Part shown: one piece after another, positions 1 to 37,365 of the stretch
How the letters are laid out: each line of letters starts with the position of its first letter
Numbering within the stretch: position 1 is the first letter of the stretch
From: Clostridia bacterium
Lineage (GTDB): Bacteria > Bacillota > Clostridia > Christensenellales > Aristaeellaceae
DNA: 37,365 nucleotides
NCBI GenBank assembly: GCA_017410455.1
Contig: JAFQQT010000065.1
Coordinates: forward strand, 1-37,365
Direction of reading: 5' to 3'
Notes under the pieces: generated by a model
What the model was told of the DNA's origin: nothing
The model's input: only the letters and a program-made list of their open reading frames with translations
Databases searched by the model: none
Made by a program: the position numbers and the translations under genes

Positions 1-216
1 GCCTCACTCTCCCTGGATGCGCGGCACTAACGAAAACACCAACGGCCTCATCCGCGAGTATTGCCCCAAGTCTACGGACTTGGAGTCTTTCGATCCGGCT
101 TTCTTCGCTGCCTTTACCAACAAGATCAATCTTCGTCCGCGTAAATGCCTTGGCTGGAGATCTCCCTTTGAAATATTCTTCAATCTGCTGTTGCACTTGA
201 CTTGACAATTCAAGGC
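1..216 (+). mobile_element. right end of an IS30-family insertion sequence
   Basis: The window opens inside an insertion sequence: the reading frame is the end of an IS30-type transposase, and its last codons run into a TTGCACTTGACTTGACAATT tract (about 192-211) of the kind that forms the terminal inverted repeat in this family. The exact right boundary, placed near 216, is inferred. The left end lies outside the window, so the inverted repeat cannot be matched. Confidence 0.55.
2..205 (+). CDS. IS30-family transposase, C-terminal part (cut by window edge)
   Basis: This is the last 67 codons of a DDE transposase. The frame is open from the first bases and includes RGTNENTNGLIREYCPK, the conserved IS30-family stretch that carries the final catalytic glutamate of the DDE triad (E in NENTNG). 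It is followed by INLRPRKCLGWRSPFE, the usual family ending, in which the target-copy partner is normally written RPRKCLGW. The protein closes with LLHLT, typical for copies whose stop codon overlaps the inverted repeat. What is visible shows no frameshift, so the copy could be intact upstream. It is a common place for an assembly to break because several copies usually exist per genome. Nothing links it functionally to the neighbouring genes. Confidence 0.88.
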   Translation, partial: PHSPWMRGTNENTNGLIREYCPKSTDLESFDPAFFAAFTNKINLRPRKCLGWRSPFEIFFNLLLHLT

Positions 217-220
217 ACAC

Positions 221-256
221 AAAAAGGCCTGACACGAGATGTCATGATCAGGCCTT
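221..256 (-). terminator. rho-independent terminator of the YitT-type gene (possibly bidirectional)
   Basis: A 9-bp perfect stem, AAGGCCTGA (224-232) with TCAGGCCTT (248-256), is followed on the minus strand by a TTTTTG tract (221-225). The stop codon of the minus-strand gene lies inside the stem. Confidence 0.8.
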
Positions 257-847
257 CTGCTTCTTCGCACCCACGCGCTGCACCCAGCCGATGATCTGCC
301 CCGACAGCACCACCGTCAGCAGGGAGTACAGCAGCTTATTCAGCGGGATGTAGCTCACGGACAGCCCCAGGACGATGCCGTCGGTGAAGAGGTAGATCCA
401 CTGCACGCCCAGGCCCGTCAGGCGGGAGAGGGCCATGGCGAGGGCGTCGTCACCGCCGGGCGCGCCGCCCATGCGCACGCACAGCCCTGCCCCCACGCCC
501 ACGAAGACCGCGCCCAGCAACGCCGAGAGCAGGGGCGAGGCGATCACCTCCGGCCAGAGCGGCGCGAAGGGCTCCAGCAGCGCGTAGAACGCCGAATACC
601 CCACCCCGCAGATCGCCGAACACAGCAGGAAATCCTTCCCCAGCGTGCGCCATCCCAGCATGTAGCACAGCGCATTGAGCGCCAGCGCCGATACGGCTGG
701 CGACAGCGCGAACCAGTGGTGCAACAGCAGCGTCGCCCCCAGCACGCCGCCCTCGGTCACATCCGCCCAGGCGTGGATGTTGCACATCCCCACCGCCTGG
801 ATCAGCGCACCCGTCAGCGCCAGCAGCACGCGCAACGGCTTCTTCAT
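248..847 (-). CDS. YitT-family integral membrane protein
   Basis: This 199-residue protein is mostly hydrophobic, with about five or six membrane segments. It matches the YitT membrane domain: an early glycine-rich turn (GGVLGATLLLHHWF, near residues 33-46), a second segment ending in MLGWRTLGKDF, and GGDDALAMALSRLTG, the counterpart of the GGxDxxA-type motif after the fourth segment. The soluble DUF2179 domain found at the end of many YitT proteins is absent, so this is the short form. The family has no settled function; export or uptake of a small molecule is only a guess. The ATG at 847 was chosen because GGAGGTGGAAGGG sits directly before it, although the frame stays open far upstream. 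It has its own promoter and terminator and stands alone. Confidence 0.82.
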   Translation of the reverse strand: MKKPLRVLLALTGALIQAVGMCNIHAWADVTEGGVLGATLLLHHWFALSPAVSALALNALCYMLGWRTLGKDFLLCSAICGVGYSAFYALLEPFAPLWPEVIASPLLSALLGAVFVGVGAGLCVRMGGAPGGDDALAMALSRLTGLGVQWIYLFTDGIVLGLSVSYIPLNKLLYSLLTVVLSGQIIGWVQRVGAKKQKA

Positions 848-880
848 CCCTTCCACCTCCCGGGCCTCATTCCGCCTGTT

Positions 881-909
881 ATGGTATGTCCCGGAGGAAA
901 TTTTGTCAA
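881..909 (-). promoter_or_regulatory. promoter of the YitT-type gene
   Basis: On the minus strand TTGACA (904-909) is separated by 17 bases from TACCAT (881-886). Transcription would start about 30 bases before the ATG at 847. Confidence 0.72.
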
Positions 910-1000
910 GAGCGAAAATCCACTTCCCTCTATCCGTTGTTCCGTTTGTAAGCTGAACAACGCCGCAAGGCCTTCCGACATACACAGAGGAGTTGATCTC

Positions 1001-2404
1001 ATGAAGCACCGCCTGCTCGCCCTGCTGCTGGTTCTTGTGATGCTCGCCATCCCCGCAGCAGCGGACGCAAACATCACCGTCAGCGCCGGGCACATCCTGC
1101 TCGAGGACAAGGACATGGGCCCCTGCAAGCAGCTGACCGGTTCGGTGGAAGTCGTGGTCCTGATCGTTTCCACGGGTGATGAGCCCTGGACAGAGGCCGA
1201 GATCACCGCCATCCGCCAGGAGGCCCAGACCGCATGCCGCATGCTGCGCACCGAAGCTTCGATCCACGGCGCCGACCTCACCCTGAGCCTGAAATTCCAC
1301 ACCGTGAGCGTGGACGAGGTTGACAACATGAACGGCAGCGACGCCTGGGTGGACAAGGCCCTGAGCAAGGCTTCCGGCCTGCATGGCACCATGCACGGAA
1401 CCGCCTGGAGCAACACGCCCCTGCTGATTTTCGTCAGCACCCCCGGCCGCGCCTACGCCGTGAGCCAGTACGCGGATTACTTCGCCGAGTACGCCGTGCT
1501 CTACCGCGGCGATGATTCCGCAGTCATCCGCCACGAGATGATGCACCTCTTCGGCGCGCAGGACTACTATGTGGAGGAAACCATCGCCGCCGCAGCAGAG
1601 CGCCTGTGTCCCAACAGCATCATGCTCAGCTCCGACTATTCCGGCACCGTGGACGAGCTGACCGCCTACACCGTGGGCTGGACGGAGGAGCCCGGCAGCG
1701 TCGCCCGCCAGATGCTGGAGGAAACCGCCAGCGTCACCCCGGAAGGTTACATCCAGAGCCAGGCGGACAACCAGATCACCGGCCTGGGCACCACCTCCGA
1801 CGCCGATACCACCTACAATGGCATGCTGGTCAACGGCGTGTCCCAGGGCTGGGGCCATATGACCTGGAAGAACGGCGACAGCTACCTCGGCTACTGGCAG
1901 CAGGGGCAGCGCGACGGCAAGGGCATGTATTTCTGGGCCGATGGCACCCTCTTCGCCGGTGATTTCACCTGCAGCAAGCGCACCGGCTGGGGCGTAACCC
2001 TCTGGCCCGACGGCACCTCCTATGTCGGCGACTATCTGGAGGGCGCGCGTCACGGCCGGGGCGTTTACACCTGGGCGGATGGCTCCGTCTACTCCGGTGA
2101 CTTCGTCAACGGCCAGCGCACCGGCCAGGGGACCCTCATCAACGCCAGCGGCTCCGTTTACACCGGCGGCTTCCTCGATGGCGAATACAGCGGCCATGGC
2201 ACCCTCGTCTTCACCGATGGCAGCAGCTACACCGGCGGCTTCCTCAACGGCCGCCTCCATGGCACAGGCATTTACATCTGGGCCAATGGCAGCAGCTTCA
2301 CAGGCTCCTTTGCCAATGGCATGCGCCACGGCCACGGCGTTTACCACAGCGAAACCGGCAGCCTCCTGGAAGGCGAATGGGTCAACAACGAATATGTGCA
2401 ATGA
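1001..2404 (+). CDS. secreted zincin-like metallopeptidase with C-terminal MORN repeats
   Basis: A 467-residue protein starting at an ATG preceded by AGAGGAG. The first 22 residues (MKHRLLALLLVLVMLAIPAAADA) form a signal peptide without a lipobox cysteine, so the protein should be exported. Residues about 25-230 form a domain with HEMMHLFGAQD at 178-188. This fits the HExxHxxGxxD zinc-binding signature, with H178 and H182 as ligands, E179 as catalytic base and D188 as likely third ligand, the arrangement known from snapalysin-like peptidases. From about residue 265 to the end come roughly eight MORN repeats of about 23 residues (pattern YxGxxxxGxxxGxGxxxWxDGxx). MORN repeats usually bind surfaces or partner proteins, so they may position the peptidase; that is inference. 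It has its own terminator. No similar arrangement occurs elsewhere in the window. Confidence 0.8.
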   Translation: MKHRLLALLLVLVMLAIPAAADANITVSAGHILLEDKDMGPCKQLTGSVEVVVLIVSTGDEPWTEAEITAIRQEAQTACRMLRTEASIHGADLTLSLKFHTVSVDEVDNMNGSDAWVDKALSKASGLHGTMHGTAWSNTPLLIFVSTPGRAYAVSQYADYFAEYAVLYRGDDSAVIRHEMMHLFGAQDYYVEETIAAAAERLCPNSIMLSSDYSGTVDELTAYTVGWTEEPGSVARQMLEETASVTPEGYIQSQADNQITGLGTTSDADTTYNGMLVNGVSQGWGHMTWKNGDSYLGYWQQGQRDGKGMYFWADGTLFAGDFTCSKRTGWGVTLWPDGTSYVGDYLEGARHGRGVYTWADGSVYSGDFVNGQRTGQGTLINASGSVYTGGFLDGEYSGHGTLVFTDGSSYTGGFLNGRLHGTGIYIWANGSSFTGSFANGMRHGHGVYHSETGSLLEGEWVNNEYVQ

Positions 2405-2409
2405 ATCCG

Positions 2410-2448
2410 CCCCGTCACAGGCCTCCGCAGGACCGTGACGGGGTTCTC
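2410..2448 (+). terminator. terminator after the MORN metallopeptidase gene
   Basis: CCCCGTCAC (2410-2418) pairs perfectly with GTGACGGGG (2435-2443), followed by TTCTCATTT. The T-run is weak, so termination efficiency is uncertain. Confidence 0.65.
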
Positions 2449-2580
2449 ATTTCGCCTGCTGCGGCTGTATACATTTGGCCACGTGATGCCGACATGTCCA
2501 TTCCGGCCGTTTTGCCGCCTTTTTTGCAAAATCATCAGAATAACGTTCGGATTTTTTGCACCTTTTTTTCTGAGAAACTC

Positions 2581-2609
2581 TTTTCATCAGCGGCGATTTC
2601 ATGTATAAT
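2581..2609 (+). promoter_or_regulatory. promoter of the PRPP-synthetase-family gene
   Basis: A perfect TATAAT (2604-2609) lies 17 bases after TTTTCA (2581-2586). The expected 5' leader is about 65 bases. The -35 box matches consensus at only four of six positions. Confidence 0.6.
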
Positions 2610-2682
2610 AGTATTCGGGCGGTTATGCGCCGTCCGCAATTGCAACCAGCAGATGAGAATGTGACGGAATGAGGTAGATGGT

Positions 2683-3900
2683 GTGACTGATTTCGTGAGC
2701 ACGTGGAACGAGGAATCCTTTCTGACGACGCCCATGGGCCCGCTGGGCCTGATTGCCATGCGTGGCACAGAGGAGATCGCCGGCAAGGTGAACCAGTGGC
2801 TGCTGAAGTGGCGCAGGCATACGGAAGAGACGATGCCTGGCGATATGTCCACGACCCCTGGCATGTACCGTGAGGACTTCCTTGTTCGCACGAGCTGCCC
2901 GCGCTTCGGCAACGGCGAGGGCAAGGGCCTGATCAGGGACTCCGTGCGCGGCCTGGACCTGTACATCCTCTGCGATGTGGGCGCCTACAACTGCACCTAC
3001 GACATGTACGGCCAGAAGGTCCCCATGTCCCCCGATGATCACTACATGGATCTGAAGCGCACCATCGCCGCTGTGGGCGGCAAGGCCAAGCGCATCACGG
3101 TTATCATGCCCCTGCTCTATGGCGGCCGTCAGCACCGCCGCACCAGCCGCGAATCGCTGGACTGCGCCCTGATGCTGCAGGAGCTGGGCCGCATGGGGGT
3201 GAACAACCTCATCACCTTCGACGCCCATGACCCCCGCGTGCAGAACGCCGTTCCCGAGGGCGGCTTCGAGAACGTGATGCCCTCCTACCAGATCTTCAAG
3301 GCCCTGCTGCGCAAGCACAAGGACCTCATGCTGGATAAGGATCACCTGATGATCGTGTCCCCCGACGAGGGCGCGCTGGACCGCAACATCTTCTACGCCT
3401 CCGTTCTGGGCGTGGACATGGGCATGTTCTACAAGCGCCGCGATTACACCCGCATCGTCAACGGCCGCAACCCCATCGTCGCCCACGAGTACATGGGCAT
3501 CGATCTGGATGGCAAGGACGTTTTCGTCGCTGATGACATCCTCTCCTCCGGCGAGTCCATCATCGACGTGGCCCGCAACCTCAAGAAGCGCAAGGCCAAC
3601 CGCATCTTCGCCGCCGTCACTTTCCCGCTGTTCACCAACGGCCTGGAGCTGTACAACAAGGCCTACGAAGAGGGCCTGATCGACGGCGTGATCTCCACCA
3701 ACCTGACCTACCGCACGCCTGAGCTGCTGGCGGCGCCCTGGTTCATCGAGGCGGACATGTCCAAGTACATCTCCTACATCATCGCCACCCTGAACCACGA
3801 CCGTTCCCTGTCCAAGCTGCTCACCCCCTCTGATCGCATCCATGCGCTGATGGAGCGCTACAACAGCGAGCAGATCGCCATGGGCATCCGCCTGGGCTGA
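2683..3900 (+). CDS. ribose-phosphate pyrophosphokinase (PRPP synthetase) family protein, long form
   Basis: A 405-residue cytoplasmic protein started by GTG at 2683, with GAGGT seven bases ahead. The family makes phosphoribosyl pyrophosphate from ribose 5-phosphate and ATP for nucleotide, histidine and NAD synthesis. Visible hallmarks are a central block with YGGRQHRRTSRES and ITFDAHDPRVQNAVP (the metal- and ATP-site region), VSPDEGALDR, and the PRPP-binding loop VFVADDILSSGESI near residues 281-294 with D284 and D285. It is about 90 residues longer than ordinary Prs (about 315). The extra length lies at the N-terminus (residues 1-100, including a WLLKWRRHTEE helix) and around a C-terminal helix. 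Such long forms occur in Clostridia beside or instead of the standard enzyme. Activity is likely, but whether it is the main housekeeping enzyme cannot be judged here. Confidence 0.85.
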   Translation: MTDFVSTWNEESFLTTPMGPLGLIAMRGTEEIAGKVNQWLLKWRRHTEETMPGDMSTTPGMYREDFLVRTSCPRFGNGEGKGLIRDSVRGLDLYILCDVGAYNCTYDMYGQKVPMSPDDHYMDLKRTIAAVGGKAKRITVIMPLLYGGRQHRRTSRESLDCALMLQELGRMGVNNLITFDAHDPRVQNAVPEGGFENVMPSYQIFKALLRKHKDLMLDKDHLMIVSPDEGALDRNIFYASVLGVDMGMFYKRRDYTRIVNGRNPIVAHEYMGIDLDGKDVFVADDILSSGESIIDVARNLKKRKANRIFAAVTFPLFTNGLELYNKAYEEGLIDGVISTNLTYRTPELLAAPWFIEADMSKYISYIIATLNHDRSLSKLLTPSDRIHALMERYNSEQIAMGIRLG

Positions 3901-3913
3901 TGTTGATTCCTTC

Positions 3914-3943
3914 ACCGCTCCGCAACCACGCGGGGCGGTTTTC
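3914..3943 (+). terminator. terminator of the PRPP-synthetase-family gene
   Basis: ACCGCTCCGC (3914-3923) pairs with GCGGGGCGGT (3930-3939) around a six-base loop and runs into TTTTC. Confidence 0.75.
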
Positions 3944-4044
3944 ACTTGCCCTGACATTTCCCGCAACCCGGGCGCGGTGTGTCACCTGAGCTGCATCGTG
4001 GGTGGCCGCACTGCGCTGTCATTTCTGCAATTGCATATGAAACA

Positions 4045-4085
4045 GGCTGCATGCCCGGGGTTGACCGGTTGCATGCAGCCTTTTC
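4045..4085. terminator. convergent stem-loop terminator
   Basis: GGCTGCATGC (4045-4054) and GCATGCAGCC (4071-4080) form a perfect 10-bp stem followed by TTTTCTG on the plus strand. It lies 14 bases after the stop of the minus-strand membrane-protein gene and probably ends that transcript, although the minus-strand tail (TGTTTCAT) is poor in T. Confidence 0.6.
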
Positions 4086-4093
4086 TGTTGGGA

Positions 4094-4522
4094 TCAATCA
4101 TCAATCGCCACTGGGGCATACCTGCCAACCAGCTCCGCGGTCCGTTCATTGCAGAAAACCTCAACCGTCTCGCCTTTGCAGTCCCGGATGACGAGCATGG
4201 TATAGCCGCCTTTCCGCCCACTGCGCGGTACATGTCGCCTCGTCACGGAAACCGCGTCCGTCCAGCGCACCTCACGCCAATCGCCAGCGATCTCGCGGCA
4301 CCGCACACCCTGCGCATCGATGATCTCCGCACACCGACTCAGCACATACACGCCCACAAACAAGACGCCCACTACGATCAGCACCAGCACGCCCAGCAGC
4401 ATCTGCAACTGCTGTAATGTCATGACCAGCGCCAGGCCCAACCCCAGCAACAGCAAGCCACTGATCGCCAGCACGCTGCAAAGCACAACCGGCCGGAATG
4501 AATACCGCACCTCATCCGCCAT
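4094..4522 (-). CDS. small membrane protein with two membrane helices and a cytoplasmic C-terminal domain
   Basis: A 142-residue protein not assigned to a named family. Two hydrophobic helices (about 12-33 and 38-60) form a hairpin. They are followed by a soluble domain of about 80 residues, rich in beta strands, with RCREIAGDWREVRWTDAVSV and VIRDCKGETVEVFCNE, a layout resembling bacterial PH-like membrane proteins. Its ATG lies one base after the stop codon of the esterase gene, and its ribosome binding site (GGGAGG) lies inside the end of that gene, so the two are surely co-transcribed and probably translationally coupled. It is the last gene of the mannan locus; a role in that pathway is not evident from sequence. 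Confidence 0.75.
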   Translation of the reverse strand: MADEVRYSFRPVVLCSVLAISGLLLLGLGLALVMTLQQLQMLLGVLVLIVVGVLFVGVYVLSRCAEIIDAQGVRCREIAGDWREVRWTDAVSVTRRHVPRSGRKGGYTMLVIRDCKGETVEVFCNERTAELVGRYAPVAIDD

Positions 4523-4523
4523 G

Positions 4524-5600
4524 TCAGTCCTCCCACACCCCCGGCAGGCTCCCGATGAACCCCGCCAACTCCTGCGCCATCACGGCCGCCTCGCTACCGC
4601 GGATGTGCCCGGGCGTGCCGCAGCCATTCTTCGTGTAGAGGAAGTGATGGACGCGCTCGTCCGTCTGCCGCATCTGCAGGCAGACCTCGTCGATGGCCCT
4701 GTCCCAGTTCTCGTGGTGGCCGAGGATGGTCGTCGCCAGCACGATGTGGGCACGGGGGTACCGGGTCCGCAGCTGCCCGATGAAGCGGCGGTACTCGCTG
4801 CGCCAGTGCCGCGCCGCCTCGCCGTCATAGTCCTCCGCCATGATGTTGACGGGGTTGTGGTCGTTCTGGCCGATGGCCACCACCACCACATGGGGCGTGT
4901 AGCGGCTGAAATCCCAGGGCGTCGGCTCGCCGAAGGGCGGGTAGTAGTTGATCTTGTCCCAGCAGGATTCCATGCCGATGTAGTCCGGGCCGAAGAAGTA
5001 GCCCGTGCCGTTCAGCAGCGCCATGCCGCCGGTGGCAATGTCGTGCAACTCCGCGCCCAGCAGCCGCGCCGTCTGCCAGGCGTAGCTGAGCCAGCTGTTG
5101 GAGTACAGGCCGTTGTGGCCCTCGGGATCCGGCTGGGCGCAGGCAAACTCCGCCTCGCTCACTTCGCCCGCGGACACGCTGTCCCCATATACCTCGATAC
5201 GCCGCGCAGGGCGAGGCGGCAGGGGCAGCAGCGCCGCATCTTCAGCGATGGCCAGCCCGACCAGGCGGTATGCGTGGCAGCAGTCCTGCCGCTTGAAGAG
5301 CAGCACATCGTTCTCCTCCGCCGTCAGCAGATGGCTCAGGTCGAGCTCCTGCTCGCCCTTCTCCAGCAGCACCGCCGTCTGTACACCGTTGACGATCACG
5401 CCCAGGCGGTTCTCGAAGTAGGAGTGGATGTTCTCCACCGCGATGCGCAGCGTGTGCCCCGACACGCGGAAGGCTACGCTGCTGCAGGGGTAGATGAAGA
5501 AGGGGCGCTCCGGCTGCTCCCAACCGATGCGGCCGGTGTAGCGCAGCATCGGGTCGTTCATGGGAATCCGCTTCTCGCCGGGGTTGAGGGTCATGTTCAT
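4524..5600 (-). CDS. SGNH-fold carbohydrate esterase, CE2-like (acetyl-polysaccharide deacetylase)
   Basis: A 358-residue protein built like CE2 esterases. An N-terminal beta-sandwich (about residues 10-125, with a PFFIYPCSSVAFRVSG core) precedes an SGNH hydrolase domain. The nucleophile serine is S141 in VYGDSVSAGE, the block III asparagine is in AIGQNDHNP, and the catalytic histidine is H332 in GTPGHIRGSEA. CE2 enzymes remove acetyl groups from xylan and glucomannan, fitting the mannanase gene in the same locus. There is no signal peptide, so it would act inside the cell on imported acetylated oligosaccharides; this is inferred. The start at 5600 is set by GGGAGG nine bases ahead; further upstream codons in frame have no such site. 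A good terminator separates it from the solute-binding protein gene above, so it may have its own promoter, but I found no convincing one. Confidence 0.82.
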   Translation of the reverse strand: MNMTLNPGEKRIPMNDPMLRYTGRIGWEQPERPFFIYPCSSVAFRVSGHTLRIAVENIHSYFENRLGVIVNGVQTAVLLEKGEQELDLSHLLTAEENDVLLFKRQDCCHAYRLVGLAIAEDAALLPLPPRPARRIEVYGDSVSAGEVSEAEFACAQPDPEGHNGLYSNSWLSYAWQTARLLGAELHDIATGGMALLNGTGYFFGPDYIGMESCWDKINYYPPFGEPTPWDFSRYTPHVVVVAIGQNDHNPVNIMAEDYDGEAARHWRSEYRRFIGQLRTRYPRAHIVLATTILGHHENWDRAIDEVCLQMRQTDERVHHFLYTKNGCGTPGHIRGSEAAVMAQELAGFIGSLPGVWED

Positions 5601-5620
5601 GTCAATACCTCCCTGCCGGG

Positions 5621-5664
5621 TGCTGATGCACAGGGGCCGTCCACCGCCCACCCACGCATCAGCA
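5621..5664 (-). promoter_or_regulatory. inverted repeat in the leader of the CE2-like esterase gene
   Basis: TGCTGATGC (5621-5629) and GCATCAGCA (5656-5664) are perfect 9-bp inverted copies, 26 bases apart, just upstream of the esterase ribosome binding site. It could be an operator or an mRNA stem; the sequence alone does not decide. Confidence 0.4.
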
Positions 5665-5757
5665 TCCGCCTTTCTGTGCCGTTTTCATTTCAAGCGCCGC
5701 CAGCCAACGCCGGAACCTTCGCGGGTACTATCACTTCAGGAACGCTCTGCAGCACCG

Positions 5758-5797
5758 AAAAAGCTCCCGGACACAGGGGTAAGCTGCGTCCGGGAGC
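5758..5797 (-). terminator. terminator after the second solute-binding protein gene
   Basis: On the minus strand a 10-bp perfect stem (5788-5797 with 5763-5772, GCTCCCGGAC and GTCCGGGAGC) is followed by TTTTTCGG (5755-5762). Confidence 0.85.
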
Positions 5798-5829
5798 GGG
5801 TTTACGTCAGGTCAGCGCGGTGTTCCGGA

Positions 5830-7197
5830 TCAGTTGCCCATCAGGCGATCCAGAGCGTCCTGCACCTGCTGCTTGTAGGTCTCCTGGAACTGAGCAACGG
5901 TGTAGTTGCCGTTCAGCAGGCCAACCAGGTCCATCTCGAAGCCCAGGTTGTTGACCATCTCCAGCATCTGCTTCTGGCCCATCTCGTACATCACGTTGAA
6001 GTTGTACTCCTGGAGCTCAACGTCCTTCGCGGTCACGCCGTACCACCAGCCGAGCGCCTCGTCGTCGTCACGGATGGACAGGTCGTCGTTGAACCAGTTC
6101 AGGATGTCGTACAGAACGTTGAAGACCAGCACCGGATCTTCCACGCCCACGGGGATCATGTAGCAGGAGGAGTCGGTGACCTTCTGAGCGTTGGTCTCCA
6201 GATCGCCGGAGGGGCCAGCGGGCCACGGCACGAACACCATGTCGAACTCGAGGACGGGGTAGTCATCGCCCTGCTGGAAGCCATAGTCCTTGTTGGAGTC
6301 CATGATCCACGCAGCGTTGGGGGAGAAGGCAACCTTGCCCTCGCGGTACAGGAAGCGGCAGATGTCCCAGCCGTTCTCAGCGGGGATGGGGTAAGCATAG
6401 CCGTTCAGGTACAGATCCTGCATGAACTGCAGGGTCTCAGCGACCTCGGGAGAAGACAGGTTCTCGGTGGCGCCAGCGGCGATGTAGGAGCCGTTGGACA
6501 TGACCAGCAGGGGGAAGTAGTCTCCCGGCCAGCCGCCGAAGCCGTAGATATCGGTCACGCCGTCGCCGTCAACGTCCTGGGTCAGGATCTGGCAGTACTC
6601 CAGGAACTTGTCCCAGGTCCACTCGCCGGCCTCGACCAGATCACGGGGATCTTCCAGGTTGGCGTCTTCGATCATCTGCAGGTTGAAGGACAGGGGGTAG
6701 GTGGAGCCGACCATGTTCTCCTTGTTCTTGTTGGTCAGCAGGGACACAGCGCCGTTGCCCACGTCGATGTAGGTCAGGACCTCGTCCTCGCCGGTGATGA
6801 CGGGATGGTCAGCGGGCAGGTAGTCGCGCAGGTCGATGGCGTAGCCGTTGGCAACCGCGGGGGCGCCGATGGCCAGGCCGATCATGTACACGTCCACGTC
6901 GGGGGTGCCGGCCATGATGGAGGTGTTGATGGACTCCTGAGCGCCAGCATAGAGCAGGTTGACGTACTCGAAGGTCACGCCCCACTCGGCCTCGACCTCA
7001 GCAACCTTGGCGAACATCATCTCGTCAGCCAGGGTGCCGGTGTAGTAGGGGTTGGCGTCGATGGACTCATGGGTGGAATCCCAGTACAGATCCCAGGTGG
7101 TGCCGATGAGGATGTGGCGGGGCTCTTCAGCGGAGGCGAAGGACGCAACAGACAGCAGCATCGCGATCGCCAGAACCAGAGCGGCAAACTTTTTCAT
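5830..7197 (-). CDS. extracellular solute-binding protein of a carbohydrate ABC importer (second system)
   Basis: A 455-residue family 1 (MalE/UgpB-like) solute-binding protein. It has a Sec signal peptide (MKKFAALVLAIAMLLSVASFASA, cut near residue 23), an N-terminal lobe with AEWGVTFEYV and SIMAGTPDVDVYMIG, and a tryptophan-rich C-terminal half typical of sugar binders (WTWDKFLEYC, FGGWPGDYFPL, FVPWPAGPSGD). DVDGDGVTDIYGFG is the acidic loop common in this family. There is no cysteine at the cleavage site, so it is not a standard lipoprotein, unusual for a Gram-positive binding protein. The permeases it most likely serves are the pair at 9430-11304, since both lie in the same strand run and the other permease pair has its own binding protein. 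AGGAGG lies 11 bases before the ATG. The ligand is probably a manno-oligosaccharide, inferred from context. Confidence 0.9.
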   Translation of the reverse strand: MKKFAALVLAIAMLLSVASFASAEEPRHILIGTTWDLYWDSTHESIDANPYYTGTLADEMMFAKVAEVEAEWGVTFEYVNLLYAGAQESINTSIMAGTPDVDVYMIGLAIGAPAVANGYAIDLRDYLPADHPVITGEDEVLTYIDVGNGAVSLLTNKNKENMVGSTYPLSFNLQMIEDANLEDPRDLVEAGEWTWDKFLEYCQILTQDVDGDGVTDIYGFGGWPGDYFPLLVMSNGSYIAAGATENLSSPEVAETLQFMQDLYLNGYAYPIPAENGWDICRFLYREGKVAFSPNAAWIMDSNKDYGFQQGDDYPVLEFDMVFVPWPAGPSGDLETNAQKVTDSSCYMIPVGVEDPVLVFNVLYDILNWFNDDLSIRDDDEALGWWYGVTAKDVELQEYNFNVMYEMGQKQMLEMVNNLGFEMDLVGLLNGNYTVAQFQETYKQQVQDALDRLMGN

Positions 7198-7250
7198 AGC
7201 TTGTCATACCTCCTGTTATGTCGATTGGGGTTGATAGACGCAAGCCCTGC

Positions 7251-7277
7251 GCCCGCCCCGCTCATAACAGAGCGGGC
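7251..7277 (-). other. intercistronic stem-loop before the second solute-binding protein gene
   Basis: CCCGCTC (7257-7263) pairs with GAGCGGG (7270-7276); a competing GCCCGC (7251-7256) can pair with the same arm. There is no T-run on either strand. In this place a hairpin could stabilise or process the mRNA between the repeat protein and the solute-binding protein. Confidence 0.45.
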
Positions 7278-7317
7278 GAAGGGTCAACGAACCAGCTTGA
7301 AAGAGGGAAGCGTCAGC

Positions 7318-9135
7318 TTACTGCGCCTGAGCAACGCTCACAGCGTAGACCTGCCAGTTGCCGGAAGCCTCGCACTGCATGCGGGCGCCCCAGGTGGACA
7401 CGTCCTCGCCCAGCACGGCGACCAGCTCGTCCCAGGTGATCTGGGCGGTCTTGCCGTCGCAATCGGCGCTCATCATCTCAACGCGCATCCAGCCAGCGGC
7501 GGAGTCGGGGAAGACCAGCCACATGTCGCCGGAGTCGGACTCGTAGGAGATGGTGATCACGCAGCCGGGCTTCAGGGCAGCGATGATTTCGGGGGTCATT
7601 TCCAGGCCGTTCTGGCCCCAGGCGCCGCCGGAGACAGAGAAGCCAGCGAAGTCAACCACGTCGTACAGACCAACGATCTCGTTGACCTTGCCGACGTTCA
7701 CGGCGTACACAGCCCAGTTGCCGGAAGCCTCGCACTGCAGGCGGGCGCCCCAGGCAGCCTTATCCTCGCCCACAACCTCAACGATCTGCTCGTAGGTGAT
7801 GTAAGCGTTGTTGCCCACGACCTTGGCGGACATCATCTGCACGCGGCTCCAGCCAGCAGCAGCGTCGGGCAGGACGATCCACATGTCGCCGGAGTCGGAC
7901 TCGAAGTTGATCTCCAGCGCGGTGCCGGGCTGCAGGGCATCCAGCACTTCCTGGGTGAAATCGAAGCCATTCTGGCCCCAGGCGCCGCCCTCGCAGGAGA
8001 AGCCCGCGAACTCGACCTTATTGGTCAGGGCGATCTTGGCGGTGGGGGTGCCGACCTTCACAGAGTACACCTTCCAGGCAGAGGAGCCTTCGCACTGGAA
8101 CATGGCGCCCCAGGTGGAGGTGTCCTCACCCAGCAGAGCCGCGAACTGCTCGTAGGTGATCTGAGCGGTGGTCTTGGAGTTGTTCTTGGTGGCCTGACCC
8201 TGCGCAACGCGGATCCAGCCAGCCTGAGACCAGGGCATGACAACCCAGATGTCGCCATCCTCGGACTCGTAGGAGATCTCAACCACGGAACCGGGCACCA
8301 GAGCGGCCAGGAACTCGGGGTTCATCTCAACGCCGTTCTGAGACCAGGCGCCGCCCTCGACGGTCATGCCGGCCAGATCAACGGTGTTCGTCAGCACGGA
8401 CAGGTTGCTCAGATCCGCCTCGGTGGCGGGAGCTTCCCAGATGACGCTCAGGTCCAGCGGCAGGACATTGCCCTCGGCGTCAAAGAACTGGATGTTGTCC
8501 AGGTAGATGTCGCGGGGCTCCTCGCCGGGGAACTTGTCGGAATCGACAAACGCGTCAGCTTCCTTGCTGAACATCAGGTATTCGCCCTGGCCAGCGGTGA
8601 AGTACACGTCCTTCAGGGTGACCTTGGCGGTCTTGGGGTTCTTGTTCTTCAGGTACACGGACCAGTCATAGCCGGTCTTCGTGGCGTCAGCACCGGTCAC
8701 GGTGTAGACCTTACCGGAAGCAGCATAGAACTTGCCGTCAGAGCCCAGCTCAACGCCCACGTCGAAGGTAATGGTGCGAACCTTGTCAAAGTTTTCGCCC
8801 AGAATGCCTTCCAGGTTCAGCGCGATGTAGGGCACCTTGGCCTTCACGTCCACGTGCAGGGCCTTGCTGCCGTTGTAGTCAACCACTTCCAGCGCGGACG
8901 CGTCGGCATTGCCGGCGGTGGTGTCAACGCCCAGGAAAGCGTAGTTGCCGTCTTCGAAATCGATGATCTCCACCAGACCGCCAGCAGCGGCAGCGGCGTC
9001 AGCATCGGGAGACGGAACCGTGTCAGCCACATCGCCAGCGGTGCCGGCGTCGGGAGACGGAACCTCTTCAGCCAGGCCAGCCACAGCCGTCAGCAGCAGC
9101 ATGGCGCACAGGATCCAGGAAAGAACCTTCTTCAA
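7318..9135 (-). CDS. secreted protein with N-terminal carbohydrate-binding-like domain and three tandem 118-residue repeats
   Basis: A 605-residue exported protein. It is read from a TTG codon at 9135: AAGGAGG stands eight bases ahead and MKKVLSWILCAMLLLTAVAGLAEE is a clear signal peptide. A short linker with two VPSPDA units follows. Residues about 50-235 look like a beta-sandwich binding domain (starting VEIIDFEDGNYAFLG and ending DIYLDNIQFFDAEG, the pattern of CBM4/CBM11-type modules). Then come three homologous repeats (about 247-365, 368-483, 486-603), each with FAGFxxxGGAWGQNG, a YESDSGDMW-type strand and a closing QCEASGNWxVYAVxVG. Conserved tryptophans suggest sugar stacking. I do not recognise a named family for the repeat. 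No catalytic motif is visible. Its place next to two binding proteins suggests capture of polysaccharide at the cell surface, which is inference. Confidence 0.75.
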   Translation of the reverse strand: MKKVLSWILCAMLLLTAVAGLAEEVPSPDAGTAGDVADTVPSPDADAAAAAGGLVEIIDFEDGNYAFLGVDTTAGNADASALEVVDYNGSKALHVDVKAKVPYIALNLEGILGENFDKVRTITFDVGVELGSDGKFYAASGKVYTVTGADATKTGYDWSVYLKNKNPKTAKVTLKDVYFTAGQGEYLMFSKEADAFVDSDKFPGEEPRDIYLDNIQFFDAEGNVLPLDLSVIWEAPATEADLSNLSVLTNTVDLAGMTVEGGAWSQNGVEMNPEFLAALVPGSVVEISYESEDGDIWVVMPWSQAGWIRVAQGQATKNNSKTTAQITYEQFAALLGEDTSTWGAMFQCEGSSAWKVYSVKVGTPTAKIALTNKVEFAGFSCEGGAWGQNGFDFTQEVLDALQPGTALEINFESDSGDMWIVLPDAAAGWSRVQMMSAKVVGNNAYITYEQIVEVVGEDKAAWGARLQCEASGNWAVYAVNVGKVNEIVGLYDVVDFAGFSVSGGAWGQNGLEMTPEIIAALKPGCVITISYESDSGDMWLVFPDSAAGWMRVEMMSADCDGKTAQITWDELVAVLGEDVSTWGARMQCEASGNWQVYAVSVAQAQ

Positions 9136-9285
9136 TTCGGTAACCTCCTTTTTCGTCCCTTTTCGGGACTTTCAGCACAACTGGGAACACCCGATGCAGG
9201 AGGCGCTCTCCTGCACCTATTTCACGGTGGCTCGCGCCGCCGCAGAAACCGGTTTGAAACGCACCAGATGTGCCATTCATCTAAC

Positions 9286-9315
9286 ATGATAGCACATTTG
9301 TTGCTGGCGCGTCAA
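9286..9315 (-). promoter_or_regulatory. internal promoter for the three-repeat protein and second solute-binding protein genes
   Basis: On the minus strand TTGACG (9310-9315) is 18 bases from TATCAT (9286-9291). It would give a leader of about 145 bases before the TTG start at 9135. Confidence 0.65.
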
Positions 9316-9338
9316 CCATTAATAGGATGGAATCGGTA

Positions 9339-9357
9339 CTTTTCGTGTTCCGAAAAG
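9339..9357. promoter_or_regulatory. possible operator upstream of the internal promoter
   Basis: CTTTTCG (9339-9345) and CGAAAAG (9351-9357) form a 7-5-7 inverted repeat about 24 bases upstream of the -35 box. Its position suits an activator site; no regulator is identified. Confidence 0.35.
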
Positions 9358-9384
9358 GTTTTCGCTCCACCCCTGTCCCCTGCC

Positions 9385-9414
9385 CTCCGGAGCAGCGCAA
9401 GGGCCGCTCCGGAG
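9385..9414 (-). other. GC-rich stem-loop after the distal permease gene
   Basis: CTCCGGAGC (9385-9393) pairs with GCTCCGGAG (9406-9414), 15 bases past the permease stop. No T-run follows on the minus strand, so it is either a weak terminator or an mRNA 3'-end stabiliser that lets some transcription pass into the next genes. Confidence 0.5.
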
Positions 9415-9429
9415 CAGGCCGGACCCGCC

Positions 9430-10368
9430 TTAACCCACGATACCGGAGCGCTCCACGCCTTCGACGAAGCGCTTCTGCAGCACCAGGTAGATCAGCAGGA
9501 TGGGCAGCATCACCAGCACCACGCCGGCGTTGACGTAGAGCTTCTGGATGCGGACGTTCATGATCTTCAGATTCGCGCCGATGTTGCTCTGCAGCGTGGA
9601 AAGCTGGCGGGCGAGCAGGGCCTCGTTGGGAATCTGGAAGAGCTTGGCGTAGAACATGTCGTTATACTGCCAGACCAGGGAGAACACCGTCACGGTGATC
9701 ACCGCCGGCATGGCGTTGATCAGCATGATGAAGAAGTAGGTGTAGGCGGTGTTGGCGCCATCCACGAAGGCCGCTTCCTCAATCTCCTTGGGCAGGCCGC
9801 GGAAGAACTGGTTGAAGATGTAGATGAACAGGCCGGAGCGCAGGCCCACGCCGAAGATGGACAGGATGTACATGGGCGTGGTGGAGCGCATCAGCTCCAT
9901 GGAGCGGAAGGTCATGTACTGGGGCAGCATGATGGTGTGCGAAGGCACGACGATCATGACCACCACGCAGGCGAAGAGGATCTTCTTGCCCGGGAAATCG
10001 AAGCGGGCAAAGCCGTAGCCGACCATGGAGCAGATGAAGACCTGCATCAGGGTGTTGACGATGGTGTACACCAGGGTGGACACGAGGGTGGACACATAGT
10101 CCAGCTCCTGCCAGGCGCCCTCGTAGCGCTCCAGCGTGGGGCTGATGGGGATGGTGAAGACCATGGGGTTGGCCGAGTCCGCATCAGAGAAGAAGGACTG
10201 ACTGATGATACCGATCACCGGGCTGAGGATGACGTAGGAGATGCCCACGATCAGGATGATCTTGAGGATGGTCATCATCAGGTTCTTGCTCTTCTTCACC
10301 ACCGCGCCCTTGCGATCCTCGTACCGGGAAGAATTGCGGAACTCTTGCCATTTGCTGATCAGCTGCAT
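9430..10368 (-). CDS. carbohydrate ABC transporter permease, MalG/UgpE type (second system)
   Basis: A 312-residue inner-membrane permease of the CUT1 sugar importer class. It has a cytoplasmic N-terminus, a first membrane helix at about 32-55, a long external loop (SFFSDADSANPMVF and YEGAWQELDYV) and five further helices. The EAA loop that docks on the ATPase is EIEEAAFVDGANTAYTYFF (about residues 200-218), and the protein ends with RFVEGVERSGIVG, a typical MalG-type tail. GGGAGG precedes the ATG by seven bases. It follows its partner permease by 18 bases, as the downstream MalG-type subunit usually does. No ATPase gene is in the window, so a shared MsmK-type ATPase elsewhere is expected; this is common knowledge for such loci. 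Confidence 0.92.
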   Translation of the reverse strand: MQLISKWQEFRNSSRYEDRKGAVVKKSKNLMMTILKIILIVGISYVILSPVIGIISQSFFSDADSANPMVFTIPISPTLERYEGAWQELDYVSTLVSTLVYTIVNTLMQVFICSMVGYGFARFDFPGKKILFACVVVMIVVPSHTIMLPQYMTFRSMELMRSTTPMYILSIFGVGLRSGLFIYIFNQFFRGLPKEIEEAAFVDGANTAYTYFFIMLINAMPAVITVTVFSLVWQYNDMFYAKLFQIPNEALLARQLSTLQSNIGANLKIMNVRIQKLYVNAGVVLVMLPILLIYLVLQKRFVEGVERSGIVG

Positions 10369-10386
10369 TCTGCTTTCCTCCCTTTC

Positions 10387-11304
10387 TCAGTTGTAGTAGA
10401 AGGTGCGCTTGGAGATGAACCACACCACCAGGGCCAGCAGCGCGCAGGTGATCACCGAGGAGATCACGCTGAAGGCGGAGGACAGGCCGTAGTTGCCCTC
10501 GGTGAAGGCGGTGGTGTAGGCCAGGTTGACGACCTCAGACTGGCTGAAGGCGTCCACGATGGTGTAGATGGTGTTGGTGATGATGTGGGGCATGACCATG
10601 GGGAAGGTGACCTTCCAGAAGGTCTCGTAGCCGGTCGCGCCCTCGATCTTGGCCACCTCGTACATGGAGGGGGTGATGGACTGCAGCGCGGCGATGAACA
10701 GCACGATCTGCACGCCGGAGGCCTGGATGATGTCGCTGATGCGGCCAACCGCACCGACGATGTAGTCCAGCACCGTGGTGGGCAGGGCGATCTCGCCGAA
10801 GAGGGCGATGAAGTACTGCATGTTGACCGCGCTGCCGCTGGCGGTGGCTTCCGCCATTTCCGCCGAGGTGCTGGAGAGGCCGCCGGCCATCATCTGCGCC
10901 GCGTAGCTCAGCGTGGAGGAGATGGCCTCGGAGTTGAGCAGCACCGGCAGGAAGAAGATGGCGCGCACCAGGCCGCGGCACTTCATCTTGCCGTTGAGCA
11001 GCATCGCCACAAACAGCGAGAAGAAGATGATCAGCGGCACGTCGATGACCATGTTGGTCAGGGAGGTGACTAGGGTCTGCTTGAAGGTGCCATGGCCGGT
11101 GAAGGCGGTGATGTAGTTGCCCAGGCCCACCCAGTCCAGCTCGTAGCCGCCGGAGGGCGGAACCGTCAGCTCGTTAAGGGAGAACTGCACCGTCATGAAG
11201 AGGCTGCGCACATAGAACAGCAGGAAGCCAATGAACCACGGCAGGATGAACAGATATCCGTTGCGGGCCCGCTTTGCCGCCATGGTGAGATGGATCTTCT
11301 TCAT
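10387..11304 (-). CDS. carbohydrate ABC transporter permease, MalF/UgpA type (second system)
   Basis: A 305-residue CUT1-type permease with six membrane helices. Its N-terminus MKKIHLTMAAKRARNGYLFI leads into a first helix (about 17-40). The coupling EAA-type loop is EVAKIEGATGYETFWKVTFP (about 220-239). An insertion near residues 130-155 (MAGGLSSTSAEMAEATASG) makes an external loop longer than usual. The start at 11304 was preferred over codons farther upstream because it overlaps the preceding stop codon as ATGA, with GGGAGG 11 bases ahead, the mark of translational coupling with the DUF5696 gene. Together with the permease at 9430-10368 it forms the channel of the second importer. Confidence 0.92.
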   Translation of the reverse strand: MKKIHLTMAAKRARNGYLFILPWFIGFLLFYVRSLFMTVQFSLNELTVPPSGGYELDWVGLGNYITAFTGHGTFKQTLVTSLTNMVIDVPLIIFFSLFVAMLLNGKMKCRGLVRAIFFLPVLLNSEAISSTLSYAAQMMAGGLSSTSAEMAEATASGSAVNMQYFIALFGEIALPTTVLDYIVGAVGRISDIIQASGVQIVLFIAALQSITPSMYEVAKIEGATGYETFWKVTFPMVMPHIITNTIYTIVDAFSQSEVVNLAYTTAFTEGNYGLSSAFSVISSVITCALLALVVWFISKRTFYYN

Positions 11305-13922
11305 TCGCTCGCGCCTCCCTTCACAAAGTAGTTCATCGCTTCCACCTGGCAGCCATCCGCCTGCGCAGCTTCCGCACCGTAGTTGACGTAGATGGATACG
11401 CCATTGGAGTAGTCCACGCGCATCAGCGTGTCCGTCAGCGCCACATGACCGGTCATGTACGCATCGCTGACGTGGCACAGCGCGCCGTTGATGAAGGCAT
11501 AGTCCGCAGCCGCCTGATCCTTCCACTCGGAGAAGGTGGTGGCGTAGTACTTGTTCAGGCCCGTGTACTTCATTTCCGTCGCCGCCTCCCAGGTGAAGAT
11601 GTAGCGCGGGGCCGCGCCGTACTCCACCATCTCCAGCAGCGCGCGCTGCCTGTCGTCGGTGACGTAGGTGTTCATGGGCTTGCCGGTGTAGTCCACGCAG
11701 CCATGCACGATCATCTGGTAGAGCGGCACCGTTTCATCCACGATGAAGTACTCCGTCGCGCTCATGGGAACGCCCAGGATGTGCTCCACACCCTCCAGGG
11801 CATAGACGTTGCCGCCGGTGATCATCAGGTCGCGGCCGGTGTCCTGCAGGGCGTCCAGCTGCGCGGTGACGATATCCAGCGCCTCCTCGCGGTTGATGAC
11901 GCCGGTGCGCTTCTTGTCCGCGTGCAGCTCATAGCCCATGTCGCGCAGGGAGACGCCGATGCCCTCGTCATACTTGCTGATCGCCCGGGTGAAGCGCTCC
12001 ACATAGTAGGGCAGGAACTTGGGGCTCAGGAGGTTATAGATGTTCTCCGCATAACCCAGGGAGGCCGTGCGGCGCAGGTTGGCAGGGTTCACCTCGCCGA
12101 ACTGGACCGCGTAGCCCGCGCCGTAGTAGCGGGAGGACTCAGCATTGATGTTGTAGCGCTTGGAGATGTAGGTCACATTCTGGAAGGCCACGTCCAGGAA
12201 GAGCTGGCCGTAAGCGTCCATGGCCTGCGCCAGGTCCATCAGGTCGCCCTTGCCGCCCAGCTGGCTGAGCACCTTGACCTTGTCCACCACATCGTGGAAG
12301 TAGCCGCCGTTCATCCAGCCCTGGTAGTTCATCACCTGATTGGCAATGCCCAGCCCGTTCAGCTGCGCGGCCATCTCGCCCGCCTGCTCGAAGGTGGTCA
12401 TGGCCTTCACGCGCAGGTGCTGCACGCCCATGGTGTGGGCCGTTTCCTTCACGCCGCCGATCACGTCGTAGTAGAAGGGAACATCGCCGCCCTCGTCCTT
12501 GGGGGTCAGCACGCCCTGGGCAATCAGGCGCTCGCGGTAGTAGTTCGCCACGCCCGTGTAGCCCTTGTATTCCGGCGCCAGGAAGGTGTAGCGCACCGTG
12601 AGGGGCCGGTTGTAGGCGTCGCTCTCCACGATGGGCATATCCGCCGTTTCGCCCGCGCCGAACATGGCCAGCTTCTCATCGCCACGGATGGTGAAGAGGG
12701 CGAAGACGTTGTTGTAGGAGTTGTTGCGGCCCGAAACGTCCGCGGTGATATTGGCAAAGGTCGCGCCGGACTCGATGGTGGCCAGCACCGTGCTCTCCTG
12801 GCGGCAGATGGCGAAGATGGGCAGGCGCACGGACTGCTGGTTCTGCATCTTGACATACTCAGCGTCCACCAGGTCCATCTCGTACACATACTGGCTGTAC
12901 TGTGCGTTGGACTGCTTGCCGTTGTTGAAGCGGATCAGGCTGCCCGAGCCGTTGGGCACGACCATGTAGCCCTCTTCCTCCATGCCGGCAGCCGCGAAGT
13001 AGGGGTTGATGTGGATGCGGTAGATCATGCCGCCGCCGCGCTCCTGGATCAGGTCCATGGGCACGGAGCACACCACGGAGTCGCCATCCAGCGTCCAGTC
13101 CATGGCCACGGTGAAGCCCAGCGTCTCCACGATCTCAACGCCGGCCAGCTCCTGCCACTCCTCGTACTCCTCGGGGGTCATGCCCAGTTCGACGAAGGCG
13201 TCGGAGATCTTCTTCAGGCTCTTGATCGGAATTTTGAGGCCGTTCTCCGTCACGCGCCAGTAGCCGTCCTCGCTCTGGGCGTAGAAGGAGTTCGCCTGGC
13301 CCGTCATCAGGCGCTGAACGGACTTGTCCACCTGGGCGTACAGCTCCTGATAGCGCTCATCGGACAGCACATGGGGCACGTAGTACACCGTCTTCTTCTC
13401 GCCCAGCGAGTAGATGAAGCGCACGCCGTCCGGGATGGACATGACGTCCATCTCCCCCAGATCCACCGAGTCGGCAAAGCTGGAGTAGCTGCCGGTGATC
13501 AGGTTGCTGTTGTAGTAATCCACCGTCAGCTGGCTCTTGAGGTAGCCGCGGTTGGTCTTGTTGCCGACCTTGTCCTTGTCCGCCAGGGGCGGGTTGGAGA
13601 AGGTGGTCACGCCCGTGCGCAGGTCGTGGATGGCCACATAGCCGGTCGCGGGATCGCAGTAGAGCTTGAGGGTCTCGTTCTGCGCCACCAGCTGGTAGCC
13701 CTCCACGGAAGGCTCCGCATCCTCAAGGGGGGTGAAGTCCGTCCCGGCTGCAGAAGCCTCCGGCGCCACGATGTACTGCCTGTAGCCGTCATAGAACTGG
13801 TAGCGCAGCAGGTACCAGGTCAGCACCGCCGCCGCAATGGCGATGACCACCGCCAGGGCGATCCAGAGCCACTTCTTCCACGGGTTCCCCGCGGGCGACT
13901 GGATATTCGTTTTCTTGCTCAT
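11301..13922 (-). CDS. DUF5696 protein, membrane-anchored and probably glycoside-hydrolase-like
   Basis: An 873-residue protein. One N-terminal helix (WKKWLWIALAVVIAIAAAVL, about 15-35) anchors it with the bulk outside the cell. Residues about 75-450 are a beta-rich domain (LKLYCDPATGYVAIHDLRTG, MIYRIHINPYF, NGSGSLIRFNNG). Residues about 480-830 resemble a TIM-barrel-like region with RVKAMTTFEQAGEMAAQLNG and QVMNYQGWMNGGYFHD. I place it in the DUF5696 family from these features and from its position: such proteins recur in Firmicutes sugar-importer loci beside YIP1 and NHL proteins (from memory, not searched). Catalytic residues are not established, so hydrolase activity remains inference. 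Its stop overlaps the start of the next permease gene by four bases, and GGGAGGG precedes its ATG. Confidence 0.78.
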   Translation of the reverse strand: MSKKTNIQSPAGNPWKKWLWIALAVVIAIAAAVLTWYLLRYQFYDGYRQYIVAPEASAAGTDFTPLEDAEPSVEGYQLVAQNETLKLYCDPATGYVAIHDLRTGVTTFSNPPLADKDKVGNKTNRGYLKSQLTVDYYNSNLITGSYSSFADSVDLGEMDVMSIPDGVRFIYSLGEKKTVYYVPHVLSDERYQELYAQVDKSVQRLMTGQANSFYAQSEDGYWRVTENGLKIPIKSLKKISDAFVELGMTPEEYEEWQELAGVEIVETLGFTVAMDWTLDGDSVVCSVPMDLIQERGGGMIYRIHINPYFAAAGMEEEGYMVVPNGSGSLIRFNNGKQSNAQYSQYVYEMDLVDAEYVKMQNQQSVRLPIFAICRQESTVLATIESGATFANITADVSGRNNSYNNVFALFTIRGDEKLAMFGAGETADMPIVESDAYNRPLTVRYTFLAPEYKGYTGVANYYRERLIAQGVLTPKDEGGDVPFYYDVIGGVKETAHTMGVQHLRVKAMTTFEQAGEMAAQLNGLGIANQVMNYQGWMNGGYFHDVVDKVKVLSQLGGKGDLMDLAQAMDAYGQLFLDVAFQNVTYISKRYNINAESSRYYGAGYAVQFGEVNPANLRRTASLGYAENIYNLLSPKFLPYYVERFTRAISKYDEGIGVSLRDMGYELHADKKRTGVINREEALDIVTAQLDALQDTGRDLMITGGNVYALEGVEHILGVPMSATEYFIVDETVPLYQMIVHGCVDYTGKPMNTYVTDDRQRALLEMVEYGAAPRYIFTWEAATEMKYTGLNKYYATTFSEWKDQAAADYAFINGALCHVSDAYMTGHVALTDTLMRVDYSNGVSIYVNYGAEAAQADGCQVEAMNYFVKGGASE

Positions 13923-13939
13923 ATCTTCGTCCCTCCCGC

Positions 13940-14572
13940 TTAAAACCTGAAGATGAGTTCGGTGTAGATGCTCTGGAAGAAGGCCACCACCTGGCCGACG
14001 AAGTTGGTGATCAGCAGCACCAGGAAGATGATGATGAACACCGCCACCAGCGTCAGCAGCAGGGTCAGCAGGGTCTTGCCCAGGGTGTAGTTATGCACCT
14101 GCATGATGCCGGTGAGGGCCATGAAGAGCGTGTAAGCAACGCCCACGCCCATCACGATGGCATAGAAGGCCTGCTCTCCATCGGCCAGGAACTGGCTGAG
14201 GATGGTCGCCAGGACGTAAGTGACGATCATGGGCAGCATCGCGTAGCCCACGGCGATGAGGATGTCCTTGAAGCGGCCCTCACCGTCCATCAGGCAGGTG
14301 ATGGACCAGTTGCCCACGCACATGAGGATGTACATCAGCACAACGCCGCCCAGCTCCGGCAGGAGGTTGACGCTGCGCACATTGATATCGCTGACGACGA
14401 AGGACGCCAGCAGGCGGTTCATCGAGAAGCACAGGCCGAAGATGAGCACCAGCAGCACCGCGATGGCAACGCTGCCCTTCTCCCTGTGGCGGATCCAGTA
14501 GTACCCGTCCGAGGGATGGGACACGGTGTAGAACAGGTGCGCCCATTTTTCCTTGCTGAAAAGCTGTTTCAT
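13940..14572 (-). CDS. YIP1-family membrane protein
   Basis: A 210-residue integral membrane protein with five predicted helices (about 35-57, 72-90, 102-122, 134-154 and 168-195). The N-terminal soluble stretch contains FYTVSHPSDGYYWIRHREKG, the usual opening of bacterial YIP1-domain proteins that sit next to DUF5696 and NHL genes. The Yip1 fold in eukaryotes works in membrane traffic; bacterial members have no known job, and a scaffold for the adjacent surface proteins is only a suggestion. The gene starts three bases after the NHL gene stops and ends 17 bases before the DUF5696 gene starts, so the three are one transcriptional unit. Confidence 0.82.
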   Translation of the reverse strand: MKQLFSKEKWAHLFYTVSHPSDGYYWIRHREKGSVAIAVLLVLIFGLCFSMNRLLASFVVSDINVRSVNLLPELGGVVLMYILMCVGNWSITCLMDGEGRFKDILIAVGYAMLPMIVTYVLATILSQFLADGEQAFYAIVMGVGVAYTLFMALTGIMQVHNYTLGKTLLTLLLTLVAVFIIIFLVLLITNFVGQVVAFFQSIYTELIFRF

Positions 14573-14575
14573 GGT

Positions 14576-17341
14576 TTACGCCCTCCTCTCCCGCTTGTTG
14601 TTCATCCGGGGCCTGATCACCTTGATATAGGCCCACAGCCCGATCACCAGCACCACAACGCCGGTGAGCACATACTGAATGTTCTCCTTGAGCAGCTCAT
14701 TGCGGTAGCGCTTGAAGGCCACGGAGTAGTACTCCTGGTTCATGCCGCGCTTGAGGTACTCCATCGCCTTCTCGTTGTCGCCAGCGGAGAGGTACGCCTT
14801 GCCGATGCCGGTGTTGGCCAGCTCGTTGTTCTCGTCCAGGCGCAGCACTTCCTCCCACAGGCCCACGGCCAGGGCTTCGTCGCCATCGTAGCGCAGGGCC
14901 ACGGCCTCGTTGATCAGGCGGCCATACTCCGTTTCGCCAAAGACGAAGATGGAGTTCTGCTCACGGTCCAGCACGAGGATCTGGTCATTGGCATACTCAA
15001 TGGCCACCACCTGCTTGCTGAAGGTGCCGCTCTGGGAGCCGCGTCCGCCGAAGATGTAGAGGAGGTTGCCCTCATGATCGTAGGTGAAGATGCGGCCGCG
15101 CTGGGAATCCAGCAGGGAGTAGACGCCCTTGTCGCGGTAGACCACGTCGACGATCTTGCTCACGCCGGCGTATGTGGAGGTGCCGTTGACAGCCAGGTCG
15201 CCGCCCAGATTGGCATTCATGCCCATGCGGATGACGTCCTCGCCCTTGGGGTTCAGGCGGCGGACTGCCTGGGTGCCGTTCTCATCCACGTTGGTGGCGT
15301 AGACGAAGCCCTCCTGGTCGATGTCGATACCGGTGAACTCGGTGGGGATGAAGAGCTGCTGCTTGGAGCGCTCCTCCTTGGTGGCCAGCTTGCGCCAGAA
15401 CTTATCCCAGGCGGAGATGGACACCTCGATGGTGCCGAAGAAGCCGGTGAAGTCGCCGTTGGTCTCAAAGACCATGATGCCCTGCACCTTGTTCTGCACC
15501 ACGCAGTAGATACGGCCGGCGTAATCGACCGCCACCTTCTTGGGGGTGAAGTCGAAATCCGCCGCCAGCACCTCGCTGTCCGCATTGCGGGTCACACGGG
15601 TGACTTCCAGATCGCTGTTGAAGACGATGAAGTTGTCCCGGTTGTCGGCGATGCACAGCTGGCGCTGCACGCGCTGGTTGGGGCGCTTGTCGCCATCGCA
15701 GACATAGTTGAGGGCCAGGCCTTCCACGCCGTCCACAGCGTCGAAGGTGATCCGCTCGCCGTCATGGTCGTAGCCGTCGATGATGCTGACGAGCTCCTCG
15801 CCCTTGATGACGGTGACGCAGTTGTTCTGCGCCACATGGGCCGCGGTGCCGTCTGCATTCAGGACGATGACGCGGTTGTTCGCCCCTGCCACGCAGAGCC
15901 TGTCCTCCAGCAGCGCCACGCCGGTCACACCGGTGAAGCGCTCGCTGGTCTTGCCCACCACTGCGTGCGCGAGCTTGTCGGTGATGTTGCCCTGGGCGTC
16001 CATCGCCACGACGACGTCATTCATCACCGTGTCGATGTAGCTGCCGTCCCTGTTGAGGATGATGACGGAGTCATCCGCCTGCCCCACCAGGAGCATGTCG
16101 CCGATGATCTCCAGGCCCCTGATGCCCCGGAAGGCCTGCGCTTCGCCATAGGCGTCCAGCACGGCCACGATGTTGCCATCCGCGTCCTTCACCTCGATGG
16201 CGTTGCTGGCGATGACTTCCACCAGGTCGCCATTCTGATCCAGGACGACCACTTTGTTCGCGCCATCGCGGATGTACACGAGGTCATCCACCACGGCGAA
16301 CTCGGTAATCGCAGTGAAGGTGTTCTGCGTGCCATTCTCATCCTTGTAGCTGCTGAAGACGCGCTCGAGCTTGCCTCTGGCGGTCAGCTTGGTGGCGCGC
16401 TTGTCGCTCACGGCGTAGATGCTGCCGTCCTCATCCACCCAGACGCTCTTGAGGCTCTCCAGGCCGGTCATGCTGACCTTGGCGCCCTGCATCCACTTGA
16501 CCACGCGGCCGATGAGCTGGAAGAGGTCCTTGTTGGGGATGGGGTCGTACCTGGCGAAGGTAGTCACCTCATCGCCCTTCGTGCGGGTGATGCTCTTGCC
16601 GTCCGCCGCCACTTCGTAGGCCGTGCCGTCCACGTTCAGCGTGGGCTGGAAGGGCTGGAGCTCATCGGCCACGGCCACCACCGTGTAGGTCAGGCCGGCC
16701 TCGTCCGCAACTTCCATTGCGCTGCCTGCGGGCAGGGACGCCACCGCATACACCGTGCCATCCGGCGCGGTCACGCTGCGGGCAATGTCGCTCATGCCTT
16801 CCACGCGGGTGCCGATGATGTAGGTCAGGCCGCCGTAGCTCTGGCTGGCCGCCTGCGCAGGGATCTCCACGATCTTCTGCAGCACATCGTTCTCATCCAG
16901 CACCACGATGCGGTGATTCTGGCTGTCGGCCACATAGAGCCAGCCTTCCTCGGTCACCGCAACGCCGGTGGGCTTGTTGAACTGGTCCTTCAGGCCCGCG
17001 TTGTCAAAGCCGGTGATGACGTCCACGACCGTCCTGAGCGCCTGGTCCAGCACCACGATGCGGTGGTTGTCGGTATCAGCCAGGTAGATGTTGCCATTGG
17101 GGGCGACGTAGAGGTCCTGGGGCGCAAGGAAAGCGCCCAGGTTCTCGCCATTCCAGGTCAGGTCCGTGCCCAGCACGGTGCCCTTGGGCACATAGGCCGC
17201 GGGCGTGCGGAAGATGTCGGACCAGTAATCGTAGTTGTAGGTATCGTAGGGGATGTCCTCAGCGAAGGCCGGCAGCACGCCCGTTACCACCACGAGCAGC
17301 GCCAGCACCATGGCCAGGAGGGATTTTTTCATACTGTACAT
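14576..17341 (-). CDS. secreted NHL-repeat beta-propeller protein with TPR-like segment and C-terminal membrane anchor
   Basis: A 921-residue protein with a signal peptide (MKKSLLAMVLALLVVVTGVLPAFA from residue 4). NHL repeats begin at about residue 68: PQDLYVAPNGNIYLADTDNH then GVAVTEEGWLYVADSQNHRI. Further, more divergent blades reach residue about 770 (GLEIIGDMLLVGQADDSVII, GVALLEDRLCVAGANNRVIV), enough for two propellers. Residues about 800-850 form two TPR-like helices (LRLDENNELANTGIGKAYLS, AMEYLKRGMNQ). A final helix near 885-903 followed by RPRMNNKRERRA is a membrane anchor with a basic cytoplasmic tail. NHL propellers bind proteins, nucleic acids or sugars; the role here is unknown. 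AGGAGG lies six bases before the first ATG; a second ATG nine bases on is also possible. The gene lies 11 bases after the permease stop. Confidence 0.8.
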   Translation of the reverse strand: MYSMKKSLLAMVLALLVVVTGVLPAFAEDIPYDTYNYDYWSDIFRTPAAYVPKGTVLGTDLTWNGENLGAFLAPQDLYVAPNGNIYLADTDNHRIVVLDQALRTVVDVITGFDNAGLKDQFNKPTGVAVTEEGWLYVADSQNHRIVVLDENDVLQKIVEIPAQAASQSYGGLTYIIGTRVEGMSDIARSVTAPDGTVYAVASLPAGSAMEVADEAGLTYTVVAVADELQPFQPTLNVDGTAYEVAADGKSITRTKGDEVTTFARYDPIPNKDLFQLIGRVVKWMQGAKVSMTGLESLKSVWVDEDGSIYAVSDKRATKLTARGKLERVFSSYKDENGTQNTFTAITEFAVVDDLVYIRDGANKVVVLDQNGDLVEVIASNAIEVKDADGNIVAVLDAYGEAQAFRGIRGLEIIGDMLLVGQADDSVIILNRDGSYIDTVMNDVVVAMDAQGNITDKLAHAVVGKTSERFTGVTGVALLEDRLCVAGANNRVIVLNADGTAAHVAQNNCVTVIKGEELVSIIDGYDHDGERITFDAVDGVEGLALNYVCDGDKRPNQRVQRQLCIADNRDNFIVFNSDLEVTRVTRNADSEVLAADFDFTPKKVAVDYAGRIYCVVQNKVQGIMVFETNGDFTGFFGTIEVSISAWDKFWRKLATKEERSKQQLFIPTEFTGIDIDQEGFVYATNVDENGTQAVRRLNPKGEDVIRMGMNANLGGDLAVNGTSTYAGVSKIVDVVYRDKGVYSLLDSQRGRIFTYDHEGNLLYIFGGRGSQSGTFSKQVVAIEYANDQILVLDREQNSIFVFGETEYGRLINEAVALRYDGDEALAVGLWEEVLRLDENNELANTGIGKAYLSAGDNEKAMEYLKRGMNQEYYSVAFKRYRNELLKENIQYVLTGVVVLVIGLWAYIKVIRPRMNNKRERRA

Positions 17342-17352
17342 GCTTCTCCTCC

Positions 17353-18291
17353 TTAATCCTTCATACCGGACGTGGTCATGGTTTCCAGAATGGACGACTG
17401 GCAGATGAGGAAGAAGGTTATGGGCACCGCAGCGATGATGAAGGTCACCGCAGCCGCCGCGCCCGCACGGGCCGCGCCGCCGGCAGTGATCTGCTGCAGG
17501 GCATACTGCATGGGCTTCAATTGCTCATCGTGCAGGAAGAGGGAGCCGGTGTTGCCCCACATCTGCTGGAACTGGAAGATGGCCAGGGTCAGCCACGCGG
17601 GCTTGACGTTGGGCATGACGATCTTCCAGAAGATCTGCCACTCGTTGGCGCCCTGGATGCGCGCGGACTCCATCAGGCTGTCAGGCAGCTGCTCCATGAA
17701 CTGCTTCATCAGATACAGGCCCATGCCGAAGCAGAACGCAGGCAGGATCAGTGCCCAGTAGGTGTTGTTGATGCCCAGCCAGGAGATGATGGCGTACTGG
17801 GGGATCTGCGTGACGGTCCAGGAGAACATCATCGACAGCACCACCATGCTGAACAGCAGGGGCTTGCCGGGGAAGTTGTGCTTCGCCAGCGGGTAGGCCG
17901 CAAGGGAGGCGATCACAACGTGACCCACCATGCCAAGGCCGGTGATGATCACCGTGTTCATCAGATACCGGCTGAAGGGCACCCAGGAGGTGTTCATCAG
18001 CACGAACAGGTCCGAGAAGTTCTCCAGGTGCGGGTTGCGCACGAAGATCTTCGGCGGGTACTGGAACAGTTCGTCCAGGGGCTTCAGGGCATTGTTGACG
18101 ATCATCACCAGCGGCAGCACCATGAAGACGGCGCAGATGCCCATGATGAAGAACAGCAGCGCATTGCCCGCCACGGAGCGGTTGAGCTTCTTTGACTTGA
18201 GGGAGGGCACGATCTTCTGCTGGCGCAGCTTCTTCTGCAGGTGGGGCGGCAGATCCTTGATCTGAACCTGACCTTTGACGATCTCGCTCAT
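17353..18291 (-). CDS. carbohydrate ABC transporter permease, MalG type (first system)
   Basis: A 312-residue CUT1 permease with six membrane helices after an unusually long cytoplasmic N-terminus of about 40 charged residues (KGQVQIKDLPPHLQKKLRQQ). The EAA loop is SLMESARIQGANEWQIFWKI (about 198-217) and is followed by MPNVKPAWLTLAIFQFQQMW. The protein ends with LETMTTSGMKD, the usual MalG-type ending. It starts three bases after its partner permease stops and belongs to the set with the CBM-bearing solute-binding protein. Its ATPase partner is not encoded here. Confidence 0.92.
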   Translation of the reverse strand: MSEIVKGQVQIKDLPPHLQKKLRQQKIVPSLKSKKLNRSVAGNALLFFIMGICAVFMVLPLVMIVNNALKPLDELFQYPPKIFVRNPHLENFSDLFVLMNTSWVPFSRYLMNTVIITGLGMVGHVVIASLAAYPLAKHNFPGKPLLFSMVVLSMMFSWTVTQIPQYAIISWLGINNTYWALILPAFCFGMGLYLMKQFMEQLPDSLMESARIQGANEWQIFWKIVMPNVKPAWLTLAIFQFQQMWGNTGSLFLHDEQLKPMQYALQQITAGGAARAGAAAAVTFIIAAVPITFFLICQSSILETMTTSGMKD

Positions 18292-18294
18292 GTC

Positions 18295-19227
18295 TTACTC
18301 ACCCACCCTTCCCAGCAGTTTCTGGATCAGCTTGTTGGTGCCCACCATCAGCAGGAACAGGATGGTGGCGATGGCGGAGGCGTAGCCCATCTCCATACGG
18401 GTGGAGCCGTAGTCCAGCAGATGGGTGACGATGGTGGCGCCGGCGTAGTTGACCGAGGGGTTGCCCGCCAGGTTGATGGAGATGTCAGCCACCGCGAAGG
18501 ACTGGGTGATCTGCATCACCGCGCCGAACATCAGCTGGGGCTTCATCGCCGGCAGGGTCACGAACCACAGCTCCTGCCAGCGGTTCTTGATGCCGTCGAT
18601 GGCCGCGGCCTCGTACATGCTCTTGTCCACCGTCTGCAGGCCCGCGATGAAGGACAGGAAGCCCGTGCCCAGGCTCAGCCACAGCTGAACGACGATCAGC
18701 ACCGGCATGATGTAGGCTTCCGTCTGCATCCACAGGATGGGCTCGTTGATGACGCCCAGGTTCAGCAGCAGGCCGTTGAGGTAGCCGTAGCGGTCGCCGG
18801 TGAGGATCAGGTTCCAGACCATGTAGGCGTTGCCGCAGATGGAGGGCGCGTAGAAGATCAGCGTCAGCACCGTGCGCAGGCCGCGGTTGAACTCATTGAT
18901 GATCCAGGCGAACAGCAGGCACAGCATGTAGCTGACCGGGCCGGTGATGACGGCGAAGATCAGCGTGTTCTTCAGCGAAGTCATGAAGATGTCGTCTTCC
19001 ACCAGGAGCTTGACGTAGTTGTTCCAGCCCACGAAGGAAGGCATCTCCAGCATGTTCCAGTCCGTGAAGGAAACGATGATGGACATGAGCACCGGCAGGA
19101 CGGTGAAGAAGAAGAACAGGATGAAGTACGGCGCGATCATCAGGTAGGAGGCCTGATGCTTCTGCAGCGTCTTCAACAGGGAGGGACGGCGATACTTGGG
19201 CGCCGCCGGATTGGTCACGACACTCAT
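18295..19227 (-). CDS. carbohydrate ABC transporter permease, MalF/UgpA type (first system)
   Basis: A 310-residue permease with six membrane helices; the first covers ASYLMIAPYFILFFFFTVLP (about 26-45). The family-typical VSFTDWNML follows it, and the EAA loop is MYEAAAIDGIKNRWQELWFV (about 203-222). The start at 19227 is chosen because GAGGAGGAG lies seven bases ahead, within the end of the upstream gene; in-frame codons further upstream fall inside that gene. The ATG follows the stop of the solute-binding protein gene by a single base. It pairs with the permease at 17353-18291. Confidence 0.93.
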   Translation of the reverse strand: MSVVTNPAAPKYRRPSLLKTLQKHQASYLMIAPYFILFFFFTVLPVLMSIIVSFTDWNMLEMPSFVGWNNYVKLLVEDDIFMTSLKNTLIFAVITGPVSYMLCLLFAWIINEFNRGLRTVLTLIFYAPSICGNAYMVWNLILTGDRYGYLNGLLLNLGVINEPILWMQTEAYIMPVLIVVQLWLSLGTGFLSFIAGLQTVDKSMYEAAAIDGIKNRWQELWFVTLPAMKPQLMFGAVMQITQSFAVADISINLAGNPSVNYAGATIVTHLLDYGSTRMEMGYASAIATILFLLMVGTNKLIQKLLGRVGE

Positions 19228-19228
19228 C

Positions 19229-22200
19229 TTACTCCTCCTCTGCGTTATCGGTCGTATCCACCGCATCATCCTCCGCAAGCTCCAGGCCGAACTCGGCGCG
19301 CTTGTAGTTGATCTCGGCGTTGATGTAGTAGACCTTGTCCATCAGCGCCTCGCGGGGGGTGGTGTTGTTGGTGGCGGTATCGGTGGTGACGGTGTAGAAG
19401 GCGTTGTTGACATTGCGCCAGGTGTAGTATCCGCCAGGCACCTGGGGGATGCCCTGCACATGCTCCAGCTGGGCGACGAGGGCCTTGTAGTCCTTCATGG
19501 GCCAGGAGAGGTTCGAAAGGGCTTCCGTGTTGGCGGTGGCCACGCGGGCAGAGGCGCCCATGAGGGATTCCATCTCGCGGCCGTAGGCGGTCTGGGTCTC
19601 GGCGCTGGTCCACCACTTCAGGAATGTCCAGGACTCCTCGGGGTATTCCGTGGCGCTCATGATGATGTCCGCCAGGCCGGAGGAGCCGGTGGCGCGGTTG
19701 ATCAGCTGCTCGCCGTTCTCATCCAGCACCGGGTCGCCGTTCTCGTCCACCACAGGGGTGCCGGGCACGACGGTGAAGTCCCACAGGCCCAGGATATCCG
19801 GGGCAGAGACCTGCAGGTTGTTGTAGGTGGTGTAATCGCTGATGATGATGGGCGCCTCGCCTGTGCGGAAGCGCTCCTCCGCGGAGGTCGCCTTGTCCAG
19901 CTTGTAGTCGGTGTAGTACTCGCAGTACTTGCGGAAGACGTTGATGGCCACATCCTCATCCAGCGCGGAGGCCTTTCCGCCCTCGGTGTAGTACTCGCCG
20001 CCGTTCTGGAACAGGAGCATGGCGAAGATCTGCTCGGAGGGCAGCATGCCGAACTCCATCTGGTTCTTGGCCAGCACGGACATGGCCACCTTCACATCAT
20101 CCCACGTCTGGGGGATCTCCAGGCCGATCTCGGCCAGGATGTCCTTGCGGTAGAACATCATGGGGAAGGTCATGGTGTCCGGCAGGGCGTAGGTGGCGCC
20201 GTTGAAGGTGAAGGGCACCAGAGAGGCAGGGGCGAAGCGCTCCGCCACCTCGTCAAAGTCCTCGAACTGCGTCAGGTCCATCACCGCGTTGCGCAGGCCG
20301 TAGTTGACGGGCGTATCGTTGCCGGTGTTCAGCACGCCGCCGGCAATGCCATTGGTGTTGGCCACCTGGATGGCCACGTCCGGGCCTTCGCCGGAGAGGG
20401 TGGCGCGCAGGAGGGTGTTCATGTCCACCAGCTGCACGTTGACGCGGATGTTGGGATACTGCACCGAGAAGCTGCTGTCGATCAGGGACTTGATCACATT
20501 GGCCTGGTCGCGGCCGGTGCCGATCCACAGCGTCAGCACCACGATGTCCTGGCCATCCTCGGTCTTTGCGCCGGCCTCGGTCACGTTGCCGACCTGGTTG
20601 TAGTCAATGATGAAGGAGTAGTACAGGCGGACTGCCTCATGGCAGATGCCGCTGAACCAGTCGGAGCCCTCGATCTTCACCTTCGCATCGGCGGAGTGGA
20701 TGTAGATGCGGTCCACCTGCAGGGGCTGGCCCAGCACCTGGGTGATCCAGTTGCCGCAGGCGCGCACATTGGTCTTGAAGGAGGAAAGTACCTCGGTGAA
20801 GCGCTCCTGATCCTCGATCAGCTCGTCCAGCTGGTCATCCATGGTGCGCAGGACCGTCAGCTTGTCGCTGTTGTTGCCCGCCACGGCTTCCAGCGCGCTC
20901 AGCGCCACGCGCAGATCCTCCTGCACCTGGATCAGCTGGCCCTCCAGCTCGGGCAGGCTGGCCTCGATCTGGTAGTCGCGGTACTGGTCAGGCGCCACGC
21001 CGGTGATGTAGATCACCTGGCGGTAGATGTTGTTGAGCTGCTGCACGCAGTCCTGCACCTGGGCGATGATGGTGGCCATATCGCCCAGCACGACCTCCAT
21101 GCGCAGAGTGTGGCGACCCGCGGTGAGGTAGACGCGGTAGGGTTCGCCGTCCTCGTCGCTCAGGGTCTCGGTGCGCCAGGTCTGGCCGTAGGAGAAGGGG
21201 TAGGCGTTGAACTCGTCAAAGGGCACGGCGCCGTCGATGTAGATCTTGCGGAAGACGTTGATGCCGCGCACGAAGTTCTGCTGGTCGTGCAGGGTGATGA
21301 CATAGTAGCCATCCTCCGCCACCTCGAACTCCCACTCGACCCACTGACCGGCGCTCTTCCAGCTGTTGCCGCCGATGGAGTTGTTCAGCAGGTAGCGGGT
21401 GCTGGCGGGATACACCGCCGCGGAGGACTGATCCTGCACGGGGTAGAGCATCTGGGAGGAGGTCTTGTCGGCGTTCTCGGCCTCGATGCGGATCATCTGG
21501 CCGGAGGAATCCTTCCGGCCCGCCGCCTCGCCCGCAGCCATCACATCCTCATAGGAAGCCGGACGCTCCGCATTGGCAAAGGTGATGGAGCGGATCAGCA
21601 TCGGCTCGCGCATGGACAGGAGGGAGATGGTGTGCGTGTCGCCTGCGGTGAGGTACACGCTGAGCTGCTCGGTGATGTAGCCGTTGGAATCGTACAGGGC
21701 GCCGTCGATCCACTCAGGCGTCTCCACGGCGGAGGGCTTGAGGTTGTTGCCCTGGTTGTCCGACTCCCAGCGGCGCAGGGTCACGCCGTTTTCGTCGGTG
21801 TACTTCTCGAAATCGCCGTTGCTCCACACGCGGAAGAACTCTACCAGCGCCAGCTCGCTGTAGGGCAGTTCGCCATCGATGAAGATGGCGCGCTGGATCT
21901 CGCTGTTCTTGCCCTCCACGGGGTAGTAGCGGATGGAGATGTCGTACAGGCCGGTCTCCGGCACGGTGAACTCCCACTCGATGAAGGATTCCTCCGCCGT
22001 GAGGACCGCGTTGCCGCTCTCGCCCTCATAGTCGGCCAGGATCTCAGGGGCATTCACCATCACGCCCTCGTCATAGCCTTCGTAGTGGGTGTAGCTGTCC
22101 GCCTCCACCACCTGGCTGACCGCGGGGCGCACAGCCTCCTCATGCAGTTCCAGATAATCGCCGTAGTTCACGATATCCGCGTTGATGGAATACGTGCTGA

Positions 22201-22339
22201 CGATCTCCTGATAGTCCGCCATGACGGACGCTGCAGCCCCCTGGGCCAGAGACAGGCCCGTCAGGCTCAGCACCATCACCAGCGCCAGCGCCAGGCAGCG
22301 CTCTGCCAGATGCAACTTCCTGCTCAACTTGTTCACCAT
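19229..22339 (-). CDS. giant solute-binding protein with N-terminal carbohydrate-binding-like domains (first ABC system)
   Basis: At 1036 residues this is more than twice the usual size for a sugar-binding protein. After a signal peptide (residues about 1-36, no lipobox cysteine) come two beta-sandwich domains resembling CBM6/CBM35 modules: about 60-265 (WEFTVPETGLYDISIRYYPV, then a YLTAGDTHTISL strand) and about 280-425 (IRIEAENADKTSSQML, WEFEVAEDGYYVITL, VYLTAGRHTLRMEV). A helical, coiled-coil-prone segment at about 425-520 (EGQLIQVQEDLRVALSALEA) leads to a family 1 solute-binding domain from about 590 (LTLWIGTGRDQANVIKSLI, GEGPDVAIQVAN, LPDTMTFPMMFYRKDILAEI, FLKWWTSAETQTAYG). The tail is very acidic. 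It lies between the mannanase and two permease genes. The fusion could hold polysaccharide close to the uptake site; this is inference. Confidence 0.85.
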   Translation of the reverse strand: MVNKLSRKLHLAERCLALALVMVLSLTGLSLAQGAAASVMADYQEIVSTYSINADIVNYGDYLELHEEAVRPAVSQVVEADSYTHYEGYDEGVMVNAPEILADYEGESGNAVLTAEESFIEWEFTVPETGLYDISIRYYPVEGKNSEIQRAIFIDGELPYSELALVEFFRVWSNGDFEKYTDENGVTLRRWESDNQGNNLKPSAVETPEWIDGALYDSNGYITEQLSVYLTAGDTHTISLLSMREPMLIRSITFANAERPASYEDVMAAGEAAGRKDSSGQMIRIEAENADKTSSQMLYPVQDQSSAAVYPASTRYLLNNSIGGNSWKSAGQWVEWEFEVAEDGYYVITLHDQQNFVRGINVFRKIYIDGAVPFDEFNAYPFSYGQTWRTETLSDEDGEPYRVYLTAGRHTLRMEVVLGDMATIIAQVQDCVQQLNNIYRQVIYITGVAPDQYRDYQIEASLPELEGQLIQVQEDLRVALSALEAVAGNNSDKLTVLRTMDDQLDELIEDQERFTEVLSSFKTNVRACGNWITQVLGQPLQVDRIYIHSADAKVKIEGSDWFSGICHEAVRLYYSFIIDYNQVGNVTEAGAKTEDGQDIVVLTLWIGTGRDQANVIKSLIDSSFSVQYPNIRVNVQLVDMNTLLRATLSGEGPDVAIQVANTNGIAGGVLNTGNDTPVNYGLRNAVMDLTQFEDFDEVAERFAPASLVPFTFNGATYALPDTMTFPMMFYRKDILAEIGLEIPQTWDDVKVAMSVLAKNQMEFGMLPSEQIFAMLLFQNGGEYYTEGGKASALDEDVAINVFRKYCEYYTDYKLDKATSAEERFRTGEAPIIISDYTTYNNLQVSAPDILGLWDFTVVPGTPVVDENGDPVLDENGEQLINRATGSSGLADIIMSATEYPEESWTFLKWWTSAETQTAYGREMESLMGASARVATANTEALSNLSWPMKDYKALVAQLEHVQGIPQVPGGYYTWRNVNNAFYTVTTDTATNNTTPREALMDKVYYINAEINYKRAEFGLELAEDDAVDTTDNAEEE

Positions 22340-22415
22340 CCATTCTCGTCGTTCGGTCGCGGCGGGTCGCCCCGCCTGCCTGCACAGAGGTATGCAAATA
22401 TGTATCGGAGCTGCG

Positions 22416-23882
22416 TCACTCTCCGGTGGGGTACGTCTTCAGGTCGGGCATGTTCTTGCGGGTGATGACGTTTTCGTGGCTGTAGACCTTCTTCACCATC
22501 GTCTTTTCGGTGTAGCGGTCGCTGTAGGCGTTGAAGCCCTGGCTCTTGAGCACGAACTCGCCCTCCCAGGTACACCACCAGGCCCACATCACATTGTCGC
22601 GGATGAGAAGGTCCGTGTCCGGGATGCAGCCGTTCTCCGTCAGGGCGATCAGCTTGCGGGCGTCCGTGTAGCTCAGGGCCCTGATGAAACGCGCCGCCTG
22701 GGAGGTGTAGACCTTTTCACCGGGGTAGATGTCCTCGCCGATGATATCGACGTATTCATCCCCGGGGTACCAGGCCGCATCCTGGCCGTTCCAGACCCAG
22801 ATGAGGTTGTTCAGGCCGTGATGGTTGGTCAGCCGGTCGTACATCAGCTTATACAGCTCCAGGTAGGGTTCCGGGCCGGAAGCGCCCCACCAGAACCAGC
22901 CGCCGCTGGCCTCGTGCAGGGGCCTCCAGAGCACCGGCACGCCCGCATCCTGCAGGCGCAGCAGCTGCACGGCGATGGTGTCGATGCCATCGAGCAGCAT
23001 CTGGTAGCCGGCAGGGTCCTGGCCGTTCATGGCCTTCGCCAGGCTGAAGGTGGTGCTGTCGGTGTAGAAGGCCGCGCCGTAGCGTTCATCGGCGTACCAG
23101 TGCCAGCTCAGGGTGATGATGCCGCCGTGCTTTTCCCAGTACTCGATGGCGCTCTCGGTCACCGTGGGCTGATCGCCCGCGCGGGCCCGGGAGGGGCTGT
23201 AATTGCCCACGTCCATGCCCAGCACCGCCGGGTAGGTTCCGCCCGTCGCCCGCCAGATGGACTGATTGTCCAGGCCATAGGCGCCCGCCTGGCACTGCTG
23301 GCCGGAGATGACGTTCCTGCCATAATTGTCGCACAGGAAGATCATCAGCTGCCGGGCCTCCTGCGTGGCGTTGGGGTTGATGAGCACGGGCTCCACGTCG
23401 TAGACGTCCTGGGGGATGGGGTCGCTCGCCCGCACGCCGATGGAGTCGATGTTGATCCAGCCCCAGCTGGTCTTCACCGCCACGGCGTTCTCCCCGGCCT
23501 CCAGCCAGACGTACTCCACCACGCCGTCGGACCATTGCGCGCCCTCGCTGGTGATGTCGCCCACGTTCTGCCCGTTGACCTCCACGGGGTTGACCTTCTT
23601 TCCTCCGCCCACGGAAGCCTGGCGCACCACCACGTCGTAGTGCCCGGCCTCCGGTACGGTGATGGTCACCTGCACGCCGTCGCCGGCCTTCTGCAGGCTG
23701 GTCACCACCGCGCCATTGACGCGGGCGCCGCCCAGCAGCTGGCCGTCTTCCGCTTCCACGCAGGTCAGCAGGCCGTTTTCCGCCGCTGCCGTGCCCAGCC
23801 ACAGGCCCGCCAGCGCAAGGCCCATGGCAACGCCCCGCCGCAGCAGGTTGCCAACGCTTCGTACATCCCTCATTAGCTTCAT
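22416..23882 (-). CDS. secreted GH26 beta-mannanase with N-terminal CBM35-like module
   Basis: A 488-residue exported endo-1,4-beta-mannanase. A signal peptide (about 1-35, ending GTAAA) is followed by a CBM35-like module (about 38-150: VEAEDGQLLGGARV, VTITVPEAGHYDVVVRQ, WLEAGENAVAVKTSWGWINI) and a GH26 barrel (about 165-480). Family signatures are the WHWY strand, the acid/base E324 in VLWRPLHEASGGWFWWG and the nucleophile E416 in ALTENGCIP. GH26 enzymes cut the main chain of mannan, galactomannan or glucomannan. It is the first gene after the promoter, so it sets the theme of the locus: outside cutting, then binding and import by the following genes. The start codon has only a purine-rich AAGAAAGAAGA ahead of it; a second ATG nine bases on is possible. 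Confidence 0.93.
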   Translation of the reverse strand: MKLMRDVRSVGNLLRRGVAMGLALAGLWLGTAAAENGLLTCVEAEDGQLLGGARVNGAVVTSLQKAGDGVQVTITVPEAGHYDVVVRQASVGGGKKVNPVEVNGQNVGDITSEGAQWSDGVVEYVWLEAGENAVAVKTSWGWINIDSIGVRASDPIPQDVYDVEPVLINPNATQEARQLMIFLCDNYGRNVISGQQCQAGAYGLDNQSIWRATGGTYPAVLGMDVGNYSPSRARAGDQPTVTESAIEYWEKHGGIITLSWHWYADERYGAAFYTDSTTFSLAKAMNGQDPAGYQMLLDGIDTIAVQLLRLQDAGVPVLWRPLHEASGGWFWWGASGPEPYLELYKLMYDRLTNHHGLNNLIWVWNGQDAAWYPGDEYVDIIGEDIYPGEKVYTSQAARFIRALSYTDARKLIALTENGCIPDTDLLIRDNVMWAWWCTWEGEFVLKSQGFNAYSDRYTEKTMVKKVYSHENVITRKNMPDLKTYPTGE

Positions 23883-23913
23883 TCTTCTTTCTTGTTAGTC
23901 TGTAGTTAAGTAA

Positions 23914-23925
23914 AGTGCAAGCACT
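23914..23925. promoter_or_regulatory. possible operator of the mannan locus
   Basis: AGTGCAAGCACT has arms AGTGC and GCACT around AA. It lies immediately after the predicted transcription start, where a repressor would block the promoter. No regulator gene of the LacI, AraC or GntR type is next to it. Confidence 0.4.
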
Positions 23926-23933
23926 CTGGGATA

Positions 23934-23962
23934 ATTATACTACACTTATCCCGCATGCGCAA
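23934..23962 (-). promoter_or_regulatory. main promoter of the mannan locus
   Basis: On the minus strand TATAAT (23934-23939) is preceded, after 17 bases, by TTGCGC (23957-23962). The expected start is near 23927, giving a leader of about 45 bases before the mannanase gene. Confidence 0.72.
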
Positions 23963-24107
23963 GTCCCTTTTGGCTATTTTGGGCGAAATTCACGAAAAAA
24001 GCACAAACAAAACGAGCCCATTCCGAACCATTTTCCGCGCAATCCGCAACAGCATCCGCCATTCTCGCCGAAATGCACGTCAAAAATCGCCCGCGCTCCC
24101 TTGATCC

Positions 24108-24136
24108 AACTTAATCGTTAACCTCGTCATTAAGTT
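24108..24136. promoter_or_regulatory. inverted repeat upstream of the mannan promoter
   Basis: AACTTAAT (24108-24115) and ATTAAGTT (24129-24136) are perfect inverted copies 13 bases apart, with the small palindrome GTTAAC inside. The stretch 23963-24150 has no gene, is richer in A and T than its surroundings, and shows nothing else I can name. A regulator site is plausible. Confidence 0.35.
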
Positions 24137-24154
24137 CATTAGCACGTTTCAAAC

Positions 24155-24174
24155 AAAAAAGCCCCCGCAGGGGC
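24155..24174 (-). terminator. terminator of the DUF1836 gene
   Basis: On the minus strand GCCCCTGCGGGGGC (24161-24174) folds into a short GC hairpin followed by TTTTTTG (24154-24160), 14 bases past the stop codon. Confidence 0.82.
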
Positions 24175-24187
24175 GTGAAATACAGGC

Positions 24188-24739
24188 TCACTCCGGCAGC
24201 GTCAGCCGGGGTTCTTCGGGGGCAGGCTGCTCCTCATCCGCCCCGCCGGCAGCATTCATGGTATCGAAGCGGCTGGAGAGGTAGATGATGTGGGTCACGG
24301 CCGTGATGGTGGAGCGCAGCATGATCTTGGCCTCGGAGCGATCCTCCGGCGTGCCCACCTCATCCAGCGTATCCTTCAGGCCGAAGGTGTACTGGAGCAT
24401 GTTCTCCAGCTCCATGCAGAAGTAATCGTAGGCGATCTGGGCGGTGTAGGTCGCCTTCTGCATGTCAAACAGGCGGCCGATGTTCTCCATCGTCAGCACG
24501 GACTTGGCCACGGAGATGAAGAACAGGTACGCGATCTGGTCTGCGTCATACTGCTTGCGCACCGGGTTGGTGATGTAACCCTTCTTGACGTAGTTGCTCA
24601 CCATCGAGGAGGTGATCTCCAGGCACCCCAGCGGCGTCAGGTAGCGGTTGACATACTTCACCGTCTGGTCCAGATAGAGCCCCACATCAGGTATCTCGCG
24701 GAATCTGGGCAGCCGGAACTGCTCGATACAGGCTGGCAT
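24188..24739 (-). CDS. DUF1836 domain protein, probable DNA-binding regulator
   Basis: A 183-residue soluble protein. Residues about 20-85 hold the DUF1836 pattern: LDQTVKYVNRYLTPLG, then EITSSMVSNYVKKGYITNP and YDADQIAYLFFISVAKSVLT. The central part reads like a MerR-type winged helix, in which SSMVSNYVKKGYI would be the recognition region. This fits the usual view that DUF1836 proteins are transcription regulators in Clostridia and Bacilli, though targets are unknown. The C-terminal 50 residues are proline- and acid-rich and likely disordered. GGGGAGAGG precedes the ATG. It has its own strong promoter, back to back with that of degV, and lies just upstream of the mannan locus promoter, so it is a candidate regulator of either neighbour; this is only proximity. 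Confidence 0.85.
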   Translation of the reverse strand: MPACIEQFRLPRFREIPDVGLYLDQTVKYVNRYLTPLGCLEITSSMVSNYVKKGYITNPVRKQYDADQIAYLFFISVAKSVLTMENIGRLFDMQKATYTAQIAYDYFCMELENMLQYTFGLKDTLDEVGTPEDRSEAKIMLRSTITAVTHIIYLSSRFDTMNAAGGADEEQPAPEEPRLTLPE

Positions 24740-24762
24740 AAATCCTCTCCCCTTTCGGGCCT

Positions 24763-24791
24763 ATTATATGTAATTTTCGCCGTACCGTCAA
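24763..24791 (-). promoter_or_regulatory. promoter of the DUF1836 gene
   Basis: On the minus strand TTGACG (24786-24791) and a perfect TATAAT (24763-24768) are separated by 17 bases. Confidence 0.82.
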
Positions 24792-24811
24792 GAAAAGATT
24801 TCACGGATGGC

Positions 24812-24840
24812 TTGACAGGCTATCAGATAGCTGGTATGAT
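24812..24840 (+). promoter_or_regulatory. promoter of degV with a palindrome between the -35 and -10 boxes
   Basis: Consensus TTGACA (24812-24817), a 17-base spacer and TATGAT (24835-24840). The spacer is filled by GCTATCAGATAGC (24819-24831), a perfect palindrome around a central A, where a bound repressor would cover the polymerase site. The sequence GGCTATCAG recurs as GGTTATCAG 29 bases further on. Confidence 0.8.
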
Positions 24841-24846
24841 GAATTA

Positions 24847-24868
24847 GGTTATCAGTTTTTCAATAACC
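24847..24868 (+). promoter_or_regulatory. inverted repeat in the degV leader
   Basis: GGTTAT (24847-24852) and ATAACC (24863-24868) flank a ten-base loop, just after the expected transcription start. It may be a second binding site or a small RNA stem. Confidence 0.4.
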
Positions 24869-24907
24869 GATGATTTCAACCTCGATTGACGAAAGGCTTC
24901 AATTATT

Positions 24908-25747
24908 ATGAAGATGAATTACAAGATCGTTGCAGACTCCTCCTCCGACGTGCTCTCCCTGGATACGATCCCCTTCGCCAATGTTCCGCTGGTGATCCAC
25001 GCGGGCGAAAAGACCTTCGTGGATGACGAGAACTGCGATGTGGAGGCCATGACCGCCTACATGCTCTCCTACAAGGGCAAGTCCTCCACGGCCTGCCCCG
25101 GCACGCAGGACTGGCTGGACACCTTTGGCGATGCGGAAAACGTGTTCTGCGTCACCATCACCAGCGGGCTGTCCGGCTCCTACAACTCCGCCCGCCTGGC
25201 TGGCGAGGAGTATGTGGCCGCCCATCCCGGCCGCCGCGTGCATGTGGTGGATACCCTCTCCGCCGGCCCGGAGCTGCGCCTGGTGGTAGAGAAGCTGCAG
25301 GAGCTGATCCTTGAGGGCCTGCCCTTCGACGAGATCGTCGAGAAGATCGAGAAGTACCACCGGCAGAGCTTCCTCGTCTTCTCCCTGCAGTCGCTGCACA
25401 ACTTTGTGGCCAATGGTCGCGTCAGCCCTGCCGTGGGCGCGCTGGTGGGCCTGCTGGGCATCCGCGTGGTGGGCAAGGCCAGCGAGCAGGGCACCCTGGA
25501 GCCCCTCTCGAAGGCACGTGGCGACCGCAAGGCGCTGCAGGAGCTGATCCGCATCATGAAGGAACTGGGCTGGAAGGGCGGCCGCGTGCGCATCGCCCAC
25601 AACAGCAACGAAGCCATGGCCAACGCCCTGCGCGACGCCCTGTGCGCCCTGCACGGCAAGCTGGACGTGGCCATCGAGCACTGCCGCGGCCTGTGCTGCT
25701 ACTACGCCGAAAAGGGCGGCCTGCTGGTGGGCTTCGAGGGCGCGTAA
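24908..25747 (+). CDS. DegV-family fatty-acid-binding protein
   Basis: A 279-residue cytoplasmic protein with the two-domain DegV fold. Motifs are YKIVADSSSDV at the N-terminus, TCPGT-like STACPGTQDW (about 60-69), and ITSGLSGSYNSARLAG (about 85-100), whose serines hold the fatty-acid carboxylate. In the second domain FSLQSLHNFVANGRVSP and the glycine-rich LGIRVVGKASEQGTLEPLSK match the family. DegV/FakB proteins present fatty acids to the FakA kinase; no fakA gene lies in the window, so kinase partnership is not shown. Length is normal (280-290). The start has only a weak AAAGG site 12 bases ahead; ATG codons at 24908 and 24914 both remain possible. A good promoter and terminator make it a single-gene unit. 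Confidence 0.9.
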   Translation: MKMNYKIVADSSSDVLSLDTIPFANVPLVIHAGEKTFVDDENCDVEAMTAYMLSYKGKSSTACPGTQDWLDTFGDAENVFCVTITSGLSGSYNSARLAGEEYVAAHPGRRVHVVDTLSAGPELRLVVEKLQELILEGLPFDEIVEKIEKYHRQSFLVFSLQSLHNFVANGRVSPAVGALVGLLGIRVVGKASEQGTLEPLSKARGDRKALQELIRIMKELGWKGGRVRIAHNSNEAMANALRDALCALHGKLDVAIEHCRGLCCYYAEKGGLLVGFEGA

Positions 25748-25765
25748 TTCCTTTCCCGCAACATC

Positions 25766-25806
25766 AGGCCGGATGCCGGAGTTTTCCGCATCCGGCCTTG
25801 CTTTTT
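25766..25806 (+). terminator. terminator of degV
   Basis: GGCCGGATGC (25767-25776) pairs with GCATCCGGCC (25788-25797), then TTGCTTTTT. Confidence 0.88.
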
Positions 25807-25857
25807 CGCCCCGTCAGCCGAGAATGACAGCAGATCATGCGTATTCAGGAGGACCCC

Positions 25858-26274
25858 ATGAACGAGTTCATCACCCTTTGCGGGGACAACTGCCGGGAAT
25901 GTCCCCGGCATAACGCGCACACCGAGGAGGAGCTGCGCAGCGTCGCTGAGCTGTGGTACAGGATCGGCTGGCGGACAGCCATCGTGTCCTGCGAGGAGAT
26001 CGCCTGCACGGGCTGCTCGTCGCATAAGGAATGTACCTATCAGCTCGTCCGCTGCGTGAAGGAGCATGGCGTGGAGAGATGCAGCGAGTGCGCCGCCTTC
26101 CCCTGCCAACGAATCCACGAGCTGCTGGATCGCTCCCACGGATATCAGCAGCGCTGCCTGGAGGTCTGCACACCCGGGGAATACGCTACGCTGGAAAGGG
26201 CCTTCTTCCGGAAGGAACGCAATCTCTTCCCCGGCGGCACGGCCCAGTTTCCCGCTTTTCCACAAAACCATTGA
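25858..26274 (+). CDS. DUF3795 cysteine-rich protein
   Basis: A 138-residue soluble protein with AGGAGG five bases before its ATG. It carries the spaced cysteines of DUF3795: CGDNCRECPRH at the N-terminus (about 7-17), CTGCSSHKEC (about 53-62), and CVKEHGVERCSECAAFPC (about 67-84). Eleven or so cysteines in such pairs suggest a zinc or iron-sulfur site. The family is common in anaerobes and has no agreed function. The C-terminal 40 residues are less conserved-looking and end in a proline- and phenylalanine-rich tail. It lies 50 bases past the degV terminator without an obvious promoter of its own. The promoter of the next gene overlaps its stop codon. Confidence 0.85.
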   Translation: MNEFITLCGDNCRECPRHNAHTEEELRSVAELWYRIGWRTAIVSCEEIACTGCSSHKECTYQLVRCVKEHGVERCSECAAFPCQRIHELLDRSHGYQQRCLEVCTPGEYATLERAFFRKERNLFPGGTAQFPAFPQNH

Positions 26275-26299
26275 TTTCTCCGGCAAACAGGTGTACAAT
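26271..26299 (+). promoter_or_regulatory. promoter of the C39-like secreted protein gene
   Basis: TTGATT (26271-26276), 17 bases, TACAAT (26294-26299). The -35 box contains the stop codon of the DUF3795 gene. Confidence 0.72.
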
Positions 26300-26338
26300 A
26301 CAGCTATCCCAATCAGCATTACAAAAGGAGAGATTCCC

Positions 26339-27079
26339 ATGCGCCGTCTGCTTTGCCTGCTGCTTGCCCTGTGCTGCCTGCTGCCCACCCTCGCCTGCGC
26401 TGAGGACAGCCTGACCCTCACCACCGCCGATACTGTGGACGAGGTGAACCAGTTCGTGCTCCTGCCCGAGGGCGATGAGCTGCCCGTCCCCCAGCGCGGC
26501 CACATCCGCTACATCTCCCTGAATGAGCGTGACGCCGCCTTCCGCGCCTCCGCCTGGAAAAACGACCGTTTCAACCTCATGAGCAAGGACGGCGGCTACA
26601 AGGCCGACCACAACAACATGCACAACCGCGCGGTGTACTGCATGGCCCTGAGCTATCTGGGCGTGGACGTGACCCCCGTGATGATGAGCGAACTGGCCGG
26701 CAGCCGCGACGTGACCGCCCCATACGACGCCGTCACCAGCCAGCTGGGCGTGAAGCTCGAGCGCGTGGAGCCCAAGGCTTACGTCTTTGACACCATGGTG
26801 GAGAACTACCTCACCGATGACAGCTACTCCCCGGTGATGTGCACCTTCCGCACCAAGCAGGGCCTGCTCTACACGGTGCTGATCGTGGCCTACATCCCCT
26901 CCACCGGCGGCTTCATCATCTGTGACGCGGCCGCGCCCCGTCAGGATGGCGAGTACCTGCACAGCTACAAGATGGCCTGGCACGTCGTGCGCCGCTTCGT
27001 GCTCTCCAGCGCCTTCTACGACAAGTTCTACGAGAGCGAGGTCCTCTCGCTGTACCAGTGGCGCCTGGTGGAAGAGTAA
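26339..27079 (+). CDS. secreted C39-like protein lacking the usual catalytic cysteine
   Basis: A 246-residue exported protein (signal peptide MRRLLCLLLALCCLLPTLACAED; the cysteine near residue 20 lies in LACAED, a poor lipobox). I do not recognise a close family. Residues about 95-110, MHNRAVYCMALSYLGVDV, line up with the CGPxSLAMxLSYLG opening of C39-like peptidases, except that the catalytic cysteine position is taken by a histidine. Further on, LLYTVLIVAYIPSTGGFIIC (about 178-197) resembles the strand that normally carries the catalytic histidine, here a tyrosine. It may therefore be an inactive relative that binds rather than cuts peptides; this is a low-certainty reading. AAAGGAG lies eight bases before the ATG and a good promoter precedes it. 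Its 3' end meets a hairpin-rich insertion. Confidence 0.6.
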   Translation: MRRLLCLLLALCCLLPTLACAEDSLTLTTADTVDEVNQFVLLPEGDELPVPQRGHIRYISLNERDAAFRASAWKNDRFNLMSKDGGYKADHNNMHNRAVYCMALSYLGVDVTPVMMSELAGSRDVTAPYDAVTSQLGVKLERVEPKAYVFDTMVENYLTDDSYSPVMCTFRTKQGLLYTVLIVAYIPSTGGFIICDAAAPRQDGEYLHSYKMAWHVVRRFVLSSAFYDKFYESEVLSLYQWRLVEE

Positions 27080-27106
27080 GCCACCTGCCTCAATCGATCC
27101 GCTTTG

Positions 27107-27345
27107 CCGCGTACCAGTCCGGGTACGCGGTCAAAGCATCGACAAAGTCGATGGTTTGCAGACCTTCAAAAAAGTCTGCAAGCCAAGGCGGCAAAGCTGC
27201 AGATCCGGGAGTTTACTTCGCGGTAAATGACCGGATCTGCAGCTGCAGCCAACGCAGGAAGCAGAAAATCCAGCCTCACGGCTGGATTTTCTGCAGTTGC
27301 GGGCTTTTTTGATGGTCTGACCGCGTACCAGTCCGGGTACGCGGT
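27107..27345. repeat. hairpin-packed insertion bounded by two 25-bp direct repeats
   Basis: A 25-base sequence starting CCGCGTACC and ending GGTACGCGGT occurs at 27107-27131 and again, identical, at 27321-27345. The 189 bases between are almost entirely inverted repeats: CATCGAC/GTCGATG (27137-27153), TTGCAGAC/GTCTGCAA (27156-27181), GCTGCAGATCCGG/CCGGATCTGCAGC (27196-27243, with an inner TTTAC/GTAAA stem), and a 15-bp stem at 27261-27275/27280-27294. Also CAGACCTTCAAAAAAG (27159-27174) is an inverted copy, with one mismatch, of 27304-27319. Deleting one 214-bp unit would restore a shorter end to the minus-strand gene, which is the pattern left by an insertion with target duplication. Confidence 0.7.
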
Positions 27346-27843
27346 TTTTTTCACGTCCCAGCTCAGCCTCTGCAGATCCGCCAGCAGCGTCGCCGCATCC
27401 GCGCCGTCCTCCGGGATGTGAATCAGGCGGACATACCCGTCCTGCGCCGTATCAACGCGGAACTCCAGATGCGGCGTGTGCCACCAGCTGATGACCGCCC
27501 CGGAGCACACCTGCTCCCCGAAGGCACGCTGCAGCACCGCCCATTCCGCTTCCGTGTAAGGGTCCCGGCATTCCCCGCCGAATTCGCTGCGGTACAGCTG
27601 CCACTCCTCATCCCATTCGTCCAGCAGGCTCGCATAATCATCCTCATGCCGCCAGAGGATCTCCGCCGCCGCCATCAGCAGCGCCATGTGCTCCTGCTGG
27701 AACTCCGCCAGCGTGCCCTCATAGGGGCGGTTGCGCCAGTCCCGCTCCGCCGCCTCCGACAGGCCGTTCCACAGGATCCCCGCCGGAATGCTCAGCACCG
27801 CTGCCACCAGCAGGGCGATCACGATGATCTCATGCTTCTTCAC
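27166..27843 (-). CDS. anchored hypothetical protein, C-terminus rewritten by a hairpin insertion
   Basis: A 225-residue protein of unknown family, started by GTG at 27843 with GGAGGT nine bases ahead. The start lies inside the end of the preceding gene, a 14-base overlap that implies translational coupling. One N-terminal helix (IIVIALLVAAVLSIPAGIL) is a membrane anchor or signal; the rest is acidic and tryptophan-rich (ILWRHEDDYASLLDEWDEEW), likely outside the cell. From TAYPDWYAVR (about residue 168) onward the protein is encoded by hairpin DNA, and the last 47 residues (ending FAALACRLF) look unlike the rest. Without the 214-bp insertion the frame would read TAYPDWYAAKRID and stop. It is the third gene of a unit with the lipoprotein and membrane protein upstream, so a shared surface role is likely. 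Confidence 0.7.
   Translation of the reverse strand: MKKHEIIVIALLVAAVLSIPAGILWNGLSEAAERDWRNRPYEGTLAEFQQEHMALLMAAAEILWRHEDDYASLLDEWDEEWQLYRSEFGGECRDPYTEAEWAVLQRAFGEQVCSGAVISWWHTPHLEFRVDTAQDGYVRLIHIPEDGADAATLLADLQRLSWDVKKTAYPDWYAVRPSKKPATAENPAVRLDFLLPALAAAADPVIYREVNSRICSFAALACRLF
27252..27310 (+). terminator. terminator within the hairpin insertion
   Basis: A 15-bp perfect stem (27261-27275 with 27280-27294, loop TCAC), extended by CGCA/TGCG (27253-27256 region with 27298-27301), leads into CTTTTTTG (27304-27311). It can end transcripts of the plus-strand secreted-protein gene. Confidence 0.65.
27321..27351 (+). terminator. second plus-strand terminator hairpin
   Basis: CCGCGTACC (27321-27329) pairs with GGTACGCGG (27336-27344) and is followed by seven T. 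It is also the second copy of the 25-bp direct repeat and codes for residues of the minus-strand protein. Confidence 0.7.
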
Positions 27844-28270
27844 GCTCCGACCACCTCCAGATCAGCGCATAGATCAGCACAATGCCCCGCAGCGATAACG
27901 CCGTGACTATGTACACCCCTGCCATGAGCACCAGCATCAGCCCGTCGCCATTGCTTCCCTCCCGCAGAGGCAGCAGCCGCACATGCCATTCGATATCGTT
28001 GACCAGCGCCAGCCCCCACGTCAGCAGGCAGAACAGCACGCTCCACAGGCAGAGCCGCCCGATGCGCGCCTCTCCCGAGAGGCACAGCCCGAACACCACC
28101 GCTGAAAGCACCCCCAGCAGCATTGGCACAAGCAGGAGGAGCACATCGCCCACCTCCGTCAGCCAGGCCGCGCCCCAGGGCGAGGAGAACACCTCGCTCA
28201 ACCCGACCAGCAGCAGCGCATGCGCAACGCCGTCGATGGCCCCGCGCCCGATCCGTCCGATGCGCATCAT
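27830..28270 (-). CDS. four-helix membrane protein of unknown function
   Basis: A 146-residue integral membrane protein with four predicted helices (about 15-30, 38-62, 70-92 and 108-132). I do not recognise the family. The charged loop EWHVRLLPLREGSNGDG separates the third and fourth helices, and the C-terminal tail WRWSEREEA is cytoplasmic or charged. The start at 28270 is fixed by GGAGG nine bases ahead; the open frame upstream is extra and overlaps the lipoprotein gene. It starts 14 bases after the lipoprotein stop and its end overlaps the next gene by 14 bases. Confidence 0.68.
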   Translation of the reverse strand: MMRIGRIGRGAIDGVAHALLLVGLSEVFSSPWGAAWLTEVGDVLLLLVPMLLGVLSAVVFGLCLSGEARIGRLCLWSVLFCLLTWGLALVNDIEWHVRLLPLREGSNGDGLMLVLMAGVYIVTALSLRGIVLIYALIWRWSEREEA

Positions 28271-28284
28271 ATCGCACGTCCTCC

Positions 28285-29886
28285 TCACTCCGTCAACGCG
28301 GCCAGGTACCAGCCGTCGCCAAGTGCCTCCCAAAGCGTCCAGCCCGCAGAGCACATCTCTGCCGTCGCCGCCTCCGGGGCATAATACAGGCGCGCAGGAG
28401 CTCCCCGGCCATTGTCCGCCACGAGGGCGAAGTGCAGGTACACCGCGCCGTGCTCGCTGCCGATGTAGCGCGGGTTCATCGCCGCGAAGAGCGCCGCCAC
28501 GGGCTGCCAGTCCGGCGAATCCGGCTTCGAACCGACCCAGCCGTCCAACTCCCGCACCGCATGGAATACAGCATTTTCCCTGATCCGGCCCGTTCCCGCC
28601 AGCCAGTCCGGCTGACGGCTGACCGCAGCGATCAGGCCATCCAGCAGGGCACGGTGTTCCCCGAAGAGCGTCTTCAATTCCGCCAGCGCGGGTGCGAAAT
28701 CGCTCAGCCCGTAGGCGAAGGGGAAGCGGTTCATCGCGTTGTAGATTTCCTCCGCGAAGTACTCCGCATATTCCGTCGGCACGTCCGACAGGCTGGCATA
28801 GGCCGCCACTTCGCCGGTGCCTTCATTGAGGACGTGATACCCGTCCGCCGAAACAAAACCCGCGACGTCGCCCTTCGAACTGCCGACCCACCAGTACCCC
28901 GTGACGCGGTGGGCAGCCACACCATCCGGACCGACGAGGTTCACGCAGCCATCCTGCATGCGCAGCTGATACCGCCCGCCACACCAGCTCTGCAGCGGAT
29001 TATGCACCGCGCCCGGCCGCCGCGCGAAGCGGAGCTCCGTCACCCCGCTGACGAAGCGCGCCGCCCAGTCCTCCGGCATGCCTTCGACGCCGGTGAAGTG
29101 CGCGATCTCCCCCGTCGCCTCATCCAGCACATGATACCCCGCCGCCGACACGAAGCCCGTCTCCACGCCATGCAGCGACCAATAGCCCGTCACGTCCCGG
29201 ATGATCACCGCGTCGCCGCCCACCAGGTTCACCTGATCCCCCTGCATGCGCAGCAGGTAACGCCCGCCGCAGAAGCTCCGCAGCGGATCGCTCACCAGCC
29301 ACGCCGCCCGGATGACGGGACGCTCCGACAACAGCGACAGGTCGCGCACCCGCAGGCCGATGGTCTCCCTGCTGTCGAATTCGTACAGCTCCACCAGCCC
29401 GTTCCGCGCCGGGTCGTACCAGAACAGCGCGCAGGGCGTCCACCAGTTCACGTTCAGCTCCACGTAGAGGAAGTACGCCTCCCCCGCGCGGAGGATGCGC
29501 ACCGTGAACAGGTCGTGCTCCAGCCACGAGGCCGCCTGCAAAACGCGCATCAGCGTCTGCGTCCGGGGGACGGGGTCGCCGTTTGCATCCCAGATGCTCA
29601 CGTCCGCCAGCCGGTTGACGAACTCGCTCCCGCCGTCCTCATCGATGGCCCGATAGGTGTCGAAGCAGTCGCTGTCCACCTCATATACGGTGATGGCGTC
29701 GCCCTCGAAGGCCGCCGTCTCCTGCACGCGCCCGCTGCCGCTGACGGCGTAGTACTGCAGCGCGTCGCCCTGACGGACGATCACGTCCACCGCGCCCTGC
29801 GTTTCCGGGTCAAAGGGGAGCACCGCCGCCGTGCAGCCCGACAGCAGCAGCAGACCCAGCAGCATCCATGGGATCAACTTGCGCAT
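28285..29886 (-). CDS. lipoprotein with two WG-like repeats, unknown function
   Basis: A 533-residue lipoprotein: MRKLIPWMLLGLLLLSGCTA has a clean lipobox (LLSGC), so the mature protein starts at cysteine and is membrane-tethered outside. The middle holds two homologous blocks of about 85 residues. Each opens with SFCGGRYLLRMQGDQVNLVG or SWCGGRYQLRMQDGCVNLVG, continues VTGYW, and closes AGYHVLDEATGEIA or DGYHVLNEGTGEVA, similar in spirit to KWG/WG repeats. The N-terminal third is beta-rich, the C-terminal third helical then beta (YLHFALVADNGRGAPARLYY). No enzyme motif is seen. ATG codons lie at 29892 and 29886; the second is preferred because GAGGAGG is seven bases ahead of it but touches the first. 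It leads a three-gene unit and has its own strong promoter. Confidence 0.78.
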   Translation of the reverse strand: MRKLIPWMLLGLLLLSGCTAAVLPFDPETQGAVDVIVRQGDALQYYAVSGSGRVQETAAFEGDAITVYEVDSDCFDTYRAIDEDGGSEFVNRLADVSIWDANGDPVPRTQTLMRVLQAASWLEHDLFTVRILRAGEAYFLYVELNVNWWTPCALFWYDPARNGLVELYEFDSRETIGLRVRDLSLLSERPVIRAAWLVSDPLRSFCGGRYLLRMQGDQVNLVGGDAVIIRDVTGYWSLHGVETGFVSAAGYHVLDEATGEIAHFTGVEGMPEDWAARFVSGVTELRFARRPGAVHNPLQSWCGGRYQLRMQDGCVNLVGPDGVAAHRVTGYWWVGSSKGDVAGFVSADGYHVLNEGTGEVAAYASLSDVPTEYAEYFAEEIYNAMNRFPFAYGLSDFAPALAELKTLFGEHRALLDGLIAAVSRQPDWLAGTGRIRENAVFHAVRELDGWVGSKPDSPDWQPVAALFAAMNPRYIGSEHGAVYLHFALVADNGRGAPARLYYAPEAATAEMCSAGWTLWEALGDGWYLAALTE

Positions 29887-29908
29887 CTTCATCCCTCCTC
29901 ATAGGGGC

Positions 29909-29937
29909 ATTGTATCACGCACACTTTCGTATGTCAA
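29909..29937 (-). promoter_or_regulatory. promoter of the lipoprotein operon
   Basis: On the minus strand consensus TTGACA (29932-29937), a 17-base spacer and TACAAT (29909-29914). It faces away from the phosphotransferase promoter. Confidence 0.85.
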
Positions 29938-29982
29938 CCTTCTTTTGCTGATTTTCGATAAATTTACATTTGCAAACATGTC

Positions 29983-30012
29983 TTGACACACCCTGCCCGC
30001 CTGCGTTATCAT
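29983..30012 (+). promoter_or_regulatory. promoter of the phosphotransferase-cupin unit
   Basis: TTGACA (29983-29988), 18 bases, TATCAT (30007-30012). Because the -10 box includes an in-frame ATG at 30011, that codon cannot be the translation start. Confidence 0.78.
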
Positions 30013-30043
30013 GAAACCACACCGAACCGTTGGAGGCATCCTG

Positions 30044-31009
30044 ATGCAAGCATTGTTCAACGATATCTGCGCCGCCCTGCACCTGGGCGAGATGACCGCC
30101 GCGCCCGTGCAGCTCAGCGGCGGCTACACGCACCGCATGTTCGCCCTGACCACCACGCAGGGCCGCTATGCCGTGAAGCTCCTCAATCCGGAGATCATGG
30201 CCCGCCCCGACGCGCAGGACAACTACGCCCGCGCCGAGGCCTTCGAGGCGCAGCTGGAGGCCGCCGGGCTGCCCATCCTCCCCGCGAAGGTCATCGATGG
30301 CCGCAAGATGCAGTGCGTGAACGGCCAGCACCTGTACGTCTTTGACTACTTCGACGGCCGCGTGCTGCGGGACGCAGAGATCACCCCCGCCCACTGCGCC
30401 TCCATGGGCGATGCACTGGCCCGCATTCACGCCATCGCCCGGCGCGAGGCCGACGAACCCGCCCCCGCCTCCCCCGACTGGCCCCGGCTGACCGCGGGTC
30501 TCCTGCGCCACCCGGAGTCCGTCCCCGAGGGCGCCGACATGCACCGGGCGCTGCCCATGCTCATCCGCGTCACCCGCGCGATGGAGCATGCTTCCGCCCG
30601 CCTGCCCCGCGGGGAGGCCCTGTGCCACAACGACATGGACGCAAAGAACGTCCTCTGGCAGGGGGACAGCTTCCGCATCATCGACCTGGAGTGCCTGGGC
30701 TATGCCAACGCGGAGCAGGAGCTGCTGGACCTGGCCATCTCCTGGGCGGGCTGGCCGGCGGAGGAGGCGAAGTTCAAGGCTTTCCTGCGCGCCTACCGCG
30801 CCGCCGGGGGACGCATCACCGCCGCCCCCGCCGACCTGTACGACAGCCGCCGCAACCATATCGACTGGCTGGCCTACAACGCCCGCCGCGCCCAGTTCGA
30901 GGATCAGGAGGAGCGCCGCATCGGCCGCGAACAGGTCGTGGAGACGCTGGAGAAGCTGGCCTGGGATCAGCGCAGCCGCGACAGAATCCTGACCTGGATG
31001 GCCGAATGA
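30044..31009 (+). CDS. APH-fold phosphotransferase (aminoglycoside/choline-kinase-like)
   Basis: A 321-residue soluble kinase-fold protein. The N-lobe has VQLSGGYTHRMFAL (glycine-rich nucleotide loop) and RYAVKLLNPEIM, with the ATP-anchoring lysine. The hinge is LYVFDYFDGRVL. The Brenner motif LCHNDMDAKNVLW carries the catalytic D197, and FRIIDLECLGYANAEQEL carries the metal-binding D214. Substrates in this superfamily range from aminoglycosides to homoserine, choline and sugars; the acidic ELECLG-type motif and context do not decide, and there is no reason to call it a resistance gene. The ATG at 30044 has GGAGG eight bases ahead and lies past the promoter, unlike the ATG at 30011. It is followed after 19 bases by a cupin gene, probably in one transcript. 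Confidence 0.83.
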   Translation: MQALFNDICAALHLGEMTAAPVQLSGGYTHRMFALTTTQGRYAVKLLNPEIMARPDAQDNYARAEAFEAQLEAAGLPILPAKVIDGRKMQCVNGQHLYVFDYFDGRVLRDAEITPAHCASMGDALARIHAIARREADEPAPASPDWPRLTAGLLRHPESVPEGADMHRALPMLIRVTRAMEHASARLPRGEALCHNDMDAKNVLWQGDSFRIIDLECLGYANAEQELLDLAISWAGWPAEEAKFKAFLRAYRAAGGRITAAPADLYDSRRNHIDWLAYNARRAQFEDQEERRIGREQVVETLEKLAWDQRSRDRILTWMAE

Positions 31010-31028
31010 AGAAAAGGAGCTGACCCCG

Positions 31029-31487
31029 ATGCCTGATGTGCTGCACATGCGCATGGAGGATATGCGCGTTTCCCACAACGCCCACGGCGAATACGAATAT
31101 ACGAAGCGTACCTTCGTCCCCCGGGGAACGGGCAGCACGCTGGTATGCGTGTACGAGATCCCGCCGGGAAAGTCCGCCTACCCGTACCACTATCACCTGA
31201 AGGATGAGGAGACCTTCCACATCCTCTCCGGCGAGGGGATACTGCGCACGCCCGCGGGCGAAAGGCACGTTTCCGCCGGGGATTTCCTGCACTTCCCCGC
31301 CGGGCCGGAGGGTGCCCACAAGCTGACCAGCACCGGCAGCGATCCCCTTGTCTACATCGACTTTGACGTCATTCACGACCTGGACGTCTGCCGCTACCCC
31401 GATTCCGGCAAGCTGGCCGTGTGGGGCATGGGCGTCAATCGGGTGTACCCGGAGGATGGGAATGTGGACTACTATCAGGGCGAGTGA
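31029..31487 (+). CDS. cupin-domain protein
   Basis: A 152-residue single-domain cupin. Cupin motif 1 is YPYHYHLKDEETFHILSGEG, with two histidines and a glutamate as metal ligands (about residues 55-74), and motif 2 is AGDFLHFPAGPEGAHKL (about 87-103) with the last ligand histidine. The C-terminal part LAVWGMGVNRVYPEDGNVDY follows the barrel and recurs, at lower identity, in a gene remnant at 34444-34527. Function is unknown; such small cupins can be sugar isomerases, dioxygenases or sensors. AAAGGAG precedes the ATG, and the gene follows the phosphotransferase by 19 bases. Confidence 0.85.
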   Translation: MPDVLHMRMEDMRVSHNAHGEYEYTKRTFVPRGTGSTLVCVYEIPPGKSAYPYHYHLKDEETFHILSGEGILRTPAGERHVSAGDFLHFPAGPEGAHKLTSTGSDPLVYIDFDVIHDLDVCRYPDSGKLAVWGMGVNRVYPEDGNVDYYQGE

Positions 31488-31512
31488 ACGCCCCACAAAT
31501 AACAGAAAAAAA

Positions 31513-31540
31513 GCAACCTTTTGGCAGCGGCGCGCACTAT
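31513..31540 (+). promoter_or_regulatory. ECF-type promoter of the sigma factor gene
   Basis: GCAACCTTTT (31513-31522) carries the AAC core of ECF -35 elements. CGCACTAT (31533-31540) sits about 16 bases after that core, where ECF -10 boxes of the CGT type are found. No ordinary TTGACA/TATAAT pair is seen, so the sigma factor probably recognises its own promoter. Confidence 0.55.
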
Positions 31541-31562
31541 TGGGGTGAAGGAGGTCGAAGCA

Positions 31563-33143
31563 ATGTCCGACACGACCATTACCCCCTATGCGCAGCCGCT
31601 GTTTTACTTCTATCTGCGCAAAACCGGCGATCCCACCGCCGCGGAGGACCTGGCTGCCGATGTGCTGCTCTCCGCCCTGACCGCCCTGCGCGAGGGCCGC
31701 GCCATCACCCATTTGCATGCGTGGGTGTGGCAGGTGGCCCGGCGGCGCTATGCCGCCTGGGCGGACGAAAAGCGCCGCAGCCGCCAGCGGGAGACCGCGG
31801 AAGCCGAGGCTGAAAACATCCCCGCGCCGGAGAACACGCTGTCCGCCCTCATCCGCAGGGAGGACGTGGCCCTGCTGCGCCGGGAGCTGGCCTTCATTCG
31901 CCGGGAGCATCGGGAGCTGATCGTCGCCTTCTACATTGAGGACAGGCGCATCCAGGACATTGCCCGCAGCCTCCGGATGCCGGAGGGAACCGTCAAGGCG
32001 CGGCTCCACCGGTGCAGAAAGATGTTGAAGGAAGGTATGCAAATGGCAAGAGAATTCGGCCCCAGAAGCTACAACCCCGAGAACATGGACTTCGTCACCA
32101 GCGGCAACATGCCCTCGTCGCTGCCCAACAGCGCCATGAAGCGCAAGCTGCCGCTCAACATCCTGCTGGAAGCCAGCGACAACCCCTCCACCATCGAGGA
32201 GCTTTCGATGGCCCTGGGCGTGGCCGCGCCCTACATGGAGGAGGAGGTCGCGCTGCTGGTGGACGCCACGCTGCTGAAAAAGCAGGGCGACCGCTACGTC
32301 ACCGACTTCTGCATCCTGGATGGGGAAACGCAGATGCGCTTGCGCCGCGTGCTGCGGGTGGACAGCGAGCTCCGCACAGAGGCCGTGCGCCGCATCGCGC
32401 TGGACGTGCTGCCCGTCGTCCGCCGCATCCACCCCGACAACGACCGTTTCACTGACAACGCCCTGCTCTGGTGGCTGCTGCCCCATGTGCATGAGATTGC
32501 CATGTTTGCAGATCCGCACTACACCAGCGAATTCCCGGAGCGCAGCTGCGGCAAGGATGAAACCTGGGGCGTCACGGGCTTTGAAAAGGTGGAGAACGCC
32601 GATTGGGAGCGCTGCTGGATGAGCCGCTGCCTGAATGCTCAGGACGGCAACGCCGCCGGGCTCTACCAGTACGATCATGAGTGTGAAGCCATGTGGCAGC
32701 GCGCCGGCATTCTTGGCGGACGACAGGCAGCGCTGCTGGGCTCCATCCTGCGGGGCAACCGCCCGCTGTCCTCCCTGACGGACACGGAAAAGGGCGTATG
32801 GCAATCCATCGAAGGCCGCTTCGCCCACGCCGAGGGCGACCGCGCCGTGTCGGACGTCGTGGTGCTGCCCCGCATGGGGCTGGACGAGCTGGAAGCAGCC
32901 GTCCGCTGTCACCCCTGCTATCCTGCGCTGGAGGCCGCCGTCGCCGCGGACTTCGCCCGCCTGCTGGACACGCTCCGCGCCGTGCCCAGCCAGGTGCTGC
33001 AGGAGCAGCTGCACTACGTCGCCTCCAACGAGATCTGCAACAGCCGCATGATGGTCTTGAACGACTGCCTCGCCGACGGGACGCTCCGTCTGCCGGAAAA
33101 GCCGGAGAGTTCCACTGTGGGCATGTGGATCGAGCTGCGGTGA
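31563..33143 (+). CDS. ECF sigma factor with a 370-residue C-terminal extension
   Basis: A 526-residue protein. Residues about 8-80 are sigma region 2 (YAQPLFYFYLRKTGDPTAAE, DLAADVLLSALTALREG, then WVWQVARRRYAAW). Residues about 105-155 are region 4 (LRRELAFIRREHRELIVAF, IEDRRIQDIARSLRMPEG, TVKARLHRCRKMLKEGM). The remaining 370 residues are not part of an ordinary ECF factor (about 170-200). They open with a winged-helix-like stretch (PLNILLEASDNPSTIEELSM, ALGVAAPYMEEEVALLVDA) and continue as a helical and mixed domain with several cysteines and histidines (ERSCGKDETWGV, CHPCYPALEAAV), possibly a sensor. No anti-sigma gene is adjacent, so the extension may replace it; this is inference. GGAGG lies eight bases before the ATG. 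The target genes are unknown. Confidence 0.85.
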   Translation: MSDTTITPYAQPLFYFYLRKTGDPTAAEDLAADVLLSALTALREGRAITHLHAWVWQVARRRYAAWADEKRRSRQRETAEAEAENIPAPENTLSALIRREDVALLRRELAFIRREHRELIVAFYIEDRRIQDIARSLRMPEGTVKARLHRCRKMLKEGMQMAREFGPRSYNPENMDFVTSGNMPSSLPNSAMKRKLPLNILLEASDNPSTIEELSMALGVAAPYMEEEVALLVDATLLKKQGDRYVTDFCILDGETQMRLRRVLRVDSELRTEAVRRIALDVLPVVRRIHPDNDRFTDNALLWWLLPHVHEIAMFADPHYTSEFPERSCGKDETWGVTGFEKVENADWERCWMSRCLNAQDGNAAGLYQYDHECEAMWQRAGILGGRQAALLGSILRGNRPLSSLTDTEKGVWQSIEGRFAHAEGDRAVSDVVVLPRMGLDELEAAVRCHPCYPALEAAVAADFARLLDTLRAVPSQVLQEQLHYVASNEICNSRMMVLNDCLADGTLRLPEKPESSTVGMWIELR

Positions 33144-33199
33144 CCGCAGGGCCGGCAGACGCACCGCACCGCTGACGGCACACCTGCCGCAAAATGGGG

Positions 33200-33228
33200 T
33201 TGCACGACGCGCTGCTGCGTGGTATAAT
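33200..33228 (+). promoter_or_regulatory. promoter reading into the CRISPR leader
   Basis: TTGCAC (33200-33205), 17 bases, perfect TATAAT (33223-33228). Transcription would start near 33235 and pass through the leader into the array. Confidence 0.75.
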
Positions 33229-33233
33229 GGGGG

Positions 33234-33402
33234 TGCAGCCCGGTGCGAACCCGCCTGCAGCGCCCCCTGCGGCGCGCCCACAGACAGCCTTCGCACCCAA
33301 AACGCCCCGTTTTCCCAGCATGCAGACGCCACAGCAGCAGCCACCGGGCTGTTCCGCGGCACATGTTGGGGGGCTGGAACGCACATGCTGCATGATGTAG
33401 CA
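33234..33402 (+). ncRNA. GC-rich structured CRISPR leader transcript
   Basis: The 168 bases between the promoter and the first repeat hold no gene. They can fold: CAGCCCGGTG (33236-33245) pairs perfectly with CACCGGGCTG (33342-33351). GGTGCGAA (33242-33249) can instead pair with TTCGCACC (33290-33297). Inner hairpins are GCGCC/GGCGC (33260-33275) and AAAACG/CGTTTT (33299-33313). The first two stems exclude each other. CRISPR leaders are normally A- and T-rich, so this may be a separate structured RNA or a regulated leader. Confidence 0.5.
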
Positions 33403-33565
33403 GTCACAACACATCCCCGCGAGGGGACGGAAACTCGTACTGCCCCGTCATCTTGAAGCAGGACTCGGTCACAACACATCCCCGCGAGGGGACGGAAACC
33501 GGACGAAGAGGCCCTTCAGGTTGCCAATGCCGCGTCACAACACATCCCCGCGAGGGGACGGAAAC
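33403..33565 (+). CRISPR. short CRISPR array, three identical 32-bp repeats, two spacers, no cas genes
   Basis: Repeats lie at 33403-33434, 33468-33499 and 33534-33565. They start GTCACAACACATCC, contain the stem CCCC-GCGA-GGGG and end GGGGACGGAAAC. All three are identical. Spacers are 33 bases (33435-33467) and 34 bases (33500-33533). Length, stem and the GAAAC end resemble type I-C-like repeats, in plus-strand orientation. A fragment CAAAACATCCCGAAAC at 33594-33609 may be a decayed fourth repeat lacking its stem. No cas gene is in the window; the array depends on proteins encoded elsewhere or is inactive. Confidence 0.9.
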
Positions 33566-33646
33566 GCTCTTTCAAAGAAGTTTCTCTCATAGGCAAAACA
33601 TCCCGAAACTCACCCCCTCCCCGCCAGGGGGTAACCCCACCACACA

Positions 33647-33684
33647 AAAGCGGCCCTCCCGCGCAATGCCAGGAGAGCCGCTTT
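33647..33684 (+). terminator. stem-loop after the CRISPR array
   Basis: AAAGCGGCCCTCC (33647-33659) pairs with GGAGAGCCGCTTT (33672-33684) with one mismatch around a 12-base loop; the tail TTTCATCATCC is only weakly T-rich. It probably ends the array transcript. Confidence 0.6.
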
Positions 33685-33788
33685 CATCATCCTCGTTCGT
33701 CCGCTTCACGCGCTGTTTTTTCGCGCTCTGCGTCTGGAGCGCGGCAGGGCTTCACACCTGTACACAAGCATCACAGGAGGAGATCGTT

Positions 33789-34442
33789 TTGCCAAAGAAG
33801 GAATTCATCCGCCGCTGCGGCCTGTTCATCATTTCGCTCTTTGTCATCGGGCTGGGCATCGCGCTGGCCAAGCGGGCCGAGCTGGGCATTTCGCCGGTTT
33901 CGTCGGTGGCCAATGTCCTGAGCCTCCGCTTCGACTTCCTGTCCCTGGGCATGTGGCTGACCATCACCAACTTCCTGATGCTCCTGGGGCAGATCCTGCT
34001 GCTGCGCAGGAAGTTCCAGCTGTGGCAGCTGCTGCAAATTCCGCTGTCCTTCCTGTTCGGTTCCTTCACGGACGTCGGCCTGTGGCTGGTGCAGGGCATT
34101 CCCAACAACATGTATGCCGTGCAGCTGCTGCTCGTCCTCGCCGGCGTTGCGGTGTTGAGCGTGGGCATCACGCTGGGCGTGGTGGCCAATGTCATCCTCA
34201 ACTCCCCCGAGGCCTTCGTGAAGGCGCTGGCGGACACCACCGGGCATGAATTCGGCGTCACGAAGACCGCCTTCGACGTGTCGTGGGTGCTGCTGGCCGT
34301 GGTGCTGTCGCTGATCTTCTTCGGCGGCGAACTGCGCGGCATCCGGGAGGGCACGGTCATCACCGCCGTGCTGGTGGGCTTCGGCGTGAAGCTCTGCCGC
34401 CGCTGGCTGGAAAAGCCATTGACCCGCCTGCTGACGAAATAA
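33789..34442 (+). CDS. DUF6198/YczE-type integral membrane protein
   Basis: A 217-residue membrane protein read from TTG at 33789: AGGAGG lies eight bases ahead and PKKEFIRRCGLFIISLFVIG is a natural N-terminus. The open frame upstream runs through the CRISPR repeats and is not coding. There are about five or six helices. Family marks are LGIALAKRAELGISPVSSVA after the first helix, MWLTITNFLMLLGQILLLRR, and a GITLGVVANVILNSPEAFVK stretch like that of the YczE/YyaS/YitT superfamily. Function is unknown. It is related in type, not in close sequence, to the YitT-type gene at 248-847. The remnant of a cupin gene starts right after its stop codon, so this gene or its block was joined to that remnant by recombination. 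Confidence 0.8.
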   Translation: MPKKEFIRRCGLFIISLFVIGLGIALAKRAELGISPVSSVANVLSLRFDFLSLGMWLTITNFLMLLGQILLLRRKFQLWQLLQIPLSFLFGSFTDVGLWLVQGIPNNMYAVQLLLVLAGVAVLSVGITLGVVANVILNSPEAFVKALADTTGHEFGVTKTAFDVSWVLLAVVLSLIFFGGELRGIREGTVITAVLVGFGVKLCRRWLEKPLTRLLTK

Positions 34443-34443
34443 G

Positions 34444-34527
34444 GAGGGTTCGCTCGCCGTCTGGAGCAAGGGCGCAAACCGCGTCTACCCCCAGGACGCC
34501 AGCGTGGACTACTATCAGGGTGAATAA
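34444..34527 (+). pseudogene. C-terminal remnant of a cupin gene
   Basis: Directly after the DUF6198 gene, an open stretch in another frame reads EGSLAVWSKGANRVYPQD, then ASVDYYQGE and a TAA stop. This is clearly homologous to the end of the cupin at 31029-31487 (LAVWGMGVNRVYPEDGNVDY) but differs at many bases, so it is a diverged paralogue, not a recent copy. The whole cupin barrel is missing, and an in-frame stop codon lies just upstream. Confidence 0.8.
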
Positions 34528-34534
34528 CGCAAAG

Positions 34535-34569
34535 GGCTGCCCCGCGCAACATGCATGGGGCAGCCTTTT
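34535..34569 (+). terminator. terminator after the cupin remnant
   Basis: GGCTGCCCC (34535-34543) pairs perfectly with GGGGCAGCC (34557-34565), followed by TTTTCTG. It probably belonged to the lost cupin gene and now serves the DUF6198 gene. Confidence 0.82.
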
Positions 34570-34593
34570 CTGCGTCCGGTCGGGCGCGGCGGG

Positions 34594-35748
34594 TCAGTAT
34601 TCCGTTTCCTCCAGGAAGCTGTGCCAGATGTAGCCGGTGAGTCGGCCGCAGTCCTCGGTGTCCACGCAGACGGGAACCCAGCCGTCCACCGCGTCGCCGC
34701 AGGGCCAGACCAGTGTGCCCCTGTCCAGCTCCGTGATGGCGGAGGCCTGCTTGTCCGGGGCCTCGCGGATATAGACCCAGTCCGCGCCGGTCACCCGCAG
34801 CGGCCATACGCCCAGGAAGCTGTGCCACACGTAGCCAACCCAGCCGAGCGTCTCGCCGCCGGTCGCAGGAGTCTCGTACCAGACCATCACCCAGCCGCCG
34901 TCCGGGCCGATGCCGGTCAGCAGGACATACACCGTATCGCCATGGGGAATCTGCGCCAGGGGCGTGGAGTGGATGCTGTCCAGGCTACGCAGGTAGACCC
35001 AATCCTCATGGGTGACCTGAATGGCGAAGGGATAGCGCCCCTCCACAGTGAACAGGGCAAGAGCGGAATCCCGGTGCTCGTCGGCGCCTTCGCCCAGGCC
35101 GAAATACCAATCCTCCGTGTAGTGCTGATCCCAGAGGACGTGCCGCTTGTCGCCATCCACGATGGTCAGCCGCTCGCCGATGACGCCGTTCACGCCGGGA
35201 TCGTATACCTCGGCGATGACCCGCTCCTCGATGGTGCGGTCGTCCCGCCACCACAGCAGCGTAACCGTGCGGTAACGCCAGCCGTCATGGACGACAGAGC
35301 GGATCTCGCGGCGTTCCGGGATGAAGTGGGGATTGTCCACCTCAAGGGACTCACCGTGCAGGGTCATCACATCGTCAAACCGCCCCGTGTCCGGGTTCCA
35401 CAGGGCGAAGCAGTAGAACACCTCGCTGGCCCCCTGTGCCGTCAGCAGCTGCAGATCGGCGCACCCGTCGAAATTGTAATCGACGAACCGCACCAGCGCC
35501 GCCGCCCGGTCATACGCCGGGCTTTCGTTTGACTGCCAGGTGATCTCCTGGGTGAGGCTGCCGTCCGCCGCCGAAATACGGGCTGTCAGCGTACAGGGGC
35601 GATCTGCCGTGGCATCATACCCGTCCTCCGTTACGGCGACGGTCAGCAGGGACATGTCCTCCCGGACGCGCCCGGTGTATGTTTTCGTTTCCGCATGGGC
35701 GGGGAGGGTGAGCGTCAGCAGGAACAGGCAAAGCAAAAGCCGCTTCAT
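34594..35748 (-). CDS. secreted protein with two C-terminal SH3b domains
   Basis: A 384-residue exported protein. The signal peptide is MKRLLLCLFLLTLTLPAHAE; the start at 35748 has GGAG eight bases ahead. The middle (about 60-240) contains FVDYNFDGCADLQLLTAQG followed by CFALWNPDTGRFD, the FG-GAP-like calcium-loop pattern of secreted lipoprotein-like proteins in Firmicutes. Two bacterial SH3 domains follow. One spans about 255-325 (DWVYLRSLDSIHSTPLAQIP to GWVGYVWHSFLG), the other about 327-384 (DWVYIREAPDKQASAITELD to TGYIWHSFLE). SH3b domains bind peptidoglycan or peptides, so cell-wall attachment is likely. No enzyme motif is visible. It is the second gene of an operon with the 2H-phosphoesterase gene and its start lies in a stem-loop. 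Confidence 0.82.
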   Translation of the reverse strand: MKRLLLCLFLLTLTLPAHAETKTYTGRVREDMSLLTVAVTEDGYDATADRPCTLTARISAADGSLTQEITWQSNESPAYDRAAALVRFVDYNFDGCADLQLLTAQGASEVFYCFALWNPDTGRFDDVMTLHGESLEVDNPHFIPERREIRSVVHDGWRYRTVTLLWWRDDRTIEERVIAEVYDPGVNGVIGERLTIVDGDKRHVLWDQHYTEDWYFGLGEGADEHRDSALALFTVEGRYPFAIQVTHEDWVYLRSLDSIHSTPLAQIPHGDTVYVLLTGIGPDGGWVMVWYETPATGGETLGWVGYVWHSFLGVWPLRVTGADWVYIREAPDKQASAITELDRGTLVWPCGDAVDGWVPVCVDTEDCGRLTGYIWHSFLEETEY

Positions 35749-35782
35749 TCGATCAACTCCTTTGTTGACATAACGAAGCGGC
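35739..35782 (-). promoter_or_regulatory. stem-loop covering the start of the SH3b gene
   Basis: GCCGCTTC (35739-35746) and GAAGCGGC (35775-35782) form a perfect 8-bp stem that includes the ATG region. Inside it TCAAC (35753-35757) and GTTGA (35764-35768) make a second stem whose loop holds the AAAGGAG ribosome binding site. Folded, the mRNA would hide the start, so translation may need unfolding by temperature, a ligand, a protein or ribosomes from the upstream gene. Confidence 0.55.
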
Positions 35783-35790
35783 ATGGAAGA

Positions 35791-36303
35791 TTATTCCCGG
35801 CCGGTCAGCTCGATGGTCAGAATCTCACGAGTGGGCCAGAAGGCGCACAGGTGCAGCCGGTCGATTTTCGCCATCAACGGGGTGAAGTGCTGCATCAGCA
35901 CGGGCAGGGCGCGGCCGATGACCTCCGGCTCGTCCATGAGCATGGTGGTGTGGGGCGTCCAGGCGTAGCCGTTCAGCGGACGGCCGTTGGCGCAGGCGGC
36001 CTGCAGGGCGACCAGCTCCGGCGACATATCCGGCGCGGCGAAAAGCACCTTGCCGCCGGGAAACACGCCCACATGGCGGATGGCCACGTCCACCGGGGCA
36101 AAGCGTGCAGCGACAGCCCGCGTCAAATCAATGGCCGCGGCTTCCTCCTCCAGGGCGAAGGTCGCCAGGCTGATGTGGTGATTCAGCCCCGGGGTCTGAT
36201 TGCCGGTGAAGCCTGCGTTTTGCAGCGCGTCGTACCAGACGGACATGCGCCGTTGATCCGCCTCGCAGTAGTCCGCCATCAGGGTCAGAAAGGATTCCGC
36301 CAT
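35791..36303 (-). CDS. 2'-5' RNA ligase family (2H phosphoesterase) protein
   Basis: A 170-residue soluble protein with the two histidine motifs of the 2H superfamily: HHISLATF with H43 and S45, and WTPHTTMLMDEP with H118 and T120. The spacing of about 75 residues is normal. Members open or join cyclic or 2'-5' phosphate bonds in RNA and nucleotides; ligase is the family label, and the true reaction may be a phosphodiesterase. The start at 36303 is preferred over a GTG nine bases upstream, because the GTG lies inside the GGAGGTG ribosome binding site. It is first in a two-gene unit with the SH3b protein, an odd pair with no obvious link. Confidence 0.87.
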   Translation of the reverse strand: MAESFLTLMADYCEADQRRMSVWYDALQNAGFTGNQTPGLNHHISLATFALEEEAAAIDLTRAVAARFAPVDVAIRHVGVFPGGKVLFAAPDMSPELVALQAACANGRPLNGYAWTPHTTMLMDEPEVIGRALPVLMQHFTPLMAKIDRLHLCAFWPTREILTIELTGRE

Positions 36304-36327
36304 GAAAATCACCTCCGCGTTTTTGTG

Positions 36328-36356
36328 ATGATATCATGTCATCTGCAGCCCGTCAA
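36328..36356 (-). promoter_or_regulatory. promoter of the 2H phosphoesterase-SH3b operon
   Basis: On the minus strand TTGACG (36351-36356), 17 bases, TATCAT (36328-36333). The -10 box is part of a perfect palindrome ATGATATCAT (36328-36337), which might be an operator. Confidence 0.72.
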
Positions 36357-36413
36357 GCAGGGATTTGCCGCACGGACGGCGAAATACAGAACAATGGCAA
36401 GTGCCACAAACCC

Positions 36414-36448
36414 AATTCATAATTCATAATTCACAATTCATAATTTGA
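36414..36448. repeat. tandem heptamer repeat upstream of deoC
   Basis: The unit AATTCAT occurs at 36414, 36421 and 36435, with a variant AATTCAC at 36428 and a decayed AATTTGA at 36442, a strict 7-base period ending just before the deoC ribosome binding site. It is far richer in A and T than its surroundings. No confident promoter for deoC is seen between 36357 and 36413. Confidence 0.75.
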
Positions 36449-36460
36449 AGGAGGTTCCCC

Positions 36461-37192
36461 ATGTCCATCACCCCCCATGACATCGCCAAGATGCTCGACC
36501 ACTCCACCCTCCAGCCCTTCCTGACCGAAAGTGACATCCGCAAGGGCTGCGAACTGGCGCTGAAGTACGACTGCGCGTCCGTCTGCGCCCGCCCCTGCGA
36601 TGTGCCGATCCTGGCGGAGATGCTGGCCGGCTCCGACGTGAAGGTCTGCACCGTCATCGGCTTCCCCCACGGCAGCCATCAAACTGCCATCAAGGTCGCC
36701 GAGGCTGAGCTGGCCCTGGCCGAGGGCTGCACCGAGCTGGACATGGTCATCAACATCGGCAAGATGATCGCCGGTGACACCGAGTATGTCAAGAATGAGA
36801 TCCGGCTCCTGGCTGACGCAGCCCATACCAAGGGCGCGATCCTGAAGGTCATCCTGGAAACCTGCTACCTGACCGACGAGCAGAAGGTCGCCTGCTGCCA
36901 GCTGGCCGAGGCCGCCGGCGCGGACTTCGTCAAGACCTCCACCGGCTACGGCTCCAAGGGCTGCACCATCGACGACCTGAAGCTGATGCGCGCGTCCGTC
37001 GCCCCCCACATCCGCGTCAAGGGCTCCGGCGGCATCCGCGATCTGGACACCGTCCTCTCCGCCCGCGCGGTGGGCGCGAGCCGCTGCGGCGTGTCCGCCA
37101 CGGCTGCCATCATGGCCGAGGCCGAGAAGCGCTTCGCCGAGGGTACCCTCTGCGAGGTCACCGAGCTGACCGAGATGGGCGGGGGGTACTGA
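36461..37192 (+). CDS. deoC: deoxyribose-phosphate aldolase
   Basis: A 243-residue class I aldolase of the DeoC family, which splits 2-deoxyribose 5-phosphate into glyceraldehyde 3-phosphate and acetaldehyde in nucleoside breakdown. The TIM barrel opens with IAKMLDHSTLQPFLTESDI. The catalytic D94 lies in CTELDMVINIG, the Schiff-base K158 in DFVKTSTGYGSKG, and the activating K187 in IRVKGSGGIRD. Length is usual for bacterial DeoC (220-260). GAAGGAGG lies seven bases before the ATG. The gene stands alone: other deo genes such as deoA or deoB are not nearby. A MITE-like element begins nine bases after its stop codon. Confidence 0.95.
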   Translation: MSITPHDIAKMLDHSTLQPFLTESDIRKGCELALKYDCASVCARPCDVPILAEMLAGSDVKVCTVIGFPHGSHQTAIKVAEAELALAEGCTELDMVINIGKMIAGDTEYVKNEIRLLADAAHTKGAILKVILETCYLTDEQKVACCQLAEAAGADFVKTSTGYGSKGCTIDDLKLMRASVAPHIRVKGSGGIRDLDTVLSARAVGASRCGVSATAAIMAEAEKRFAEGTLCEVTELTEMGGGY

Positions 37193-37201
37193 GAGAATTC
37201 T

Positions 37202-37365
37202 TAGAGTGTGTTTCTAAAATGAGGCAGGTGCAGTTTCGAGCAGATTTTCTTGCAATTCAAGGATGAAAACCGAAGGTTTACTGGAGGTAAATCGAGGTTT
37301 GAAGACGCTGAAGTGCATGAAAAGATGCCGAAAATGCATCCTGGTGAATTTAGAAACACACTCTA
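37202..37365. mobile_element. MITE-like element with 17-bp terminal inverted repeats
   Basis: TAGAGTGTGTTTCTAAA (37202-37218) is repeated perfectly in inverted orientation at the window end (about 37349-37365, TTTAGAAACACACTCTA), bounding about 164 bases. There is no reading frame of note inside, so it would be moved by a transposase encoded elsewhere. The window stops at its end, so target-site duplication cannot be checked; a TA at the left tip would suit elements that insert at TA. Confidence 0.75.

Follow-up and report, generated by a model that had tools for sequence, protein, structure and literature searches.

What does a mannan locus do with two ABC importers and, between their permease genes, an NHL protein, a YIP1-family protein and a DUF5696 protein? 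Bacillota degrade much plant fibre in guts and rumens, and in the usual picture they take up glycans through plain importers, each comprising a solute-binding protein (SBP), permeases and an ATPase. The original prediction for the locus was a machine that cuts, holds and imports acetylated mannan chains, built in an arrangement that is not standard.

Organisation of the locus

The window (the whole stretch analysed, 37,365 nt of contig JAFQQT010000065.1) holds the thirteen predicted genes, all on the minus strand between positions 4094 and 23882 (Table 1). The gene calls come from a custom codon-usage caller and are good for order, not for exact starts. Pfam searches bore out the families named beforehand (GH26, two SBPs, four BPD_transp_1 permeases, DUF5696, Yip1, NHL and CE2_N), and the expected binding protein carries three CBM65 domains (E 2e-69). 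The protein encoded at 4094..4522 matched neither Pfam nor NCBIfam.

Table 1. Features of the locus, listed by descending coordinate.
Feature	Position	Strand	Evidence
Secreted GH26 β-mannanase, N-terminal CBM35	22416..23882	-	Pfam GH26 E 9e-71, CBM_35 E 4e-16
SBP1	19229..22339	-	N-terminal membrane/signal helix; CBM6-like 72-256; CBM35-like 279-551; then SBP_bac domain
PermF1, CUT1-type permease, importer A	18295..19227	-	Pfam BPD_transp_1; start from gene caller
PermG1, CUT1-type permease, importer A	17353..18291	-	Pfam BPD_transp_1 E 3e-17
NHL β-propeller and TPR-like protein	14576..17341	-	Pfam NHL E 6e-15; TPR_2 weak, below cut-off
YIP1-family polytopic membrane protein	13940..14572	-	Pfam Yip1 E 8e-15; six hydrophobic segments
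DUF5696 protein: N-terminal anchor, GH129-like β-sandwich and TIM barrel	11301..13922	-	Pfam DUF5696 E 4e-185
PermF2, CUT1-type permease, importer B	10387..11304	-	Pfam BPD_transp_1; start from gene caller
PermG2, CUT1-type permease, importer B	9430..10368	-	Pfam BPD_transp_1 E 1e-9
Promoter-like site, PermG2/CBM65-gene interval	9286..9315	-	Consensus scan only, 10/12 matches
Secreted protein, three CBM65 modules	7318..9135	-	Pfam CBM65_1 E 2e-69, three stretches
SBP2, given to importer B by position	5830..7197	-	Pfam SBP_bac_8 E 1e-13
Terminator-like hairpin, SBP2/CE2 interval	5763..5797	-	14 pairs, 10 G-C, then TTTTT
CE2 acetyl esterase	4524..5600	-	Pfam CE2_N E 2e-22; likely ATG at 5600, read from frame
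Small protein, hydrophobic N-terminal half (by eye)	4094..4522	-	No family

The four BPD_transp_1 matches, all above cut-off, make up two CUT1-type permease pairs, and SBP_bac_1/8 domains are present in both 5830-7197 and 19229-22339. From gene order we infer that SBP2 pairs with the second permease pair (importer B). The CBM35-like module of SBP1 carries a helical insert. A lipobox pattern is present in 6/124 SBP1 sequences; its absence here was dropped as a special trait, as 4 of the 7 readable SBP N-termini of this genome also lack it. No MalK-type ATPase was found on the window's contig, and five matches (OB_MalK) lie above cut-off in the genome. The locus thus resembles CUT1-type importers served by a shared MsmK/MalK-type ATPase, with the same BPD_transp_1 pairs and SBP_bac domains, no ATPase gene found at the locus and MalK-like ATPases elsewhere. 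It differs from them in having two pairs in one conserved cassette, an SBP1 fused to CBM6/CBM35-like modules, and three extra membrane proteins.

A conserved double-importer cassette

We rejected the idea that the double importer is unique to this locus, since another species of the genus and many other loci have the same arrangement. The same-genus locus has identical order, with a GH26 orthologue upstream of SBP1 (L157:14126-15607, 822 bits). We annotated 147 stretches and excluded two flanks without DUF5696 (L009 and L011), leaving 145 loci; 80 named loci were selected by similarity, some of them from the same genomes as relatives' loci, and 20 phylum-wide loci were of our own choosing. All eight genes stand in order at 97 of the 145, and 13 more have seven in order without a separately labelled YIP1, so that two importers around the core, far from being non-standard, are the norm for a conserved cassette. 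Some genomes hold several copies. Across 82 non-redundant loci, the pairwise-identity matrices of the seven core families show correlations of r 0.80-0.98, values that kinship of the genomes itself raises; for PermF1 against PermF2 r is 0.85, which none of 1000 permutations reached. Among 398 genomes, strong SBP1 was detected in 42, strong DUF5696 in 41 and both in 40, with at most three candidates scored per genome in this and the other many-genome searches. As judged from these comparisons, module A (SBP1-PermF1-PermG1) and module B (NHL-YIP1-DUF5696-PermF2-PermG2, with SBP2 by position) are co-inherited CUT1-type importers.

Several carriers have records that are not marked as metagenome assemblies, among them Lachnotalea glycerini DSM 28816 and Clostridium sp. 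12(A), both probably cultured.

Kept order and co-inheritance are compatible as well with two separate importers in one regulon. The cluster would then serve importer A for manno-oligosaccharides, for example, and an independent importer B for cello-, xyloglucan- or side-chain sugars, for example, with NHL, YIP1 and DUF5696 belonging to B only. Consistent with this, one genome, G117, has two loci where NHL-DUF5696-F2-G2 stands with no SBP1-F1-G1 (L143, which also has an SBP and a pectate lyase, and L144, which also has an apiosidase-like protein and a GH31), and NHL-DUF5696-F2-G2 comes before module A at L145, L146 and L149; the CBM65 domains also suggest a β-glucan component beside mannan. 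Against it, G117 still carries SBP1 on other contigs, and strong SBP1 and DUF5696 are nearly always together across the 398 genomes. We regard independence of the two importers as possible, if on the unlikely side.

The enzymes accompanying the cassette differ, by family assignment, among its copies: GH43, GH10, GH26, GH32, GH130, GH30, GH31 and pectate lyase all occur. The core is therefore not mannan-specific. At least 46 GH or PL matches fell among 137 operonic neighbour representatives and at least 6 among 73 non-operonic controls, the tallies covering the first 25 families listed, so that CAZyme counts are minimum values. In all, 168 of 202 operonic cluster representatives were scanned (31+74+63); those left out were 10 of <200 aa, one NHL-like ORF (L045), one L148 ORF and, from the last list, its 22 shortest members. 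For the controls, 75 of 223 representatives were sampled and 73 scanned, two ORFs of L148, a locus with gene calls that looked unreliable, being dropped. Since long proteins are over-represented in the larger operonic set, the smaller set is reported alongside it (at least 32 in 74 and at least 14 in 63, respectively). The core was not, as the original prediction had allowed that it might be, found mostly without glycan genes, with neighbours tallied by family and not locus by locus.

The NHL, YIP1 and DUF5696 proteins

These three had been described as surface proteins, which is loose wording: YIP1 is polytopic in the membrane, and both NHL and DUF5696 contain hydrophobic membrane segments. 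In NHL these lie at 1 and 888, giving a hydrophobic N-terminus and a C-terminal transmembrane segment. YIP1 was considered as an optional part of the cassette and rejected as such, being found fused to NHL where the separate gene is missing. Fusion occurs at 20 of the 22 loci without a separately labelled YIP1 and at 0 of the 118 with one; one of the two remaining loci holds an unlabelled YIP1 ORF.

In DUF5696 the GH129 fold spans the whole enzyme, from β-sandwich through TIM barrel to C-terminal β-domain, an architecture shared with GH129 and GH129-like enzymes (NagBb, ZgGH129/DagB) and with GH101; profile similarity to NagBb reaches E 3.6e-14. Unlike these enzymes, DUF5696 has an N-terminal membrane anchor and a longer N-terminal region, its putative acid/base position appears not to be conserved, and it is tied to CUT1 importers. 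At E <= 1 the window protein matched only DUF5696 and, weakly, SteA-like_C in Pfam, with no GH129 match. None of 199 genomes and no control matched the Pfam GH129 model, a tblastn search of a NagBb fragment against plasmids found nothing, and a GH101 search gave 2 of 249 genomes above cut-off. The proposed equivalence of catalytic residues accordingly draws on weak alignments.

Could DUF5696 nevertheless be an active membrane-bound exo-glycosidase, a new GH family near GH129, GH101 and GH36 whose task is to trim side sugars in α-linkage ahead of import? The full-length fold match argues for this, as does residue conservation across the 82 non-redundant loci, with Asp661 kept in 62, Asp729 in 73 and Glu767 in 80. 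The catalytic residues of NagBb and DagB are taken from PMC5698469, and Asp661 is paired with NagBb Asp435/DagB Asp486 by order, spacing and weak alignment. On the other side, some clades lack Asp661, and the position of the DagB acid Glu517, placed by a negative-scoring HMMER stretch, is Glu in just 23 of 82 loci and Gly in the window protein. The partner enzymes GH10, GH26 and GH43 cut β-linked backbones, and a single α-linked sugar is not suggested by them. Such an activity is conceivable, and we would put it forward only tentatively.

Enzymes and glycan target

Residues 33-445 of the 488 in GH26 align to the Podospora GH26-CBM35 β-mannanase 3zm8, its closest solved relative (phmmer E 1e-79), and both glutamates that we take to be catalytic line up with those of 3zm8. 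The sole NCBIfam match of CE2 is to the AxeC2 acetylxylan esterase/glucomannan deacetylase model (E 3e-23; 82 of 500 bits, far below cut-off). No signal peptide was seen by eye in the CE2 frame, so the esterase is probably intracellular. Another contig of the same genome (C53) carries GH130, epimerase and GH36 genes; the set found away from the locus comprises two GH130, a GH36, an epimerase and an esterase. Together with the same-genus gene order, these matches support the predicted cutting, holding and import of (acetylated) β-mannan.

The three CBM65 domains point another way, towards xyloglucan or mixed β-glucan as cargo in place of β-mannan. According to PMC10992016, the CBM65 modules of E. 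cellulosolvens favour xyloglucan and β-glucan as ligands, CBM65A/B binding xyloglucan tenfold better than linear β-glucan; the cargo here may accordingly be glucomannan or include xyloglucan. Outright replacement of β-mannan is very unlikely, as GH26 is nearest to β-mannanases, CE2 is nearest to a glucomannan deacetylase model and mannan catabolic genes are present on the other contig.

Transcription units

The predicted tiny gaps hold within the core (median 3 bp, 98% <=100 bp; 567 gaps, 82 non-redundant loci) and fail outside it. PermG2 and the CBM65 gene are separated by 294 bp, which hold the scan's only promoter-like site; such sites are rarer in the region than in shuffles (1 against a mean of 4.4). 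Approximately 229 bp lie between SBP2 and the likely CE2 ATG and contain a 14-bp terminator-like hairpin that separates CE2 from the remaining genes (15 terminator-like sites overall, against 9.6 in shuffles, sd 3.6). With these sites in the wide gaps, the thirteen same-strand genes need not be one transcript, and co-transcription of all of them appears doubtful.

Discussion

On balance we favour reading the locus as the β-mannan version, probably for acetylated glucomannan, of a conserved Bacillota double-importer cassette. The GH26-CBM35 enzyme would cut mannan outside the cell, and the chains would be held at the surface by SBP1, through its CBM6/CBM35-like modules, and by the protein with three CBM65 domains. 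Two permease pairs would import the oligosaccharides, both drawing on one MalK-type ATPase whose gene lies elsewhere. On the outer side of the membrane, NHL-YIP1 and the anchored DUF5696 could build a scaffold linking glycan handling with the importers, the GH129-like barrel binding, trimming or gating chains, with catalysis uncertain. Inside, CE2 and then GH130, GH36 and epimerase from the other contig would complete sugar processing.

A bolder version, which we think unlikely, joins both permease pairs, NHL-YIP1 and DUF5696 in a single supercomplex in the membrane, the equivalent of SusCD-like glycan uptake for cells with one membrane, in which the SBP1 modules hold a long chain, DUF5696 cuts or threads it, and the fragments pass to two coupled importers. 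That NHL-YIP1-DUF5696 instead senses or regulates surface glycan status, outside uptake, is highly improbable: a membrane-anchored β-propeller and a glycosidase-like fold could bind ligand and YIP1 has no assigned role here, but Pfam matched no signalling or DNA-binding domain in the three proteins, and at the loci examined their genes go together with permease genes.

The favoured double-importer cassette has partial precedents. Bifidobacterium animalis reportedly has a β-mannan ABC transporter in which one transporter works with two binding proteins. To go by its title (Ejby 2019), that system resembles this locus in taking up mannan with more than a single SBP; here there are two permease pairs and the NHL-YIP1-DUF5696 core. 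The mannan-utilisation locus MULL of Roseburia intestinalis (PMC6385246) likewise combines a GH26 mannanase, an SBP with two permeases and a CE2 esterase, and it matches this genome in deacetylation, which here too is probably intracellular, and in GH130/epimerase/GH36 for intracellular processing, which here lie on another contig. MULL is described with one importer (one SBP, two permeases), as against two permease pairs and two SBPs, and 'NHL' occurs 0 times in the text on it, as against the NHL-YIP1-DUF5696 core and separate locus for intracellular enzymes seen here. Our literature searches on the cassette and its proteins returned no description of it and no match for the term DUF5696, and a word search of a review of thermophile sugar transport (PMC11212667) gave 0 for Yip1, NHL and DUF. 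The Paenibacillus JDR-2 transcriptome, in the sections of PMC4765114 consulted, has ordinary importer cassettes and so lends no expression support to a double-importer one. A double-importer fibre-uptake machine of this kind seems not yet to have been described.

The cassette is widespread, with strong DUF5696 in 41 of the 398 phylum genomes, and nearly always combines two importers with one recurring trio of little-studied membrane proteins. DUF5696 thereby gains a fold and a context, and YIP1 is linked to NHL through gene fusion. The arrangement offers a testable claim as to how single-membrane bacteria might couple the capture of glycans at their surface to transport.

Organisation of the locus

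The window spans all of contig C54, one of the 93 contigs of a 3.3-Mb genome; its GC content is 62%, and it holds no detected tRNA and no RNA family over the gathering score. As the original prediction held, the thirteen genes all lie on one strand. The tiny gaps claimed between them apply to the tightly packed core (SBP1-PermF1-PermG1, or module A, followed by NHL-YIP1-DUF5696-PermF2-PermG2, or module B) and fail outside it, where 294 bp precede the CBM65 gene. Because this gap holds a promoter-like site and a strong terminator-like hairpin precedes CE2, two or three transcripts would be expected from the sequence. Residues 33-445 of the 488-residue GH26 protein align with a Podospora GH26-CBM35 mannanase, and no signal peptide is evident in CE2. 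Neighbouring genes are listed in the table, among them the DUF1836 gene, whose product may be a regulator.

Coordinates of the locus and of other features
Stretch	Positions	Strand	Feature	Basis
Window	23882-4094	-	Transcription order: GH26-CBM35, SBP1, PermF1, PermG1, NHL, YIP1, DUF5696, PermF2, PermG2, triple-CBM65 protein, SBP2, CE2, small membrane protein	
Window	24188-24739	-	DUF1836 protein, directly upstream of GH26	
Window	716-2404	+	MORN-repeat protein	
Window	31521-33143	+	540-aa protein, ECF sigma-factor match at N-terminus	
L183 (G000:C53:29000-47500, window's genome)	2964-11512		Epimerase, GH36, LacI, two GH130, SASA esterase	Family scan
L144	G117:C7:31000-50900		Standalone NHL-YIP1 fusion, DUF5696, PermF2-PermG2, adjoining apiosidase-like protein and GH31	
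L112 (Clostridium sp. 12(A))	15933-18300		DUF624 membrane protein and GDSL esterase, following SBP2	
L126 (Lachnotalea glycerini)	16125-18705		DUF624 membrane protein and GDSL esterase, following SBP2	

Distribution and gene order

Five DUF5696 genes are present in the window's genome, each in core order as far as its contig extends. With this genome counted, matches over the curated cut-off occur in 29 of 60 genomes and in 43 of 398 genomes of the phylum; close relatives among named records are mostly from ruminant-gut Clostridia MAGs, Christensenellaceae and Lachnospiraceae. We examined the flanks of loci from the window's own and related genomes, of 80 named loci (the top 80 among at least 573 confirmed ones, a few of them sharing genomes with loci of the relatives) and of 20 loci that we picked from across the phylum. 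DUF5696 is present in 145 loci. The full core order is kept in 97 of these, 13 are complete except that YIP1 is not labelled as a gene of its own, and the other 35 show another or a partial order, mostly accounted for by contig ends. Contig cuts do not explain module B preceding module A (L145, L146, L149) or standing without it (L143, L144), or PermG1 displaced farther on (L043); core copies in L045, L108, L138 and L148 are interrupted or miscalled. An SBP often lies 3' of PermG2, and in L132 and L145 it is upstream of the core instead. The same-genus genome G001 keeps the entire locus order, GH26 included, and a short contig of G010 preserves the order from DUF5696 through CE2. The lipobox pattern is absent from 118 of 124 SBP1 proteins, and from four of seven readable SBPs of the window's genome (L166-L182).

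Co-inheritance of the core

Pairwise identities of seven core families correlate (r 0.80 to 0.98) across 82 loci whose DUF5696 proteins are less than 75% identical, with a contribution from genome relatedness. Where NHL occurs without a labelled YIP1, the NHL protein itself carries a C-terminal YIP1 domain in 20 of 22 loci (E 1e-30 to 1e-74), and one of the two unfused loci has an unlabelled YIP1 ORF; where the locus has a YIP1 gene, none of 118 NHL proteins shows such a fusion. An SBP1 N-terminus profile was searched in an equal-sized phylum sample (398), whose listed handles coincide with the DUF5696 sample. Strong SBP1 matches (E < 1e-100) were found in 42 genomes and strong DUF5696 matches (>300 bits) in 41, with 40 having both. 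As to the exceptions, G156 has a partial SBP1 match that begins with base 1 of the contig, and in G157 and G199 SBP1 reads toward a contig end less than 2 kb off. G117, from which both L143 and L144 come, carries SBP1 on three further contigs.

Proposed mechanism

Gene content, order, co-inheritance and the NHL-YIP1 fusion are established here, and the folds are predicted. In the mechanism we propose, mannan would be cleaved extracellularly, its chains retained by the CBM65 and SBP1 modules and taken up through two importers linked to an NHL-YIP1 and DUF5696 scaffold, and the imported mannan sugars deacetylated and phosphorolysed inside the cell; the two importers may also be physically coupled, and it is this reading that would be new. 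Since CBM65 binds β-glucan and xyloglucan (PMC10992016), glucomannan may be the substrate. The gene row on contig C53 corresponds to the part of a Roseburia-like mannan pathway that operates inside the cell (PMC6385246); neither GH26 nor a CUT1 importer was among its scanned genes. Further mannan enzymes and MalK-type ATPases are present in the genome.

Exchangeable enzymes

We clustered the genes that share the same-strand run with the core and scanned cluster representatives for families. The 25 families listed first for the 74 larger representatives include GH43 (10), GH10 (6), GH26 (3), GH32 (3) and two each of GH36, GH42, GH3, GH51 and GH2, GH51 and GH36 being what we take the Pfam names to denote. 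Those for the 63 smaller ones include GH43 (5), GH10 (3), GH130 (3) and, as single matches, an apiosidase-like family, pectate lyase and GH5, and the 31 representatives 3' of PermG2 include SBP_bac_1 (11), GH30 (two) and GH31 (one). By comparison, families listed for 73 control genes outside the run in the same loci include GH43 (3) and GH94, GH26 and GH38 (one each). The core is therefore a glycan module whose accompanying enzymes can be exchanged, and the window's copy is probably its mannan version. Full-text searches among open-licence papers, aimed at the cassette or its proteins, turned up no description of the cassette; it is a departure from known CUT1 glycan-import loci, of the same broad kind.
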